NCBI GenBank assembly: GCA_900317745.1
Contig: ONHW01000013.1
Location: 1 to 64,000, forward strand
DNA: 64,000 bases
Direction of reading: 5' to 3'
Origin: an uncultured Bacteroidales bacterium
Lineage (GTDB): Bacteria; Bacteroidota; Bacteroidia; Bacteroidales; Paludibacteraceae
A program made the translations under genes and the position numbers. Positions within the stretch are counted from its first letter, which is position 1, and the number at the start of each line of letters is the position of its first letter. This document shows, in pieces, positions 1-64,000 of the stretch. The notes under the pieces were generated by a model, which saw only the letters and a program-made list of their open reading frames with translations, ran no database searches and had not been told where the DNA came from.

Positions 1-45
1 CGCCATCCGTTGCTCACGAGTAAAGCGCATTTTTTGTCGATCCAT
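1..45 (-). CDS. N-terminal fragment of an unidentified protein, cut by the window edge
   Basis: An ATG at 45-43 opens a minus-strand frame that runs off the left edge after 15 codons (MDRQKMRFTREQRMA). The start is basic and contains FTREQR, which recalls the first residues of transposase or helix-turn-helix proteins, but 15 residues cannot identify a family. It lies 119 bp downstream of the DUF3987 gene on the same strand. The gap holds two direct copies of AAGTGTCTCA and a GTAGAC/GTCTAC inverted pair (49-54 and 77-82), so a mobile element end is possible but unproven. Confidence 0.35.
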   Translation of the reverse strand, partial: MDRQKMRFTREQRMA

Positions 46-164
46 GATGTAGACTTTTTTATTGTTTCACAATGTGTCTACTTTTTTCAGGATAAGACAT
101 CTGTACGGTCAAAAGCCGATAAACAGAGGGCAAAGCATGAAGTGTCTCAACTGTATCAAGTGTC

Positions 165-1409
165 TCATGCTATTTTTTTATATACTCCATATTTAATTTT
201 CTGAATGCGGCCTTGTTGTTGCCATTCATCGTTCCAACGAAGTGCAGTAGCTCGTGATATACCTTGTGATTGTGCCTCTGCTACGAGCGTCTTGCTCTCA
301 AACTCTTCGGGCAGGAGAGAGAGAAGGATCTGGCGCTGGTCGAGGGGTTTGATAGCAGGGAGTTCGGTCTTCTGCGTGCCCTCGATGAGTTGATACGCCT
401 GCGCCATGTGCAGGATGAGCTTGTTGCCGATGAGTTCTGCAGTAGCATAATCGGTGTCGGAGCAAGTAAACACTCGCTCATCGAAATCGCGAGCACAAGA
501 CACTCTGAGTGCGGATAGTATCAAGGCTATCCTCTCTATCTGTATCGCCATACGGAGCACGACGGAGTGGAAGTTCTTGCCGAGCATGCGGATGAGTGCC
601 GGATAGGCGGACTCGAAGTGCTTGCCGAGTCGTTCGCGCTGCGAGTCGGTGAGCACGAACTCACGCGGTTGGGCGAACAACAGCTGCTCGTACAGGCGGT
701 ACAGTTGCTGCGAGGCGGCAGCCAGTATCCCTTCGGACTGTGCAGCCGGTGTGACGTACTTGCCGGAGAACGGACGGCAGTCGTCCACAATGAGTGTGAG
801 CAGACGCGAGAAGTAACCGTTCTCTATGCCCGGCACGAGTGCGCGGTACTGGCTGAACGTGCCGGTCAGCAGCACGGACAGTTGCGGGCAAACGATAACC
901 GACTCCTCGCGGCAACGCGTACGGGAGATAGGTTCGTGCTCGGCAGCTTTACGCAAGGCGGTGTTGTAGTTGGCTGTGGAGCTGCGCCAGACGTCGGTGA
1001 TCACCGAGCCTTCCGACTCGTGGATATACCCGCGTCCGTTCTGCTTGGCGAGCTGCTTGAAGAACGCCGGGTACGTAGCATCGCCGGGTATAAGCAGCGG
1101 CGTGCACTCGTCGATAGGTCGTACGAGCTCCTGCGCCAGATTGGCTATACCTTTGCCGGAAGCCGCCGAGCCGACAATGAAACATTGCAGGTTAGGATAG
1201 TACCGCTTGGCGGATATGCCGTAGCGGAAATACAGGTTAGGCATGCAACTGCCCGAAGCGGTAAGCAGGGACAGAAGCAGCATATCCTTCTCGGCAGGCG
1301 ACTGGGCAAGCGAGAGGACAGGACGGATAACTGCCGGCAGAGCGGCGTCGGAGATGTGCGGAGTGATAAGCATGTCACTCGCAGCAGATTGGTTAAGTTG
1401 GTCATTCAT
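165..1409 (-). CDS. DUF3987-type P-loop ATPase
   Basis: A 414-residue protein without signal peptide or membrane segments. A Walker A-like loop, GSAASGKG, sits near residues 78-85, followed by an acidic stretch (HESEG) and a TGTFSQY segment, an arrangement seen in DUF3987 proteins, which are often found on Bacteroidales mobile elements and are related to primase-associated ATPases. The last 70 residues look like a winged-helix tail (ISRATALRWNDEWQQQG), suggesting DNA binding. Many Bacteroides homologues carry an extra N-terminal primase or VirE-like domain; this one is the ATPase part alone. The family assignment is by recognition; the exact biochemical role is unknown. Confidence 0.7.
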   Translation of the reverse strand: MNDQLNQSAASDMLITPHISDAALPAVIRPVLSLAQSPAEKDMLLLSLLTASGSCMPNLYFRYGISAKRYYPNLQCFIVGSAASGKGIANLAQELVRPIDECTPLLIPGDATYPAFFKQLAKQNGRGYIHESEGSVITDVWRSSTANYNTALRKAAEHEPISRTRCREESVIVCPQLSVLLTGTFSQYRALVPGIENGYFSRLLTLIVDDCRPFSGKYVTPAAQSEGILAAASQQLYRLYEQLLFAQPREFVLTDSQRERLGKHFESAYPALIRMLGKNFHSVVLRMAIQIERIALILSALRVSCARDFDERVFTCSDTDYATAELIGNKLILHMAQAYQLIEGTQKTELPAIKPLDQRQILLSLLPEEFESKTLVAEAQSQGISRATALRWNDEWQQQGRIQKIKYGVYKKIA

Positions 1410-1755
1410 AATAAAAAAAAATTAAAGTTTAACATGATTTGGGAGATGTGCCCCTCTATAATATTATCACGGAATACAAGTTCTACGTTGCGTTTTCGGG
1501 CAGATTGAACAGGCATTTTCCGGCACAAGAAACAGCAGCGCGCCATCAAACGCATTGAGGGTGTGCAAGTTAAAAAAAAGTATTTGAATACTGTTTCCTT
1601 TCGGAGATATTTAGAATTTGAACTCGAAAATTTCAGTCACCACGGGTAGCGCAACGCGCAGCCACAAAAAAAAATTATCGGATTTAGCAAATAAATTTGC
1701 ATTATTCTGAAAATTTTCGTATCTTTGCGTCGAAATTGGTTAATGCGCTCTATCG
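1410..1755. other. Intergenic region with the exosortase promoter
   Basis: About 345 bp between divergently transcribed genes. The left two thirds show no convincing gene or structured RNA. The right end contains the promoter listed separately. No obvious promoter for the DUF3987 gene was seen. Confidence 0.6.
1696..1727 (+). promoter_or_regulatory. Bacteroidota sigma-type promoter upstream of the exosortase gene
   Basis: TTTG at 1696-1699 and TATCTTTG at 1720-1727 are separated by 20 bp, an exact fit to the Bacteroidota -33/-7 consensus. Transcription would begin near 1734, about 20 nt before the GTG start at 1756. Confidence 0.8.
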
Positions 1756-2328
1756 GTGAACACAACGACCCTACATAAGTTACAGCCCTACGAAGGTATC
1801 ATCCGTTTTGTGGTGGCTATGTTGGCGGCGAACTACTTCTGGAAGTTTACCGTGATCGGCGACGAGCACGGCTACGGTGCAGTGACATGGTTCGGGCTGG
1901 ACCTGACATGGTACTTCGACCGGATGACCGACCACATTGCCGGTATCCTATATACGATGCTCGGTTGGCTGGACGACAGTATCAGGCTGACCGACGGCAA
2001 CCTGCTGCGGTTCATGTCAACGGGTGTGGGCGTATCCATCGTGTGGGGCTGCACGGGTATCAAGCAGTCGTTCATCTGGCTGATCATCATCCTTGCCGCG
2101 CGAGGCAGTTGGCGAACGAAGTTGTGGTACATACCTGCCGGCTGGCTGTTTGCGTACGCGTTTAACATCTTCCGCATCTTTATGGTAGCACTGCTTACGC
2201 GCGACCACCCGGAGTGGTTCGAACTGCTGCACGCGTACCTGTTCAAGTACCTGTTCTACGGCTGCTTCTTCCTGCTATGGATGGTATATGATTTACGATT
2301 TGGTGATGTACGAATTACGAATGAGTGA
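1756..2328 (+). CDS. Exosortase/archaeosortase family protein
   Basis: A 190-residue, multi-spanning membrane protein with the Cys-Arg-His arrangement of exosortases: C99 in WGCTGIKQ, R140 in FNIFRIF and H159 in LLHAYLFK. These enzymes are transpeptidase-like proteases that cut C-terminal sorting signals and may transfer the protein to a cell-surface carrier. The length fits the short Bacteroidota (XrtF-like) forms, but the subtype is not certain. The start is GTG; no better upstream start exists downstream of the promoter. The gene stands alone: no substrate with a C-terminal membrane helix and basic tail is seen nearby. The last codons (2290-2342) have a quasi 7-8 bp period (ACGAATT-type units), as if the 3' end had been overwritten by repeat DNA. 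Confidence 0.8.
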   Translation: MNTTTLHKLQPYEGIIRFVVAMLAANYFWKFTVIGDEHGYGAVTWFGLDLTWYFDRMTDHIAGILYTMLGWLDDSIRLTDGNLLRFMSTGVGVSIVWGCTGIKQSFIWLIIILAARGSWRTKLWYIPAGWLFAYAFNIFRIFMVALLTRDHPEWFELLHAYLFKYLFYGCFFLLWMVYDLRFGDVRITNE

Positions 2329-2363
2329 TTAACGAATTGCCAACTTCATGTATTAAAAAACCA

Positions 2364-2402
2364 CAAATTGCCACGAAAAAATTCACTTTTTGTGGCAATT
2401 GT
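2364..2402 (+). terminator. Stem-loop terminator after the exosortase gene
   Basis: AATTGCCAC (2366-2374) pairs with GTGGCAATT (2392-2400), with A-rich and T-rich arms extending the stem, followed by a T-rich run. It overlaps the next promoter. Confidence 0.65.
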
Positions 2403-2433
2403 TTTGGTTTTTCAAATTATTTGTATAATTTTG
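2403..2433 (+). promoter_or_regulatory. Promoter of the 670-residue secreted protein
   Basis: TTTG at 2403-2406 and TAATTTTG at 2426-2433, with a 19-bp spacer. The leader to the ATG at 2565 would be about 125 nt and contains the ATTAATA repeat tract. Confidence 0.6.
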
Positions 2434-2469
2434 CAACAGGTATTTGTCTGTAGCAATCCGATTGCTATT

Positions 2470-2501
2470 ATAATTAATAATTAATAATTAATAATTAATA
2501 A
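2470..2501. repeat. ATTAATA heptad repeat in a 5' leader
   Basis: Four perfect units of a 7-bp repeat (ATTAATA) in the leader of the following gene. It belongs to the class of 7-bp-period tracts found throughout this window. Confidence 0.85.
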
Positions 2502-2564
2502 GCCTTGCCTAACGTTTTGACGTTAATAGACCAACCTAATGTTCAATTTTAAAGTTTTTAAGGT

Positions 2565-4577
2565 ATGAAAAAAATTCTATCTCTGATGTGCGCTTTTGCG
2601 ATTGTGCTTGGCGCTTATGCAACTCCGCAGCTTGCTACCAAGCGGTTGGCTGTAGAGAAACAAAAGTTTGAGCAGAAAAGTATTCCTGCTCAGAAACAGG
2701 TGAACCCCGATTTGGCTGCTCTGAAGAAAAATGCCCTCCGTGCACCGAAAGCCAAGAAGGCTGAAACCAATGTAACGCTTGTCGATGAGGTCATTGATCT
2801 CAACTTCACCACCTCGTGCTCCAAGAAATACTACGCGGATACCAAAGACTGGTACCTCGTGGCGCAAAACAGCGATTATGCTGTAGTAATGGATCTCCTG
2901 AGCGAGAATGCTGACAATATCCCTACCGGCTCTTTCGAGACCGAGGATTTTGATCTGGACTACACCGGTATCTATGATTTTGAGGTTGGCAACAGCCTAA
3001 TCAAGGCTACTTCCGCTGCTGCCGAGATCTCCGTTAGCAACGACACGACCTTTATCCTTGCAGTACTCAAGTGCAATGACGGTAAGACCTACCGCGCTAA
3101 ACTCTTCTACGCTGATCCGAAATTCAAAGACCCCGTAGAAGTGGCGATTGCTACTGCTACCAGTACTGACTATGGCACGGATATGTACTATACCCTCAAG
3201 AACGCAGCCGGTGACTCCATCTTCTATTTCGATATCTATAAGGATCAGTCAGCTCAGGATATTACTTTAGGTCAGACCTATACCAAAGACGATATGGATG
3301 GCTCCTATTCTTGGATGAAATTGGCAGGAACGAGTGTAACCTATCTTTCCGCTGAGTTCAAGAAGACCAAGACCGATGGTCTGGTTCGCATCGAGGCTAC
3401 CGTTTCCGACAAGGAAGGCAATGTATATCACCTCGTTTACCAGGAGAAAGGCGTAGTGCCGACGGGTGAGGAAGTGACCCTCAAATTCGACTCCGCGATG
3501 GCTGTGCCGCAGTATTATGACGATGGCGCATGGGAACTCTATACCAAGCAAGGTGACACCACGGTTGCATTCGTATATGTGAACAATACCCCGACTTCAG
3601 CGGCAGGTGAATACACGGCAGAAGATTTGCAGGCTCAGTATTCCGGTATTATGTTCGGCGATGAGTATATAGCTTTCGCTTCAGGCTCGTTCAGCGTAAC
3701 CGAGACCAATGCACGTATCGACCTCGCGGCTGACATGCTTGGCAAGAACGGGGTGCTCTACCATATCTCAATGTTCTTCATCAAGCCGGTTGCATCTTCG
3801 CAGGAGACGATCAGCTCGAATGAGTTGACAATTAACGCAGCTTACTTCGATTGGTACGGAATAATCACATTTGAGGCGAGCGATGCGAACAACGCAATCA
3901 GTCTGACCGTCAATGCCAACGGCAAGGGCGCTCAGATGGCAGGCGAATACGTAGCAGGTACGGATTTCAATGGAACGGTTACCCCGACCAATGGCGTAGA
4001 AACGGAAATATACAGCGGCTCGATAGTGATTGCTGTTGCTGATAACGGCGACGTAACGCTGACCGGCACAGTGCTTGGAGCGAACAACATTGAGTACACG
4101 CTGAACCTGAAATATATCAAGCCGGAGGCTATCGTCAACAACATAGAAATAACCGCGGTTGATATAACCCAAGGCAGCGGTTTTGTTCGTTATACCTTAA
4201 GTAACGCTGATTACTATTTCTTCTTCACGATCAGCCTTGCATCGGGCGAGGATGTAGAATCCGGCAAGACCTATACGTTTGCCGACGACATGGGTGCTGA
4301 TACATATACCTCGTACGGTATGGATAAGAGCTACAATTACATCGACTATGCTTCCGCTACGTTCGTAAAGACAGTGAGTGCAAGCCAGATCAAGATTGAA
4401 GTATCCATCGTTGATGTTGACGGCAACACATGGAATCTGACATATACCGAAGCTGTCCCGACAGCCGTTGACGCAATCAATGCCGAGAACAATACCGTTA
4501 AGCGCATTGTATACGGTCAGGTAGTAATCGAGAAGAACGGCGTATTCTACAACATCCAGGGCACAGAGATCAAGTAA
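2565..4577 (+). CDS. Secreted protein of five repeated beta modules with C-terminal sorting-like motif
   Basis: A 670-residue exported protein. Residues 1-19 form a Sec signal peptide (MKKILSLMCAFAIVLGAYA) without a lipobox cysteine. After a lysine-rich linker (25-65), about five modules of roughly 100 residues follow (starting near 70, 190, 305, 415 and 530). Each has the pattern: hydrophobic strands, a G-x-Y-T or GTYT-like turn, an SG-x-hxV strand, and a closing DG-x-x-Y-x-L strand. The same module is recognisable in the proteins at 47,794 and 49,311. The last 28 residues carry the motif shared by ten secreted proteins here (YGQVVIEKNGVFYNIQG). I do not recognise a named family; a surface or matrix protein is an inference. 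Confidence 0.8.
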   Translation: MKKILSLMCAFAIVLGAYATPQLATKRLAVEKQKFEQKSIPAQKQVNPDLAALKKNALRAPKAKKAETNVTLVDEVIDLNFTTSCSKKYYADTKDWYLVAQNSDYAVVMDLLSENADNIPTGSFETEDFDLDYTGIYDFEVGNSLIKATSAAAEISVSNDTTFILAVLKCNDGKTYRAKLFYADPKFKDPVEVAIATATSTDYGTDMYYTLKNAAGDSIFYFDIYKDQSAQDITLGQTYTKDDMDGSYSWMKLAGTSVTYLSAEFKKTKTDGLVRIEATVSDKEGNVYHLVYQEKGVVPTGEEVTLKFDSAMAVPQYYDDGAWELYTKQGDTTVAFVYVNNTPTSAAGEYTAEDLQAQYSGIMFGDEYIAFASGSFSVTETNARIDLAADMLGKNGVLYHISMFFIKPVASSQETISSNELTINAAYFDWYGIITFEASDANNAISLTVNANGKGAQMAGEYVAGTDFNGTVTPTNGVETEIYSGSIVIAVADNGDVTLTGTVLGANNIEYTLNLKYIKPEAIVNNIEITAVDITQGSGFVRYTLSNADYYFFFTISLASGEDVESGKTYTFADDMGADTYTSYGMDKSYNYIDYASATFVKTVSASQIKIEVSIVDVDGNTWNLTYTEAVPTAVDAINAENNTVKRIVYGQVVIEKNGVFYNIQGTEIK

Positions 4578-4600
4578 TCTCTTACGCCTCACTTCAACGA

Positions 4601-4633
4601 CAAAGGTCTGCCGAACAGCAGACCTTTGTTTTG
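4601..4633 (+). terminator. Rho-independent terminator
   Basis: An 11-bp perfect stem, CAAAGGTCTGC (4601-4611) with GCAGACCTTTG (4618-4628), a 6-nt loop and the tail TTTTG, placed 24 bp after the stop codon. Confidence 0.9.
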
Positions 4634-4689
4634 TACCGAAGTGTCGGGAAGCGCTTTGGCGGGATAGTCCCCAAGTTAAGCAAACGGAC

Positions 4690-4830
4690 CGAATCTTACT
4701 TTTTAAGTTTGTCAACCATTATCAACCATTACCGACAATTTGCGAAAGAGGATAAGGTGGTCAACAATTACCAACAATTACCGACAATTATATTTGGGGT
4801 CAACCATTATCACCCATTACCAACAATTTT
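4690..4830. repeat. CAACCATTAC-type 10-bp tandem tract
   Basis: Several blocks of a degenerate 10-bp unit (CAACCATTAT, CGACCATTAC, CAACAATTAC) fill this intergenic stretch and continue into the 132-bp repeat that follows. Short open frames here are low-complexity and are not called as genes. Confidence 0.75.
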
Positions 4831-5094
4831 TTCGCTCCTGTAGTCGCGATTGCTGCGATAGTCATTGCGAACACCGTGAGCAACATAATTGAGGATAATT
4901 GATGATAATTGTTGACCAAAAGAAAAAGTCTGTCAACCATTATCGACCATTACCAACCATTTTTCGCTCCTGTAGTCGCGATTGCTGCGGTAGTCATTGC
5001 GAACACCGTGAGCAACCGAATTGAGGATAATTGATGATAATTGTTGACCAAAAGAAAAAGTCTGTCAACCATTATCGACCATTACCAACAATGT
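4831..5094. repeat. 132-bp tandem duplication, two copies
   Basis: 4831-4962 and 4963-5094 are two adjacent copies that differ at only a few positions. Each begins TTCGCTCCTGTAGTCGCGAT, includes GTCATTGCGAACACCGTGAG (a sequence like the widespread intergenic GTCATTGCGAG repeat), and ends in units of the 10-bp CAACCATTAT repeat. The copy is recent judging by identity. No coding capacity is apparent. Confidence 0.9.
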
Positions 5095-5105
5095 TCGAGA
5101 CAGGA

Positions 5106-5135
5106 AGAGGGTGTGCCAATTATGACACACCCTCT
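5106..5135. terminator. Perfect hairpin, likely terminator of the minus-strand locus
   Basis: AGAGGGTGTG (5106-5115) pairs perfectly with CACACCCTCT (5126-5135) around a 10-nt loop. It lies 40 bp past the stop of the small protein gene, so it would end minus-strand transcription from the glucan locus. The T-tract is weak. Confidence 0.55.
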
Positions 5136-5174
5136 TTCGGCGTAGAGATATCCGGATAATCCGGACTGAAGCCG

Positions 5175-5309
5175 CTAATCCATTTCATCAGGATCAAAGA
5201 AACCGCCGCCACCACCGGAGTGATTAACAAGGGGTATCAACGGATCTTGCAGAAGCAAACTGCTAAAACGCATTACCTCGCTCTGAGGTACAATATAAGT
5301 CTTACGCAT
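5175..5309 (-). CDS. 44-residue small protein, M[KR]KxYIxPxxE family
   Basis: The frame reads from an ATG at 5309-5307 to a TAG at 5177-5175 and encodes 44 residues starting MRKTYIVPQSEV and ending in a glycine run and an acidic tail (FFDPDEMD). An in-frame ATG four codons upstream (5321) is possible, but the start chosen matches the other copy at 47,608-47,742, which has the same length and the same M[KR]KxYIxPxxE opening. Small proteins of this look are common beside secreted-protein genes in Bacteroidales; their function is unknown to me. It follows the 1,580-residue protein and may share its transcript. Confidence 0.6.
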   Translation of the reverse strand: MRKTYIVPQSEVMRFSSLLLQDPLIPLVNHSGGGGGFFDPDEMD

Positions 5310-5338
5310 AGTTGTAATCATTTTCAAGTTACTAATTA

Positions 5339-5372
5339 ACATCCCCCGCCCCCTTCTCAGAAGGGGAGGATG
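5339..5372. repeat. C-rich hairpin repeat, copy 1
   Basis: ACATCCCCCGCCCCCTTCTC followed by AGAAGGGGAGG folds as CCCCTTCT/AGAAGGGG. Near-identical copies occur at 63,072-63,110 and a related one at 58,091-58,127. Here it sits just downstream of a long minus-strand gene and could help terminate it. Confidence 0.75.
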
Positions 5373-5392
5373 TTTGTATTTACCTCATCACC

Positions 5393-8300
5393 TCATTTCA
5401 CCCGTTCTCCTTGTACTGTATATACTACATTATCACGAAGGATAAAGAGTTGTCCGTTTTGTACGAACTTGGTGACATGAGTAGCCTCCAAAGCATTTGC
5501 ATCAATAGCAGTGGCAGCATCGGTAGCATCAATCACGAAGCGCACACGGCGCGACGGAGCAGGAGTAGCATCGTCCTTTGGCAATGGCAGATATGCCTTG
5601 CCGGCATTAACGATTGTACCCGAGTAGAGGAAGAATCCGCTATAGCCGAACAAGTCAGAGTGACGCAATGCAAAGATGTCGTGTGTAGCAGCCACGGCGG
5701 AGATATCCGTCTTAACTGCACACCCTACAAGGTTATTGCCGCTGAATGCAGATTCGGCTGCTTCAGCCTCATCGCTCGTAGCCAGAGTGAAGGGGTAATT
5801 GGTAGATACGCTCACGCATTGGAGCAAAGCGCCTGTATTGGCAGGAATAACATCACCTGCAGGTGTGAGTCGCAGGATCTCATCATCACCATCCTGCTCA
5901 TAAACAGCCTTGTACACCGTTATACCCGAAGGCACCTTGACTGCAACCGGCGAAGCGAACGTAGCCCAACCGTCCACATTGGACTTAGCCTGATAACGGA
6001 AGAAATAGAAGTTATCAATCATCAGTTCGTTGCCACCTACAGCACCCATAAACTTGAATTGGAAGATATTGCTCAAATCAATATTGTTAGCAGCATATGC
6101 ACTCAATGGTATATCGGCACTTGTCCAAGTATTCGGGGTCAGAGTGATTGTTGCAGAACCTTCTACGGGACCCGGGCTAATCGGTGTTACGTTCACTTGA
6201 GTCATGCCGGTAGAGTAAATATCCACGTGCAGGAAATCCATTGCAGAGGCGTTGATATTACCTCCGCCCCAGCTGTGCCAGCCGGCGTAGTTGAAGTTCT
6301 GCGCATAGAATACCTTGTCGTTAGGCGCAATCTGCAGCCACTCATGTTGTGTGGTTTCACCCCAACCACCGGAGTGAATGTTGCTAACCACACATGCCAT
6401 TGCATCAGTAAATATAGGAAGTACATCCTTGGCATTGAAGTCCGGCACAATCGGTGCAGGAACGAACTTGGTAGTTGCATTCAGTGCGATAGGCGAAGTA
6501 GTATTGTTTGCATCATCGTATGCAACCACACTGAGGTTATATGCCGTACCCGGAGTCAGGTTATTGACGGTAATGGTGGTAGCCACACCCGTAGCAGCAG
6601 CGCCGGTAGCGAGTACCTCTTCGCCGTTCTTGACTGCGAAATTCACAGCACCGCTGTTGTCAGAGGCCTGCGCTGTAACCTTGACGGAGTAGAAACCCAC
6701 TTCCGCAACCGATGCAGTAAAGGCAGTCGGAGCCTCCGTATCTACGATAGCCGTTTCACGATAGAAATATGCGTTAGCTACCCAGAAAGTCAAATTATAC
6801 GCATGATCTATCTTCATTTGATATACATTGCCCCAATCGGTAACATTCGTGTATTCAGATAGATCGATATCAATGCTATTCCACTGCTGACCGGTCAAAC
6901 TCTTGGTTATTCCTTGTTCTGCTCCACCCCAGATTGGCACGAAACGGATCGTTGCATCATCTGCAATCCAAATATCATAGTGCAGTTTTTCCATCATCAG
7001 GCAGTTGAGGCTGAAACCAGCTGAACCAAAGTAACCATTGGCGTTTGTGATATATTTCTTACCATAGGTTTCTTGAGTATAAATAGTACCGCCTCCCCAA
7101 TCTTGATGGTTATAGTCAGCATCATACGTCGGTGAGTACATTGCTTTCACTTGATTGGCCGGCCATGTCGGTGCTGCACATGCTGCCTGTGGCGCGGTAT
7201 AGTGAGCTGTGGTTGTAACGGCTACCGATTTGCTGTTAGCCGACACGTTGCCAAAGAGATCAACGGCTGTGATAACAAGGGTATAACTTGTACCACCTGT
7301 CAGACCGGTAACGGTAATTCTACCCTCTTCTGCCACGAAATTGCCGTCAAAGCTATTACCTGCATCTACAACATGATATCTCGCTATTCCGACATTATCC
7401 GTAGCACCAACTGCGATAACTGCCTGAACATCGGTGTTGCTTACCAGCGAAGCGGAACTCATGACAGGTGCTTCGGTATCCACCTCTGCGACACCCGATG
7501 CATATACGCGGAACTCACGCAGACGGAAGAAGCCGCCGGCAAATGAAGTTGCACGGAAACGCACATAACGGCCAATGCCGCTTACGTTTGTTGATTTTTC
7601 CTCACCGGCTGTTACACCCGATACGGTTGCTAATGTTACCCAAGCTGCATCATCAGCCTTATCATCAGCAGAAGGAGCCTCTATGCGCGTCTGCAGAATA
7701 TAACTTGTAGCATACGCATCGTTAGCCCAAAGAGCCGTGATATTAGTCAGGTTATAAATCTGACCAAGGTCAACGATCCACCAATCCAGTGACGCAGCAT
7801 GATCTCCGTATGTCACCCAAGAAGTACCATTATTACCATCATTGGCTTTATCTGCCGACTCTGCAGGATTATTATCATAATAGCCACCCTCAGAAGGTTG
7901 ATTCAGAGCCAAGTTGATAGAGCTATCAAACGGCGTAGAAACTGCTACCACTATGCTGTTTTCAGACTCGTTGCCGGATGCATCTTTCACCGTGATTGTG
8001 AAGTTATAGTCTGTTCCGTACGTCAAACCGGTAATAGTAATCTTACCATCACTCGGTGTAAAGTTGGCATCAATACCATTTGTTGCATCTACCACATGGT
8101 AACGTGCTACCTCTTCGTTATCCGTTGCAGAGACGGCAATTACGGCACTGTTAACAGTGCTACTTACCAAACTTGCACTTACCATTACAGGAGCCTCTTC
8201 ATCACCGCTCGTCCACTCTGTTCCATACACTTCGAACTCAAACAACTTCATACCCCATTCCGTAGCAGCCTTCGTGCTCCAGAAGCGGACGTAACGGACT

Positions 8301-10135
8301 TTTGTATTATTGTCCAAATCTGTCCAATAGTCGTTGCGAGCATTAATGCCTCCTGCGCCTACAAGATTGTAACCCAAATTCCAATCAGTATTGTTTTCAG
8401 AGAAATCAATGTGATACAATTCAGAGCAAGCACCCTCAAAATGCAGCGCTACCAAATCAATATTATAGAAAGCACCAAGGTCAACTACAAACCAGCAGTC
8501 ATACACACGCGAGTCATCCACATTACCATTTGTCGGAGATCCTTGCCATACAGAACCCATATTACCATCCACAGCATGGAACGCATTCGTGCCATTTGGA
8601 GTATAATCTGATTGAGCGACAATCTTATTATCGGTTGATATGTTCGTACTTAATGCCAGATTTGCGCTTGTCACGCCTAAAATCTGAACTGCACTTGAAC
8701 GAATTGATCCATTATAAGCAACAATGCTCGCATTACCTACTTGATCCGGAATATACGTATTACCGCTCATGTGACCAGCCGTAGTAGGAGTAATCTCATA
8801 GGATACAGTTTCGTCCATAGGATCACCTTTCTGATCTTTCGGGGTTGCTGTCAAAACTACGCCCTCACCGCCGACCAAAGCCTTGGTATCAGCTGCAGAA
8901 AGTGTAATAGATGTTAAAACAGATACACCTGAATACATAGCACGTAACTCATATAAGGAATAGCCATAATTGCTCTCTCCACGCTCTGTTCCATAGATAC
9001 GTAAGTATTGAGCTGCATAGTCAAATCCCAATTCAATTGTTTGCTCATAGGGGAAGCCTGCCAGTGTTTCGCTCACATGCTTTATAGTTGTAAAGTTCGT
9101 GCCATCATCAGAAATCTGGATATCATAGGTTTTGATATATGCGCCTTCGTGAACCAATTGTACAGTATTGAATTTTTTCCTTGCACCAAAATCAACACAA
9201 ATCCACTGAGGATCCACCTTGTGCTCTGATTCCCAGCGGGAACCAGTGTTATTATCAATCGCACTACCTGCTGTTCCGGAAGAAGCTATTGCAGATGCTC
9301 CGGCAGAGGCTAATGCTATATTCGCATTCTCCGTAGTAGTAGCCGTACATGCACCTACTACATAATAAATCATGTTGGCATCCGAAGTACTCATGCTCTC
9401 TGCAGTCATCTCATTACCCGGCATATTGGTGTCGCTATACAAGAAGCGCAGATACCACTCAGCATCAACAGTAGGGTTGTTAATAGTATAAGAATAACCA
9501 CCTGCACCATTAGAGGTCATTGCGTAGTTACCAACACCAATAATCTGAACTTCTGCAAAATCAAGATTATATCCGGTTAGACTACGCAGATTGATTATTG
9601 CTTTGCTGTCTTCATAGTCAATCTGATAATACACATGCTTGGCTGACGGGTTACCGAAATGTCCCTTTGCACCAAAACACTCGCTTGCACGGGCTGGTTC
9701 GGGATCGGGATCATCGCCACCACTGCCCGGATCGGGATCACCACCGCCTTCACATGTATTTTCCCAATCAATATCCACATTTTGCACTGCCGTGAAAGCG
9801 ACCTCACCCGGCATCATGATATATAAAGGATTATAAATCGTTCCCGGTGTTCCAGCGATATCCACGGTGATAGTTTTTTTATCATTACTTACTGTGGAAT
9901 GAGGTAACATCTGGTAACCACCGACACCATTTACATTCATGTAACATCCGGCCGATAAAGCATCCATGGCATCCGTAGAGGTAAGCTTGATTTGGTAATT
10001 ACCTTCTGAAACCTTGTAGGCGGAGAAATAGACCGTATGTCCTCCTGCAGTCATTTCGTAGTTGCAGTACTTAGTTCCTGCCCATCCCATCACACTTGCG
10101 CATAAGAGCGCAAAAAGAAATGTTAATTTTTTCAT
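5393..10135 (-). CDS. Giant secreted multidomain glycan-binding protein (three F5/8C, FnIII, jelly-roll modules)
   Basis: A 1,580-residue exported protein. Order: signal peptide (1-20); an N-terminal module ending PLYIMMPGEV (21-128) shared with the next gene upstream; an acidic Pro/Gly linker (129-147); a second such module (150-262); F5/8C (about 268-400); a Big-like domain (405-490); F5/8C (493-640); FnIII (645-735); F5/8C (739-880); FnIII (885-975); a jelly-roll module (980-1125); FnIII; a second jelly-roll module (1220-1370); a C-terminal beta domain; and the shared C-terminal motif (NGQLFILRDNVVYTVQG). No catalytic domain is seen. Being last in the beta-glucan locus, it probably binds glucan at the surface or outside the cell; this is inference. 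It lies 24 bp after the upstream gene, so cotranscription is likely. Confidence 0.85.
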   Translation of the reverse strand: MKKLTFLFALLCASVMGWAGTKYCNYEMTAGGHTVYFSAYKVSEGNYQIKLTSTDAMDALSAGCYMNVNGVGGYQMLPHSTVSNDKKTITVDIAGTPGTIYNPLYIMMPGEVAFTAVQNVDIDWENTCEGGGDPDPGSGGDDPDPEPARASECFGAKGHFGNPSAKHVYYQIDYEDSKAIINLRSLTGYNLDFAEVQIIGVGNYAMTSNGAGGYSYTINNPTVDAEWYLRFLYSDTNMPGNEMTAESMSTSDANMIYYVVGACTATTTENANIALASAGASAIASSGTAGSAIDNNTGSRWESEHKVDPQWICVDFGARKKFNTVQLVHEGAYIKTYDIQISDDGTNFTTIKHVSETLAGFPYEQTIELGFDYAAQYLRIYGTERGESNYGYSLYELRAMYSGVSVLTSITLSAADTKALVGGEGVVLTATPKDQKGDPMDETVSYEITPTTAGHMSGNTYIPDQVGNASIVAYNGSIRSSAVQILGVTSANLALSTNISTDNKIVAQSDYTPNGTNAFHAVDGNMGSVWQGSPTNGNVDDSRVYDCWFVVDLGAFYNIDLVALHFEGACSELYHIDFSENNTDWNLGYNLVGAGGINARNDYWTDLDNNTKVRYVRFWSTKAATEWGMKLFEFEVYGTEWTSGDEEAPVMVSASLVSSTVNSAVIAVSATDNEEVARYHVVDATNGIDANFTPSDGKITITGLTYGTDYNFTITVKDASGNESENSIVVAVSTPFDSSINLALNQPSEGGYYDNNPAESADKANDGNNGTSWVTYGDHAASLDWWIVDLGQIYNLTNITALWANDAYATSYILQTRIEAPSADDKADDAAWVTLATVSGVTAGEEKSTNVSGIGRYVRFRATSFAGGFFRLREFRVYASGVAEVDTEAPVMSSASLVSNTDVQAVIAVGATDNVGIARYHVVDAGNSFDGNFVAEEGRITVTGLTGGTSYTLVITAVDLFGNVSANSKSVAVTTTAHYTAPQAACAAPTWPANQVKAMYSPTYDADYNHQDWGGGTIYTQETYGKKYITNANGYFGSAGFSLNCLMMEKLHYDIWIADDATIRFVPIWGGAEQGITKSLTGQQWNSIDIDLSEYTNVTDWGNVYQMKIDHAYNLTFWVANAYFYRETAIVDTEAPTAFTASVAEVGFYSVKVTAQASDNSGAVNFAVKNGEEVLATGAAATGVATTITVNNLTPGTAYNLSVVAYDDANNTTSPIALNATTKFVPAPIVPDFNAKDVLPIFTDAMACVVSNIHSGGWGETTQHEWLQIAPNDKVFYAQNFNYAGWHSWGGGNINASAMDFLHVDIYSTGMTQVNVTPISPGPVEGSATITLTPNTWTSADIPLSAYAANNIDLSNIFQFKFMGAVGGNELMIDNFYFFRYQAKSNVDGWATFASPVAVKVPSGITVYKAVYEQDGDDEILRLTPAGDVIPANTGALLQCVSVSTNYPFTLATSDEAEAAESAFSGNNLVGCAVKTDISAVAATHDIFALRHSDLFGYSGFFLYSGTIVNAGKAYLPLPKDDATPAPSRRVRFVIDATDAATAIDANALEATHVTKFVQNGQLFILRDNVVYTVQGERVK

Positions 10136-10159
10136 TGTATCAAGAATTTAAGATTTTGT

Positions 10160-11203
10160 TCATAATTGAATGCCACTAACATTATACCGCACACCATTCT
10201 TTTCGATGTACAGCACGCCGTTGAGCATTACTTTGCGGACAGCGGGTTGTGCTGTCTGATCTGTCAGGCCTGTTGACTCACTATTGGATGCACCGACCGT
10301 GTAATTGACATCAATACGGGCTGCATTGCCGGTATAAGCAACATAGAAGAAGAACGGCAGCAATGTTCCCTCCTCATACTCATCAGCAGTGGTATAAGTA
10401 GCGCTTTTGCCTTGCGCCTGCATAGTGCGGAAAGCGCCGTTGTTGATGTTCAGTTGCGGATTAGCACCCTCAAGATCCTTATCCCAACTGATAGCGAAGC
10501 TCAGCGTGTGATCCACATTGCGGGTAACGCTCCATGTGAACGTTGCCACCTCCATAACCTCTTTACCTGCAAAAGTGGCAGGAGTGAGGTGCTCCTCGTC
10601 CTTGAACGTAGCAGTAACCGTCACGTTGGATGCCGGCATAATGAACTTGCCTTTGCTTACATGCACTTCGTTCTCATCGGCATCGGTCACCAGCCACTTG
10701 GCAAGCTGCTTGCCTGCATCGGGCGTAGCGGTGAGAACCACCTCTGTGCCGTAAGTAGCTTTATCCACATTGGCAGCGATCATACCTCCTGATGCGGGTT
10801 GCAACACGGTGATGGTATATTCCGTAACATCGGTGGAGCATAATCCCCACTCTACATCGGTGAGCATACCAAAATTAACCTCACCCGGCATCATCACATA
10901 CAGCGGTGTGTAGAAATACGGATCGGTAGCCGACGTAAACGTGAGAATCAACGACTTGTTGTCCGCGCCTTGCGTCATGAACTCGCGCAAGTCGTGGTTG
11001 CCGTCGCTGAGCGTCATGAACGAGCCGCCGAGACCGGCAAGTTCGACATCCGCCTCGATAGTCATCTTGTATGTACCGCTCAGCAGTTCGCACGTCAGGT
11101 AGATGGTGTTGTCTGCCTGTGTGAGAGGTTCTTGACAATACTGCTTCGCCGAAGCGAACATGGTCGCTGCAAGAGCAAGCGTAAGAAGTAAGATTTTTTT
11201 CAT
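10160..11203 (-). CDS. Secreted protein with MMPGEV module and InlB-type repeat
   Basis: 347 residues, starting at the ATG at 11203 because it gives a clean signal peptide (MKKILLLTLALAATMFASA); an upstream ATG at 11236 would put 11 polar residues before it. Residues 20-125 form the YC...PLYVMMPGEV module also found at the start of the 1,580-residue protein. Residues about 135-205 form an InlB B-repeat-like domain (GT-V-LTATP...F). A third beta-rich region (215-320) resembles no family I can name. It ends with the shared motif (NGVLYIEKNGVRYNVSG). It is the middle gene of three large secreted-protein genes, probably one transcript. Confidence 0.8.
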   Translation of the reverse strand: MKKILLLTLALAATMFASAKQYCQEPLTQADNTIYLTCELLSGTYKMTIEADVELAGLGGSFMTLSDGNHDLREFMTQGADNKSLILTFTSATDPYFYTPLYVMMPGEVNFGMLTDVEWGLCSTDVTEYTITVLQPASGGMIAANVDKATYGTEVVLTATPDAGKQLAKWLVTDADENEVHVSKGKFIMPASNVTVTATFKDEEHLTPATFAGKEVMEVATFTWSVTRNVDHTLSFAISWDKDLEGANPQLNINNGAFRTMQAQGKSATYTTADEYEEGTLLPFFFYVAYTGNAARIDVNYTVGASNSESTGLTDQTAQPAVRKVMLNGVLYIEKNGVRYNVSGIQL

Positions 11204-11269
11204 GTCAGTAAGATTTAATTGTTTTTTAGCAAGCACAGGAGGATACCATCCTCCCGTGCCTAAATAGGA

Positions 11270-14200
11270 TTAGCGCACTACAGCACCCTGGATGGTGTAA
11301 ACTACACCGTCGCGGAGGATGAAGAGTGAGCCGTTCTCGATGAACTTCGTAGCCGGAGCAGCAGCGTTGATTGCGTCAACTGCGGTGCCACCATCAACCT
11401 TGTAGAAGTACACGTTGTCAACGAACAGGCTATTGCCACCAACAGGCACATTGAACTTGAACTGGTAGATGTTGCTCCAATCGATACCTGCCGATTCGTA
11501 CTCGCTGAGTGCGATATCCAGTGCATTCCACTGGCCGGGAGTAAGTGCCTTGGCAATAACTTTCTCCTTACCCGGGCTGATCGGGGTAACAGAAACTGAG
11601 GTCATTGCCTGAGTATAGACATCAACGTGGAGATACTCCATATCCGTTGCGTTGACAGCCGGGTTCAGTTCCCAACCGAGGTAGTTGAAGTTGGTGAAGT
11701 AGAACACATGGTCGCCTTCAGCCAGTTCACCGGCAGTTACCTGTGTAGATTGTCCCCAACCACCGATATTGATACCGGGACCACCATCGAGTGCATCGCA
11801 GAATACGGGCACAGCCTGTTTGCCTGTGAAGTCAGGCGTAGGAGCCGGAGCCGGTGCAGCAAGCGTCTTTGCACTAACAGCAACAGGATCGGCTGCATTG
11901 CCCGCCTCATCCTTGGCAATTACGGAGAAGTTATACTCGGTGTTCGGGAGCAATCCGGGAACAGTTACATTAACCGTTGCACCACTTGCGCCACCGGCTG
12001 TTGCATAAACGTGATCGTTGGCAACAACTTCAACCATATAAGCGCCGGAGTTATCCTTAGCCGACACAGCAAGAACTACAGAGAAGATATCTTCCGAAAC
12101 TTTTGCTGCCGTTACGTCGGTCGGTTTCTCGTCGTCAACCAGAGCAGTTGTACGGTAGAAATATACGTTATCGACGCAGATATGCTCGCCTACCAATCCA
12201 CCTGCCTGATAGCCCTCGATTGCATACTGGAAGAGATTCGTCCAGTTCTGAGCGCCGAAGTCAGCCATATCGATATCAAACGAGTTCCACTTCTCTGCTT
12301 CGAGATTTAGTGTCTTTCTAACTTCAGCACCACCGGTAATCGGGCGGAAAGTAATCGAACCTGCAGCAGAAGCATATACATCAATGTGGATTTTCTCCAT
12401 CGTAGCAACAGATGTCGCAGCGAACTGTACACCAATCATACCGTTGCGGTAGAGGTTGTAATGCAGGAAGTGATCTTCACCAACAGTCTCTTCGGTCAGC
12501 GTAGGATTTTCCCACCAGCCTTCGTTGTAGGAGTTCAGCGAAGCAGGAGCGAACTCGTAAGCGTCGCTATAGAGGCTCTTGACTTGTGCAGCCGGCCATG
12601 TGGGTACGGGTGCAGCGGTTGTAGGAACAATGTGGTGCTCCTCGGTAGTTACAGCCACGGTCTTGCTGTTGGCTGACTCATTATTCGCACCATCAATAGC
12701 CGTGATAACAAAGTTATAGGTAGTAGAAGCTGTCAGCCCTGTCAAAGTGATCTTACCATCAGCAGGCAATAGTTTCTTGTCAATACTATTGGCTGTCTCC
12801 ACAACGCGGAACGCAGCCACCTCATGGTTGTCGGTAGCGGCAACTGCAATCACGGCATTGTCCCAACCTGCACTAACCAGTTCGGCACTAACCATAACGG
12901 GTTTCTCGTTGTCATCCACATCCACCCATTCGGTACCAAACACGCGTACCTCTTTCAGACGGAAGAAGTTAGCAGACTTTGTTAACGAGTGAATACGTAC
13001 ATAGCGTGCAGCAGCCTTCACAACATTGAACTGCTCGCTGTTAATCGTTATTCCACTCTGCTCGGCAACAGTTGTCCACGCCTCGTCATCGGCAGCCTGT
13101 TCGGCTGTCGGAGCCTCAGCGCGCACTTGCAGGATGTAACTTGTGGAGGTCGGATCGCCCCACAATACATCAATCGCTTCTACATTATATTTGCCACCAA
13201 GGTCGATATATGCCCACTCTACCGATGCCGATTGATCGGCGTATGTCACCCATTGGGTGTTCGCATCACCATCCACCATCTTGCTTGACAACTCGCCTTG
13301 GTTGCCCGGCTCATAACCTGCAACAACAGGCTTGTTCAGGGCGAGGTTGTCACTCGATACACCATAGATAGTGAGGGATTCGCTTATATCGCCTGCCTTG
13401 GCAGTAATGACAGCAGCGCCAGCTTTGGCGGGAGTATATTTACCGTCTGCCACTACTCCGGCATCAGCCGGACTAACCTCAAACGAGATAACAGCATCCA
13501 TGTTCTTGTTCAGTTGGTCCTTGGCTTGTGCAGTGAGTGTCACGCTCTCGCCTATCTTCGCAAATGACGATGCCGCACTAAGAGCGATACGAGTCAGTAC
13601 AGCATCAGATGAACATTTGGTACCATAAGTGTATTCAAACGTGAGTGTAGGCCATGCATTGCCATCCTTACTGGTAGCATACTCAATGATCTGACTTGTC
13701 ACATAGATCTTCGTGCCCTGCTCAAGAGTCTTACCCTCTTTTAGGGAAAGTGTAATGGTATTTGAGCCACCACATGCCAAATCAAAATACGTAGCCGCAT
13801 CTTCGCGTGCCTCACCTACTTTAATCTTGTCGATGTTAATGCCATTGCCACGGAAATGCGTGGCTTCATCTGCACCGCCAAGGGTCTCGCTGATAGTGAT
13901 TACCACCGCACCGGCATCGTTGGTTTCCCATGTGAATGCAGCTTCGGTGTTACCGCTACTCATAATTTCACCGCAATACTCGGATGTAGGTTCAGCATTA
14001 CCGCCACCACCTTCGGTGCCGTCTTCATAGTACACTGTGAACACAGCAGTGCCTGTCCCGTGCGTAACGGTTACTTCCGTTTCCTTTGCAGTAAAAGCAC
14101 TCAGATAAAGCACCATACCCGCACCTTGAGCAGCATATTTGCCAGAAGGAAGAGAACAGTCGCTTACCGCAGCAGGGAAAGTGGTGTAAATACCGGCTTC

Positions 14201-14383
14201 GTCAGCAAAGCCCGGCTTTTGGATGTTCACTACAGCCTGCCCATCCGCCAAAGTCATTTTGTACTTGTTGGCATACGCGCCGCCTCCGGCGCCGTCGCCC
14301 AACCAAGCATAGCCACTCCAATCAATGGCGAAGCTCATCATGCTTGCGCACAAAAGTGCACATAAGAATGAAAGTTTTTTCAT
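11270..14383 (-). CDS. Large secreted glycan-binding protein (F5/8C, FnIII and jelly-roll modules)
   Basis: 1,037 residues with a Sec signal peptide (1-19). Order: N-terminal beta module (20-125); glycine-rich linker; a YC-type module (132-265); Big-like domain (268-350); F5/8C domain (about 355-490, NLALNKPV...ATRYVRI type); FnIII (495-590); jelly-roll module (590-745, ends VDNVYFYR); FnIII (750-840); second jelly-roll module (845-1000, ends VDNVYFYK); and the shared motif (NGSLFILRDGVVYTIQG). It is a shorter paralogue of the 1,580-residue protein, lacking two F5/8C domains. The tandem jelly-roll modules after TWPA-x-QVK segments are very alike in both proteins. A role in holding beta-glucan is inferred from domain type and position. 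Confidence 0.85.
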   Translation of the reverse strand: MKKLSFLCALLCASMMSFAIDWSGYAWLGDGAGGGAYANKYKMTLADGQAVVNIQKPGFADEAGIYTTFPAAVSDCSLPSGKYAAQGAGMVLYLSAFTAKETEVTVTHGTGTAVFTVYYEDGTEGGGGNAEPTSEYCGEIMSSGNTEAAFTWETNDAGAVVITISETLGGADEATHFRGNGINIDKIKVGEAREDAATYFDLACGGSNTITLSLKEGKTLEQGTKIYVTSQIIEYATSKDGNAWPTLTFEYTYGTKCSSDAVLTRIALSAASSFAKIGESVTLTAQAKDQLNKNMDAVISFEVSPADAGVVADGKYTPAKAGAAVITAKAGDISESLTIYGVSSDNLALNKPVVAGYEPGNQGELSSKMVDGDANTQWVTYADQSASVEWAYIDLGGKYNVEAIDVLWGDPTSTSYILQVRAEAPTAEQAADDEAWTTVAEQSGITINSEQFNVVKAAARYVRIHSLTKSANFFRLKEVRVFGTEWVDVDDNEKPVMVSAELVSAGWDNAVIAVAATDNHEVAAFRVVETANSIDKKLLPADGKITLTGLTASTTYNFVITAIDGANNESANSKTVAVTTEEHHIVPTTAAPVPTWPAAQVKSLYSDAYEFAPASLNSYNEGWWENPTLTEETVGEDHFLHYNLYRNGMIGVQFAATSVATMEKIHIDVYASAAGSITFRPITGGAEVRKTLNLEAEKWNSFDIDMADFGAQNWTNLFQYAIEGYQAGGLVGEHICVDNVYFYRTTALVDDEKPTDVTAAKVSEDIFSVVLAVSAKDNSGAYMVEVVANDHVYATAGGASGATVNVTVPGLLPNTEYNFSVIAKDEAGNAADPVAVSAKTLAAPAPAPTPDFTGKQAVPVFCDALDGGPGINIGGWGQSTQVTAGELAEGDHVFYFTNFNYLGWELNPAVNATDMEYLHVDVYTQAMTSVSVTPISPGKEKVIAKALTPGQWNALDIALSEYESAGIDWSNIYQFKFNVPVGGNSLFVDNVYFYKVDGGTAVDAINAAAPATKFIENGSLFILRDGVVYTIQGAVVR

Positions 14384-14439
14384 AATGGTTAATTTTTAAG
14401 GGTTGATTATTAGGGTAATTGTTTGTTGTTATATTGCGT

Positions 14440-14469
14440 CATTTCGACATTTCGATATTTCGACATCGG
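14440..14469. repeat. Octad repeat downstream of the GH30 gene
   Basis: ATTTCGAC / ATTTCGAT / ATTTCGAC units with an 8-bp period, between the GH30 stop and the next gene. Read on the minus strand the unit is TCGAAATG or TCGAAATA, close to the TCGAGATN unit on the other side of GH30 but in opposite orientation. Confidence 0.8.
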
Positions 14470-14478
14470 CTGCGGGAG

Positions 14479-16125
14479 TTAATCGGGCAGCGTTACTTCG
14501 ATGGTCTCTACGCAGTTGGCGGGCAGATGGATGGTAGCAAAGTAATTACCCAACTGCAGGTTGAAGGAGCAAGGCTCTTGCGCGCGGTTGAGCATGTTGA
14601 TTGCGTAGGATGTTTGATGTTTGATGTTTGATGTTTGACTGCTGACTGCTTTCTTCACCGCGCAGACATGCAGGTCGGGGTTATCGGCAATGGTGGTTAC
14701 GCCAAGCGCGATGTCACCCGGGCGCATGGAGCGCGAGAAGTGACGGAAAGCGTAGTGGTACGGCGTGAAATAGATGATATCGTTGTTGTAGTCAATCATC
14801 ACTTGTGCACCGCAGTAGTTCTGTACGTGAGTAGGTCCGCCGATAGAGTCAAGCACGCTGTTCCAATCAATATACCCGGTCATCCAGTGGTTGACACCAT
14901 CAATGATATACTGAGCGTAACGGTGTACGGGCGAATATTTCGGGTGCCACTCAGGCCACCAGGGTGTCGAGTAAGCCCAATCGGTAGCGTTTTCGCCCCA
15001 CCAGAATGCGTCGTTGTTGAACCATCCGGACTCCTGATAGCCGGCATAATCACTCACTCCGGGCCAGCAGGGACGACCGAGGTTATCCACGCAACCTTCG
15101 GTGTGCATCAGGATCTTGTCGGGATAGAGTGCGTGCAGCGAGTCAAGGATCTCGGGGAAACAGGAAACGGTTGATCCGTACCAGTGCAAGGCGGTGCCGG
15201 CGGTATAGCGGTTGGCGTCGGCATTGCGGTCATAGACGGCTGCGGTATAACGGTCCGCCTCGAAGGTATTCTGATCGAAGCAGAAGATCTGCACGTCAGG
15301 AAAATCCTGCGCCAGTGTGGGGCCGAGATACTTGCCGATGAACTCCGCCTCTGCGTCAGGCGTAAGATCCATGCTCTCCCACGAGCCGTCGTTACCCATC
15401 GGTTCGTTCTCGGGCGTTACAGCCCAGAACTCTACTCCTGCGTCGCGGTACGCCTGGAGGTACTTGGCAAAGTAGCGTGCGAATGCATCATAATACTTAG
15501 GCAGCAATGCTCCGCCACGGCGGTTGTCGTGGTCGTAGAAGAGGTTGTTGTCCTTCATCCATGCAGGTGCAGTCCACGGCGAACCGAGAAGACGCCAAGT
15601 GGGATCGGATTGCGAGGCTTTGATGTCAGCCACCTCGCGGATGAACTGATACATATCGAAACTCTCGTCTTTGATCTGCGGATAAACGGCTTTGTCCCAG
15701 CCGTCCTGATGTACGGCGAGCGAGAAATACTTCAGCGAATCGTCGCCGGGTATATCATCGTAGGAATAATGCCCTTTCAGGGTAAAATCGCTTGAACCGA
15801 TCACCGTACGGGTAGCGGAGAAGTTCGCACCTTCCTCGCCGAACAGTTCGTGAAGCACCATCTTACGCTGCTCGGGAACCAGACAAGCCAGCACGAAAGC
15901 CGAACTCTCGGTGATGGATGCACCGAAGCCGTCAATCGTCTGGCGCTCGTCGGCAGGATTGACAGTTACCAGAGCCACAGGTGCTTTGCCCTTGCGGAAA
16001 GTGATATCGTCCTGCAGGGCATACTTGTCGCCCGCCTCGCTGGTGAGGCGTACCTCGGTAGTGGTAACGCGATTGCAAGCTGCAAGCGTAACCAGTAATG
16101 CGGAGATAAGATAAATGTTTTTCAT
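14479..16125 (-). CDS. GH30 family beta-glucosidase/glucanase lipoprotein
   Basis: 548 residues with a lipoprotein signal (MKNIYLISALLVTLAAC). The catalytic TIM barrel shows DGFGASITESSA at its start, the acid/base E241 in TPENEP and the nucleophile E343 in MHTEGC, both typical of GH30. In laminarin loci GH30 enzymes usually remove beta-1,6-linked glucose branches or act as exo-glucosidases; which applies here cannot be told from sequence. A 42-bp tract (14609-14650, six GATGTTT/GACTGCT heptads) is read in frame near the C terminus as a Ser/Gln/His-rich insert (SSQTSNIKHQTS). 8-bp repeats lie on both sides of the gene. It follows the phosphorylase gene in the locus. Confidence 0.92.
   Translation of the reverse strand: MKNIYLISALLVTLAACNRVTTTEVRLTSEAGDKYALQDDITFRKGKAPVALVTVNPADERQTIDGFGASITESSAFVLACLVPEQRKMVLHELFGEEGANFSATRTVIGSSDFTLKGHYSYDDIPGDDSLKYFSLAVHQDGWDKAVYPQIKDESFDMYQFIREVADIKASQSDPTWRLLGSPWTAPAWMKDNNLFYDHDNRRGGALLPKYYDAFARYFAKYLQAYRDAGVEFWAVTPENEPMGNDGSWESMDLTPDAEAEFIGKYLGPTLAQDFPDVQIFCFDQNTFEADRYTAAVYDRNADANRYTAGTALHWYGSTVSCFPEILDSLHALYPDKILMHTEGCVDNLGRPCWPGVSDYAGYQESGWFNNDAFWWGENATDWAYSTPWWPEWHPKYSPVHRYAQYIIDGVNHWMTGYIDWNSVLDSIGGPTHVQNYCGAQVMIDYNNDIIYFTPYHYAFRHFSRSMRPGDIALGVTTIADNPDLHVCAVKKAVSSQTSNIKHQTSYAINMLNRAQEPCSFNLQLGNYFATIHLPANCVETIEVTLPD
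14609..14650. repeat. In-frame heptad tract inside GH30
   Basis: Exactly six 7-bp units (four GATGTTT then two GACTGCT), 42 bp, so the reading frame is kept. It falls in the C-terminal beta domain, away from the active site. Confidence 0.9.
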
Positions 16126-16143
16126 TGCTTATAGTTCTTTTGA

Positions 16144-16218
16144 GGCGAGATTTCGAGATTACGAGATATCGAGATGTCGAGATAACGAGATATCGAGATG
16201 TCGAGATATCGAGATGTC
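16144..16218. repeat. Octad repeat upstream of the GH30 gene
   Basis: Nine units of an 8-bp repeat (CGAGATTT, CGAGATTA, CGAGATAT, CGAGATGT and variants) fill the gap between the phosphorylase stop and the GH30 start. Confidence 0.9.
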
Positions 16219-16222
16219 AAAA

Positions 16223-19200
16223 TTATCGCCTGATATATACGTCAATGTTCTTTATTTGTCCGTCACGGGCGAAGATGTGCTTCGCTGTAGATTGCGGGAT
16301 AGTTGTGTTCTCTTCGCTGTCGGAGAGGTGGTACGTAAAGCGTGTGCCGCAATAGGTGAAACTGAGTTTGCCGTCGCGGAAATCCGACTCGCGGAGCATG
16401 AGCGGGTTGATGCGGATAGCACCACCATGCACCTCAATGCCCAACTCGAACCAGCGGGAGAGTATATCCTCCTTAACCTGACCGGTCATTCCCGGCTGCT
16501 GCACACCTGCCATTGCCGGCGTGTGGCTGTACGCGTCGAACGGGAACGAGCCGTACTGCTCGGGAGACTTGTGCAAGCCGAGACCTTCCTTGATGGCACG
16601 ATATTGAGAAATGAGGCGATCACGCGCCGGATTCGGCGTCAGCCAATCTTGGCTGACAGACCGGATGTTCTCACCTACGGCGAGGAGGAGTTTGCTGACC
16701 ATGTGCCAGTAGATAGAGCCGAGACCTTCGTACTTGTAGAACGTGCCGCTACGTCCGGTGAAGGCGTGGTGGTGGAACACCTGTTCGTACAAGTCTTTGA
16801 GTTCGTCCGGCAGGTTGTTGGCATTGCGGAAGGCAGCATCGAAATGAATACCACCATCACAATCCTGCTTGAGGATAGTGCCGAGGTACTTCTGCACAAC
16901 AGGCAGTGTTGCCGCGTCAGCAGGCAGATTGTTCATCTCGAGGAACGACGGACGGCGGCGTGCCGGATAGAGCATGTAACTCTGCTGATCTTCACGGTAG
17001 AGAGCCGATTGGCGCATAGCGTCGAGCAGGTCGGCAGCCTCAGCGCCGGAGAGGATTCGTGCGGAGAGAACAGCCACCTGTCCCTCAAGCATTTCGTAAA
17101 GCGGCGTTATTGTGATAAAAGCGTTGACCGTCGGTTGACCGTCGGTTGACCGTCGGGGTTGACCCGAAATTGAATCGAACTTAACGAGGTTATATGCCTC
17201 ATATAATCCGTCGTTACGTTTGCTCAAGCGGATGGAATAGGCGGTGAGGGTGAGCATCTTGTCGAGGAAGGCGACAATGGTCTGTGCCTCGAGTTCGACT
17301 TGCTTGCCGCAGAAGCCGCTGTACGCCTGATTGCGATATGCTTCGCCAGCCAGACCGATAGCGTCGGTATAGGTGCGCAAGGTCTGCGGAGTGAAGGTGA
17401 ACGTCTGTTTGTCGTCCGACTGACAGGGCAACATGGCAGCCAGCAGGTCGCGCATGAGTTGTACCAATTCGGAGTGGACAGCATAAGTCGTGTCGCCGGC
17501 TTCGGTAAAGAGTTCGCGCAGCACCTGCATGAAGCGGTGGATATAGCAAACGGTAACCATCGATGCGCCGTTGCCTACGAGGGCGTTGTTGGCATCGTTC
17601 CATTCGGGGCGAAGGGTGTTCATCCATATACCTGCACCCGGGATATGGTTCGAGAGTTTGGCGAGCAGCGGCACAAGCAGTTTCTCTGCACCTGTGACGA
17701 GCATAGGCTGACCATCATGACCAAGCAGCAGACGTGCGTCCTGACCATACTCGGGAATGAGGGCGAGGATGCACCGGTGTGCCTCGTCGTCGAAACGGAT
17801 GGTATCCTTGGGATTGGCAACAATCTCGCTGTACGACTTGATGCGATAAGGCACAGCGGCAAATGCGAACTCGCGCATGCCAAGCATGTCGATGAGTGCC
17901 TGCGGAGCGTGGTCGCGGCTAAGCTCGATGAGTTTGGAGAGATAGATAATCTGATGGTCGCCCCAATAGCCGATGTTCGACCACGGATCATCGGGATTGA
18001 TAACCTCCCAATCAATACCTTCGGAGGTTATGCGGTACGGATTGTAGCCATCGGCTGTGGTTGCGTTGAGGAACTTGGCGATGATAGCGTTGATGTAATC
18101 GGGATAAGAGGCAGACAGAGCTTCCCAGTTCTGGAAGATGTCACGCCAGTTGCCCTGATAGGCGATGAGCGGTTTGCCTTCTTTGTCCTTGACACGGATA
18201 TCGAAGCTGTTCCACGGCCGCGAGGGATCGCCATGTCGGCGCGAGAATGTCAGCGGCAGGTACTCCATGAAGAGGCGGTGCAACTGATGATCCATACAAT
18301 CGATGATACGTTCCTCAAGTTCGCTGCGGCGCATCTGTTCGGGCAGCGAGCCGAAGAACGGTTTGTACTGCTCGTACAGCGCATGGTTGAACACCTGTAT
18401 ATGATGCGCAAAATCAGCAGCGTGGATAGTATAATCGTCGGCATAATATCCTCCGCGCATGGTGTTGAAGAGCACGTTGGCAAAGTGGCGTGCGTCCTGC
18501 GCCTGATCGCCAGTGGACTGCAAGCCGTCGTTGTGCGCCACGATGCATCGCAGGTTGGCGGTGGTAGCCTGCAGGGCTTCAAGCACGATCTGCTTGTGGT
18601 CGGGTTTGTCGATCTCACGAAGCATCTGATGTACGTCGGCAGAATCTTTCTCCACATCCATCACGAACATCCACTCCCTACTCTCGCCGGCAGCCATGTT
18701 CATAGGTTTGTACAGCAGGTACGCGCCCTGCACGCCCTTGGATTCGGGTTCGGGAGTGATGGTACCGCCGTGGCGGAAAGCGTCAAGTTGCTGCGAAGAG
18801 GTGAGCAATATAAAGCCGTCAGAATCCAGACTATACACTGTATTGCAGGTGAGACTCTCACTAGGTTCAGCTTTATCCACCATTATTGCCTCCATCCTGT
18901 AGAGAACCAACGATTTGCTGTCAACCTGCTCCGTTTTCTTGTATGCATCCACGAGGGTTGAATAGACGTTCTGCGTCTGGCGGTTGACACCGGAGGGGAG
19001 GATATTCTGCAAGCCGTCAATCAGTTCGAACTCCAGCGGTTTGCCGGCGATATTCTCAATATATGCTGTTCGCACCCAGCCGAAGCGGTCGGCAGGCTGC
19101 CAGCGGTAGCGGAACAAGAGACCAACGGTGTTGTTCTTCTCCTCGAAGATGATAGCGTTACCTGTCACGGATTTGCATATACGGCGCTCAATGTCGAAGA

Positions 19201-19555
19201 CAGCATCGTTGTTGACACTGAAGGGCTCCCAGATTAGAGACCGCTCGCTTCGCTCGCTGACAGATGACAGACCGCTACGCTGACAGACCGCTGCGCTGAC
19301 AGAGTTCAGGCGGATGAGTGTACGCGGGCCGGTGAAGGAGTAGTTCTGGGTGATCTTGTCGTCGGTGTAGTACGGAAAGAGTGCAAAATCCGGACTACGG
19401 CGCCCGCAACTCAGACCACCGGTGGACGAAAGGTACATCCACAAGTCGGTATCCGACGCAAGGGAGATAAAGAACGGTTGCATCCGGTCGTAGTTGCGGA
19501 TCTCGTAGAACTGCTCACCATTGAGGGTGATATATTTTCCTGAAGGTTGTTTCAT
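16223..19555 (-). CDS. GH149-type beta-1,3-glucan phosphorylase (cytoplasmic)
   Basis: 1,110 residues and no signal peptide, so the protein is cytoplasmic. Length and motifs (GYWGDHQIIYLSKLIE near 560, ISLASDTDLWMYLSSTGG near 30, KYEGLGSIYWHMVSKLL near 935) fit the GH149 beta-1,3-glucan phosphorylases, which turn beta-1,3-oligoglucosides plus phosphate into glucose-1-phosphate and a shorter chain. GH161 is the main alternative. The gene follows a GPH symporter and precedes GH30, which fits a cytoplasmic step after oligosaccharide import. Two in-frame repeat insertions are seen: 19238-19304 (AGACCGC...GCTGACAG units, read as a Ser/Arg-rich stretch near residue 85-107) and 17123-17155 (three 11-bp GTTGACCGTCG units). 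Repeats in such a conserved enzyme are unusual but do not break the frame. Confidence 0.85.
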   Translation of the reverse strand: MKQPSGKYITLNGEQFYEIRNYDRMQPFFISLASDTDLWMYLSSTGGLSCGRRSPDFALFPYYTDDKITQNYSFTGPRTLIRLNSVSAAVCQRSGLSSVSERSERSLIWEPFSVNNDAVFDIERRICKSVTGNAIIFEEKNNTVGLLFRYRWQPADRFGWVRTAYIENIAGKPLEFELIDGLQNILPSGVNRQTQNVYSTLVDAYKKTEQVDSKSLVLYRMEAIMVDKAEPSESLTCNTVYSLDSDGFILLTSSQQLDAFRHGGTITPEPESKGVQGAYLLYKPMNMAAGESREWMFVMDVEKDSADVHQMLREIDKPDHKQIVLEALQATTANLRCIVAHNDGLQSTGDQAQDARHFANVLFNTMRGGYYADDYTIHAADFAHHIQVFNHALYEQYKPFFGSLPEQMRRSELEERIIDCMDHQLHRLFMEYLPLTFSRRHGDPSRPWNSFDIRVKDKEGKPLIAYQGNWRDIFQNWEALSASYPDYINAIIAKFLNATTADGYNPYRITSEGIDWEVINPDDPWSNIGYWGDHQIIYLSKLIELSRDHAPQALIDMLGMREFAFAAVPYRIKSYSEIVANPKDTIRFDDEAHRCILALIPEYGQDARLLLGHDGQPMLVTGAEKLLVPLLAKLSNHIPGAGIWMNTLRPEWNDANNALVGNGASMVTVCYIHRFMQVLRELFTEAGDTTYAVHSELVQLMRDLLAAMLPCQSDDKQTFTFTPQTLRTYTDAIGLAGEAYRNQAYSGFCGKQVELEAQTIVAFLDKMLTLTAYSIRLSKRNDGLYEAYNLVKFDSISGQPRRSTDGQPTVNAFITITPLYEMLEGQVAVLSARILSGAEAADLLDAMRQSALYREDQQSYMLYPARRRPSFLEMNNLPADAATLPVVQKYLGTILKQDCDGGIHFDAAFRNANNLPDELKDLYEQVFHHHAFTGRSGTFYKYEGLGSIYWHMVSKLLLAVGENIRSVSQDWLTPNPARDRLISQYRAIKEGLGLHKSPEQYGSFPFDAYSHTPAMAGVQQPGMTGQVKEDILSRWFELGIEVHGGAIRINPLMLRESDFRDGKLSFTYCGTRFTYHLSDSEENTTIPQSTAKHIFARDGQIKNIDVYIRR
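17123..17155. repeat. 11-bp tandem repeat inside the phosphorylase gene
   Basis: Three perfect copies of GTTGACCGTCG, 33 bp, so in frame, followed by a degenerate fourth copy. It encodes part of a Gly/Gln/Arg-rich loop. Confidence 0.9.
19238..19304. repeat. AGACCGC/GCTGACAG repeat inside the phosphorylase gene
   Basis: Three units of the form AGACCGC-(short spacer)-GCTGACAG, the first spacer being the near-palindrome TCGCTTCGCTC. The same flanks (ACAGACCGC, GCTGACAGA) define the 30-bp intergenic repeat at 62,183-62,272. Confidence 0.8.
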
Positions 19556-19620
19556 TGATTGAAGGAGTTTATTATCGGATTATATCAGATAGAATCGGAA
19601 CATATCGGATTCGTTTTGTA
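19556..19620. repeat. 10-bp-period tract between transporter and phosphorylase
   Basis: 19572-19611 shows a degenerate 10-bp unit (TTATCGGATT, ATATCAGATA, GAATCGGAAC, ATATCGGATT). It fills the gap between two minus-strand genes. Confidence 0.55.
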
Positions 19621-21063
19621 TTATTCAGCACGTTGTGCATCGAGTTCGACTTTCATCTGCGCCATGGTGCGGTTGTCGAGGTTGTAGAAAGCCAGGAAGA
19701 TGGCACACGAGGCGTACAAGACACCGGGTACGATACCGAACATCCAATGGAAAGAGTTCATGATCTCAGCACTGCCCTGAATCTCAACAATGCTCATCTT
19801 GTCGGCATTGAAACCTACGAGACTCATCACCAATCCCCATATAGCCGCGCCGATTGACCAACCGATCTTTTGCGCAAACACAGCTGCCGACAAACAGAGA
19901 CCGGTAGTGCGACGCTGGAACTTCCACTCGCCGTAGTCGGCAGCATCCGCCAGCATTGTCCAGAGCAACGAGATTGCCGGCGCATAACTGATCTTACCTA
20001 GGCAGTTGAAGATATTGATGAGCACGAAGTTTCTGCCGGCAAAGAACAGCAGGCAGAAGAACAATCCCGACAACAGCGAGCAGACTATATACAACTGCTT
20101 GGCACCGAAACGCTGCACGAGCGGTTTGGTCAGCGGGATAGCGATGATCAGCGCCACCGTGCCGAGGATATTGAAGATCTGCGTCTTCGACTCAGCGTCG
20201 AGGTAATACTTGAAGTAATACGTAGCCGAGATGTTCTGGATAGCGAACATGATGAACGACACTATGCCTACGAGCGTAAGCATCACCCAGGGACGGTTCT
20301 TGAACAGATACTTGAAGTCCTGCCCCAGATGGCTGTCCTGACGCTTGGGCGGTTGTACGCGCTCCCTGGTTGTAGCGAATGTAATGAGGAACAAGATTAT
20401 ACCTATCAGTCCGAAGATAGCCACCAGATAGCGGAAGCCTATGATATACGACGAGCGAACCATGGCGGCATTATCCGGCGAGAGTTCGAGGAACGACTTG
20501 CGGGCAGCATCATCCGCCATTACGGCATAATCCATACCCGTAGCCTGTGCGCCGAGATAATACACGATATACAGCGCAAAACCCGAGACGAGCAACTGAC
20601 CGATGTTAGCTGCCACAAATCGATAAGAGTTCAGTCCGGCACGCTCAATCGAGTCGTCAGTCATCACTGCGCCCAGCGAGGAGTACGGGATATTCACGAT
20701 GGCGTAGATAACGCGCAGGCCAATGAACATCGGCAAGATATAGCCGATCAGCGCATCGCCCTGCAGATCCGGTCCGAAGAACGCCAAAAACGCAAACAGC
20801 GCAAACGGCACACAACCGAACAACAGGAACGGGCGGAACTTACCCCAACGGGTGTTCGTGCGGTCTGCCCATATACCTACCACAGGATCCATCACGGCGT
20901 CCATCACTGTACCCAAGATGGCTATAGCACTTGACCATGCGGGGCTGATACCGAGGATATCGGTATAGTAGAAGATCAACCAGAAATTCACCAAGTCCCA
21001 CACAAAGTGCGACGCGGTATCACCGAGACTGTAGCCGAGTTTTTCTTTTACACTGAGTTTCAT
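19621..21063 (-). CDS. GPH-family sugar:cation symporter (MelB-like)
   Basis: 480 residues with about twelve membrane segments. The start (KEKLGYSLGDTASHF) and DPVVGIWADRTNTRWGKFRPF after the second helix are the signature of the glycoside-pentoside-hexuronide:cation symporter family. It sits in the inner membrane and exchanges or cotransports sugars with a cation. Placed directly before the cytoplasmic phosphorylase in the transcript, it is the likely importer of beta-1,3-gluco-oligosaccharides; the substrate is inferred from context only. Confidence 0.9.
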   Translation of the reverse strand: MKLSVKEKLGYSLGDTASHFVWDLVNFWLIFYYTDILGISPAWSSAIAILGTVMDAVMDPVVGIWADRTNTRWGKFRPFLLFGCVPFALFAFLAFFGPDLQGDALIGYILPMFIGLRVIYAIVNIPYSSLGAVMTDDSIERAGLNSYRFVAANIGQLLVSGFALYIVYYLGAQATGMDYAVMADDAARKSFLELSPDNAAMVRSSYIIGFRYLVAIFGLIGIILFLITFATTRERVQPPKRQDSHLGQDFKYLFKNRPWVMLTLVGIVSFIMFAIQNISATYYFKYYLDAESKTQIFNILGTVALIIAIPLTKPLVQRFGAKQLYIVCSLLSGLFFCLLFFAGRNFVLINIFNCLGKISYAPAISLLWTMLADAADYGEWKFQRRTTGLCLSAAVFAQKIGWSIGAAIWGLVMSLVGFNADKMSIVEIQGSAEIMNSFHWMFGIVPGVLYASCAIFLAFYNLDNRTMAQMKVELDAQRAE

Positions 21064-21587
21064 ATCGTTATATTTATTTATTCTAGTCTCTATACGACTA
21101 GATGACCAGGCAATTAGTTCTTTTTATACACGCGGATATAATCCACGTACATCTTTACCGGTGTGCCGTCCTGAGGCAGAGCGGTGACAGGTTCGAGCAG
21201 CGAGGCGCTGATAACATCCGAATACTTCTCGGGGTTAGGCATATCAGGGAAGAATCCTCCGACTGACAGATTCAGCACGAGATAGAACGGATGGTTGAAG
21301 TAATGCCCGGGTTCGTTCACGTTCTTGCCGCGTAGCGACAACGCGAAGTACGGTTGGGCATCCGGATAACGATCACGGTCGAGGTACATCGCTATCGAGT
21401 CCTCCGTCCAATCCATGGTGAACAAGTGGAAGTCGCCTTGCAGCGGGTAATCAGCGGTGTGGAACTTACCTGAGTTGGGATACGCGCCGTTGTTCCAAGT
21501 CTCACCCCAGTGGCACGCGCCGTTGAAGTAGCGATCCTGCGTACCGGCTACAATGCCGTTCTTGTGTCCCATCTCACAGATATCTAT

Positions 21588-21607
21588 CTCTCCGCACCTC
21601 TCCGCAC
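21588..21607. repeat. 10-bp tandem duplication causing the GH16 frameshift
   Basis: CTCTCCGCAC occurs twice in direct succession. The duplicated DNA encodes the first glutamate of the GH16 EIDxxE motif on the minus strand. Confidence 0.95.
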
Positions 21608-22089
21608 TTGGGCCATATTACTCTGCCCTGCGCCTCGAGTTCGGCTACGCGGCGGTCGATGTCATCGCTATCGCCGAGATCGGTAGCGAGGTTGTTGCCC
21701 AGCATCCAGAAGGCCGGCCACAAGCCGTTGGCGGTGTGCGGGAAACAGATTCGTGCTTCCACGCGGCCGTAGCACACTGTAACCTTATCCTGCGTATTCA
21801 GTCGAGCCGACGTACACGGACGGTAGCCACGCTCTTCGTCCAAGGTGGTGTAATAATAATCCTCACGCTGCGCGTTCAGTACAAGGCAGGACTCACCGCT
21901 GACCGGGTGTTTCTCTATCGTTACGTTCTTCGGTGCATAGTACTGCAACTCGGCGTTCCCGCCTCCACGGGCATTGTCGTCAACGTTCCAATACTTGGTA
22001 TTAAGTTCCGGAGCATCAAAATTGTCCTCCCACACCAACTGCCAGTCCTGCTTTTGTTGGCAGGATGAGCAAAGCATCGCAAACACAGC

Positions 22090-22120
22090 GATAATTGATA
22101 ACTGATAATTGACAAATGAC
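22090..22120. repeat. Heptad tract in the signal-peptide codons of the GH16 pseudogene
   Basis: GATAATT, GATAACT, GATAATT, GACAAAT units with a 7-bp period. On the minus strand they encode part of the signal peptide (SFVNYQLSI), so the repeat has been taken up into the export signal. Confidence 0.85.
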
Positions 22121-22142
22121 TTTTTCATTATGTTTTGTATTA

Positions 22143-23438
22143 TTACTCTATTTCCTTACGCTGATATACGCGTACCCAATCTACTTTCATCTGCACGGGG
22201 TGGTCAAACATAGCATCGTTTACACTTCCTCCCATCGAACCGCCTATGGCCAAATTGAGCAGCAGAAAATTCTCCTTATTAAACGGCCAATAGTACTCGT
22301 CATCTATGTTCTCCAGCGTCTCTGATTGCGTAGCATGCACCTGTCCGTCAAACATGAATCGAATCATGTCGCGACCGTACTCCTCTTCTTGCATCCACTC
22401 GATTCCGTACGTATGGAACTCGTTCTCCACCCCGTCGTGGTATTGTCGTGTTGACCAGCAGTTGCCACCGCTCTTGTAGGGATAGTGCAACGCGTGTGAT
22501 ACCAGTCGCGGGTCATTACCTATATGTTCCACAATATCCGTTTCGCCACATGACGGCCATCCTACTCGGCTATAATCATTACCCATCATCCAAAATGCCG
22601 GCCATGTGCCTCCTCCGGATGGAAAGAGTATGCGCGCCTCAATCTTGCCGTACAGGAATGTACGCTTACCCATCGTATTGATTCGAGCCGAGGTGTAACG
22701 ACGTCCTGCATAGTTCTCCTTGCGTGCCTCTATAATCAAGCAACCATCTTCTACACGCAGGTTATCAGCACGATCAGTGTAGTATTGCAACTCATTGTTG
22801 CCTCCGCCGTTGCCATTAATCTCCACATTCCATGACGTGCGTTCGAGTTCCGAACCATTGAACTCATCAGCCCATACCAACTCATATTCTCCCCACTTAT
22901 GTCTAACGGCCAAATAACACGACGCACTTTCAGCACCGTTACTCACCGTGATCGTTGTATGCCCCGGATGCAAAGCGTGCAGCCACCCTTCATTGTCCAC
23001 TATTGCTACTGCCGAATCGGTCGAAGTCCACGTGAGAGGCACATCGTACATGGATATTACTTCCATCGGTTGCGTCGTGCCTTTGTCCACTTGCATGTAT
23101 GCCTTTGGCAACGCCAGTGTTATGCCTCTTGCACTGACCGCGTATACCTGACATACCGCCTGCGCCTTACCTGCGGTAGCGGTTATGAGCGTCTTACCGA
23201 TACCGGTAGCGGTCACCAATCCATCATCAACACGTGCTACGGATACATCTTCCGACTGCCATATCACATCTGTTGTAGCTGCTGCAGTCAGCATTTGTGA
23301 CTCCCCTACAGCCAGTTGCAGAACATTGGTCGACAGGTGAATTGAATCTTCCACCGTAGTATTTCTGCAACCGACAAGCACGCAGGTTGCCAGACATACT
23401 ATATAACCATGCAAGCTATTAGCCACAAAGTGATACAC
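22143..23438 (-). CDS. GH16 beta-1,3-glucanase lipoprotein with two Big2 domains
   Basis: 431 residues. The start is GTG at 23438, directly abutting the TAA of the upstream gene with no gap, so translation is probably coupled. A lipobox (CVLVGC) ends the signal peptide near residue 24. Two Big2-like domains (about 30-180) precede a GH16 laminarinase domain (about 185-430) with the catalytic motif ETDIVE (nucleophile E299, acid/base E304) and the WPAFWMMG substrate-cleft segment. The enzyme should cut internal beta-1,3-glucan links at the outer surface. It is a close paralogue of the GH16 at 26,861-28,162, including the domain order. Confidence 0.92.
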   Translation of the reverse strand: MYHFVANSLHGYIVCLATCVLVGCRNTTVEDSIHLSTNVLQLAVGESQMLTAAATTDVIWQSEDVSVARVDDGLVTATGIGKTLITATAGKAQAVCQVYAVSARGITLALPKAYMQVDKGTTQPMEVISMYDVPLTWTSTDSAVAIVDNEGWLHALHPGHTTITVSNGAESASCYLAVRHKWGEYELVWADEFNGSELERTSWNVEINGNGGGNNELQYYTDRADNLRVEDGCLIIEARKENYAGRRYTSARINTMGKRTFLYGKIEARILFPSGGGTWPAFWMMGNDYSRVGWPSCGETDIVEHIGNDPRLVSHALHYPYKSGGNCWSTRQYHDGVENEFHTYGIEWMQEEEYGRDMIRFMFDGQVHATQSETLENIDDEYYWPFNKENFLLLNLAIGGSMGGSVNDAMFDHPVQMKVDWVRVYQRKEIE

Positions 23439-24413
23439 TTACTTTTTGTAACAGAAGATTGCACATATCTCCAATTCGCGGCCGCCACCTTCGACAACCA
23501 GCGCCGGAGTATATACCACATTGCTTTGGCTGCCAACTATGGTCTGCGACCAATCCAGGCCATCGGCAAACCACTCTGCCATCGACCATTCAGCAACATC
23601 CCATTCGCCGTGGCTTTGCGAAATCATACCACTGTTTACTGCATGTTCGCCACCTGTTGTACTGAACAGTCGGACGCTCACGCTAGTACCGGCCAACCTG
23701 CGCGGAGTGCGATAGATGATGATGAAATCATAATCTTCTGTCACTCCTGTAAAATCGCATTCTCCCCACTGACGAATGCCACCACATATATTTCCCCAAG
23801 CCAGCGAACCGGATTTCCAGTATATCCACTCAACATCCGTATCACCAAACGCCGAAGCTCCCTTGCATGTACCGAAGTTGGCGTCAGTAACATCGCCGTT
23901 CCAGATATCCATCGTACAGGTCACACCTTCTCCAGGATTGCCCGGCGATGCATAATCGCCATTGATGCGATAGTCATGCACTGTACCTTTGATGCGACTC
24001 AAGGCCTTATCATCCATCAAGAATATATAGTAGTCCGATCCCTCCAGATACTGCTCAAATGAGGTTGTCGTACCACCTTGTCCACTCTGACCGCCAGCAT
24101 TACCTACCGTAACAACACATGTCGCAACTTTCGATCCTGCAGCCGCAGCTACAACTGCCACGCCATCGGCTATGCCGGTCACTTGTCCGTTCACGACCAC
24201 TGCTACAGCCGGATTCGAGCTACTCCATTCTACAGTAGCGGCATTCTTAGGTTCAACGGTTGCCACCAGAGTTACTGAAGCCCCAACGGCTAACTGCAAT
24301 GTCTCACGATCAAGACTAACAGCCTCCACACTTACAGCCGGGGTTGGTACGTTCGGCTCTGTGCAGGCAAACAGCCCAAAAACTGCAAAAGCAATAATTA
24401 TATATTTTTTCAT
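23439..24413 (-). CDS. Surface glycan-binding lipoprotein (SGBP-like) with Big2 domain
   Basis: 324 residues from the ATG at 24413, preferred over 24425 because it begins MKKYIIIAF and gives a clean lipobox (FGLFAC). One Big2 domain (about 35-105) is followed by a Gly/Gln linker (NAGGQSGQGG) and a C-terminal beta domain of about 190 residues without a recognised family or catalytic motif. The Big2 domain and linker match the lipoprotein at 28,233, while the C-terminal domains differ. Position between GH16 genes downstream of SusCD suggests binding of beta-glucan at the cell surface; this is inference. Confidence 0.75.
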   Translation of the reverse strand: MKKYIIIAFAVFGLFACTEPNVPTPAVSVEAVSLDRETLQLAVGASVTLVATVEPKNAATVEWSSSNPAVAVVVNGQVTGIADGVAVVAAAAGSKVATCVVTVGNAGGQSGQGGTTTSFEQYLEGSDYYIFLMDDKALSRIKGTVHDYRINGDYASPGNPGEGVTCTMDIWNGDVTDANFGTCKGASAFGDTDVEWIYWKSGSLAWGNICGGIRQWGECDFTGVTEDYDFIIIYRTPRRLAGTSVSVRLFSTTGGEHAVNSGMISQSHGEWDVAEWSMAEWFADGLDWSQTIVGSQSNVVYTPALVVEGGGRELEICAIFCYKK

Positions 24414-24425
24414 GGTATAAAACAT

Positions 24426-25478
24426 TTATTGTACACGATTACCCAATACGTCATAGGCAGCACCATCACGCAGCAGATATATCACACCGTCACGCAGCAC
24501 CTTGGTAGCCTGCTTGGTGGCACTGATGGTATGAATCGCGGTCGTTCCTTCCGGCTCAATTGCATCGGAAGCCGACGGACAAACGAACGACTCACCTGCA
24601 TCGCCACGCTGGTAGATACGAATCCAATCGATGTACATCGAGCGCGGACCGTCAGCCAGGGCTGTGATCTTGTTTACGTCATAAATACCCGGAAAATTAC
24701 CTCCGACCGCCACATTGGCAATGATGAAATTCGGCTTGCCAAACACGAGGCTGCGGTCATAGTCGGGATTATCGTTCGGCTCGAGGTCAGCGTGGAAGTA
24801 CGCATCGTTCTCGGGGTGCGAATCGAGGTCCATATACATATCAATGGATGTAGGTGTCCAGATCATCGTAACGATATGGAACGTATCCTCGACCGAATAC
24901 GGCCATGTTACCGCATTGGCATCGCTCCACACAGCGTCCCACTTTGAGCCGACATGCATAGCACCGTTGAAATAGCGGTCCTGTGTTCCCTTGTTGAACG
25001 CGCTCTGATGTCCAAGCTCGATGATATCCGTCTCGCCGCAACGCGGCCAGCCTACCTGCTTGTAGTTGTTACCCATCTGCCAGAATGCAGGCCAGAGGCC
25101 GTTGGCAGTCTGTGGGAACTTGATACGCGCATCAATGCGGCCAAAGGTGTAATACGCCTTACTCTGTGTATTGACACGCCCGGAGGTACATTGCTTGCCG
25201 CCAAACGCCTCTTTGGTTGCGGTGAGGATAAGGCAGTGCTTGCCGGTAGTAGGCTCAACGCCTAACTTGACACCGCGGTCACAGTAATACTGCAACTCGT
25301 TGTTGCCGCCTCCATCGCCGTTGGTTTCAATGTTCCAGACTTGGGTATCGAGTGCTCCATCTGTGAAATCCTCGTTCCAGACGAGTTGGTAATCCTGCGC
25401 AACAGCAGAGACTGTAGTTGCGGCAAGGAAAACCAATGCAAGGCTAATGTATGATATGCTCTTCTTCATAATCATCAA
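24426..25478 (-). CDS. GH16 beta-1,3-glucanase with C-terminal sorting-like motif
   Basis: 350 residues. The signal peptide (to about residue 28, TTVSAVAQ) has no lipobox. The GH16 domain follows at once (30-285) with the motif ETDIIE (E149, E154) and WPAFWQMG. A Ser/Thr-rich linker then leads to the shared C-terminal motif (LRDGVIYLLRDGAAYDVLG). The start codon overlaps the stop of the GH128 gene by 4 nt (ATGA); an in-frame ATG at 25469 (MKKSIS) is an equally good start. It is the intact paralogue of the broken GH16 at 21,114, but with motif instead of lipid anchor, so the two copies appear to have been addressed to the surface by different routes. Confidence 0.92.
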   Translation of the reverse strand: MMIMKKSISYISLALVFLAATTVSAVAQDYQLVWNEDFTDGALDTQVWNIETNGDGGGNNELQYYCDRGVKLGVEPTTGKHCLILTATKEAFGGKQCTSGRVNTQSKAYYTFGRIDARIKFPQTANGLWPAFWQMGNNYKQVGWPRCGETDIIELGHQSAFNKGTQDRYFNGAMHVGSKWDAVWSDANAVTWPYSVEDTFHIVTMIWTPTSIDMYMDLDSHPENDAYFHADLEPNDNPDYDRSLVFGKPNFIIANVAVGGNFPGIYDVNKITALADGPRSMYIDWIRIYQRGDAGESFVCPSASDAIEPEGTTAIHTISATKQATKVLRDGVIYLLRDGAAYDVLGNRVQ

Positions 25479-26812
25479 TCGTCAGTTCCGCTTATGCTGA
25501 ATCCAGAGAAATAGCATGAGCCGGAGAGGAGTTTAAAGGTAATGGTATGCGCACCTTGCGGGAGCATAATATCCATATTTGCTTCAGTCCATTCATCTAT
25601 ACTTCCGTTCTTCGGCATATCCAGATGAGTGAGTGTCTTGCCATCAGCCAACACTTCGCAGATCGAGTTGCTATAACCGCAATAACGCACTTCTATTGCC
25701 TTGCCGCGACTGGGAGTGGAGACAAACACATGATAAGTCAATTCCTGTCCAGCCGAGAAATTGGTAATCATCAGTCCGTCCTTTTTCGCACGGTTACGTG
25801 CTATATTATCGGTAGTAGGGCGGAGCGGCATATTACCATTCGCTACGCGCACATATTCATTTGCCAAAATAAAACGGTCTGTCTTGAGCCATGTTGTTGT
25901 ATCCATTGGAGAGAAATAGCAGTACATCTTACCCAGTTCAGTCAGTTCGGCAGGATAATCGTGGGTGAGAAGTTGCATATACGGTGGCGAATCCACTTTA
26001 TTACCAGTACGCGGTATGAACCAAGCGTAGCGCTCTACCGACGGACGAGTTTCCAAGTAGTGTAACGCTGCGCACATATAATCCATCTGCGTATTCACAC
26101 TGCCCGGTACTGGATCCCAAGCACAGAACTCTGTCAGCCAGATAGGTTTGTTGTATTTCTCAAACCGTTCAACAAATCCCTGCAATGCCGAAGCAGAAGC
26201 CATGTAGCAGTGAATTGAAATGGCATAAATGTCACTGATGGAGACGCCCGGCTGGGCGAAGAACTCGTCCAACCATTTGATGGGATCACTATAGCCGGAC
26301 AGAGTACCGTAGTTCATTGCCGGAGATACGAGTTTAAGATTCAATTCTTTTGCTAACGCCACTACAGGTGCCCAGATCTCTGCAGCTTCCGCGGGCGTCA
26401 TGCGCGCCTGGTCGGTTAGGTTGGGTTCGTTAAAGGCGAGCAGGTATTTGGTTTTGGGATGTGCGGCTACAAAAGCACGAATCTTGTCGGCATTGTAATT
26501 GCCGTTCCAGCACATCGGGCAATAATCCATTTCGTTAGCATCAAACCACGTAGCTGCATCGTCGGTAGGCGTGTTGCCCCAATTGTAATCCCAACTGATA
26601 TACGGAGAGAGCAAAGGTAAATCCGCCAGTTGGTTGAAAGAAAATGCCACACCTCGTTTAGCAGACTTTGGCATTTGTGATGCAGCCTCCGACTCGCTAA
26701 CAACAGGGGGATTCGTATCGGGATTATCCGGAACCTCACCCTGACGGCACGCTGCAGCCAGCAATATAACGGCTGCCAACATAATTGAAATAGACAAATA
26801 ATTCCCACGCAT
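25475..26812 (-). CDS. GH128-type endo-beta-1,3-glucanase lipoprotein
   Basis: 445 residues with a lipoprotein signal (ILLAAAC). The catalytic region (about 50-290) resembles the Asl1-like GH128 family: WDYNWG near the first strand, the acid/base E129 in AFNEPN and the nucleophile E228 in WLTEFCAW. GH128 enzymes cut beta-1,3-glucan in endo or exo fashion. A C-terminal beta domain of about 120 residues (310-440) looks like a CBM6-type carbohydrate-binding module. The gene is coupled by a 4-nt overlap to the downstream GH16. It lies inside an otherwise duplicated gene set, in the copy nearer to SusCD only. Confidence 0.9.
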   Translation of the reverse strand: MRGNYLSISIMLAAVILLAAACRQGEVPDNPDTNPPVVSESEAASQMPKSAKRGVAFSFNQLADLPLLSPYISWDYNWGNTPTDDAATWFDANEMDYCPMCWNGNYNADKIRAFVAAHPKTKYLLAFNEPNLTDQARMTPAEAAEIWAPVVALAKELNLKLVSPAMNYGTLSGYSDPIKWLDEFFAQPGVSISDIYAISIHCYMASASALQGFVERFEKYNKPIWLTEFCAWDPVPGSVNTQMDYMCAALHYLETRPSVERYAWFIPRTGNKVDSPPYMQLLTHDYPAELTELGKMYCYFSPMDTTTWLKTDRFILANEYVRVANGNMPLRPTTDNIARNRAKKDGLMITNFSAGQELTYHVFVSTPSRGKAIEVRYCGYSNSICEVLADGKTLTHLDMPKNGSIDEWTEANMDIMLPQGAHTITFKLLSGSCYFSGFSISGTDD

Positions 26813-26860
26813 TTTTGTTATTGTTAAACAGTAAGTATTTTTGTTTCTAACGCTGATTAA

Positions 26861-28162
26861 TTATTTCTCCTGACGCTGATATACGCGCACCCAATCTACG
26901 TACATTATTCGTTGTTGGTCAAAGATAGAGTCGTCCACCTGACCGCCCATATTTCCACCGATAGCCAGATTATAGATGATGAAGAACGGCTTGTTGAACG
27001 GCCAGTAGTCGTTGTTGTCAATCTGGTCTTCCCATACTTCGGCATACTGCACACCATCAAGTGTGAAACGAATTACATCTTTACCGTCTTTTTCCTCTTG
27101 CGCCCACTCAACACCATAGACATGAAAATCATCGGAGAGCGGATAATCGAACCACTGCGTCTTACTCCAGTTATTACCTCTTGTACCGTTTTTCATCACG
27201 GTGTGAAGTGCAAACGATGCTCGTGCGTCCATGTTACCCACATGTTCGATGATATCTATTTCGCCGCAATTAGGCCATCCGCCGCTATTACCCATCATCC
27301 AGAAGGCCGGCCACGTGCCACCACCTCCGGGGAACTTGATACGCGACTCGAACTTGCCATAGGTGAAAGTCTTCTTTCCTTTGCTCATGATGCGTGCAGA
27401 TGTATATTCGTTATTCTGATATTGCTCTTTACGTGCTTCAATCTCCAACATACCGTTTTGCACGCGTATATTCTCCGGGCGGGAAGTATAATACTGCTTC
27501 TCATTATTCCCCCATCCGCTGCCTCCGATGTTATTACTCCATGTATTCTCATCCAGCACCGTGCCGTCAAACTCATCGCTCCAAACCAATTGGTATTCTC
27601 CCCAACTATGCGCTACGGCAACGCGCGCCGTCACGCTCTCGATATTGGTAGCCAGTGTGATGACAGCATTGCCAGCCTTGGTAGCTATCAAGTGTCCACT
27701 TTGGTCAATAGTAGCCACCTCCGGATTAGAACTGCTCCATTTCAGTTCAAGATCATATGTGTTACCATAAGTAAAATCGAACGTATCGCCAGGGCGCAAA
27801 GACACCATAGGTGGCGTGATACGCAGAGAGGCACCATCCGTACCTGTGACGTACACGATAGTGGTTGCAGAAACCACTCCAGAGGTTGCAGTAATCTCTG
27901 CTTTTCCGATAGCCTTTGCCGTCACTACACCGTAATAAACAGTAGCAACCTCTTCATTTGAGCTCTTCCATTCGATATTCGTTGCCGTGCCTGAAGCTTC
28001 AATGGTCGTAATATCTCCTACCTTCAGCTGCATCGTAATCGGCTCCAGATTGAGTGTAACATTAGAAGGTTCATCCTTCTGCTTTGCACAAGCCATCACG
28101 CAAACTGATACCAACAGTATGAGCGATACCTGACAAAAGATTATTTTTATTACCCCTTTCAT
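26861..28162 (-). CDS. GH16 beta-1,3-glucanase lipoprotein with two Big2 domains
   Basis: 433 residues from the ATG at 28162, chosen because it gives a normal lipoprotein signal (VCVMAC); the longer frame to 28231 adds an unlikely leader. Two Big2-type domains (about 35-190) precede GH16 (about 190-433) with the catalytic motif EIDIIE (E301, E306) and WPAFWMMG. It is paralogous to the GH16 at 22,143 across its full length. As a lipoprotein it has no C-terminal motif. Expected role: endo-cleavage of beta-1,3-glucan at the outer surface. Confidence 0.92.
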   Translation of the reverse strand: MKGVIKIIFCQVSLILLVSVCVMACAKQKDEPSNVTLNLEPITMQLKVGDITTIEASGTATNIEWKSSNEEVATVYYGVVTAKAIGKAEITATSGVVSATTIVYVTGTDGASLRITPPMVSLRPGDTFDFTYGNTYDLELKWSSSNPEVATIDQSGHLIATKAGNAVITLATNIESVTARVAVAHSWGEYQLVWSDEFDGTVLDENTWSNNIGGSGWGNNEKQYYTSRPENIRVQNGMLEIEARKEQYQNNEYTSARIMSKGKKTFTYGKFESRIKFPGGGGTWPAFWMMGNSGGWPNCGEIDIIEHVGNMDARASFALHTVMKNGTRGNNWSKTQWFDYPLSDDFHVYGVEWAQEEKDGKDVIRFTLDGVQYAEVWEDQIDNNDYWPFNKPFFIIYNLAIGGNMGGQVDDSIFDQQRIMYVDWVRVYQRQEK

Positions 28163-28232
28163 ATATATATATCCTTTGTTACTTTGTGCAATGGGGGAAA
28201 GCCAATTCCCCCAAAGCCATAGAATCTGCATA

Positions 28233-29216
28233 TTACTCTACCTCGTAGAAGTAAACCGCATCCATGTTCAGTTCTGCACCTTGCACACCCTCAGACAATA
28301 CAACAAATACATTCACGCCAGCTGTGCAAGTAGCGGAAGCCAAGGCTGAAGCATAACTCGACATCGGTATATCAAATTCTGCCCAGGAACCATCACGTGT
28401 GAAATCCTTGTACACAGGACCATCATAAACGCTCTTCGAACCGATTACAAACTTCGTAGCCTCGCTACCAAACATATAGAAGCAGTGAGCATAGTTGTCA
28501 GTCGATTTCATAGCCAAGTGCAAGAAGAATTTATCCGGATTAGCTACAACAGCAGCACGAAGAGCCTCTGCAGCTTGCCAACCATTACCTTTTTCTGTCA
28601 GGCAGAAGCCAGCACCAGCCCAACCCAAGTTAGTAACTTTGAGAGCAGTATAACCGTCAGTATTTCCGTGGAAGTTAAGACCCTTGCCTTCGCCAGCCTC
28701 GTAAACAGAACCATTCTCCCATACATAGAGGAACTGATCAACATCGTTTGGACGGAAATCTGCTACAATCTTGCTTTTGTTTACTTGTGCATCAGCAGTT
28801 GTACCATCCAGGGCAATTGGCCATACATGTTTACCCTTCAGTTCTACAGTCTCACCTCCTTGCTGACCACCAGCATTCTTTACAAGCACAACGCAAGTCT
28901 TAACTTGACCGCCTTTGGTCTTAGCTGTGATAACGGTGTTGCCCTCCTTCTTGGCAGTTACAACAGCCTCTTTGCCGTTACCGGCTACAGACGCCACCTC
29001 AGCATCGCTGGAAGTCCATTCGGACTCAACATTTGCGTTGATTGTTTCAGTAGCGTCTACCTCTAAAGTAATAGAGGTCTTGTCCAGAACCAAAACAGAT
29101 TCCTGCGTTGGTTCATCGGGATCGTTCTTGTCGTCAGGATTTGTCTTGTTGTTGTTACAAGCAACAAAAACCAAAGTTGCAGCGCACATAAGCGCCAATT
29201 TCCAATTCGATTTCAT
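28233..29216 (-). CDS. Surface glycan-binding lipoprotein (SGBP-like) with Big2 domain
   Basis: 327 residues, first gene after SusD, the usual place of a surface glycan-binding protein. Lipobox FVAC at residue 20, an Asn/Asp-rich spacer, a Big2 domain (about 42-115), a linker (NAGGQQGG) and a C-terminal jelly-roll-like domain (about 125-327) ending MDAVYFYEVE. That ending resembles the jelly-roll modules in the giant proteins at 5,393 and 11,270 (VDNVYFYK). No enzyme motif is visible. Binding of beta-1,3-glucan is inferred. Confidence 0.78.
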   Translation of the reverse strand: MKSNWKLALMCAATLVFVACNNNKTNPDDKNDPDEPTQESVLVLDKTSITLEVDATETINANVESEWTSSDAEVASVAGNGKEAVVTAKKEGNTVITAKTKGGQVKTCVVLVKNAGGQQGGETVELKGKHVWPIALDGTTADAQVNKSKIVADFRPNDVDQFLYVWENGSVYEAGEGKGLNFHGNTDGYTALKVTNLGWAGAGFCLTEKGNGWQAAEALRAAVVANPDKFFLHLAMKSTDNYAHCFYMFGSEATKFVIGSKSVYDGPVYKDFTRDGSWAEFDIPMSSYASALASATCTAGVNVFVVLSEGVQGAELNMDAVYFYEVE

Positions 29217-29278
29217 GATTGTTTGTTTTTTAAATTGGTTAATAATAAAGGTTAACTATTGATTTTACAATCTTTTCA

Positions 29279-30904
29279 TTAATATCCGGGATTCTGTTCC
29301 ATATTGGTCGGGTTGAGTTGTCTCTCCTCCTGCGGAATCGGGAAGATCTCATGTTTGCCTGCCACGAACTCTTGGATATGATGCTGCACTTCGGCGCTCT
29401 CTTGAGCCTTGTATGCATCCATATGTGCTTTTAGACCGTTGCCTGCCACGCCTTCCCATCGCACGAGGTCAAACCAGCGATGTCCCTCCATAGCCAATTC
29501 GCAACGGCGCTCGTGGCGCAAGGCTGCATCCGTAGCAGCATCGATGTCAGCGAGTCCGGCGCGCGTACGTACCTTATTAACGTACGTTTTGGCGGTAGCT
29601 GCATCACCGGTCCCCAGACATGCCTCAGCATACATAAGCAGCACGTCAGCATAACGAATCTGACGGTTGTTGAGCGGTCCACGGGAAGCGTGCAAGCTCC
29701 ATTTGCCATAACCACCGCCTACATCGGCCGGATCACGATACATGCCGTACTTATTGTTCACCATTGTATTACCAAGGTAGTTCTCATCCGACTGCATTTG
29801 GTAGGAAGCTACCACATCCGTGCCCGGAATGAGAATAGCGACATCGCGACGCGGGTCGCCCGATTCAAACTCATCATACAGATTCTGCGTCGGATGGTCA
29901 AATCCCCAACCGCCACCAATCTCGGAGTTACGGCAACGCATCAAAATCTGCGTAAACGAGCCTGCGGTAAAGCCGAAGCCCTCACCATAATCGCCCCATG
30001 CCACTTCAGCGTACTGAATCTCAAATACGGACTCTATGCCGTTCTCTCCTGCAACGGTGAAGTTATCTTCGTAGTTAGGGCACAAGTCGTACTCGTCAGA
30101 AGTAATGATACTGTCGCCCCAGGCTTTCGCGTCTGCATAGCATGCAGATGCGCTCTTGCTCAAGCCGTAGGTCTGCCAGTAGGGCGAAGCCATGTACAGA
30201 TTGGTCTTTAGCAACATTGCTTGCGCGGCGCCTTTCGTAGCACGACCAAGGTCAGTTTCGGCATATTCGCTTTTCTTCCAAAGATTAGCATTAGCAAACT
30301 CCAAGTCTGATATAATCTGTGAGTACACAGCATCTACCGATGCACGTGGCATGCCCCAATCATCAGACGAACGCACAACCTGCAGCGATAAAGGTACCCC
30401 CGCAAATACTCGAACCAAGCGGAAATAATAGTAGGCACGTAGGTAGTGCAACTCACCCAGCAAACGATTCTTCATCGATTCAGTAAACTCATCATCAATA
30501 CCGACTTGCATCTTATCGATATACTCCAAGGCCAAATTACAACGGCCAATACCTTGGAATTGCGCACGATAGAAATCCAGCAATAAGGTGTTCTGGTCGG
30601 TAGTACGCCAGTTCTCAATGTCATAGGCATCCGCCATGTCGGTGGTAGAACCGCCGCCTTTGAGAGCGTCATCGCTGGCAACATCTCCGATAAACCATTC
30701 GCTGCAATAAGTATGGTTATATTCCCACATCAAGGGAACATAACATCCGGTCACATTCTGCACAGCCGCTGCAGTAGAAGTATAGAAATCCTCCAACAAC
30801 GTTTTCCCGGGCTCAATCTCTGTCAAATAATCTCTACAACTTGTCATGAACAAGGAGCAGAGAATAAACACGAACGATAAAAACTTTACAATATTCTTTT
30901 TCAT
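29279..30904 (-). CDS. SusD/RagB family nutrient-binding lipoprotein
   Basis: 541 residues from the ATG at 30904 (MKKNIVKFLSF), with the lipobox MTSC; the longer frame to 30922 touches the SusC stop. SusD hallmarks are a helical TPR-like core, RYADVLLMYAEA near residue 410 and an RRCELAMEGHRWFDLVRW segment near 475. It caps the SusC channel and binds the incoming glycan. The gene follows SusC directly, so the two are cotranscribed and probably translationally linked. Confidence 0.96.
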   Translation of the reverse strand: MKKNIVKFLSFVFILCSLFMTSCRDYLTEIEPGKTLLEDFYTSTAAAVQNVTGCYVPLMWEYNHTYCSEWFIGDVASDDALKGGGSTTDMADAYDIENWRTTDQNTLLLDFYRAQFQGIGRCNLALEYIDKMQVGIDDEFTESMKNRLLGELHYLRAYYYFRLVRVFAGVPLSLQVVRSSDDWGMPRASVDAVYSQIISDLEFANANLWKKSEYAETDLGRATKGAAQAMLLKTNLYMASPYWQTYGLSKSASACYADAKAWGDSIITSDEYDLCPNYEDNFTVAGENGIESVFEIQYAEVAWGDYGEGFGFTAGSFTQILMRCRNSEIGGGWGFDHPTQNLYDEFESGDPRRDVAILIPGTDVVASYQMQSDENYLGNTMVNNKYGMYRDPADVGGGYGKWSLHASRGPLNNRQIRYADVLLMYAEACLGTGDAATAKTYVNKVRTRAGLADIDAATDAALRHERRCELAMEGHRWFDLVRWEGVAGNGLKAHMDAYKAQESAEVQHHIQEFVAGKHEIFPIPQEERQLNPTNMEQNPGY

Positions 30905-30921
30905 AATCATACTCCTTTCCA

Positions 30922-33900
30922 TTAGAATGTAGCATTAAGGCCAAATGTGAACGTACGCGATTGCGGATAGTTACCGTAATCGACACCGCCGCCTACTTCA
31001 GGATCATAACCTTTGTATCCGGTAATAGTGAACAGGTTGCTTGCCGTAGCATAGAAGCGCAGACGAGAGCAATAGAACTTTTCGGTGACCTTCTTTGGCA
31101 AGGTATAACCTATTTGCAGATTCTTGAGTCGCAGATAACTGCCATCCTCAATAAATCTTGTTGAGTTCTCGGTATTGGTAGGTGAGCCCAGTGGATTAGG
31201 TATCGTACCATTGCGATTCTCCAATTCGAAATAGTTCACACCTTTTGACAACATTGCATTTTGTACGACTTCGGTGTAACCTACCCACACTTCATCTTTC
31301 ATGTAGCTCGCCAATGCATAGCCGCTACCATCGCCCTCCAGCATTTGACGTTGCGCATTATAGATACTGTTTCCTGCAACGCCTTGGAAGAACAATTGGA
31401 TATCAACTCCGTAGAAGTCGGCACCAAGATTCAAACCGTACGTCAGTTTCGGGAACGGATTGCCGATTACCATTTTATCATTCTCATCCAACTTGCCGTC
31501 ACCATTCACATCAGTGTACCGGGCGTCACCGGCGTGCACGCCAATCGTGCCCGAATCGTATGCTGTCAGCTGTGCCAATGCCTCGGCATCTGTCTGATAA
31601 ATGCTCTCGTATTTATAGCCCCAGAAGGAATTAAGTGCCAACCCCTCGTCAGTCTTGGTGCGATCTCCCCATAATGGCGAACCACCATTCAGTTTGGTTA
31701 ACTCATTGTGAATAAACGAGAGGTTACCACCAATGTTATAATGCACCTTACCAACTGTGTTGTCGTGACTCAGACTTATCTCCACTCCTTGATTCAAAAT
31801 GTTACCCACATTGCGTACAAGCGAATAGCGGTTACCCACATGCGCCGGCGCATTCACATATAGCAACGCGTCCTTTGTGTCACGGCGGAAATAGTCAATC
31901 GTACCTGCCAACTTACCGTTCCAGAAACTGAAGTCGATACCTGCATCCCATTGTTGGTTGGTTTCCCACTTACCGCTCTCATCTACAAGCGTCAGCACGG
32001 CGGCACCGTTGGTAGCGATAGCCGGATCCGCATTCTGGTTAGGTCCGAAAGGATAGCCGTAGAACACATCCCCCGATGAGCCCATTGTGTATTGGAAAGC
32101 GCTGGATGGTACGCCATCGTTACCTACCTGACCAAATCCGGCGCGAACCTTGATGTTATCCAACCATTTAAGTTCCAAATCACGCATAAACGGTTCTTCA
32201 CTTAAGCGCCATGCTATGGCGGCAGACGGGAAGAATCCCCAAGGATTCTTCGTGAACTTACTGGACGCATCAGCACGGAAGTTAACCGTAACCATATATC
32301 GGCTGTCGTAGCTATAGAACGCACGCCCCAGGAACGATAGACGACGCACGCGGCTCACATCATCTGAAGCGAACGTTTGGTCCTCTGTTGCACGATTTAA
32401 ATACCAGTTGCTCGGGATAGGATTCAATATCTGTGCACCCGAACCACCAATGCCGTAATAGTTATACTCTGACCAAGTCTGACCGGCCATCACCGAGAAA
32501 TTATGCTTGCCTATTTCACGAGCATAGGTAACCGTTGTTTCCTCCAACAAAGTTAACCCACGATTGATATTGGCATTGATATTATTCTTATCAGATGCGT
32601 TATAACTTGTATAGATATTAGGATATCCGAAGTTACGCGACCTACTTACTGCATAGTCAGCAGAGATTGACGACTTGATTGTCAAGCCTTTAACAGGCGT
32701 AATTTCAACAAACACATCACCTACTGCTCGCTCACTACGGCTATTGGGCTCATAATTAAACACCATTTGATAGGGGTTAGTCACGTTCTTGAAGTTTGAG
32801 CCTGCAGAATAATAACCACTAATGTTTTTGCCATTCTTATTCACTGAGCCTTCGGGATAATATACCGGATCCCACGGAGCCATAGCCAAGGCACCCGATA
32901 TAATAGACGCACCTGCCGAAGAACTATTGTTCATTGCAAAACGGCTGTAAGAAGTAACAATTGAGAAGTGCTCACCAATCTTCAGCCAATCGCGCACCTT
33001 ATAATCCGTATTCAAGCGCAAGGTGAATCGGTTGTAGTTACTACCGATAATCGTACCATCCTGGCTAAAGTATGATGCCGACAAGGCATAATGCCCTTTT
33101 TCACCGCCACCGTCAAAACTCAGGTTGTAATTGTGCATGAATGCGTTGGGCTTGAACACCTCATCCTGCCAGTCTGTCTCCTGTGCAGCATAGTTGAAGT
33201 TGATTGGATAATACTCGCTAATCTTGGTTATATCAGCATTACCCAACTTATACATATTCAACCACGGCGTAAAGCCATTCTGCTGATAGTAGGCTATCTC
33301 CTCTGCGCCATTACGCATTGCGCCGATGCGCAACTCAGTATCAGCAAAATCTTTTGCACCAAGCACAGACATCTTCTTCCATCTATTCTGGAATCCCCAA
33401 TATGCATCAAAATTGATGTTCATTTTGCCTTCTCCACCCGATTTGGTAGTAATCAGTATCACACCGTTGGCACCACGGCTACCATAGATGGCCGCCGCAG
33501 AGGCATCTTTTAATATCTCCATGGATTTGATATCGGTAGGTGACAGCCACTTGATATCCCCGGTTATCACACCATCCACGACATACAACGGGTCGTTACC
33601 ACCCATGGCTGAACCTATACCACGGATTCGGATAGTTGCTCCTTCACCCGGCTGACCTGAACCAGAGGTGACGGTTACACCGGCTGCACGCCCCTGTAGG
33701 GCCTGATCCAACCCTGATACCGGAGCCTTAAGCAGTTCGTCTGCCTTGACGGATGCCACTGAACCTGTCAGGTCGGACTTCTTCATTGTACCGTAACCGA
33801 TGGCCACAACCTCGTCAAGCATAACGTTGTCAGGCTGGAGAGTGATACGCATCGGGGCAGCGGTGGCTTTGACCTCCTGCGATTTATAACCCATATACGA

Positions 33901-34107
33901 CACTACCAGCACGTCACCCGCCTTGGCCTGCAACTCAAAGTTGCCATCAAAGTCGGTAATCGTACCGTTGGTCGTACCCTTTACCATGATATTTGCGCCG
34001 ATAACCGGATCGGGCTCACCTTCCGCCATTACCACACCGGTAATAACGTCGGCTGAAACCGTCACCGCGGCAAATACCATTGCACAAAACAAGAGTAGTT
34101 TTTTCAT
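30922..34107 (-). CDS. SusC/RagA family TonB-linked outer membrane transporter
   Basis: 1,061 residues. Signal peptide (1-19), a carboxypeptidase-D-like regulatory domain (21-95, ITGVVMAEGEPDPVIGANIMV), a TonB plug (105-225) with the SusC signatures VVAIGYGTMKKSDLTGSV and LKDASAAAIYGSRGANGVI, and a C-terminal beta-barrel ending in FGLNATF. There is no STN domain, so it does not signal to an anti-sigma factor; control must come from the Y_Y_Y regulator at the head of the locus or elsewhere. It imports oligoglucosides with SusD. Its own promoter is seen upstream. Confidence 0.97.
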   Translation of the reverse strand: MKKLLLFCAMVFAAVTVSADVITGVVMAEGEPDPVIGANIMVKGTTNGTITDFDGNFELQAKAGDVLVVSYMGYKSQEVKATAAPMRITLQPDNVMLDEVVAIGYGTMKKSDLTGSVASVKADELLKAPVSGLDQALQGRAAGVTVTSGSGQPGEGATIRIRGIGSAMGGNDPLYVVDGVITGDIKWLSPTDIKSMEILKDASAAAIYGSRGANGVILITTKSGGEGKMNINFDAYWGFQNRWKKMSVLGAKDFADTELRIGAMRNGAEEIAYYQQNGFTPWLNMYKLGNADITKISEYYPINFNYAAQETDWQDEVFKPNAFMHNYNLSFDGGGEKGHYALSASYFSQDGTIIGSNYNRFTLRLNTDYKVRDWLKIGEHFSIVTSYSRFAMNNSSSAGASIISGALAMAPWDPVYYPEGSVNKNGKNISGYYSAGSNFKNVTNPYQMVFNYEPNSRSERAVGDVFVEITPVKGLTIKSSISADYAVSRSRNFGYPNIYTSYNASDKNNINANINRGLTLLEETTVTYAREIGKHNFSVMAGQTWSEYNYYGIGGSGAQILNPIPSNWYLNRATEDQTFASDDVSRVRRLSFLGRAFYSYDSRYMVTVNFRADASSKFTKNPWGFFPSAAIAWRLSEEPFMRDLELKWLDNIKVRAGFGQVGNDGVPSSAFQYTMGSSGDVFYGYPFGPNQNADPAIATNGAAVLTLVDESGKWETNQQWDAGIDFSFWNGKLAGTIDYFRRDTKDALLYVNAPAHVGNRYSLVRNVGNILNQGVEISLSHDNTVGKVHYNIGGNLSFIHNELTKLNGGSPLWGDRTKTDEGLALNSFWGYKYESIYQTDAEALAQLTAYDSGTIGVHAGDARYTDVNGDGKLDENDKMVIGNPFPKLTYGLNLGADFYGVDIQLFFQGVAGNSIYNAQRQMLEGDGSGYALASYMKDEVWVGYTEVVQNAMLSKGVNYFELENRNGTIPNPLGSPTNTENSTRFIEDGSYLRLKNLQIGYTLPKKVTEKFYCSRLRFYATASNLFTITGYKGYDPEVGGGVDYGNYPQSRTFTFGLNATF

Positions 34108-34146
34108 GTAAATTATGTTTTTGTGTTCGTGTATCAGATTTTTCTA

Positions 34147-34178
34147 CAAAGTTACGAAACATTTCGAAATTTTGCAAA
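34147..34178 (-). promoter_or_regulatory. Promoter of the SusC operon
   Basis: On the minus strand TTTG (34178-34175) and TAACTTTG (34154-34147) are 20 bp apart. Transcription would start near 34140, about 33 nt before the SusC ATG. Confidence 0.85.
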
Positions 34179-34217
34179 CAAATCGTCACCTTTTCTCGAA
34201 TTATTTTCGTTTTTTAA

Positions 34218-37200
34218 TCAAAACCGCACTTTTTCGCCTGTTATGGAGTAAAAAATTCCATCTTTTTGTATGTATATCCTGCCATCGCGCAGCACTTTAT
34301 GAGCCGAACTTCCGGTATTCTGTTTTTGGCTGCCGGAGTTCTCACTGTCGGCAACTGTTTCCACACCGGTTATTACTATCGGTTCGCAGCGCCCCGAGCC
34401 ATACACCTCAATCTCGTATAGCGATGAACCGTAGCCGGTGTTGCGCGTCTTGCACAGCAGTCGCAGGTATTGACCTTTGCTGCCTTCGGGCAGCGTGATC
34501 GTCTGTGTACCGCCCTTGGCACCGGTGGCGGCATATACGGTCTCATAATCTACGGCATCACCGCTGAGCATCAGGTCGTAAGAGGTAGCATAAGCGGTCT
34601 CCCACACCAGCCGCACATTCTCCAGCAGATAGCATGCGCCCAGATCGATCTCCACCCACTCGTTGTCTTTATGAGCCGATCCCCAGCGCGTATCCATCTT
34701 GCCGTCGTTCACGCCTTGAGGTGTCGTGCCGGCGTTCTCGTACGAAGAAGCAATCACGGGTTTGTTCAGCGCCAGGTTCATTGATGCATACGGCTGCACA
34801 TGGATAGTGGCTGTAGCCTCACCGCCCAGGCAGGAGTAGGTCTGCGTAAAGTTTCCTTCCGCCTCGGCGAAATAGGTGTAGTGGCAGGTCTCTGCGGCAA
34901 ATCCGAACTGGTTGACGGCACTCACCTCAAACTCCTGCAGATCGCCTACGGGCATTGTTACCTCGGCAGGCGTGATGGTTACGCCTGTTATCTTTTCGCC
35001 CTCAAGCACGACGAGCGTGAGCGTTGCTGTCACGCCTTGTACGGTGGCGCTCACCAGCACCTCGCCTGCACCGGTGGTTGTCACGCGGCTGCCTTGCAAC
35101 TGTGCTGCTCCGCTTACGATAGCGAACGTTGCTGTGCCGGCAATCACTTCGCCCTGCACGTTGTACGCCGTGGCGCTGAGTGTGGCGGATTGTCCCTCGG
35201 TGAGCACGGTATCCGTGGCTGCCAGAGCAACGGCAAACACCTTGCTTGCATCGCCCTCAAGCGGACGGCCGTACGCCTCAATCTCATACAGCGAGGTGCC
35301 GTACGTCGTGGCGCGCTCCACGCCTGTCAGACGCAGATAACGGCCTCTGGACTCCATGTCCTGCGCCATGAGCAACTGAGCCAGCTCCACGCGCTCCGTG
35401 CCGCCGGAAGAAGCAAGAGTGATCGTAGTCCAATCAGTACCGTTTCGGGATAGTCCTATACTATACTTGGAGGCATACGCTGTTTCCCAGCGAAGAACAA
35501 GGTGGTCGATGTAACAGATCTGACCCAGATCGATGGTCACATACTCATTGTCCTTGTGCGTTGATCCCCAGCGCGTATCGAGCTTGCCGTCGTTCACGCC
35601 CTCAGGTTTCGTGCCGGCGTTCTCGTAACCGGAGGCTGTAACAGGTTTACCCAGTGCCAGGTTAGGATAAGGCAAATCCCAAGCCAATTCATCCTTCACA
35701 TCCGAAACGTGTTCGTCGGCTATGGTGGCAGTCTCCTGCTTGCGCGAGCCGTCGGTAACAGTCAGACCGGGATTGACGGTCAGCGTTTTGTCAACGGCAC
35801 CGAAAAAATGTACGGTGAGCGGAGCACCGGTTGTATTATAGACGGAATAGGTTGTATTGCCGGTCACCGGATCGGTGTATGCGCATGCAAGCGCGCAATC
35901 CGACAATATATCATAACGCTTCTCGCCCAAGCCTTTGTGGCTGTGCGCCAACCAATAGGTTATACCACCTGTATCAGGATTCTTGGCAAGGGGTTTGCCG
36001 GCTTTATCCAAACGATCCCACACGCGAGCGGCACTGTCCGGTTCGAACAGCGACAGGTAGCTCAGGCATACGTTGCCCAAGCCCGATTCATCGCCCAAGC
36101 CGCCCGTAGCAGCCTCGTAGTCGCCCACCTCTTTGCCTTGGTACATCTGCGTATAATCCCAACGGGTGAACTCAAGATCCTCGCAGAAGAAGTTCGTCAG
36201 TATCGGCGAAATGGGCAGCCATTGTATCGAGTGCATCCACACGGGGTCGCCCGAGAACCATGTCCACCAGCCTACGCCCTGCATGGTGAGGTTGCAGCAG
36301 TACGGGTGTTTGTATTTCGTATAATCAATGTTCCTGCGCTTGCGGTCGAACCAATACTCTGCGGCAGCACGTGTCTCGAGCGTGTAGCCGAATATACCTG
36401 CCTCAAGCATCTGTTGGTCGCCCAGTGCAGCACCAAGCATCCATACGCCACCCCAGCCCTGTATAGCCTCGCTGGTTGACTCCTGGCCGTTGCCGTTGCC
36501 GCCGTTGCCCATGCCGCCTGCAAACGAATGTCCGCAATACGGATCAAGGGTGCGGAACCAAGGCTCAAGCACCTCATTGCTTTCGACTTTCGACTTTTGA
36601 CTATCTGCTCTTTCCCAGTTGGCATAATCACGTGCCACCTCGCGAACGATAGCACCGTACTGCTCGCGGAAATCCGCGTCGAGCATGCACAGCACAGCCG
36701 AGGCATAGACGAAATAGCCGTAGTGAAAATGGTGGTCGTTGAACGTATCACTGTCGTACGAGCAATCGAAGCCCACCAGTGCACCCCAGCGGTTGTAGCG
36801 CGCAAAGTACCTGCGCAGTTCGCCCGGGGTGTAGGTGTACCAATCAACCAGGTTCTCCTTGAGCCGCTGCTTGGCAAGGCGGAACGTAGCCGTGTCGCCC
36901 ATCTGCAGCGCAAAAGTCATGTAATGTGCCATTTGCGTCAGGCCTTTGCCGCCCCAGTACGTATCACCGCCGAACGTGCCGCGTGCAGCATAATCGGCGT
37001 TGAGCGCCTGCATCCGGTCAGCAGAAAAACCTTCCGCCCACTCCAAAGGCTTCGGGAAGAACGGCAAGAAGCCGTGCACCGTGTAGTTGAACGTGAAGTT
37101 GTTGCCCTCCAGCACTTTCATCGTGCCGCGCGGCGAGAGGTACTCGCCGGCAAATGCCGGAGTATCCGAACTGCCGTTCACTGTCACACGGTCGCTATAT

Positions 37201-38057
37201 ACATGGTGAGGGAGAAAAGCAATCAACGCAGGTGCAGCGGCAGGTGCGGACTGCAAGTTTATATCTTCTGTCAGAACGCTGAACATCGTACTGAGCGAAG
37301 CCTTGGTTGCGTCATACGAATAGTTGATACGCGTGCTACGCGGCACACGCTGAGCGTATTGCGCAATCTTCTGTGCATCTATTCCCTGCGTGAGCAGACC
37401 TACTGTTGTCCATTGCCGTCCGCCGGCTTCGGTCTGCGCCACGGCATATCTGCCTGAAGCAGGGTTCGCGACGTTCACCTTCACGCTGCTCGCCTCGATC
37501 CAAACAATGGGCGAACCGTGTACACACGTTACCCGTACCCACGAATCGCCGTCCTGCATGATAAATGAAACCATGAAATCCGACCAGCTGTCCACCAGTG
37601 CTTCCGTGAATGCGGAGCGCTTGCCTGTAGCGGCATTGACGAACGTGGCGGTAAGCGGGTCAGGCCACTTCACCTCGCAGCCTGTTTCCTCCCAATGATC
37701 GGGGTTGCCGATCGACAAACCTTGGTCAGTGGCTTCCACCCAGCCGGGATACATCCAGATCTTACCTGTCCACTGATTCACCAGTGCATGCGTCCACCAA
37801 TCATTGGAGGGCAGAGCGAGTGTACCGGGCTTGCTGCCGTCGGGCGAACCCAAACGCTGAAGCAGCGAGTCGGGCAAATACAGACGCCTATGCTCCATTT
37901 GATATGCCTGACTGCCACCGCGCTCGTCGGTGCGGCTGGCACTGAGCGGAGCAAACGATGCATACGATCCGCTACCCAGACGTACAACTTGCTGGGCAGA
38001 AACAGACAGATAGCTAACGGCTAAAAGCGGTAGTAGAATGAGTAGTGTTTTTCGCAT
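34218..38057 (-). CDS. GH81 endo-beta-1,3-glucanase with two F5/8C domains and C-terminal motif
   Basis: 1,279 residues from the ATG at 38057 (MRKTLLILLPLLA, a clean signal peptide without lipobox). GH81 spans about 30-790, with SNDWWTHAL near 85, the hallmark DTFNDHHFHYGYF near 436 and ESTSEAIQGW near 526 carrying the conserved acidic residues. An F5/8C domain (795-932), two Big-like domains, a second F5/8C domain (1096-1222) and the shared motif (LRDGRIYIQKDGIFYSITG) follow. GH81 enzymes cleave long beta-1,3-glucan chains internally; the F5/8C domains probably bind glucan. An in-frame 28-bp heptad tract (36581-36608) is read as SQKSKVES between catalytic motifs, the same peptide found in three other protein linkers here. 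It has its own promoter. Confidence 0.93.
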   Translation of the reverse strand: MRKTLLILLPLLAVSYLSVSAQQVVRLGSGSYASFAPLSASRTDERGGSQAYQMEHRRLYLPDSLLQRLGSPDGSKPGTLALPSNDWWTHALVNQWTGKIWMYPGWVEATDQGLSIGNPDHWEETGCEVKWPDPLTATFVNAATGKRSAFTEALVDSWSDFMVSFIMQDGDSWVRVTCVHGSPIVWIEASSVKVNVANPASGRYAVAQTEAGGRQWTTVGLLTQGIDAQKIAQYAQRVPRSTRINYSYDATKASLSTMFSVLTEDINLQSAPAAAPALIAFLPHHVYSDRVTVNGSSDTPAFAGEYLSPRGTMKVLEGNNFTFNYTVHGFLPFFPKPLEWAEGFSADRMQALNADYAARGTFGGDTYWGGKGLTQMAHYMTFALQMGDTATFRLAKQRLKENLVDWYTYTPGELRRYFARYNRWGALVGFDCSYDSDTFNDHHFHYGYFVYASAVLCMLDADFREQYGAIVREVARDYANWERADSQKSKVESNEVLEPWFRTLDPYCGHSFAGGMGNGGNGNGQESTSEAIQGWGGVWMLGAALGDQQMLEAGIFGYTLETRAAAEYWFDRKRRNIDYTKYKHPYCCNLTMQGVGWWTWFSGDPVWMHSIQWLPISPILTNFFCEDLEFTRWDYTQMYQGKEVGDYEAATGGLGDESGLGNVCLSYLSLFEPDSAARVWDRLDKAGKPLAKNPDTGGITYWLAHSHKGLGEKRYDILSDCALACAYTDPVTGNTTYSVYNTTGAPLTVHFFGAVDKTLTVNPGLTVTDGSRKQETATIADEHVSDVKDELAWDLPYPNLALGKPVTASGYENAGTKPEGVNDGKLDTRWGSTHKDNEYVTIDLGQICYIDHLVLRWETAYASKYSIGLSRNGTDWTTITLASSGGTERVELAQLLMAQDMESRGRYLRLTGVERATTYGTSLYEIEAYGRPLEGDASKVFAVALAATDTVLTEGQSATLSATAYNVQGEVIAGTATFAIVSGAAQLQGSRVTTTGAGEVLVSATVQGVTATLTLVVLEGEKITGVTITPAEVTMPVGDLQEFEVSAVNQFGFAAETCHYTYFAEAEGNFTQTYSCLGGEATATIHVQPYASMNLALNKPVIASSYENAGTTPQGVNDGKMDTRWGSAHKDNEWVEIDLGACYLLENVRLVWETAYATSYDLMLSGDAVDYETVYAATGAKGGTQTITLPEGSKGQYLRLLCKTRNTGYGSSLYEIEVYGSGRCEPIVITGVETVADSENSGSQKQNTGSSAHKVLRDGRIYIQKDGIFYSITGEKVRF
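36581..36608. repeat. In-frame heptad tract inside GH81
   Basis: TTTCGAC, TTTCGAC, TTTTGAC, TATCTGC with a 7-bp period; on the coding strand the unit is GTCGAAA/GTCAAAA, identical to the units in the C-terminal linkers at 47,455, 49,198 and 51,133. Confidence 0.9.
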
Positions 38058-38084
38058 ATCGAGTGAAATGGTGAAAATACGGTG

Positions 38085-38116
38085 CAAAGATACGTAAATT
38101 TATTTACATTTGCAAA
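38085..38116 (-). promoter_or_regulatory. Promoter of the GH81 gene
   Basis: On the minus strand TTTG (38116-38113) and TATCTTTG (38092-38085) with a 20-bp spacer, 28 bp ahead of the chosen ATG. Confidence 0.85.
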
Positions 38117-38163
38117 TCCATTCACCCGATAGTGAAATATTGTGAAAGTGTTTTTGCGGAAAA

Positions 38164-41136
38164 TTATGCGTTTGACGTAATTTTAGTGAGGTAGTCTTTG
38201 AGGTTAGCCTGCGGGTCAAGATCCATCTTGCAGCGCATGCGGTAGCGCAACATCTCCACGCCTCGGGTAGATAAGCCCAGCATGGGTCCCATCTCTTTGG
38301 TAAGCATACCCATGTGAATATATACGCACAGTTTGCGTTCCTGTTTGCTCATCCACGGGAACCGTTCAGTCAGACATTTGCAGAATCCTGCATTCACCTC
38401 GTCGAAGTTCTCCTCGAAGCGCTGCCAATCGATACTCTCGTCGCCGGCTTTGGAGGTGATATGCTGCTTGAGGTTGTTCAGGCGCTCCTCCACCTTCTTC
38501 AGATTATGCGTCTGCAAGTCGTGCAGACACTTGTCGAGTTGCTCGTGGGCAAATGCCAGATCTTCCTGCTTGATGACTTCCTCGTGCATGATTCGCGTCA
38601 GCTCCTGACTCTTGGCTTGCAAACGCGTCTGCGTACGGTCGTTCTCGAGTTGCAGGATACGCAGTTGCTGCTCATGCAACGCTTTGCGCTTCGAGCGGTC
38701 GGCAATCACGTACAGCACGTAGGCTACTCCGCTCAGCCAAAGCAGGGTAAGCACGGCAAACAGGCAGTACGCCCACCAGGTCATGTACCAGGGTGGCAGA
38801 ACAACGAACTGCCAGGAGCGTGTCACCTCGGCAGGCAGTGTGTTCTCGGCAGCCGACAGACACTTAACCTGCAACGTATATCTCCCCTGCTCCAGCGACG
38901 AACACTCGTAGTACGCACGCGGAGTAAGCGGTGTGAACTCTTTGTCGCGAGGCAAGAGGCGGTAGGCGTACATTGTGTTACCTGCCGGCGTGCGGTCGAT
39001 ACTGCAACTGAATCGCAATGCGTACTCGTCGTACGGCAGCACGAACACCGTGGGGCAGTCTTCGGTTGAGCGTTGAGAGTTCTTATCTCGGCAAGCCTCG
39101 AACGATCGGCTATAAGCCGTATGGAGAGTTGAGAGATGTTGAGCGTTGGGAGATGTTGAGGGTTGAGAGTGGAGCGTTGAGAGACCGGCACTGCCTAAGG
39201 ACTCGCCGTACACGGCTTTACCGTCGTGATTAACCATACTCACCTCGCGCAGATATATGGTCGGCACGGACGGTTCGGACGGCTGACGGCTGGCAACGGA
39301 TGGTTGCAGCATACTATACCCCTGCAGTGTACCGATAATATAGCCGTCGGCTGTTTCGTATATATTCTCGAACCCGCCAACGAAATCGGGTTTGTTGCTA
39401 TACAGCGGCTGTGCCGGCATATATGTCTCGCCTTGGCGGATGCGGATATACAGGGTGCCGTCAATGATAAAGAGGTTGTTACCGCGGCTGTCTTGCAGCA
39501 TTTGTGCATAATAGGTCTCGCCTGCCAGGCAGTTGTTCATCAGGTTCTCGTCGTGCCGCAGCACGCCATCGGCACCTACCACCCGGCAGTAGTCAAGGCT
39601 GCTGATTACGATCTGCTCGCCCAGGCGGCTGATATTGATCCAATCGTGTGCCTCGTTGTAGGGGTGAACCGATTGGTTGTCAAACGTCTGTTCGTCTGCC
39701 CACTGCAGATGCACGAGTCCTGCTGTAGCCACCGCCCATACTGCACCTGTGGGATCGACCTGCCAGCGGAACGCAGTATCGCCAAAGCCCTTGACGCGAG
39801 TTATCTGCCACTGACCGTTGGTCTTGTTCAGCACGCGGAAGCCCGAGTAACTGCCGGCGAGCACGCGTCCGTCGGGCAGCGGTTGGACCTTCCAGAACCC
39901 TTCGTCGGTGCAGAGCGGGAGCACACGCGAACCATCCACGATGAACAGTCCTCTGTTATGGCAGCAGAACACCGTGCCGTCTATCTCGCTCAGGCTCCAC
40001 ACCTGCCCCATACTGCCCTCAACGAGTTGGAGCGGTTTGCCTGTATTCGTCCTGACATACAGAGCCTGGTTGGTGCCGTAATAGTAACGCGTTGTGGCAC
40101 CTTGCTGCACGCGCAGGGCGGCATAACCGGTGCCGAAGTTCGTCTGCTCGTCGCTTAAATACTGGCGTGTGGAAGCCAGTTGCACATAATCGATACCCTG
40201 ATCAAGCCCGACCCAGAGGTTGTTGCGACTGTCGAATGCCATGGAGAGGATTGTATTGTTCTGCAGCCCTTCTTTGCGCGATACGAAGCGGCTGATCTTT
40301 CCGTCGGTAGTCACCACGGCTATGCCCTGCAGCACAGTGCCCAAGGCTATCTGGTCGCCACGCACGGCAAACGTATAGAGCTGGTTCTTGCGGATGAAAG
40401 CATCTGCCTCGGTGCGGTAGGGCGCGATACGCGTGCCGTCGTACTCGTACAATCCGCCCAGGTCGGTGCCGATCAGCAAACGCTGTTCGTCCAGCGCCTG
40501 GATGCAACGCACCTCGTAGCCGCGGAGTATATCCGAGCCGTGAATACGGTTCATGCGTGTGCCGGTGAGCAGATACAAACCATCATCCGTGCCGACATAG
40601 ATTGCACCGCCTACCTCTTCGGCGCAGAACACGCGGCTGGCGGTAGATAGAGTACGCACATCCTTCAGCGAGATAGAGTCTGCATCGCTGTACTCGGCTA
40701 CAATAATACGGTGACGAGTGAAGATATACACCTGCTGACCAATTACTTCAATATCCCACACCTCGCCGTAGTCGGGAGATATATCTTCAGTCATGAGTGA
40801 CGTATAGCGCATAGCGCCCATTGACGTAGGTGTGAAAACGCCGAAGTCGTTGGTCGCGCCTATGAAGATCGCCTTATCATCCAGGGCAGCAATGCTGCGC
40901 GGCAGGTTGCCATAATACATGCCATAGATACGCCACTGCGAACCGTCGTACTCGAGCAAACCGTAGTTGTTAGCGGCATATAGCCAGCCGTTGCGGGTGG
41001 TGAGGAGCTGCCAGTTCTGCGTGCCGGCACTGTAGTCGGCTACGGAGAAATTGGTGACAGGGATATTCCATCCGGCGTATGTCACGGGTGACAGAGCAAC
41101 CAGACAGATGAGCAGCAGATAGTGAAGTCGTTTCAT
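38164..41136 (-). CDS. Membrane-spanning Y_Y_Y sensor with LuxR-type HTH, likely locus regulator
   Basis: 990 residues from the ATG at 41136 (MKRLHYLLLICLVALSPVTYAG); the open frame extends further upstream, but that part is antisense to aroC and lies before the promoter. A periplasmic beta-propeller of Reg_prop-like repeats (25-640) leads to a Y_Y_Y domain (700-775), one membrane helix (782-805), a long coiled coil (815-905) and a C-terminal helix-turn-helix (927-985, KEMGPMLGLSTRGVEMLRYR). There is no histidine kinase, so it acts as a one-component regulator that senses glycan outside and binds DNA inside. Position at the head of the glucan block suggests it activates it. Repeat DNA at 39064-39185 adds a Ser/His-rich stretch just before the Y_Y_Y domain. 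Confidence 0.9.
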   Translation of the reverse strand: MKRLHYLLLICLVALSPVTYAGWNIPVTNFSVADYSAGTQNWQLLTTRNGWLYAANNYGLLEYDGSQWRIYGMYYGNLPRSIAALDDKAIFIGATNDFGVFTPTSMGAMRYTSLMTEDISPDYGEVWDIEVIGQQVYIFTRHRIIVAEYSDADSISLKDVRTLSTASRVFCAEEVGGAIYVGTDDGLYLLTGTRMNRIHGSDILRGYEVRCIQALDEQRLLIGTDLGGLYEYDGTRIAPYRTEADAFIRKNQLYTFAVRGDQIALGTVLQGIAVVTTDGKISRFVSRKEGLQNNTILSMAFDSRNNLWVGLDQGIDYVQLASTRQYLSDEQTNFGTGYAALRVQQGATTRYYYGTNQALYVRTNTGKPLQLVEGSMGQVWSLSEIDGTVFCCHNRGLFIVDGSRVLPLCTDEGFWKVQPLPDGRVLAGSYSGFRVLNKTNGQWQITRVKGFGDTAFRWQVDPTGAVWAVATAGLVHLQWADEQTFDNQSVHPYNEAHDWINISRLGEQIVISSLDYCRVVGADGVLRHDENLMNNCLAGETYYAQMLQDSRGNNLFIIDGTLYIRIRQGETYMPAQPLYSNKPDFVGGFENIYETADGYIIGTLQGYSMLQPSVASRQPSEPSVPTIYLREVSMVNHDGKAVYGESLGSAGLSTLHSQPSTSPNAQHLSTLHTAYSRSFEACRDKNSQRSTEDCPTVFVLPYDEYALRFSCSIDRTPAGNTMYAYRLLPRDKEFTPLTPRAYYECSSLEQGRYTLQVKCLSAAENTLPAEVTRSWQFVVLPPWYMTWWAYCLFAVLTLLWLSGVAYVLYVIADRSKRKALHEQQLRILQLENDRTQTRLQAKSQELTRIMHEEVIKQEDLAFAHEQLDKCLHDLQTHNLKKVEERLNNLKQHITSKAGDESIDWQRFEENFDEVNAGFCKCLTERFPWMSKQERKLCVYIHMGMLTKEMGPMLGLSTRGVEMLRYRMRCKMDLDPQANLKDYLTKITSNA
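39064..39185. repeat. TTGAGAG-type heptads inside the regulator gene
   Basis: Two blocks of TTGAGCG/TTGAGAG/TTGAGGG units, read in frame on the minus strand as a low-complexity stretch rich in Ser, Thr, Leu and His around residues 650-691. The same units occur in the intergenic DNA just upstream of this gene. Confidence 0.8.
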
Positions 41137-41160
41137 GACAAGGAGTGTAATTTTCGTATG

Positions 41161-41190
41161 TTGAGTGTTGAGATTTGAGAGTTGAGCGAA
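41161..41190. repeat. Heptad tract in the regulator 5' leader
   Basis: GTTGAGT, GTTGAGA, TTTGAGA, GTTGAGC units with a 7-bp period, between the regulator's promoter and its start codon. Confidence 0.8.
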
Positions 41191-41197
41191 TCGGGCA

Positions 41198-41229
41198 CAA
41201 AGATACAAAAAATTTAGGATATTTGCAAA
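41198..41229 (-). promoter_or_regulatory. Promoter of the regulator gene
   Basis: On the minus strand TTTG (41229-41226) and TATCTTTG (41205-41198), 20 bp apart. Confidence 0.85.
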
Positions 41230-41243
41230 TATTCTGCCTATAA

Positions 41244-41275
41244 TTTGCATTTTTGGATAATTTTTTGTAACTTTG
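41244..41275 (+). promoter_or_regulatory. Promoter of aroC
   Basis: TTTG (41244-41247) and TAACTTTG (41268-41275), 20 bp apart. It is back to back with the regulator's promoter; the two -33 elements are only 14 bp apart. Confidence 0.85.
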
Positions 41276-41289
41276 CACCGAAAATAGGG

Positions 41290-41352
41290 TAAGTTGAGAG
41301 TTGAGCGTTGAGCGTTTAGCGAAGTTGAGAGTTTAGCGTTTAATAGTTTAAC
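41290..41352. repeat. Heptad tract in the aroC 5' leader
   Basis: GTTGAGA, GTTGAGC, GTTGAGC, GTTTAGC and related units fill the leader almost up to the ATG at 41366. Confidence 0.85.
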
Positions 41353-41365
41353 AGCATAACAAAAC

Positions 41366-42367
41366 ATGAACAGTATAGGTGATACCTTTGTTTTTACCTC
41401 GTTCGGCGAGAGCCACTCTGCTGCTATCGGCGGTGTGCTGGATGGCGTGCCGGCAGGTCTGCATATCAACTTCGACATGATCCGCGAGGCACTCGACCGC
41501 CGTGCGGGCAGACAATCACTCAGCGGAGCTGTCTCACCCCGTGCTTTGCGCGAGGCGGATGAGATCGAGTGGCTGAGCGGAGTTATCTGTACGAATCGGA
41601 CGGATAAGACGGATGCGCAGGAATATGTCACCATAGGTACGCCTATCGCGTTCCTTATACGCAACCGTGACGCGCGGCCGGAGGATTATGAGGCACTCAA
41701 GCACTCTTTCCGTCCTGCGCACGCCGACAGCACCTACGAGGCGAAGTACGGCATACGCGATTGGCGCGGCGGTGGCAGGGCTTCGGCACGCGAGACAGCG
41801 GCACGCGTGGTGGCAGGCAACATTGCCGCACAGATGTTGGCGGAGCGAGGGATAACAATCAAGGCACAACTCGTGCAGGTAGGTGCAGAGACCAACGCCG
41901 AACGGTTCAGCGAGCATATACGCCGCTATCAAACCGAAGGCGACAGCATAGGTGGGATCATTCGCTGCGAGGTGACAGGTCTGCCGGCAGGGTTAGGCGA
42001 GCCTATCTTCGACAAAATGCAGGCGCACCTGGCGTATGCAATCATGAGTATCAATGCCTGCAAAGGTTTTGATTACGGCAGCGGCTTTGCGGGCGTGAGC
42101 GAACCCGGGTCGGTAGCCAACAGGCAGAGCGGCGGACTGCTCGGAGGGATAACAGACGGCACTACGCTGTCTTTCCGCTGCGTGTTCAAGCCTACGCCCA
42201 CCACCCCGAAAGCACTGAAGCAGATGCAAAACGAGCAAATGCAAAATGAACAAATGGTAAATGAAAAAATAGTCAATCGTTCTGATGCATGCGTGGCGGT
42301 GCGTGCCGTGCCGGTGGTGGAAGCCATGACCGCCCTGGTGCTTGCGAACTTCATCAGCCTGGCGTGA
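41366..42367 (+). CDS. aroC: Chorismate synthase
   Basis: 333 residues. The enzyme makes chorismate from 5-enolpyruvylshikimate-3-phosphate, the last common step to aromatic amino acids. GGRASARETAARV (near 135) and RAVPVVEAM (near 313) are the expected signatures. Two features are odd. The first signature reads GESHSAAIGG where family members nearly always have GESHG or GESHC. Just before the C-terminal signature a 15-bp-period repeat (42222-42275) is read as MQNEQ-MQNEQ-MVNEK, and the usual GRHDPC is changed to RSDACV. The protein is also some 20 residues shorter than usual. It may be active with altered loops, but this is uncertain. It is divergent from the regulator and not part of the glucan locus. 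Confidence 0.93.
   Translation: MNSIGDTFVFTSFGESHSAAIGGVLDGVPAGLHINFDMIREALDRRAGRQSLSGAVSPRALREADEIEWLSGVICTNRTDKTDAQEYVTIGTPIAFLIRNRDARPEDYEALKHSFRPAHADSTYEAKYGIRDWRGGGRASARETAARVVAGNIAAQMLAERGITIKAQLVQVGAETNAERFSEHIRRYQTEGDSIGGIIRCEVTGLPAGLGEPIFDKMQAHLAYAIMSINACKGFDYGSGFAGVSEPGSVANRQSGGLLGGITDGTTLSFRCVFKPTPTTPKALKQMQNEQMQNEQMVNEKIVNRSDACVAVRAVPVVEAMTALVLANFISLA
42222..42275. repeat. In-frame 15-bp repeat inside aroC
   Basis: Units ATGCAAAACGAGCAA, ATGCAAAATGAACAA and ATGGTAAATGAAAAA in tandem; each encodes five residues, so the frame is kept. The units read as alternating 7- and 8-bp subunits. Confidence 0.85.
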
Positions 42368-42810
42368 AGCAGTGCCGGGCTCTGATTGCCCTTTAGCAAA
42401 GCAAAAATATTTTTCAAAAAAAAAAGGCTGCGGGGCTCACGTGCATGTGCGCGTGCGCACTGCTCTTTTCTTTTATTTCTTTTAATTTATAGGGGGTGTG
42501 GGGGAGTTGACTATAGTCGCACTTTTGTTGTCTATAGTCGCACTTGTGGTGTCTATAGTCGCACTTGTGGTGTTTCCGGCAACACTTTCTCAATATGTAG
42601 CAGCACTCCTTCGATAATGGATCGATGTTGGCTCGATAATGGCCCGATGGAACGGAACGAAATTCGTGCTGTTCGATCGGGGTTTTGTCGGGGTTTTATC
42701 GAACTTTCGCCGAGGTTTTTAGCGAAAAAACTAACAAGGGGAAAAGTGCAACGTAAAGTGCACAAAATTTGCGAAATCTCTTGCATTTAGCTGTGTTTTT
42801 TTATAATTTA
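42368..42810. other. Intergenic region rich in repeats
   Basis: No credible gene is seen on either strand. It holds the 21-bp triplicate at 42508-42570 and, at 42632-42702, sequences built on CGATAAAACCCCGAT and CGATGGAACGGAACG in both orientations. The block CTCGATAA-NNN-CCCGATGGAACGGAACG (42632-42659) recurs at 59258-59285. Confidence 0.7.
42508..42570. repeat. 21-bp tandem repeat, three copies
   Basis: Unit TGTCTATAGTCGCACTTGTG plus G; copies 2 and 3 are identical and copy 1 differs at a few positions. Each contains the palindrome CTATAG. Confidence 0.9.
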
Positions 42811-42842
42811 TTTGTATATTTTAAGAAAATTTCGTATCTTTG
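42811..42842 (+). promoter_or_regulatory. Promoter of the 1,522-residue adhesin-like gene
   Basis: TTTG (42811-42814) and TATCTTTG (42835-42842), 20 bp apart. The leader to the ATG at 42996 is about 147 nt. Confidence 0.85.
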
Positions 42843-42995
42843 CATCGACATTTGGGTATTAGTCGTTTTCAAGCGACATACAAGCCTTAACTTATACAAG
42901 GATATGCAATATGCGCCTCACGGCGTGGGTTACACATCCTGTATGTTCGTTTTACACTATGCCCACAATAACAGACTATCTAAATTAAAAACAAT

Positions 42996-45900
42996 ATGAA
43001 AATTAAACAATTATTTCTTTCAGGCCTGCTGACAGCATTGCTGTGCGTAGTGGGTACTAACAATGTATGTGGAGCAACATACAACTACAACACTGTTATC
43101 CAAAGTATTGAAGTTATACAGTCTGATGCTATTACCACCAATCAGTTCACATTGAACATTACTCAAAAAGGTGTCAATTCAGGCGGAAGTTCTTATTCCT
43201 CAACCATGACAATGGTCTTGGAGTCAGATGACCGCACATTAGAAGGACTCTATTCAACTCTATCCAGTGCAACAAACAAACTCAAATCGGCTGATTTGAT
43301 ATACTCTACAAATGTTCGCGCCTTAAACACGACCACCTCGAAGTTTAAGATAAATAAAGTAAGCGATGGACACTATAGTATAGGAGACCCTTCTTCTAAT
43401 ACCGATTGTCAACTTCATTTCAAGCAGACAAGTCCATCTAACAATCACACTTACAATTACTTTTATAGTTATAAATACGATAGTGGGACATCTGGGACTG
43501 CCACTACGTTTAACCAATTTGCATTCGATTTCACGCCCAAATATGCCGTTGCACCTACAAGCGTAAGTGCCAGTGCTGTTGGTGCGACAACTGCGACTAT
43601 CGGCTGGACAAGCAGCGAAAGCGCTTGGCAATACGTATGTCTGCCTGCGACAACTACACTAACAGAAGATCTGTGGACGAGCAATGCTGTTTCGGTAAAC
43701 ACAAAATCCGTGAACCTCACCGGGCTTACTCCTGCTACGAGGTACAAATTCTATGTGATCTCTGACCGCGGTGCAAGCGGTACGAGTGTCATTGTTTCTA
43801 CGGAATTTACCACCGAATGTGAAACTGTTTCTTTACCGTGGAGTTATGGTTTTGAAACGGGAGTTACAAATAATCAAACTCCGCTTTGCTGGGGAGAACT
43901 AAAATGCACCGGTAGCACCAACGGCTATGTACAAGCAACTACGTTAGCAAAGAAAGCAGGAACATATGGGCTCCGTATTGCCGGTGGGCGTTCGAGCAGT
44001 TCACCGAAGAGCGAGGTAATAGCTGTATTCCCCGAGTTTGAAGAGGAAATCAGCAATCTGGAACTATCGTTCTATTATAAGACCGACATGGATATTATTG
44101 ATCCTGATTGGGGAAATACTATCTATGGCAAGTTGCAATTGGGGTATGTAACCAACCCCTCGAATGCTGCCACTTTCGTTGCAGTAGGAGAGCCGTTAGA
44201 TCAGAAAAGTACATTTACTCCCCAGACAGAAAGTATTGTTATGTCAAGTGCGCCAAGCGGAGCACGTTTTGCTATCCTGTACACCGGTGGTGAAAATCTT
44301 GGTTTTGCTTCTATCGACGACATTACCGTGCGTGAGAAACCTGCCTGCAACAAACCGGCAGGTGTAAGTGCAGGTAGCGAGACGGCTGAGGGAGCGACCA
44401 TCACATGGAACGCAAACGGCATGAGTACGTGGAAGTTACAGGTGTCGGAAGGCGACGCAGCCAGTTGGGGTGAGGAGATTGATGTAGCAACAAACTCCAA
44501 GGAACTGACAGGACTGAACTCCAACACGTTATACTATGTTCGCGTAAAAGCAGACTGCGGCGGTGGCAGCGTGAGCGAGTGGAGCGACAATGTGTCGTTC
44601 ACTACACTCTGCGGCACTGTCAGCGTGAGCGCTTCTGCATCGTGGAACATGGACTTTGAGGGTCTGAGCGATCATATCGTTCCCGATTGCTGGGACAACT
44701 CCGCTTCTACCACCACTTCTTCCTGGGGTGCAGGATATATCTGGGGTACATACAGCCGCGGCGGCAACACCATGCTGGCTATGAGCAACTCTTCTTTGGA
44801 CGGAGGCACAGCACTTATGAACACACCGGCTATCGCTATCCCGAATGACGGCAACACGTATGAACTGACATTCGATCATTCGAACATGGCTCCTGTCGGC
44901 AATAACCTGATTGTGAAGATTTCTGCCAACGGCGGTGCATTTGCGGATAAAGGCACATACTACCCCAGCGGAAATGTTTCCTCTTATCCTGGCACATTCA
45001 CGAAAGCGACTATCAGCCTGGCTGACTATAGCGGCAAGACAATCAAGATTCAGTTCTTTGCTAACCCGACAAGCGGCACTTCTTCCGAAGGCGGTGCAAT
45101 GTTCGTTGACAACGTGAGCGTTCATAAGGAGCCTACCTGCTTTGCGCCGACCGCATTGACGTTCAGCAGCCTGACATCTGCCAGTGCACAAGTAAGTTGG
45201 ACGAACGGCGGTGAGGAGAGCGCATGGCGACTGCAATACCGCACAACGGAAGGCTCGTGGAGCGCAGAGCAGGTTGTAAGCAGCAAGCCCTACACACTGA
45301 CCGGACTGAGTGCGAACACGGAGTATCTGGTTCGCGTTAAGAGTTACTGCGCAGCCGACGATCAGAGCGAGTGGAGCGAGGTAGGTTCGTTCACCACGCT
45401 GTGCGCCGCTGCAAGTATGCCTTTCAGCGAGTCGTTCAGCAGTGCATCAGAACTGCCCTCGTGCTGGGAAGCGACATCTACGGTTTCCAACGGCTGGTCA
45501 GCTTACGAGAAGAGCGGTGCTTACTCCGTGCAACTGCGTACGGGGTCGAGCGGCGAGGCTGAACTGCGTATGCCGGCTATCAACCTGAGCGAGGCTGCTA
45601 TCCTGCGCTTCGAGTGGAAGAACGCCAACGGTGCTAACGCCAATATCTATATCTCCACCAACGGCGGCACAACGAAAACACTGCTCGCCAACGACCTGTC
45701 CAATGTACACAGCGATTGGACTACAAAGATTTTTGACCTGTCAACCTACACCGGCGAGACAGTGCTTATCTACTTCAAGAGCCAGTTCAGCTCAATCAAC
45801 CAATATGCGTACCTCGATGATATAGAGGTTGTTGCACGCCCGTGCGATATGATTCTGAATATTCAGGTTACCAGCGGTGCTACCATCAGTTGGATCGGCA

Positions 45901-47564
45901 ACGTGAAGAAGTTACAATACAAGACCGGCTCCGATGCATGGAGTTCTGTAACTATTCCTTCGGGCGAATATTCAGGACCAAAGACCATCACCGGTCTAAC
46001 ACCTGCACGCTCGTACCAGGTGCGTCTGTTGCCTGCATGCTCGGCTGAGGAGGAAAGCAACTGGACAACACCGGTGTTCTTCATGAGCAATTCGGTTGAG
46101 AGCACACCTTACTACAAGGATTTCGAGAGTGAGACTGCCGGCGAAGTACCGTTCAACTGGAGCAGGGTTTCGGCATCCGAATATCCGCAGATCAGTTATG
46201 ACGCGTATGCTTATCATGATACGTTCGGAGAGAAAGGCAACAGTATCAAGTTCTACGGCACCAACGACCAGATCATCGTTCTGCCCGAGTTCAGCACCGC
46301 ACTGCGGGATCTCAGCATCTCGCTACACTACCGCAACCGCGACTGCAAGATGGAGTTAGGTTACGTAGCCTCGGACGGCACTACGTTCACCGCTATCGCT
46401 ACCCTGCCCAACCAGACAGGCTACGGCGAGTTCCCCTACGAGAAAGTGCTGAAGAACATCAATGCCTCGGCATACAAACTTGCTATCCGCTACAGCGAAG
46501 CTACAGGAGCAAGTTCGCAGGCGTTCGTTGACAACGTGCGGGTAGAAGAGCCTACCTGCGGTCAGCCGGAAGCACTGACCTTAGGCACTGTTACTGCCAA
46601 CAGCGTTGAACTGAGTTGGAGCGTATCGGAACTGGGCACAGAAACCCAATACCAGTATATCCTGCGCCCATGGAACGAAAGTAATCCTAACTGGGCATCA
46701 GCAACTCTGCTCGATGGTGTACGCTCGATCAGCCGCAGCGGTCTGAGTGCCAACACGAATTACGAGTTCTACGTCCGTTCGTACTGCGATGGTAGCCACC
46801 AGAGCACGCCTGTACACATTGAGTTCAGGACAGAAATGCTTGAAGAGGTGTTTGAGGACATAGCTACCGCCACAGACAACCAAACTCGTCTGGCAGCACT
46901 CGTAGGGCAGACGCTGAACATAACCATCAACCGTCCGCTGACGCTCAACGGAGACTACTGCACATTGACACTGCCGTTCAACCTGAGTGCGTCACAGATA
47001 GCCGATCCCGAATGTCCGTTGCACGGATTCGTGATCAAAGAGTTTGAGAGTTCGGAGGAGAAAGACGGAGCAGTGAACGTCTATCTGAATCAGGTATATG
47101 CCATTGAAGCCGGTAAACCGTACTTTGTACGCTACGGCGGTGCTCCATCCGACAGCCGACTCACTCCGTTGCAGTTCAAGAATGTAACGGTAGCATGCAG
47201 CACGCCTGTGGCAGCCGTTGACGAAGGCTTCACGCCGCACGGAGTATTCAACCCGTACAGCCTGATTGCCAATGATGCAAGCACCCTGTTCCTCTCGTCA
47301 GCCAACACATTGTACTATCCGTCAGCAGACGGCACGATGAACGGATTCCGTGCATACATCAAGGTGAGCGGCAGCATGGGCGCACCTATACGCCGCGGTG
47401 CACCGGTACGTATCTGCGAACGCGAAAACGTGGCTACGGGCGTAATAGACAATAGTCAAAAGTCGAAAGTCGAAAGTCAAAAGTCGAAAGTGCTCATTGA
47501 CGGACAGCTGCTGATCATACGTGACGGCAAGACGTACAACGCACAGGGACAACTGATCCGATAA
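42996..47564 (+). CDS. Large secreted FnIII/choice-of-anchor-J protein with C-terminal motif
   Basis: 1,522 residues with a Sec signal peptide (1-27). Residues 28-180 form a module (ATYNYN...NQFTLNITQKG...SDDRTLEG) shared with the next secreted protein at 47,794. Four or more cycles then follow of an FnIII domain (ITW...ELTGL...YYVRVKA) and a jelly-roll domain of the choice-of-anchor-J type (PWSYGFET...CW...FVDNVSV). A beta domain (about 1285-1480) and a linker encoded by GTCGAAA/GTCAAAA heptads lead to the shared motif (DGQLLIIRDGKTYNAQG). The domain set is that of surface adhesins or matrix proteins; no catalytic site is seen. It probably heads a transcript including the next genes. Confidence 0.88.
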   Translation: MKIKQLFLSGLLTALLCVVGTNNVCGATYNYNTVIQSIEVIQSDAITTNQFTLNITQKGVNSGGSSYSSTMTMVLESDDRTLEGLYSTLSSATNKLKSADLIYSTNVRALNTTTSKFKINKVSDGHYSIGDPSSNTDCQLHFKQTSPSNNHTYNYFYSYKYDSGTSGTATTFNQFAFDFTPKYAVAPTSVSASAVGATTATIGWTSSESAWQYVCLPATTTLTEDLWTSNAVSVNTKSVNLTGLTPATRYKFYVISDRGASGTSVIVSTEFTTECETVSLPWSYGFETGVTNNQTPLCWGELKCTGSTNGYVQATTLAKKAGTYGLRIAGGRSSSSPKSEVIAVFPEFEEEISNLELSFYYKTDMDIIDPDWGNTIYGKLQLGYVTNPSNAATFVAVGEPLDQKSTFTPQTESIVMSSAPSGARFAILYTGGENLGFASIDDITVREKPACNKPAGVSAGSETAEGATITWNANGMSTWKLQVSEGDAASWGEEIDVATNSKELTGLNSNTLYYVRVKADCGGGSVSEWSDNVSFTTLCGTVSVSASASWNMDFEGLSDHIVPDCWDNSASTTTSSWGAGYIWGTYSRGGNTMLAMSNSSLDGGTALMNTPAIAIPNDGNTYELTFDHSNMAPVGNNLIVKISANGGAFADKGTYYPSGNVSSYPGTFTKATISLADYSGKTIKIQFFANPTSGTSSEGGAMFVDNVSVHKEPTCFAPTALTFSSLTSASAQVSWTNGGEESAWRLQYRTTEGSWSAEQVVSSKPYTLTGLSANTEYLVRVKSYCAADDQSEWSEVGSFTTLCAAASMPFSESFSSASELPSCWEATSTVSNGWSAYEKSGAYSVQLRTGSSGEAELRMPAINLSEAAILRFEWKNANGANANIYISTNGGTTKTLLANDLSNVHSDWTTKIFDLSTYTGETVLIYFKSQFSSINQYAYLDDIEVVARPCDMILNIQVTSGATISWIGNVKKLQYKTGSDAWSSVTIPSGEYSGPKTITGLTPARSYQVRLLPACSAEEESNWTTPVFFMSNSVESTPYYKDFESETAGEVPFNWSRVSASEYPQISYDAYAYHDTFGEKGNSIKFYGTNDQIIVLPEFSTALRDLSISLHYRNRDCKMELGYVASDGTTFTAIATLPNQTGYGEFPYEKVLKNINASAYKLAIRYSEATGASSQAFVDNVRVEEPTCGQPEALTLGTVTANSVELSWSVSELGTETQYQYILRPWNESNPNWASATLLDGVRSISRSGLSANTNYEFYVRSYCDGSHQSTPVHIEFRTEMLEEVFEDIATATDNQTRLAALVGQTLNITINRPLTLNGDYCTLTLPFNLSASQIADPECPLHGFVIKEFESSEEKDGAVNVYLNQVYAIEAGKPYFVRYGGAPSDSRLTPLQFKNVTVACSTPVAAVDEGFTPHGVFNPYSLIANDASTLFLSSANTLYYPSADGTMNGFRAYIKVSGSMGAPIRRGAPVRICERENVATGVIDNSQKSKVESQKSKVLIDGQLLIIRDGKTYNAQGQLIR
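47455..47489. repeat. In-frame heptad tract in a C-terminal linker
   Basis: Five units (GTCAAAA, GTCGAAA, GTCGAAA, GTCAAAA, GTCGAAA), 35 bp, encoding a Ser/Lys/Val linker with a seven-residue period just before the C-terminal motif. Confidence 0.92.
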
Positions 47565-47607
47565 AAGAAAGGTAAATGTTAATCGCCTAAAGTAAATGAA
47601 CTGCATT

Positions 47608-47742
47608 ATGAAAAAGCAATATATACAACCCCGGATAGAGGCACAAATGCTGCAAGGCACGCATTTTACCTGCGTTAGCAACAACGGAGATCTCATATTC
47701 AGCAACCAGGGAGGTGACCCGAACAGCATGGATATATGGTAA
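47608..47742 (+). CDS. 44-residue small protein, M[KR]KxYIxPxxE family
   Basis: The frame runs from ATG at 47608 to TAA at 47740-47742. The protein starts MKKQYIQPRIEA and ends GGDPNSMDIW; it is exactly as long as the one at 5,175-5,309. An in-frame ATG at 47596 would add four residues. The gene lies between two large secreted-protein genes on the same strand, 43 bp after the first and 51 bp before the second. No signal peptide or membrane helix is evident. The function is unknown; that both copies accompany motif-bearing secreted proteins is the main clue. Confidence 0.65.
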   Translation: MKKQYIQPRIEAQMLQGTHFTCVSNNGDLIFSNQGGDPNSMDIW

Positions 47743-47793
47743 AGTATCCCCGTGTACTGCTTTAAGACCGAAACGAACATAACTACACACAAT

Positions 47794-49314
47794 ATGAAGA
47801 AAACATCACTGATACTTGCGTTGTGCCTTGCCGTGATGGCAGGCAACGCCGCGACGTACAACTACCTGTGCGCCATAACCGAGTTGAGCGTTGACACGCT
47901 CGCCAGCAACAGCAAGAACCAGTTCACGCTCCAGTGGACGCAGAAGTGCAAGAACATAGCCGAGTACAGCAGCAAGCCTACCGGCACATACACGACAACA
48001 GTGAAGCTCGTGCTGAACTCCGACGACCGCACGCTGGAGGGCACTTACACCACAGAAGGCGCGAGTCCCACGAGCAGCAGCGCTAACGTTAACGACCAGA
48101 CAATCAACCTGGTGACCTCTGAGTTGTACTACGGCAGCACGCGCCGCTTGCTGCGCACGGATTCGATATCCACGTTCACGATCATCAAGATCGACGACAC
48201 GCACTACGGCATTAGCGTAGGCAGGTTATGCTTCACGGCAGCCTCGCTGGCTGACCGCAACAAGCACACATACAACTACAACTACTGCTATGCCGAAGAG
48301 GAGATACTGGTACAGGGCATAGACCCCAAGCCGTACATTTTCGGCTACGAGAGCGGCTACCAGGCACAGGTGCATAATTACGACATGAGCGTTACGGGCA
48401 TTGATGTAGAGCGTTCGGATACTGAGTTCGGCGCACGCCGTTACTTTGTAACGCTGAACTGCACGGGCACAAACCGCGAGACAGGTGCTGCGCACAACTA
48501 CGAGGCGCAACTGGCTATCTATCCCACCGGCGAATCGATCGTCGGCTCGTTCGCCACACAGGGCAGCAGCGACATTCTGATGGCAACGAACAGTTACATC
48601 AAGGACAACAACGCCGGCAAACTGCGTTACCTGTGCAACGACTCGCTGAGCACGATACAGATCAAGTTGAAAGGTGAGAACCAGTACTCGTTCTACGGCG
48701 GCACGCTGCTGTGCGTGGATATGGACGCAAACTACAGCGCCGTATATGGCAAGAAACGTGTAGAGGCAGTACACTACTACCACTTCAGCGACAATGAGGG
48801 CGAGGGCGTACCCTTCGGTTGGGATGAAACGAACAAGACTGCCCAGCTGACCCCCACCAAGGTGACTGTCACGCCGGTGACGGAGAGTGAGGAGATTGTG
48901 GGTTACCAGTTGCTCGTAAAAGCGAACTCGGCAAACGGCATACAGTACGAGGCACTGCTGGATATAGACGCGGCTCTACTTGACGGCACGTTCAGCGTGA
49001 ACGAGGGCACACTAACGCTGTGGTCGAAGGTCGGTCACGGTGCAGCAGAATCGTACGTGACAAACGGTGCCACCGTAAGCATCACACCGAAGACCGGCAA
49101 CACCCACACCCTGTCGGCAAACCTGCTATGCGAGAACGGATACACCTATACCCTGCAGGCGTTCGACTTCAACTACGGCGAGGCTGTGGGAACAGGAGTA
49201 GAAAGTCAAGAGTCGAAAGTCGAAAGTCAAAAGTCGAAAGTGTTGCGCAACGGACAGTTGCTGATTATCCGTGACGGAAAGACCTACAACGCACAAGGTG
49301 CACAACTGCAATGA
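47794..49314 (+). CDS. Secreted beta-module protein with C-terminal motif
   Basis: 506 residues from the ATG at 47794 (MKKTSLILALCLAVMAGNAA). Residues 19-165 match the N-terminal module of the 1,522-residue protein (ATYNYL...NQFTLQWTQK...SDDRTLEGTY). Two further modules (about 185-320 and 335-470) resemble those of the 670-residue protein at 2,565. The last part holds a heptad-encoded linker (VESQESKVESQKSKV) and the shared motif (NGQLLIIRDGKTYNAQG). Its stop overlaps the next start by 4 nt (ATGA), showing translational coupling. I cannot name a family; a structural surface role is inferred. Confidence 0.82.
   Translation: MKKTSLILALCLAVMAGNAATYNYLCAITELSVDTLASNSKNQFTLQWTQKCKNIAEYSSKPTGTYTTTVKLVLNSDDRTLEGTYTTEGASPTSSSANVNDQTINLVTSELYYGSTRRLLRTDSISTFTIIKIDDTHYGISVGRLCFTAASLADRNKHTYNYNYCYAEEEILVQGIDPKPYIFGYESGYQAQVHNYDMSVTGIDVERSDTEFGARRYFVTLNCTGTNRETGAAHNYEAQLAIYPTGESIVGSFATQGSSDILMATNSYIKDNNAGKLRYLCNDSLSTIQIKLKGENQYSFYGGTLLCVDMDANYSAVYGKKRVEAVHYYHFSDNEGEGVPFGWDETNKTAQLTPTKVTVTPVTESEEIVGYQLLVKANSANGIQYEALLDIDAALLDGTFSVNEGTLTLWSKVGHGAAESYVTNGATVSITPKTGNTHTLSANLLCENGYTYTLQAFDFNYGEAVGTGVESQESKVESQKSKVLRNGQLLIIRDGKTYNAQGAQLQ
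49198..49239. repeat. In-frame heptad tract in a C-terminal linker
   Basis: Six units (GTAGAAA, GTCAAGA, GTCGAAA, GTCGAAA, GTCAAAA, GTCGAAA), 42 bp. Confidence 0.92.
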
Positions 49315-51242
49315 AACGACTCGTACTGACCACACTCATCACTCTGGTTGCTGTACTGCACGCCGCAGCGGCATTCAACCTGACCGCATCGAGAGTGACG
49401 ATTGAAGATATGACGGTTGACAAACCGAACTACTTCGTTACCGTGGCTGCCGCTACATCCACGGGCGAATATGAGGTAGCGTTTGATATATGGCCGGGCA
49501 AGCAGTCACCGGTAGGCTCGTTTACGGCTGCGGAAAAGACGATCAGTTATGTCAGCAGTTACGTCCATAAGACGCGCGCGAACGGCAGCGCGGTGAACAT
49601 GTGGTACTACCCTGAGCCGGATGCAACTATCAGTCTGACAATCACAAACAACGGCGACGGCACATGCAAGCTGAGCGGCTCGATAGACGCCACACGCAAC
49701 GAGGTGACGTACACCTACGTAATTGCGCCGTACGACTTCGAGTACGATGCCGAGGATATACCCGAACCGCAGGAAGATCCGTACCGCTTTGAGCCGAAAG
49801 AAGTCACCTCGATACAGTTCAGCGCGGATGTGGTGAACTTCCGTCAGCGTGAGGGATACATCGAGATCACGCTCAACGAGATGGCTAACGAGACCTACAA
49901 TTGGATTGAACTACGCCTGTTGTCGGACACAATGGCGTGGCAGGCAGGCACGTACGCAATAGACAACAGCGGCATAGCCGGTTCGCTGACCGCCTCCAAG
50001 GGTTACCTGGGCGGCACACGAGGCGATGATCCGTGCTACCTGGCTATACGTGCCGACAAGGAGAGCTGGGGACAATACACCCCGTACTACCTCCAATCAG
50101 GCACGGTGGAGGTGAGTTACAACGCCGTGGGCGACACGATCATCGTGAGCGGCTCGGCACTGTCGTACAACGGCTCGACGGTTCAGTTCACGGCGCGCAG
50201 TTACAACATGTTGTTCGTACCCGAAGAGCAACCGCGCCAACCGGAGTTCGTCAATCTGGCTATCGACACCGTGCTGATCACTTATCAGAGCGACCTGTCG
50301 GACAGCACGAAAGGCGAGTTCTACTACACGTTCAACTTCTTCAGCCGCGGCGGAGACTATCCGAACGTGCTGGTGGATATGATCCTGGACCAGCCTATGG
50401 CACTGACCGCCGGCACATACACGCTGGCTGACAACCAACTCATCGGACTGAACCTGTTCCAGAACCAGGAGGATTTCAATGCCGTGTTCTTCGGCGGTGA
50501 GCCGTACGTGTTCGCTACGGCAGCACTGACACTGAGCGAGGTGCAGGACGGCAAGTGGCAATACGCAATGCTCATAACCGACACCATAGGCAGCGAATAT
50601 ACATTCGATTTTGCACAAGATCCGCATATCGTACACTACCCTATCCCCGTTGATCCGACCGAGGAGAAAGACAAGCCGTACATCGACGAGCAGAAGACAG
50701 CCGTGACCGTCAGCGTGACCCTCGACTCGCTACTGTGGAACACGAAGTCGGTAAGCAAAGACGGCATATTGGATATCTACCTCACGCAACAGAAAGCGGA
50801 CGTTAACGGACTGAGAGCCTATCTGCATTTAGGGATGTACACCGACAGCGAGTACCCTGAGGCTGGTTCGTATGCCGTGAACGGCAGCGAAGAGAACGGC
50901 ACGTTCAGCGCCTCGCTCGGACGGTTCGGGAACGTGCTTATCCCCTGCTACCTGCTGCTGATAGATGCCGAAGGCTGGGCGCACGCCGTGTGGTACATTG
51001 TGGACGGAACGATACGTATCGCTTACGACGCGCAGCAAGCGCCTGTACTGAGCGGTACATGCACCACGTACTTCGGTTCAACAATCCACTTCACGTACGG
51101 AGATATAGATAACGGAGTGGAAGATGTTGTAGTCGAGAGTCAAAAGTCGAAAGTCAAAAGCAGGAAAGTGGTACGCGACGGACAACTGCTGATCATACGT
51201 GACGGCAGGACGTACAACGCACAAGGACTGCAAGTCAAGTGA
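49311..51242 (+). CDS. Secreted protein of four beta modules with C-terminal motif
   Basis: 643 residues with a Sec signal peptide (MKRLVLTTLITLVAVLHAAAA) and no lipobox. About four modules of 130-150 residues follow (starting near 22, 160, 305 and 460), each with the pattern of strands, G[ST]Y turn (AGTYAIDN, AGTYTLAD, AGSYAVNG), SGT[VI] strand and a closing strand. They are related to those in the proteins at 2,565 and 47,794. The linker (VESQKSKVKSRK) is encoded by 7-bp units and precedes the motif (DGQLLIIRDGRTYNAQG). Coupled to the gene before it by a 4-nt overlap, so the two products are probably made together. Confidence 0.82.
   Translation: MKRLVLTTLITLVAVLHAAAAFNLTASRVTIEDMTVDKPNYFVTVAAATSTGEYEVAFDIWPGKQSPVGSFTAAEKTISYVSSYVHKTRANGSAVNMWYYPEPDATISLTITNNGDGTCKLSGSIDATRNEVTYTYVIAPYDFEYDAEDIPEPQEDPYRFEPKEVTSIQFSADVVNFRQREGYIEITLNEMANETYNWIELRLLSDTMAWQAGTYAIDNSGIAGSLTASKGYLGGTRGDDPCYLAIRADKESWGQYTPYYLQSGTVEVSYNAVGDTIIVSGSALSYNGSTVQFTARSYNMLFVPEEQPRQPEFVNLAIDTVLITYQSDLSDSTKGEFYYTFNFFSRGGDYPNVLVDMILDQPMALTAGTYTLADNQLIGLNLFQNQEDFNAVFFGGEPYVFATAALTLSEVQDGKWQYAMLITDTIGSEYTFDFAQDPHIVHYPIPVDPTEEKDKPYIDEQKTAVTVSVTLDSLLWNTKSVSKDGILDIYLTQQKADVNGLRAYLHLGMYTDSEYPEAGSYAVNGSEENGTFSASLGRFGNVLIPCYLLLIDAEGWAHAVWYIVDGTIRIAYDAQQAPVLSGTCTTYFGSTIHFTYGDIDNGVEDVVVESQKSKVKSRKVVRDGQLLIIRDGRTYNAQGLQVK
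51133..51160. repeat. In-frame heptad tract in a C-terminal linker
   Basis: Four units (GTCGAGA, GTCAAAA, GTCGAAA, GTCAAAA), 28 bp. Confidence 0.9.
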
Positions 51243-51252
51243 TTGAATAGAT

Positions 51253-52134
51253 ATGAACACTATCTTTATCGTACTGCCTATACTCACGCTGCTGATGTTC
51301 GACCTGGGTTTAGTACTCAAGCCGGAAGATTTCAGGCTCATTGTATCGCGGCCTAAGCCTGTGCTGGTCGGGTTGTTCGGGCAGATCGTTCTGCTGCCGC
51401 TGATTGCGTGGGGAGTGATCTGTCTGGTGAACGCGCTCGGCGGTCAGCTGTCAGTGATCAGCTTATCTCCGCTGTTCGTGATCGGTATCATGCTGGTGGC
51501 GTGCAGCCCGGGCGGCAGTTCGAGCAACGTATTCTCAATGCTCGCCAAGGGCGACGTAGCACTGTCGGTGACACTAACGGCGTTCAGCAGTCTGATCACC
51601 CTGCTGACCCTGCCGTTGATCATGGCGTGGGTGACCGGCAGCGTAGGCGAGGCGGTGGATATACATTTGCCGGTAGGCAAACTGCTGGTGCAGAACATTG
51701 TGCTGATGGTAGTGCCTATATCCATAGGGTTTGTAGTTAACTTGTTCCACAGCCAGGCTGCCGAAAAGATTCACAACGTACTCAAGCGTATCGCTATGCC
51801 GGCACTGGTGCTGCTGGTGACGATCTTCTTCATTCAGCACCGCACCACCATAGCCGCGGAGTTTGCCTCGCTGGGACTCACAATGACAGCCCTTATTCTC
51901 GCCAGCACAGGTTGCGGAGCGTTGCTGTCGTGGCTGCTGCGTCTGACGCAGAAGGAACGCCGCACACTGGTGATAGAGATAGGTATGCAGAACGCCGCAC
52001 AGGCAATCACCATAGCGTGCAGTCCGCTGATATTCAACAACGAGGTGATTGCTATCCCTGCTATCATCTACGCGCTAATGATGAACCTGATCCTGCTCGC
52101 GTACGTAGGTATAACCAAACTGCAAAAGTCATGA
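51253..52134 (+). CDS. Bile acid:sodium symporter (BASS) family transporter
   Basis: 293 residues with nine or ten membrane helices. The first helix followed by FDLGLVLKPEDF, the CSPGGSSSNVFSMLAKGD motif near residue 82 and EIGMQNAAQAITIA near 243 mark the BASS family, which imports organic anions with sodium. The substrate is unknown; bile acids should not be assumed. The gene is 10 bp after the secreted-protein gene, and its stop overlaps the next start (ATGA). Confidence 0.92.
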   Translation: MNTIFIVLPILTLLMFDLGLVLKPEDFRLIVSRPKPVLVGLFGQIVLLPLIAWGVICLVNALGGQLSVISLSPLFVIGIMLVACSPGGSSSNVFSMLAKGDVALSVTLTAFSSLITLLTLPLIMAWVTGSVGEAVDIHLPVGKLLVQNIVLMVVPISIGFVVNLFHSQAAEKIHNVLKRIAMPALVLLVTIFFIQHRTTIAAEFASLGLTMTALILASTGCGALLSWLLRLTQKERRTLVIEIGMQNAAQAITIACSPLIFNNEVIAIPAIIYALMMNLILLAYVGITKLQKS

Positions 52135-52754
52135 ACCCCGACCTGCAACACTACATCGAGCAGACTATCCTGCCGCAGTACGATGCTTTTGATGGCGGTC
52201 ACCGGCGCGACCATGCGCTGACGGTGATCGATGAGAGTCTGAAACTGGCGCAGCAGTACGGCGCCGACGAGCAGATGGCATACACCATAGCCGCCTACCA
52301 CGATCTCGGGCTGCGTATCGACCGAGAGTTGCATCATATACACTCCGGCGAGATTATGATGGCTGACCGAACGCTCCGGCAGTGGTTCACAGAGGAGCAG
52401 TTGCACGTAATGAAGGAAGCCGTGGAAGACCACCGTGCGAGCGGCAAGAACCCGCCACGTACGATCTACGGTGCTATCGTAGCAGAAGCCGACAGGCAGA
52501 TCGAGCCGCTGACAGTCATACACCGCACAATGGCATACAGCGCCAAACTCTACCCTGGCGGTGATTTCAACACTTTATACGAACGCAGTCTGGAACATCT
52601 GCATGAGAAATACGCCGAAGGCGGCTACATGCGCCTGTGGCTGAACAGCGAACGCAACGTTCGCGGACTGAACGAACTGCGAGCTATCATTCGCAACGAA
52701 GAGCACCTGCGCAGTTTATGCCGCGAGTGGTACGACGCACAGGCTAAGAGTTAG
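52131..52754 (+). CDS. HD-domain hydrolase
   Basis: 207 residues from the ATG at 52131, which overlaps the transporter stop; a longer frame upstream is the shadow of the transporter. HRRDHALTV (near 24) and AYHDLGLRI (near 57), followed by a histidine-rich stretch (HHIHSGE), form the metal site of an HD phosphohydrolase. Substrates of such small HD proteins are typically nucleotides or related phosphates; the one here is unknown. Its 3' end overlaps that of tex by 11 bp on the opposite strand. Confidence 0.88.
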   Translation: MNPDLQHYIEQTILPQYDAFDGGHRRDHALTVIDESLKLAQQYGADEQMAYTIAAYHDLGLRIDRELHHIHSGEIMMADRTLRQWFTEEQLHVMKEAVEDHRASGKNPPRTIYGAIVAEADRQIEPLTVIHRTMAYSAKLYPGGDFNTLYERSLEHLHEKYAEGGYMRLWLNSERNVRGLNELRAIIRNEEHLRSLCREWYDAQAKS

Positions 52755-54843
52755 CAGGCTTGAGGGATATACGGTTGCGTTCGCGGTCGATGCTGAGGAC
52801 CTCAACCGTAAGGTGCTGATGCAACGCGAGCGTCTTGCCGCGGAGTTGCGAGACGTGAATCAAACCGTCCTTATGAATACCCATATCCACAAACGCACCG
52901 AAATTGCTGATGTTCGTAACTATACCCGGCAGACTCATACCTTCCTGCAAGTCGTCGATTGAATGTACGGCTTCGGAGAAACGGAACTCCTCAATCTGAT
53001 TGCGCGGGTCGCGCGAGGGTTTATCCAGTTCGCGCCATATATCCTGCAAGGTGGGCAAACCTACCTCCTCGCTTACAAAATCTTCCAGCCGGACTTCCCT
53101 GCCTGACATTTTCGCCTGTTGCAGTCGTGCCGCCACGGCATATCGCTCGGGGTGCACGGCTGTGTTGTCGAGCGGGTTAGTGCCGCCGGCTATACGCAGG
53201 AAACCGGCACACTGCTCGAAAGTCTTCGCGCCCATCTTGGGCACATTGAGCAACGCACGCCGGTCGGGGAACGAGCCGTGCTCGGCGCGGTAGTTGACAA
53301 TATTCTGCGCCACTACAGGTCCCACGCCGGAGATATACGTCAGCAGGTGCTTGCTGGCAGTATTGACATCCACACCTACATAGTTCACCACACTTTCTAC
53401 CGTCTGGTCGAGGCTTCGCTTGAGTTCAGCCTGATCGACGTCGTGCTGGTACTGTCCGACACCAATGCTCTTCGGGTCGATCTTCACCAGTTCAGCCAAG
53501 GGATCCATCAGCCGTCTGCCGATGCTCACCGCACCGCGGACGGTCACATCCTCGTTAGGAAACTCCTCACGCCCGATCTTCGATGCCGAATAGACCGAAG
53601 CACCGTTCTCGCTTACAACGAAAACGGGAATGGTTTCGTTGATTTGAAGATTTGAAGATTTCTGATTGGAAGATTGGAGTACTTCGCGGACAAACGCTTC
53701 GGTTTCGCGGCTGGCAGTGCCGTTGCCGATGGCAATAGCCTCTATACAATAATCGTGCAACGCCTTGAGCAGGATAGTTTCCGCCTCCGCACGTTTGTTA
53801 ACCGGCGGGTGAGGACAGATAACCGAGTGATAGAGCAGGTCGCCCTGCGCAGACAGGCAAACGAGTTTGCAGCCCGTGCGGAAACCCGGATCGAGTGCCA
53901 GCACACGTTTCTGCCCCAGCGGATTCTCCAGCAGCAGTTGGCGGAGGTTGGCGGCAAACACGCGTATAGCCTCGGCGTCCGCCTTCTGCTTGGAAGAGGC
54001 TGCGAACTCCGTTTCTATTGCCGGCTTGAGCAGACGTTTGTAACTGTCCTCCATCGCCTGCTCAACCTCGTAGGCTGCGTTGGAGTTGTTATGCAGCCAG
54101 AGGCGTGCCAGTTTGTCGAGTGCTTTTTCCTGATCGCAACTTATATCCACACGCACAAATCCTTCGGTCTCTGCACGGCGAATAGCCAGCAGGCGGTGTG
54201 AACTGATACGTTTGAGCGGTTCATCCACCGCAAAATATTCGCGGTAGTTAGCAGCCTCCTGTGCACGCTGAGCAGTGAGTTGCTTGATTTCCTTGGTGCG
54301 GATCATGGCTGTATATGCGAACTCGCGCCGCACGGCATTGCGTGAGCGTTCGTCCATACTGATCTGCTCGGCAATGATATCCCGTGCGCCCTGCAGGGTT
54401 TCGTCAGGTTTGCCGTAACGTTGTGCCTCACGGCGGCAATCGGTTCGCGGATCTTGCTTGAGCAGCAGGTCAGCCAAAGGTTGCAAGCCCGCCTCACGCG
54501 CCTTGTCGGCACGCGTCTTGCGGTGAGGTTTGTAGGGCAGATAGATATCCTCAAGTTCCACGCTATCCTCGCACTCATCGATACGCCGGCGCAGTTCGGG
54601 CGTGAGTTGCCCCTGCTCCTCAATAGTGGCGAGTACGGTCTGCTTGCGGCGTTCGAGTTCCTCGAGTTTGGTGTTCTCCGCCTCAATGGCAGCAATCTGC
54701 AGTTCATCGAGCGAGCCAGTGCGCTCCTTGCGGTAGCGCGCGATAAACGGGATAGTGGCACCCTCGTGCAACAGACCGATAACGGCTTGCACCTGCTTCT
54801 CGCCCAAACCAAGGCGACGACTGATAACGGATGAGATATTCAT
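52744..54843 (-). CDS. tex: Tex-family transcription accessory protein with S1 domain
   Basis: 699 residues from the ATG at 54843 (MNISSVISRRLGL); the longer frame begins before the promoter. Order: Tex N-terminal helical region (1-190), YqgF-like RNase H fold (about 330-460, ALDPGFRTGCKLV), helix-hairpin-helix domain (about 495-570, LLTYISGVGPVVAQNIVNYR) and S1 RNA-binding domain (about 630-695, GIVTNISNFGAFVDMGIHKDGLIHVS). It is a nucleic-acid-binding factor of transcription and RNA handling. Between the YqgF core and ENGASVYSAS an extra SSNQKSSNLQIN stretch is encoded by an 8-bp-period tract (53641-53680), absent from typical Tex proteins. Confidence 0.95.
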   Translation of the reverse strand: MNISSVISRRLGLGEKQVQAVIGLLHEGATIPFIARYRKERTGSLDELQIAAIEAENTKLEELERRKQTVLATIEEQGQLTPELRRRIDECEDSVELEDIYLPYKPHRKTRADKAREAGLQPLADLLLKQDPRTDCRREAQRYGKPDETLQGARDIIAEQISMDERSRNAVRREFAYTAMIRTKEIKQLTAQRAQEAANYREYFAVDEPLKRISSHRLLAIRRAETEGFVRVDISCDQEKALDKLARLWLHNNSNAAYEVEQAMEDSYKRLLKPAIETEFAASSKQKADAEAIRVFAANLRQLLLENPLGQKRVLALDPGFRTGCKLVCLSAQGDLLYHSVICPHPPVNKRAEAETILLKALHDYCIEAIAIGNGTASRETEAFVREVLQSSNQKSSNLQINETIPVFVVSENGASVYSASKIGREEFPNEDVTVRGAVSIGRRLMDPLAELVKIDPKSIGVGQYQHDVDQAELKRSLDQTVESVVNYVGVDVNTASKHLLTYISGVGPVVAQNIVNYRAEHGSFPDRRALLNVPKMGAKTFEQCAGFLRIAGGTNPLDNTAVHPERYAVAARLQQAKMSGREVRLEDFVSEEVGLPTLQDIWRELDKPSRDPRNQIEEFRFSEAVHSIDDLQEGMSLPGIVTNISNFGAFVDMGIHKDGLIHVSQLRGKTLALHQHLTVEVLSIDRERNRISLKPANS
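53641..53680. repeat. In-frame octad-like tract inside tex
   Basis: GATTTGAA, GATTTGAA, GATTTCTG, then ATTGGAAG and ATTGGAGT: about five units of an 8-bp period, read without a frame break on the minus strand. Confidence 0.8.
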
Positions 54844-54893
54844 TATGACACTAAGATAAGAAAATTTAGAGACAAAGATAACTGTTTTCGATG

Positions 54894-54925
54894 CAAAGAT
54901 ACAAAAAAACAATAATAAAAACAAA
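54894..54925 (-). promoter_or_regulatory. Promoter of tex
   Basis: On the minus strand TTTG (54925-54922) and TATCTTTG (54901-54894), 20 bp apart. A second TATCTTTG lies 21 bp downstream (54880-54873). Confidence 0.8.
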
Positions 54926-54960
54926 TAATTTGCAACAAATATAAAATATTTTACAAAATA

Positions 54961-54992
54961 TTTGCATATTTGGATATTTTTTCGTAACTTTG
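54961..54992 (+). promoter_or_regulatory. Promoter of the 302-residue secreted protein
   Basis: TTTG (54961-54964) and TAACTTTG (54985-54992), 20 bp apart; transcription would start near 54999. Confidence 0.85.
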
Positions 54993-55033
54993 TGGCGAAA
55001 ATGCAAAAGAGTAACAAAATCACTCCCACAAGT

Positions 55034-55942
55034 ATGCAAACGCGCATTTTTCAAATATGGCTACTGAGCCTTCTGTTGTTGCTTTGTCCGTTTGTTTCCG
55101 TACTGGCAGATGATCCCGAACCTAACAATTCGGACAATCCGTTGTTTCCTCCTGATCCCGGTGTGGTATATGTACCGCCTGTAGTGGTTATTATGGGTGA
55201 CACGGTCAGTGCGTCCGATGATCCGACGAGTACGCCTACTGAGATTGACGTAACCGGTGACGGTTCGATTGTGTATAACACAGAGGAAAACGTGCTCTCC
55301 CTTACATCTGCAACGGTGGAGGTAGGTGACAGCATGATGGCAGCTATCAGTTATACGGGTTCGGACCCGCTGGTGATTGTGCTGTGCGACTCTTCAACGA
55401 TCTTTGCGGATACCGTTATTGCATCGCAGGCGGATATCATCATTACAGGCGACGGAGTGCTGGTAGCCGAAGCAGTAGTACCGATCATCGGTACACCACA
55501 AGCGTCCATCCTCTTTGATTCCGTAACAATGTACGTGCGCTCGCTAAAAGCGCCTGCGTCCGTGCGCAGGCGTATTCGCGGCATTAAACTTGTGGACGAG
55601 AACGGCGGTCCGGCTCTGTCAGGTTTTGCATCAGCGGACTTCAACAAGACCGCAGTAACCCCGCCGGAAGCCACGTATGGCGAAGTGGACGTGAGTGAAT
55701 CACCGGGTGCACCGCCTGTTACGATCAATGCGCTGTATGTCACCAACCAGCAAGGCGAGCCTGAGGTGCTGACCGAGTTCCAGCTGACTGCCATAGCCGA
55801 CCAGCATGACGCAGTGGAGACAGCGAACGTCCGCCGCGAGTTGGATACAACACAACCGATGTACAACCTGTTAGGATTACGCGTGGGCGCAGGATACCGA
55901 GGCATTGTTGTACAGCAGGGAGGGAAGTACGTGATTCTATAG
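55034..55942 (+). CDS. Secreted protein with variant C-terminal domain
   Basis: 302 residues from the ATG at 55034, which gives a signal peptide (IWLLSLLLLLCPFVSVLA) and leaves room for a leader; an ATG at 55001 would make the message nearly leaderless. After a Pro/Asp/Asn-rich segment the body is beta-rich, with a central stretch (100-170) rich in isoleucine and valine like a beta-helix. The end (MYNLLGLRVGAGYRGIVVQQ then GGKYVIL) is of a type common in Bacteroidales secreted proteins and resembles the last strands of type IX-secretion C-terminal domains. It differs from the shorter motif in the ten other proteins, although both contain a YN-h-x-G core. The function is unknown. Confidence 0.75.
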   Translation: MQTRIFQIWLLSLLLLLCPFVSVLADDPEPNNSDNPLFPPDPGVVYVPPVVVIMGDTVSASDDPTSTPTEIDVTGDGSIVYNTEENVLSLTSATVEVGDSMMAAISYTGSDPLVIVLCDSSTIFADTVIASQADIIITGDGVLVAEAVVPIIGTPQASILFDSVTMYVRSLKAPASVRRRIRGIKLVDENGGPALSGFASADFNKTAVTPPEATYGEVDVSESPGAPPVTINALYVTNQQGEPEVLTEFQLTAIADQHDAVETANVRRELDTTQPMYNLLGLRVGAGYRGIVVQQGGKYVIL

Positions 55943-56003
55943 TTGAGAGTTGAGTGTTGAGTGTTGAGTGTTGAGAGTTGAGGACTGAGGGTTGAGGACT
56001 GAA
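55943..56003. repeat. TTGAGTG heptad tract between two secreted-protein genes
   Basis: About eight units (GTTGAGA, GTTGAGT repeated three times, GTTGAGA, GTTGAGG, ACTGAGG and so on) begin directly after the stop codon at 55942. Confidence 0.92.
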
Positions 56004-56029
56004 ATACAAACAATTAAACGCCATAGTTT

Positions 56030-58030
56030 ATGAAAAAGATTTTTACACTAACCGCTATTTGCGCGCTGCTGTTCAGCGCAAGTGTTACGGCTCAGGATTT
56101 CCCGAGTGATCCCGGTACACTGATGGTTGACCTGGAACTTATTGCCGCCGACTTCTCGTCGGGCGACACGATTGCCAATCAAGCACCGGAAGGTTCAGGT
56201 GCGTATGCTTCCGGCACGACACTCACCATCACCGCCAAGACCATTCAAGGCTACACATTCGAGAAGTGGAGTGACGAAGTAACTGACGCAAGCCGTCAGA
56301 TTACACTGACCGAGTCAATGTCGCTGACGGCATTGTACACGCACAACTCGTACTCTATCCTATTCAAGAACGACAATGGCGAGACTCTAAGCGAAGGCAA
56401 CTACTTCTACGGAGACGAAGTTACTGTACCTGATACACCGGTGAAAGATGCAACGGACGAATTCACGTACACCTTTATCGGATGGAATCCGCAGGTAGGT
56501 CCTGTTACCGGTCCGCAGACATATATTGCAGTGTGGGATACCACTACGAACCGTTACCCCGTAACGTTCTTCGATTGGGACGGTGAGACTGTCCTGTACG
56601 CTGATACTCTGGCGTACGGCACAATGCCGCAGTACAAAGGCGAGACACCTACTCGCGAGACAACCGAGGGCACTGTATATACATGGAGCGGTTGGGATCC
56701 CGAGCTTCACGCTGTAACCAAGGGCGAGAACAACTATACAGCCACCTACACTGACAAGTTGCTGGATTTTCAGGTAACGATTGTATATGACAAGGATACA
56801 ACCAAACAAACTATTTCCTGGGGCGAAGAGATTGAGTTGAACGCTCAGGACAACACAGACAGACACTTCGTTCAGTGGCAAGACGGATTGGTAGAGAACC
56901 CGCGTAACGTAACAATCATCAGCGATACGACGTTCGTTGCCGAGTATGCCGATTCGTACGTCAACGTTGCCGTAGCAGCCAACCAGTGGACATTCTTCTG
57001 CCTGCCGCAGCTCATGATGGCAGACGGCTGGAACGAAGATATGCTCGTAACAAGCGACCTGGCAGGTGTTGCATGGGGTACATACAACGGCGCTGTTCGT
57101 GCCGAGGCCCGTTCGGGTTGGGAGACACCCGAGATGTTCAATGCATTGCAGGGATATATCATTTACAGCACCAAGGCCGGTAACCTGCGTCTGAACGTCT
57201 ATGCCGAGAACCTGATGAAGGAGGCGATTACCGTTTCGCTGGAAACCTACGAAGCCGAGCACGCTCAGAACGCCAACTGGAACTTTATCGGTAACCCGTA
57301 CAACACTGAACTGTCCGCAGCAGCCATTACGGCTCAAGGTCTGACCGATGCATCGGCAACGATCTGGAACGGAACAGGTTATACCAACGAGTTGCTGAGC
57401 AGCCAGAATCTGACATTCCAACCACTGCAGGCATTCTTTATCCAGACTGACGGCGAGGGCTCCTTGTCGTTCAGCGGCGCCCAATCACCTGCTCCGGCAC
57501 GTACTGCACAGGTTGAGGAGAACAGCCGCATTGATATCGAGGCAACCGCCGGAGGCTACACCGACAAGACCCGTGTAATCTTCCGCAGCAACTCGAGCTT
57601 GAAGTACGAGGCAGGTCGTGATGCATCGAAGTTCATGACAGCAACTGCTCCTGTACAGATGTACTTCCTGGATGTAGATAACGTACAATGCGCACAGATG
57701 GTTCGTCCGGCAGGCGAGGATGCAATGCGTCTGGGTTACATGATTCGCACGGCAGGTGAGATGGAGATCAATATGCCTGTATATGCCGAGGATTATGAGT
57801 TGTATGACGCTTTGACCGACCGCAGCTACAACCTGAGCGAGACAGTAAGCATCTACTCGGAGGCAGGCACGTACAACAACCGTCTGTCATTGCGTCCGAT
57901 CAAGCGCGTGCCGACCGCTGTTGACAACGCTGTAGCCGGCAGCACGACCACCAAGCTCATGCTGAACGGTCAGTTGTACATCGTACGCGACGGTAAGATG
58001 TTCACCGTACAAGGTACACAAGCCAAGTAA
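56030..58030 (+). CDS. Secreted protein with InlB-type repeats and C-terminal motif
   Basis: 666 residues with a Sec signal peptide (MKKIFTLTAICALLFSASVTAQ). Three or four InlB B-repeat-like domains (about 45-310; YTFEKWSDEV, YTFIGWNPQV, YTWSGWDPEL, FVQWQDGL) are followed by a larger beta region (315-630) with WTFFCLPQLM and NWNFIGNPYN, the kind seen at the end of many Bacteroidales surface proteins. The shared motif closes it (LNGQLYIVRDGKMFTVQG). Surface attachment or binding is likely but unproven. A good terminator follows. Confidence 0.85.
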   Translation: MKKIFTLTAICALLFSASVTAQDFPSDPGTLMVDLELIAADFSSGDTIANQAPEGSGAYASGTTLTITAKTIQGYTFEKWSDEVTDASRQITLTESMSLTALYTHNSYSILFKNDNGETLSEGNYFYGDEVTVPDTPVKDATDEFTYTFIGWNPQVGPVTGPQTYIAVWDTTTNRYPVTFFDWDGETVLYADTLAYGTMPQYKGETPTRETTEGTVYTWSGWDPELHAVTKGENNYTATYTDKLLDFQVTIVYDKDTTKQTISWGEEIELNAQDNTDRHFVQWQDGLVENPRNVTIISDTTFVAEYADSYVNVAVAANQWTFFCLPQLMMADGWNEDMLVTSDLAGVAWGTYNGAVRAEARSGWETPEMFNALQGYIIYSTKAGNLRLNVYAENLMKEAITVSLETYEAEHAQNANWNFIGNPYNTELSAAAITAQGLTDASATIWNGTGYTNELLSSQNLTFQPLQAFFIQTDGEGSLSFSGAQSPAPARTAQVEENSRIDIEATAGGYTDKTRVIFRSNSSLKYEAGRDASKFMTATAPVQMYFLDVDNVQCAQMVRPAGEDAMRLGYMIRTAGEMEINMPVYAEDYELYDALTDRSYNLSETVSIYSEAGTYNNRLSLRPIKRVPTAVDNAVAGSTTTKLMLNGQLYIVRDGKMFTVQGTQAK

Positions 58031-58053
58031 GATATACGAGGCGACAAAAATGC

Positions 58054-58085
58054 GCGCTGCCCCGAATACGGGCAGCGCTTTTTTT
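58054..58085 (+). terminator. Rho-independent terminator
   Basis: GCGCTGCCC (58054-58062) pairs with GGGCAGCGC (58070-58078), with a 7-nt loop and a run of seven T (58079-58085). Confidence 0.93.
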
Positions 58086-58090
58086 ATAAG

Positions 58091-58127
58091 CCTCCCCCCT
58101 ACCCCTCCCTAAAGGGAAGGGAGATTG
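58091..58127. repeat. C-rich hairpin repeat, copy 2 (diverged)
   Basis: CCTCCCCCCTACCCCTCCCT followed by AAAGGGAAGGGAGATTG. It folds like the copies at 5,339 and 63,072 but has diverged. Confidence 0.65.
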
Positions 58128-58145
58128 ATAGAGTGAGAGAAAAAT

Positions 58146-58229
58146 GACAAAAGACAAAAGACAATAGATAATAGACAAAAGACAAAAGAAGAAAAAAGAA
58201 AGAGGATAGAGGATAGACAGATAGATAAA
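58146..58229. repeat. GACAAAA heptad tract in a convergent intergenic region
   Basis: GACAAAA, GACAAAA, GACAATA, GATAATA, GACAAAA, GACAAAA, then less regular A/G-rich units (GATAGAG, GATAGAC). Confidence 0.88.
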
Positions 58230-58260
58230 AACAGTCAACCCCGCTGTTGGGCGGGGTTGA
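58227..58260 (-). terminator. Terminator of the ribosomal protein cluster
   Basis: TCAACCCCGC (58235-58244) pairs with GCGGGGTTGA (58251-58260). Read on the minus strand the stem is followed by CTGTTTTTA, suiting the minus-strand cluster. Confidence 0.85.
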
Positions 58261-58288
58261 TTGTTACGCGTGCGTACGCGAGCCTTAA

Positions 58289-58441
58289 TTATTTGAAGTA
58301 CTCTTGTACTTTCTCGTTTTCTACGATTTCCTCCTGGAAGATGTAAGCACCGGTTTTGGGGCTTTTAACCATCTTAATGCACTTCGTGTGGTTACGTCCG
58401 GCGTTGCCGGTGTGAAGTGTTGCAACCGCTTTCTTTGCCAT
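58289..58441 (-). CDS. DUF4295 ribosomal protein (bL38-type)
   Basis: 50 residues from the ATG at 58441-58439, starting MAKKAVATLH, with the family signature IKMVKSPKTGAYIF and the end EKVQEYFK. DUF4295 proteins occur in Bacteroidota directly after rpmB and rpmG. To my knowledge this protein was seen as an extra large-subunit protein (named bL38) in a Bacteroidota ribosome structure; the family match is clear from sequence, the name is from memory. It is the last gene of the three-gene cluster. Confidence 0.92.
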   Translation of the reverse strand: MAKKAVATLHTGNAGRNHTKCIKMVKSPKTGAYIFQEEIVENEKVQEYFK

Positions 58442-58476
58442 TGTTTAATCTCCTTTAAGTTTAGCACCAACACGGA

Positions 58477-58665
58477 TTACTTAATCTCCTTGTGGATAGT
58501 GTAACGTTTCAGATACGGGTTATACTTCTTCAGCTCGAGGCGATCAGGAGTATTCTTACGGTTCTTGGTTGTGATGTAACGGCTCATGCCGGGAACACCG
58601 CTGTTTTTCTGCTCGGTGCACTCAAGAATAACTTGCACGCGGGCTTCTTTGTTTTTCTTTGCCAT
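58477..58665 (-). CDS. rpmG: 50S ribosomal protein L33
   Basis: 62 residues. [19 protein letters not shown] and the C-terminal [16 protein letters not shown] are typical of bL33. Only one cysteine is present, so this is the zinc-free (C-minus) form. It lies between rpmB and the DUF4295 gene in one transcript. Confidence 0.97.
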
Positions 58666-58683
58666 AACTGTAATCCTCCTAAT

Positions 58684-58923
58684 TTACTCGTAAAGGTAAC
58701 CCTTTTCGGCAGCTTGCTTAAGCGCTGCATCCAAACCGATTTTGTTAATAGTACGCAGACCAGCTGCACTCACGTTCAGCTGAATCCAGCAATCTTGTTC
58801 TACCCAGTAGAACTTTCTGTGGAAGAGGTTCACATCGAAAGTGCGCTTAGTATGGCGCTTCGAGTGAGACACATTGCATCCACCCATGGCTTTCTTGCCG
58901 GTAATTTGACAAATCTTAGACAT
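58684..58923 (-). CDS. rpmB: 50S ribosomal protein L28
   Basis: 79 residues from the ATG at 58923 ([20 protein letters not shown]); the longer frame upstream lies in the leader. The [17 protein letters not shown] segment is diagnostic of bL28. It is the first gene of the cluster and has a strong promoter 108 bp upstream. Confidence 0.97.
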
Positions 58924-59030
58924 TTTATTATAAATTTTATATTTTTCCGTAGCCAAGCGTCCCGCATCTGGCGAGAGGCTAAAATCCCTAAAAATCAACT
59001 CATAAGCGCGTAATGCGCGAAAAAATCGTA

Positions 59031-59062
59031 CAAAGATACAAAAAAAAATTGATTCTTGCAAA
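59031..59062 (-). promoter_or_regulatory. Promoter of the rpmB-rpmG-DUF4295 cluster
   Basis: On the minus strand TTTG (59062-59059) and TATCTTTG (59038-59031), 20 bp apart. Confidence 0.85.
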
Positions 59063-59139
59063 TATTTTCGCACTTTTTTTTAAAAAAAGTTCTTTTTCTG
59101 TAATAAGTGCTTTGCAATTGTTAAAATATGGGATAATTT

Positions 59140-59171
59140 CTTGCAAATTGCAAAAATTTTTCGTAACTTTG
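59140..59171 (+). promoter_or_regulatory. Probable promoter of yidC
   Basis: TAACTTTG at 59164-59171 fits the -7 element; the -33 element is the imperfect CTTG at 59140-59143 with a 20-bp spacer. The leader to 59374 is about 195 nt and includes the CCCGATGGAACGGAACG element (59269-59285), also found upstream of the 1,522-residue gene. Confidence 0.6.
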
Positions 59172-59373
59172 TACGTTTTTGCGTGATTTGCACGTCAGGC
59201 GGTTAGAAGAAAGAGGTGTTTACTCACGAAAACGGCTCGATAAACCCTCGACAATCCCTCGATAAAACCCCGATGGAACGGAACGTTTTTTGTAGAAGAC
59301 GAACATATACGATTTTACAGGACACAAGCAAATACGCGTTTTAATAGAACACAAACGAATATACACAGAAAGA

Positions 59374-61296
59374 ATGGATAAGAATACTTGGATTGGATTT
59401 TTGCTGATAGCAGCAATAATAGTCGGTTTCTCGATGTTGAACCGTCCGTCGAAAGAAGAGATGGCAGAGCGCCAGCGGATCAATGACAGCATTGCGCTGG
59501 TTCGCCAGATGGAGTGGGAAGCCCAACAATTGTCGCAGCAGATCAGCGCTGAAGCTGCAGCGGCAAGCAGCGAGCAACAGGAAGGCAACGGTCAGTTGTC
59601 GGAGGAGGAATTGAACGACCGTCTGCAGGCTACGTACGGAGATTTTGCTGTATCGGCACGCGGTACAGAAGATTTTGTAACATTAGAGAACGAGCGTGTA
59701 CGCCTGACGTTCACCACTCGCGGCGGACGTCTGTACCGTGCGGAGTTGAAGGAGTACAAAGCCTACGGCGACACAATCAATGACCTGCACCTGTTCACAG
59801 GCGAGGAGTCGAACCTGGCGTTTACGCTGATCACGGCGAACAACCGCATCATATCGACACAGAACCTGTATTTTGAGCCTATAAAGAAAGACTCGGTGCT
59901 GACCATGCGTCTGAAGAGCACGAACGAAGAGGCGTATCTGGACTTCACGTACACGCTGCCCGCGAACGAGTACATGTTCGGGTTTGATATCGTACCGCAC
60001 CACATGGAGCAGGTGCTGGCACAGAACGTGAGCACGATAGAGATGCAGTGGCGTCAGTTGGTTCCGCAACAGGAGAAAGGTCGTAAGTTTGAGGAGCGCT
60101 ATGCGCAAATGCAGTACATGGACATGAGCGGCGATATAAGCGACCTGTCGGAGCAAAAGAGTGCGCGCAAGAAAGAAGCCGGTCGTCTGCGCTGGATAGC
60201 GTACAAAGACCAGTTCTTCTCGACTGTACTTATCAGCGAGGACGGATTCAGTTCGTCGGAGTTGGAGTCAGAGCCGCAGAACAAATACTCGGGATATATC
60301 AAAGAGTACAACACGACCACGGCGTTGAACTTCGACCTGCGCGAGCCTATTCATCTGAGATACTACACCGGTCCGAACCACTATAACACCCTGAAGGCAT
60401 ACGATGAGGGAGTGGAAAAGAGCGAGCGACTGAACCTGAAGTCTCTCGTGCCGCTGGGTTGGAAGATTGTGTCGTGGGTGAACGTGATTCTGGTTATACC
60501 GATGTTCGACCTGTTCACCTCGTGGGGCTTGCACATAGGCTTGATTATTCTGCTGATGACTATTGTTATCAAGCTGATTATCCTGCCGTTCGTATTCAAG
60601 AGCTATCAGTCCACCGCCAAGATGCGCGTACTGAAGCCACAGATTGACGAGATCAATGCTAAGTTCCCGCCGGAGAAGATGCAAGAGCGCCAGCAAGCAA
60701 CAATGGCGTTGTACCAGAAAGCCGGAGTGAGTCCGATGAGCGGCTGCCTGCCAATGCTGCTGCAGATGCCTGTTGTGATGGCGATGTTCTGGTTCTTCCC
60801 GACCGCTATTGAGTTGCGCGGCAAATCGTTCTTGTGGGCGGACGACCTGTCAACCTACGATTCGATTATCTCGTGGAGCACACCGATATGGGGCATAGGC
60901 GACCACTTGTCGTTGTTCTGTATATTGTTTACGATAGTGAACGTGGTGTACACATATATCACAATGCAGACTCAGGCGAGCGGCAATGATCCATCGCAGA
61001 AAATGATGAAATGGATGATGTACCTGATGCCGGTTATGTTCTTCTTCATTTTCAACGACTACGCAGCGGGATTGAGTTACTACTACCTGCTGGCATTGTT
61101 CTTCTCGATCCTGCAAACGATGATCTTCCGTTGGACGACCGACGACAAGAAGATTCTTGCCGAGATGGAAGCCAACGCCAAGAAGAAAGCCAATGCGAAA
61201 CCTCGTTCGGGTTTGGCTGAACGTCTGGCAAAGATGCAACAGGAGCAGTTGCGTCAGGCTCGTGAGAACGCCAAGGCACAAGCGAAGAAGAGATGA
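59374..61296 (+). CDS. yidC: YidC membrane protein insertase
   Basis: 640 residues. An N-terminal membrane helix (5-22) is followed by the large periplasmic domain of Gram-negative YidC (about 60-340) and the conserved C-terminal core of five helices (about 365-590), with MRVLKPQIDEINAKFPPEKM, SGCLPMLLQMPVVMAMFW and NDYAAGLSYYYL. A basic tail (KKKANAKPRSGLAERLAK) ends the protein. It inserts and folds proteins in the inner membrane alone or with Sec. Confidence 0.98.
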   Translation: MDKNTWIGFLLIAAIIVGFSMLNRPSKEEMAERQRINDSIALVRQMEWEAQQLSQQISAEAAAASSEQQEGNGQLSEEELNDRLQATYGDFAVSARGTEDFVTLENERVRLTFTTRGGRLYRAELKEYKAYGDTINDLHLFTGEESNLAFTLITANNRIISTQNLYFEPIKKDSVLTMRLKSTNEEAYLDFTYTLPANEYMFGFDIVPHHMEQVLAQNVSTIEMQWRQLVPQQEKGRKFEERYAQMQYMDMSGDISDLSEQKSARKKEAGRLRWIAYKDQFFSTVLISEDGFSSSELESEPQNKYSGYIKEYNTTTALNFDLREPIHLRYYTGPNHYNTLKAYDEGVEKSERLNLKSLVPLGWKIVSWVNVILVIPMFDLFTSWGLHIGLIILLMTIVIKLIILPFVFKSYQSTAKMRVLKPQIDEINAKFPPEKMQERQQATMALYQKAGVSPMSGCLPMLLQMPVVMAMFWFFPTAIELRGKSFLWADDLSTYDSIISWSTPIWGIGDHLSLFCILFTIVNVVYTYITMQTQASGNDPSQKMMKWMMYLMPVMFFFIFNDYAAGLSYYYLLALFFSILQTMIFRWTTDDKKILAEMEANAKKKANAKPRSGLAERLAKMQQEQLRQARENAKAQAKKR

Positions 61297-61297
61297 G

Positions 61298-61360
61298 GGT
61301 TGAGGGTTTAGTGTTGAGTGTTTAGAGTTGAGGGTTGAGTGTTGAGAGTTTAGTGATTAG
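61298..61360. repeat. TTGAGGG/TTTAGTG heptad tract between yidC and the MBL gene
   Basis: About nine units (GTTGAGG, GTTTAGT, GTTGAGT, GTTTAGA, GTTGAGG and so on) fill the whole gap and end 6 bp before the GTG start of the next gene. Confidence 0.92.
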
Positions 61361-61366
61361 AGAAAA

Positions 61367-62182
61367 GTGGACGAAGAAAAACTCATATTACGGTCGTTTG
61401 GTAGCGGAAGTAGCGGTAACTGTTACTACTTCGGCACGACAGAGCGCGGTATCCTGATAGATGCCGGTATCTCTGCGCGTACCATACACAAGTACCTGAA
61501 AGAGATGGGGTTGGACTTCAAGAACATCATGGGTGTACTTATCACTCACGATCATGCTGACCACATTCGCGCCGTAGGTACACTGGGTGAGCGCGTGCAT
61601 CTGCCGATATACGCCACTCCGCTGATTCACGAGGGTATAGATCGCAACTACGGCGTGACACAGAAGCTTCGCTCCGGCAGGCGTTACTTCACCAAAGGTG
61701 AGCCGTGGCAACTGGGTGATATGACTATCAACACGTTCGGCATCTCACATGACTCGACAGAGTGTGTAGGATACGTGATAGACTTTATGCACCAGCGGTT
61801 CATGATTGCTACCGACTGCGGTGAGCCTAATGCCGAGATGGAAGAGTATCTGCGCACCGCCAACCATATTATCATTGAGGCGAACCACGATGAGCAGTTG
61901 CTGCTGAACGGTCCGTACCCGACGTATCTGAAGCAACGTATCCTGTCTCCGCGCGGTCACCAATCGAATGTGACTTGCGGCGAACTGCTGGAGAGGAACT
62001 ATCATTACGGCATGAAGAACGTGTTCCTGTGCCATCTGAGCCAGGAGAACAACGACCCGAAGGTAGCATACGACACGGTGAGCGACCATCTGATGGAGAT
62101 TGGTGTTGTTCCCGGACGAGATATCAATCTATGTGTGCTGGAGCGCACGTCGCCAAGTGCGATTTTTGAGTTGAGTGTATAA
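61367..62182 (+). CDS. Metallo-beta-lactamase-fold hydrolase (YycJ/WalJ-like)
   Basis: 271 residues with a GTG start at 61367; no in-frame alternative lies between it and the repeat tract. GSGSSGNCYYF (12-22) and the metal motif THDHADHIRAV (near 60) place it in the YycJ branch of the fold; a further histidine lies in CHLSQENND near 223. Members are nucleases or phosphodiesterases; no target is known here. The last codons (FELSV) are themselves TTGAGTG-like. Confidence 0.92.
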   Translation: MDEEKLILRSFGSGSSGNCYYFGTTERGILIDAGISARTIHKYLKEMGLDFKNIMGVLITHDHADHIRAVGTLGERVHLPIYATPLIHEGIDRNYGVTQKLRSGRRYFTKGEPWQLGDMTINTFGISHDSTECVGYVIDFMHQRFMIATDCGEPNAEMEEYLRTANHIIIEANHDEQLLLNGPYPTYLKQRILSPRGHQSNVTCGELLERNYHYGMKNVFLCHLSQENNDPKVAYDTVSDHLMEIGVVPGRDINLCVLERTSPSAIFELSV

Positions 62183-62272
62183 ACAGACCGCACCTAAAGG
62201 TGCTGACAGAAGACAGACCGCACCTAAAGGTGCTGACAGAAGATAGACCGCACCTGAAGGTGCTGATAGAAG
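62183..62272. repeat. 30-bp tandem repeat, three copies
   Basis: Unit ACAGACCGC-ACCTAAAGGTGCTGACAGAAG; copies 1 and 2 are identical, copy 3 differs at three positions, and a short fourth start (ATAGATTGC) touches the next start codon. Each copy has the internal hairpin GCACC/GGTGC. It begins directly after the previous stop. Confidence 0.93.
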
Positions 62273-62281
62273 ATAGATTGC

Positions 62282-63019
62282 ATGAAACGATTAGTCATTA
62301 TCCCAACCTACAACGAGAAAGAGAATATCGAAGCCATCATAAAGGCGGTGTTCGGTTTGCCTGTGGAGTTTCACGTACTGGTAATAGACGACGGTTCGCC
62401 TGACGGCACGGCCGCTATTGTCAAACGAATGATAGGCGAGCAGAAGGCAGAACGGTTGTTCATCGTAGAACGCCAAGGCAAGTTAGGCCTGGGGACAGCG
62501 TATATAGCAGGATTCAAGTGGGCAATTGCGCACGAGTACGACTACATCTTCGAGATGGATGCAGACTTCTCGCACAACCCCAATGATCTGGTCAAACTAT
62601 ACGAGGCGCTGAGCGAAGGCGGTGCAGATGTAGCCATCGGCAGCCGTTATGTGACAGGCGTTAATGTTGTTAACTGGCCTATGGGACGCGTGCTGATGTC
62701 ATACTTTGCATCGAAATATGTTCGCACGGTGCTCGGCATAGATGTACACGACACAACAGCGGGATTCGTGGGGTACAAACGCGAGGTACTGGAGACAATA
62801 GAACTGGACAAGATCCGCTTCAAGGGTTACGCCTTCCAGATCGAAATGAAATTCACGGCTATTCAATGCGGATTTACGGTAAAAGAAGTACCAATCATCT
62901 TTGTCAACCGTGTGTTAGGAACGAGCAAGATGTCAGGCGGTATATTCTCGGAGGCATTGTTAGGCGTAGTACGGCTGAAAGTGTCTTCGTGGTTCAGGAA
63001 ATACCCTAAGAGAGTTTAG
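62282..63019 (+). CDS. GT2 polyprenol-phosphate mannose synthase-like glycosyltransferase
   Basis: 245 residues. LVIIPTYNEKENIE at the start, VIDDGSPDGTA (36-46), FEMDADFSHNP (the D-x-D metal site, near 96) and IGSRYVTG match the dolichol-phosphate mannose synthase (DPM1) type of family GT2. No C-terminal membrane helices are present, so it is the soluble form. It makes a lipid-linked sugar, probably polyprenyl-phosphate mannose, for surface glycan or lipoprotein glycosylation. The start follows the 30-bp repeat array with no gap for a normal leader, so it is likely cotranscribed with the gene before it. Confidence 0.93.
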   Translation: MKRLVIIPTYNEKENIEAIIKAVFGLPVEFHVLVIDDGSPDGTAAIVKRMIGEQKAERLFIVERQGKLGLGTAYIAGFKWAIAHEYDYIFEMDADFSHNPNDLVKLYEALSEGGADVAIGSRYVTGVNVVNWPMGRVLMSYFASKYVRTVLGIDVHDTTAGFVGYKREVLETIELDKIRFKGYAFQIEMKFTAIQCGFTVKEVPIIFVNRVLGTSKMSGGIFSEALLGVVRLKVSSWFRKYPKRV

Positions 63020-63132
63020 TGTTTAGGGTTGAGAGTTGAGGGTAGTTGAAAGTTGAGAGTTTAGTGTTGAGGGACATCCCCCGGCCCCTTCTCAGAAGGG
63101 GAGATTGGGTGAGAGTTTAGAGTTTAGAGTCG
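63020..63132. repeat. Heptad tract interrupted by C-rich hairpin repeat, copy 3
   Basis: GTTTAGT/GTTGAGA-type units at 63020-63070 and GTTTAGA units at 63113-63130 flank ACATCCCCCGGCCCCTTCTC-AGAAGGGGAGATTGG (63072-63110). The hairpin repeat therefore sits inside, or was inserted into, a heptad tract. Confidence 0.88.
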
Positions 63133-64000
63133 TTGAAAGTTACTAAGATTATATTTTTTTGTGTGGGTCTGCTGTGCATGGTATCGTGCGGCAGGCGGTC
63201 TGCGTCGTGTGAGGGCGAGGCAGAGGAGCAGGCGGCGGTTGAAAATGTTGAGCCGCGTTACGTGTACGGCATTGCAGCAGATGATTATACCATAGATACG
63301 TGTCGCGTGCACGCGGGCGAGACGCTGTCAGGCATACTGGGTCGCCATGGTTTGAGCAGCAAGCAATGGAATGCGATGCAACCGCTACTCAAGCAGCACC
63401 CCGAACTGACGGCTATACGCGAAGGCGGGCGATATTACGCGTTCCACAACGATACAGCATTATGCTACTATGCCTACAAGATCAGCCGCAGAGAGACGAT
63501 CATTGCCTCGCTACTGGACAGCCTGTATGTGTGGCGAGACACGTTGCCAATGCATATAGAGAGCAAGAAAGCGGAGTTCACTATCACCTCCTCACTATGG
63601 CAGGCTATCAGCAGTCAGGATCTGCCGGTGGAGTTGGCGCTTGAGTTGTCAGAGATTTATGCATGGACGATTAACTTCTTTGCGCTACAGCAAGGCGACA
63701 GCGTGCGTGTGCTGTACGACGAGCAGTACATTGATACCACACGCGTAGGTATAGGCAGGATATATGCGGCACATTTCTATCACGGCAAGCGCTGGTTGCC
63801 GGCATACTACGCTGATTCGGCAACGTTGAGTCCGTATCTGGCAGAGCAGATTCCTACAACGAAGATACACAACTACTACGACGAGCAAGGCAACAGTCTA
63901 AGGAAAACTTTTCTGAAAGCGCCGCTGAACTACAAGCGCATATCCTCGCATTTCAGTTACGCGCGCAAGCACCCTGTATATCACATTGTTCGTCCGCATA
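63133..64000 (+). CDS. M23-type peptidoglycan endopeptidase lipoprotein, N-terminal part
   Basis: At least 289 residues, continuing past the right edge. The only start that yields the full lipoprotein signal (KVTKIIFFCVGLLCMVSC) is the TTG at 63133; a stop lies in frame at 63118 and the next ATG (63178) would remove the signal. A LysM-like or OapA-type segment (about 55-95, VHAGETLSGILGRHG) precedes a helical spacer and the beginning of an M23 domain: YKRISSHFSYARKHP then VYHIVRPH, the last histidine being just before the usual HxGxDY zinc site, which lies outside the window. M23 enzymes cut peptidoglycan cross-bridges. The TTG start lies at the edge of the heptad tract. Confidence 0.85.
   Translation, partial: MKVTKIIFFCVGLLCMVSCGRRSASCEGEAEEQAAVENVEPRYVYGIAADDYTIDTCRVHAGETLSGILGRHGLSSKQWNAMQPLLKQHPELTAIREGGRYYAFHNDTALCYYAYKISRRETIIASLLDSLYVWRDTLPMHIESKKAEFTITSSLWQAISSQDLPVELALELSEIYAWTINFFALQQGDSVRVLYDEQYIDTTRVGIGRIYAAHFYHGKRWLPAYYADSATLSPYLAEQIPTTKIHNYYDEQGNSLRKTFLKAPLNYKRISSHFSYARKHPVYHIVRPH

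What the first reader, a model, noticed from the sequence alone, without database searches (positions are those of the whole stretch)
2565..58030. A short C-terminal motif marks ten secreted proteins and excludes lipoproteins
Seen: the proteins at 2565, 5393, 10160, 11270, 24426, 34218, 42996, 47794, 49311 and 56030 end within about 28 residues in K-hh-x-x-G-x-hhI-h-[RK]-[DN]-x-h-h-[YF]-x-h-x-G-x-x-h. Examples are NGQLLIIRDGKTYNAQG and NGVFYNIQG. All have Sec signals without lipobox. None of the lipoproteins (GH30, GH128, both Big2-GH16, two SGBP-like, SusD) has it. Known: type IX secretion uses C-terminal domains of about 70-100 residues; this one is far shorter and lacks their final strands. 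Inference: it may be a reduced or distinct sorting signal. The two GH16 paralogues at 21114 and 24426 support this, one being lipid-anchored without motif and the other having motif without lipid anchor.
Basis: partly seen in the sequence, partly recalled or inferred. Interest (0 to 1): 0.78.

Follow-up and report, generated by a model that had tools for sequence, protein, structure and literature searches.

The report
Half-size C-terminal secretion tag
Nearly a hundred secreted-type proteins of this gut bacterium end in the same roughly 28-residue tag, which looks like the front half of the known type IX secretion signal and seems to have taken over that signal's place in its genus, in a form that standard signal models do not find.

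Summary
In detail: a profile built without the window finds 10 of 10 tails and no other frame. The genome has 99 hits, all at C-termini, mostly behind Sec-type N-termini (83 of 99 against 17 of 101 control frames), none a clear lipoprotein. Best reading: a reduced type IX secretion (T9SS) C-terminal signal. (1) Five genomes of the genus have 53-81 tails and 1-5 ordinary CTDs; 17 sister genomes have 0-13 tails and 9-62 CTDs. (2) Endonuclease I carries the tail in 6 of 6 own copies, in sister genera almost always an ordinary CTD; its tree needs at least 9 switches. (3) The tail resembles the CTD front half up to motif B; similarity to motifs D-E is at most faint. (4) A PorU-like site is enriched upstream. 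(5) It is modelled as three strands behind a loose linker. Sov/SprA, PorU and PorZ are present; PorU and PorZ keep full CTDs. Short CTDs known from Prevotella intermedia keep motifs B, D and E. No T9SS model in Pfam or NCBIfam hit it. Secretion is untested.

The parts
4479..4577 (+). tail (last 32 residues and stop) of gene 2565-4577, no Pfam domain found
5393..5491 (-). tail of gene 5393-10135 (F5/8 type C and fn3 domains)
10160..10258 (-). tail of gene 10160-11236 (Flg_new_2 / InlB B-repeat domain)
11270..11368 (-). tail of gene 11270-14383 (F5/8 type C and fn3 domains)
24426..24524 (-). tail of gene 24426-25478 (GH16, not a lipoprotein)
34218..34316 (-). tail of gene 34218-38087 (GH81 C-terminal domain and F5/8 type C)
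47466..47564 (+). tail of gene 42996-47564 (not domain-scanned)
49216..49314 (+). tail of gene 47752/47794-49314 (not domain-scanned)
51144..51242 (+). tail of gene 49311-51242, no Pfam domain found; modelled alone as a three-stranded sheet
57932..58030 (+). tail of gene 56030-58030 (Flg_new_2 domain)

Best explanation
The tail is a miniature T9SS sorting domain. The protein crosses the inner membrane by Sec and loses its signal peptide (N-termini seen; processing inferred). In the periplasm a flexible linker presents a three-stranded beta-sheet of about 28 residues that ends in the motif-B loop (Y-x-x-x-G-x-x-h) (fold predicted; sequence shown). The T9SS outer-membrane machinery (Sov/SprA translocon present; PorV-type shuttle assumed) recognises this half-domain in place of the full seven-strand CTD (inferred). 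PorU cuts at a T|G-[IV] or T|A-[IV] site typically 12-17 residues before the conserved Lys, removing about 35-43 residues, and the protein is released or attached to surface polysaccharide (site enrichment shown; cutting inferred). In this genus, probably of the Paludibacteraceae, the half-signal has replaced most ordinary CTDs, while PorU and PorZ, which in P. gingivalis keep their CTDs uncut, retain full ones.
For: 99 genomic hits, all at C-termini. Sov/SprA, PorU and PorZ present. Full-CTD (PF18962, E <= 0.01) counts in five genomes of the genus are 5, 3, 4, 1, 5 against 9-62 in 17 sister genomes (chosen by me from 96 sampled), the inverse of tail counts 81, 74, 63, 59, 53 against 0-13. Endonuclease I: own 6 of 6 with tail; other genomes of the genus 13 of 14 fetched (of 18 found); sister genera 0 of 45 closed frames. 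At least 9 label changes on the enzyme tree, 7 forced by well-supported branches. CTD front-half profile hits 63 of 99 tails at E <= 1; 200 shuffles give mean 2.5, maximum 10, and internal windows of the same proteins mean 3.4, maximum 8. T[GA][IV][DEQNA] in 27 of 96 linkers against 0-6 in each of five windows further upstream. Models.
Against: No secretion, cleavage or localisation data. The known essential C-terminal elements (motifs D and E, the near-invariant Lys close to the C terminus; PMC10202324, PMC10994853 and PMC11285876, passages) are absent or not in their usual place, although 55 of 99 tails end in K or R. Motif B is not universal in CTDs (not conserved in T. forsythia mirolase, PMC11285876), and a cryo-EM study says conserved CTD motifs shape the fold and mostly do not touch the translocon (PMC10994853). 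Presence of SprA does not discriminate, and one tail-bearing sister with 9 tails, G227, gave no SprA hit, perhaps a gap in the assembly. The swap test rests on one enzyme family. The cleavage pattern was chosen after seeing the sequences and reading PMC11969387; 69 of 96 linkers lack it. PorV and the motor were not searched for.
Confidence: 0.76

Rival explanations
1. It is the short CTD already described in Prevotella intermedia (motifs B, D and E closed up), or a rearranged D-E-B form of it.
For: Similar length class (24 of 27 signals with a site are 35-43 residues here; 40-51 in P. intermedia, PMC11969387 passages), a predicted three-stranded sheet in both, a PT/GI-like site in both. 'GQLLIIRDGK' can be read by eye as a D-E hairpin. 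A D-E profile hits 11 of 99 tails at E <= 1, more than internal windows of the same proteins (mean 1.4, maximum 5) and reached by only 5 of 200 shuffles: a faint signal.
Against: Order differs: motif B is last here and first there. The front-half profile is far stronger (63 of 99). Free alignment of tail and ordinary endonucleases puts the tail on the front half with one motif-B Gly in all 18 rows. The genome also carries at least one P. intermedia-like short CTD as a separate thing (L011).
Confidence: 0.12
2. It is a sorting tag for a secretion or anchoring route other than T9SS that took over cargo in this genus.
For: Not hit by T9SS models; lacks clear motifs D and E; the T9SS attachment proteins themselves keep full CTDs.
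Against: It takes the exact place of T9SS CTDs on the same enzymes, resembles their front half, has the PorU-like site, and lacks the transmembrane helix and basic end of exosortase-type tags (sequence; definition recalled).
Confidence: 0.08
3. It is not a sorting signal but a small binding or retention module kept on mature periplasmic or surface proteins.
For: It is modelled as a discrete small domain and no cleavage was shown.
Against: Carriers range from nucleases and proteases to a flavodoxin/cyclophilin-like protein and an LRR protein; all 99 hits are last in their protein, none internal; absent from the window's lipoproteins; reciprocal with CTD counts.
Confidence: 0.03
4. Chance similarity or recent duplication of one gene family.
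For: Three window neighbours (42996, 47752, 49311) share very similar tails and linkers, so some copies are recent.
Against: Unrelated domains upstream, 0 of 394 other phylum genomes hit at E <= 1e-4, shuffle controls.
Confidence: 0.01

Closest known systems
T9SS type A CTD (PF18962 / TIGR04183)
   Same: C-terminal place on Sec-exported proteins, motif-B loop and strand before it, T-G-[IV]-like site in the linker; swaps with it on endonuclease I
   Different: about 28 residues (mostly 35-43 from the putative cut) instead of 67-88 in P. gingivalis cargo; no clear motif D or E; not hit by either model
Short CTD of Prevotella intermedia (Ye et al. 2025, PMC11969387; outline, passages and sections 19, 20, 22 read)
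   Same: short, three predicted strands, PT/GI-like site, in a T9SS genome that also has long CTDs
   Different: keeps motifs B, D and E in order and loses spacing; here the chain stops at motif B. There 48 short and 32 long; here 99 tail hits against 5 PF18962 hits at E <= 0.01
T9SS type B and C CTDs
   Same: C-terminal T9SS signals of distinct sequence class
   Different: type B is much longer and uses PorP/SprF shuttles (PMC10202324, PMC12618676 passages); no NCBIfam T9SS model matched the tail
PEP-CTERM / exosortase-type sorting tags (recalled)
   Same: short C-terminal tag shared by many unrelated secreted proteins
   Different: no transmembrane helix or basic end; beta-sheet instead

Membership tests
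T9SS type A CTD | located at the extreme C-terminus of Sec-exported proteins | tested here: met
   99 of 99 hits end within 11 residues of the stop; strict signal-peptide pattern in 83 of 99 against 17 of 101 other window frames, which include true exported proteins. SignalP not available
T9SS type A CTD | T9SS machinery in the genome | tested here: met
   SprA 2652 bits, PorU, PorZ; PorV and the motor not searched
T9SS type A CTD | match to PF18962 / TIGR04183 | tested here: not met
   neither model among hits of 8 window proteins (8 of 10 scanned) or of 84 tails
T9SS type A CTD | motif B | tested here: met
   tail columns 20-28 align to motif B in 34 of 56 ordinary CTDs with an alignment, of 58 searched; shared Gly in all 18 rows
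T9SS type A CTD | motifs D and E | tested here: not met
   D-E profile: 11 of 99 tails at E <= 1, none at E <= 0.01, a faint excess over controls; a like profile hits 58 of 58 ordinary CTDs, some of them in its own seed, and no clear relic in 89 downstream regions
T9SS type A CTD | seven-strand Ig-like sandwich of about 70-100 residues | tested here: not met
   three predicted strands in about 28 residues
T9SS type A CTD | PorU cleavage site and cleavage | tested here: inconclusive
   site pattern in 27 of 96 linkers; cleavage not testable
T9SS type A CTD | secretion depends on Sov/PorV | not testable with these tools
   needs mutants or reporters
P. intermedia short CTD | motifs B, D, E in that order within about 40-55 residues | tested here: not met
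   motif B last; D and E at most faint; definition
P. intermedia short CTD | single three-stranded sheet | tested here: met
   (predictions in both cases)

The most novel reading that the evidence does not exclude
A further class of T9SS sorting signal: a half-CTD of about 35-43 residues ending at motif B, which works without motifs D and E and without the C-terminal Lys contact thought to be essential. It has replaced most of the secretome's signals in one genus and may use an altered or dedicated PorV-type shuttle.
Probability: 0.53. Interest if true: 0.75.

Novelty: new variant of a known kind. Interest (0 to 1): 0.62.

Why it matters
What the T9SS translocon reads in its signals is unsettled: mutant work points to the C-terminal end (motifs D and E), other work to the motif-B loop or the overall fold. 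A natural signal that keeps motif B and drops the rest makes that question testable. Practically, 50-100 secreted proteins per genome in these uncultured herbivore-gut relatives escape current T9SS models. It would also be a very small export tag if it works as proposed.

Tried and rejected
SprA is in 29 of 31 tail-bearing and 67 of 70 tail-less genomes of the family sample, and in 5 of 5 and 182 of 193 of the order sample.

PorU or PorZ as carriers: read by eye, PorU (13 of 13) and PorZ (13 of 13) end in full CTDs in every genome looked at, including five of the genus. I had hoped to find the tail there; this neither supports nor refutes it.

Circular permutation (D-E-B): attractive by eye. 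The D-E similarity is faint (11 of 99 tails; 5 of 200 shuffles reach it; internal windows at most 5), the front-half similarity strong (63 of 99).

Signal-peptide score: too lenient (90 of 96 tail proteins pass, but so do 44 of 101 control frames); replaced by the strict pattern.

Family models on the tails gave only weak unrelated hits: best Pfam PF24591 (E 0.0029, 3 of 84) and PF20606 (0.013, 3 of 84); best NCBIfam E 0.027.

Labels left 44 closed endonuclease frames without a profile label. By eye most are ordinary CTDs; exceptions are three dockerin-like ends, two frames without a CTD-like end (L217, L221), one masked end (L296) and one odd frame (L318). In one search they count as 'non-tail', except L296 and L318, which were left out with the 12 open frames (141 of 155 rows used). 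L249 is counted as a tail although its last residues depart from the motif.

Literature: searches (listings and abstracts) showed no description of this tail; nearest is PMC11969387. Subscription papers, including the earlier CTD survey cited there, were not seen.
Full report
WHAT IS THERE. To avoid circularity I built a profile from 74 tails of the same genome that lie outside the window and ran it on all 757 window frames of 40 aa or more: 10 of 10 tails score E 7.5e-15 to 9.6e-7, the next frame scores 0.13, and 20 shuffles of everything give a best of 0.0097. The eight lipoprotein-like window proteins give no hit.

GENOME-WIDE. The ten are a small share. In the 2.6-Mb genome a profile of the ten finds 99 places at E <= 10, 84 of them at E <= 0.001. 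I fetched the frames of all 89 outside the window. With the larger profile A2 (84 tails) all 99 matches end within 11 residues of the stop codon. Three lie in fragments under 60 aa. A strict signal-peptide pattern is met by 83 of 99, against 17 of 101 other window frames, some of which are exported proteins. Eighteen were flagged by a loose lipobox pattern; by eye nearly all have a Cys inside the hydrophobic core followed by more hydrophobic sequence or an AxA-type site, a few are frames without a good signal peptide, and one is ambiguous (C29:65933). SignalP was not available. Carriers are unrelated: GH16, GH81, GH53, amylases, subtilase, M6 peptidases, CotH, endonuclease I, LRR, DUF4832 and others (28 of 99 domain-scanned). 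Conserved positions are one Lys, a Gly after it and, near the end, Y-x-x-x-G.

LINEAGE. In 198 genomes of the order, four others have one tail each at E <= 1e-4; in 395 of the phylum, none but the own genome. In 101 genomes of the family, 31 have tails at E <= 1e-3: five of the same genus with 81, 74, 63, 59 and 53 (in four of the five only 81 candidates were scored, so these are lower bounds), and 26 others with 1-13.

IS IT A T9SS SIGNAL? First, reciprocity. Ordinary CTDs (PF18962, E <= 0.01) number 5, 3, 4, 1 and 5 in the five genomes of the genus and 9-62 in 17 sister genomes, without overlap; tails in those 17 number 0-13. I chose the 17 from 96 sampled, taking tail-rich and tail-less ones. 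PF18962 misses divergent CTDs: below its cut-off several own-genome hits still look like CTDs. Second, swapping on one enzyme. Endonuclease I has six copies in the own genome and all six end in the tail. In the other four genomes of the genus 13 of 14 fetched copies (18 found) do, the exception ending in an ordinary B-D-E signal. In sister genera 0 of 45 closed frames do; by eye nearly all show an ordinary CTD. Among the 80 named loci, at the matched frame, 9 end in the tail, 61 in a B-D-E pattern, 5 in something else, 4 are cut off and 1 is masked (one of the five, L305, also looks like a short B-D-E end by eye). On a tree of the catalytic domain (141 rows, 31 with tail) the label changes at least 9 times, 7 of them forced by well-supported branches (quick search, some long branches, one of them an own tail row). 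So one part seems to have been exchanged for the other repeatedly at the same place.

WHICH PART OF THE CTD. Aligned freely with ordinary endonucleases, the tail falls on the front half of the CTD, with the motif-B Gly common to all 18 rows. The tail profile's best local alignments on 56 ordinary CTDs fall on motif B in 34, on the strand before it in 7, elsewhere or very short in 15. In the other direction, a profile of 52 CTD front halves hits 63 of 99 tails at E <= 1; 200 shuffles of the tails give mean 2.5 and maximum 10, internal windows of the same proteins mean 3.4 and maximum 8. The D-E profile hits 11 of 99; shuffles give mean 5.6 and maximum 13 (5 of 200 reach 11), internal windows mean 1.4 and maximum 5. 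So the front-half likeness is strong and a faint D-E likeness cannot be excluded. Single scores are weak; the contrast is what counts. No clear remains of D-E lie behind the stop codons. AlphaFold2 models a tail-bearing endonuclease relative with strands 317-321, 324-329 and 332-335 (pLDDT by tens from 311: 60, 85, 86) behind a disordered linker, and a window tail alone with three strands (mean pLDDT 89.6, pTM 0.53).

CLEAVAGE SITE. In P. intermedia CTDs are preferably cut at PT/GI (PMC11969387, section 3.5 read). Here T[GA][IV][DEQNA] occurs within 30 residues before the conserved Lys in 27 of 96 proteins, against 0, 6, 2, 1 and 1 (of 92-96) in successive windows upstream, and 2.7 on average (maximum 7) in 200 shuffles. 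In 26 of the 27 it lies 12-17 residues before the Lys; the signal from there to the end is 35-43 residues in 24 of 27. The pattern was chosen with the sequences in view.

MACHINERY. Sov/SprA, PorU and PorZ are present; PorU and PorZ end in full CTDs in all 13 genomes checked. In P. gingivalis these two keep their CTDs (PMC10202324, passages), so they may face other constraints than cargo. Presence of SprA across family and order has no power. PorV was not searched for.

COMPARISON. A review recognises CTD types A, B and C (PMC10202324, passages). Short CTDs are reported from P. intermedia, 48 short beside 32 long, with three predicted strands corresponding to strands 3, 6 and 7 of long CTDs and motifs B, D and E kept; cleavage sites were found for five short CTDs and glycosylation at the mature C-terminus for cargo of both kinds (PMC11969387; passages and sections 19, 20, 22). 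The authors call it the only species reported with both. The tail here is a different reduction: motif B is kept and the end is lost. That is unexpected because truncating two C-terminal residues inactivates RgpB export, the last 22 residues carry the HBP35 signal (PMC11285876, passages), and the one conserved contact to PorV in cryo-EM is a Lys near the C terminus (PMC10994853, passages). On the other side, replacing the motif-B loop of RgpB blocks its secretion; but the same paper finds that motif not conserved in a Tannerella CTD (PMC11285876, passages). By the membership table it is not a type A CTD as defined (motifs D/E, length and model match not met); that it works like one is the best-supported reading. 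No T9SS model of Pfam or NCBIfam hit it.

VERDICT. Real, abundant in one genus, and best explained as a half-size T9SS sorting signal. Shown: the sequence family, its place, its reciprocity with CTDs, the swaps. Inferred: recognition, export and cleavage.

Noticed in passing
L205 (own genome C27:18000-24500), also L208 and L209: PorZ is one long frame of 1372-1454 aa with two PorZ N-terminal propeller matches in three of five genomes of the genus; the other two have a normal frame of 790-793 aa.
   Followed up: partly
window 21114-22128, minus strand: A lipoprotein-type GH16 gene is split into two frames at what looks like its catalytic motif; pseudogene or sequencing error cannot be told apart here.
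   Followed up: partly
L011 (own genome C23:21066 region, minus strand): A short C-terminus of the P. intermedia B-D-E kind exists beside the half-CTDs, so the genome seems to hold long, short and half CTDs.
   Followed up: no
L093 (own genome C25:1020-6598); L246 (same genus): Three (L093) and four (L246) endonuclease I genes in a row, all with the half-CTD.
   Followed up: yes
L052 (own genome C8:20720-21893): Near-identical tail copies in short frames at a contig end next to a frame that breaks off inside its tail; repeat or assembly problem.
   Followed up: no
L117, L118, L120: Single C-terminal tails (two of them with extra residues behind) in three other families of the order, so the tail may be older than this family or have spread sideways.
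   Followed up: no
window 38164-41664 minus and 41366-42367 plus: Two long frames overlap by about 300 bases at their 5' ends; the regulator-like minus-strand gene probably starts further in (by eye).
   Followed up: no
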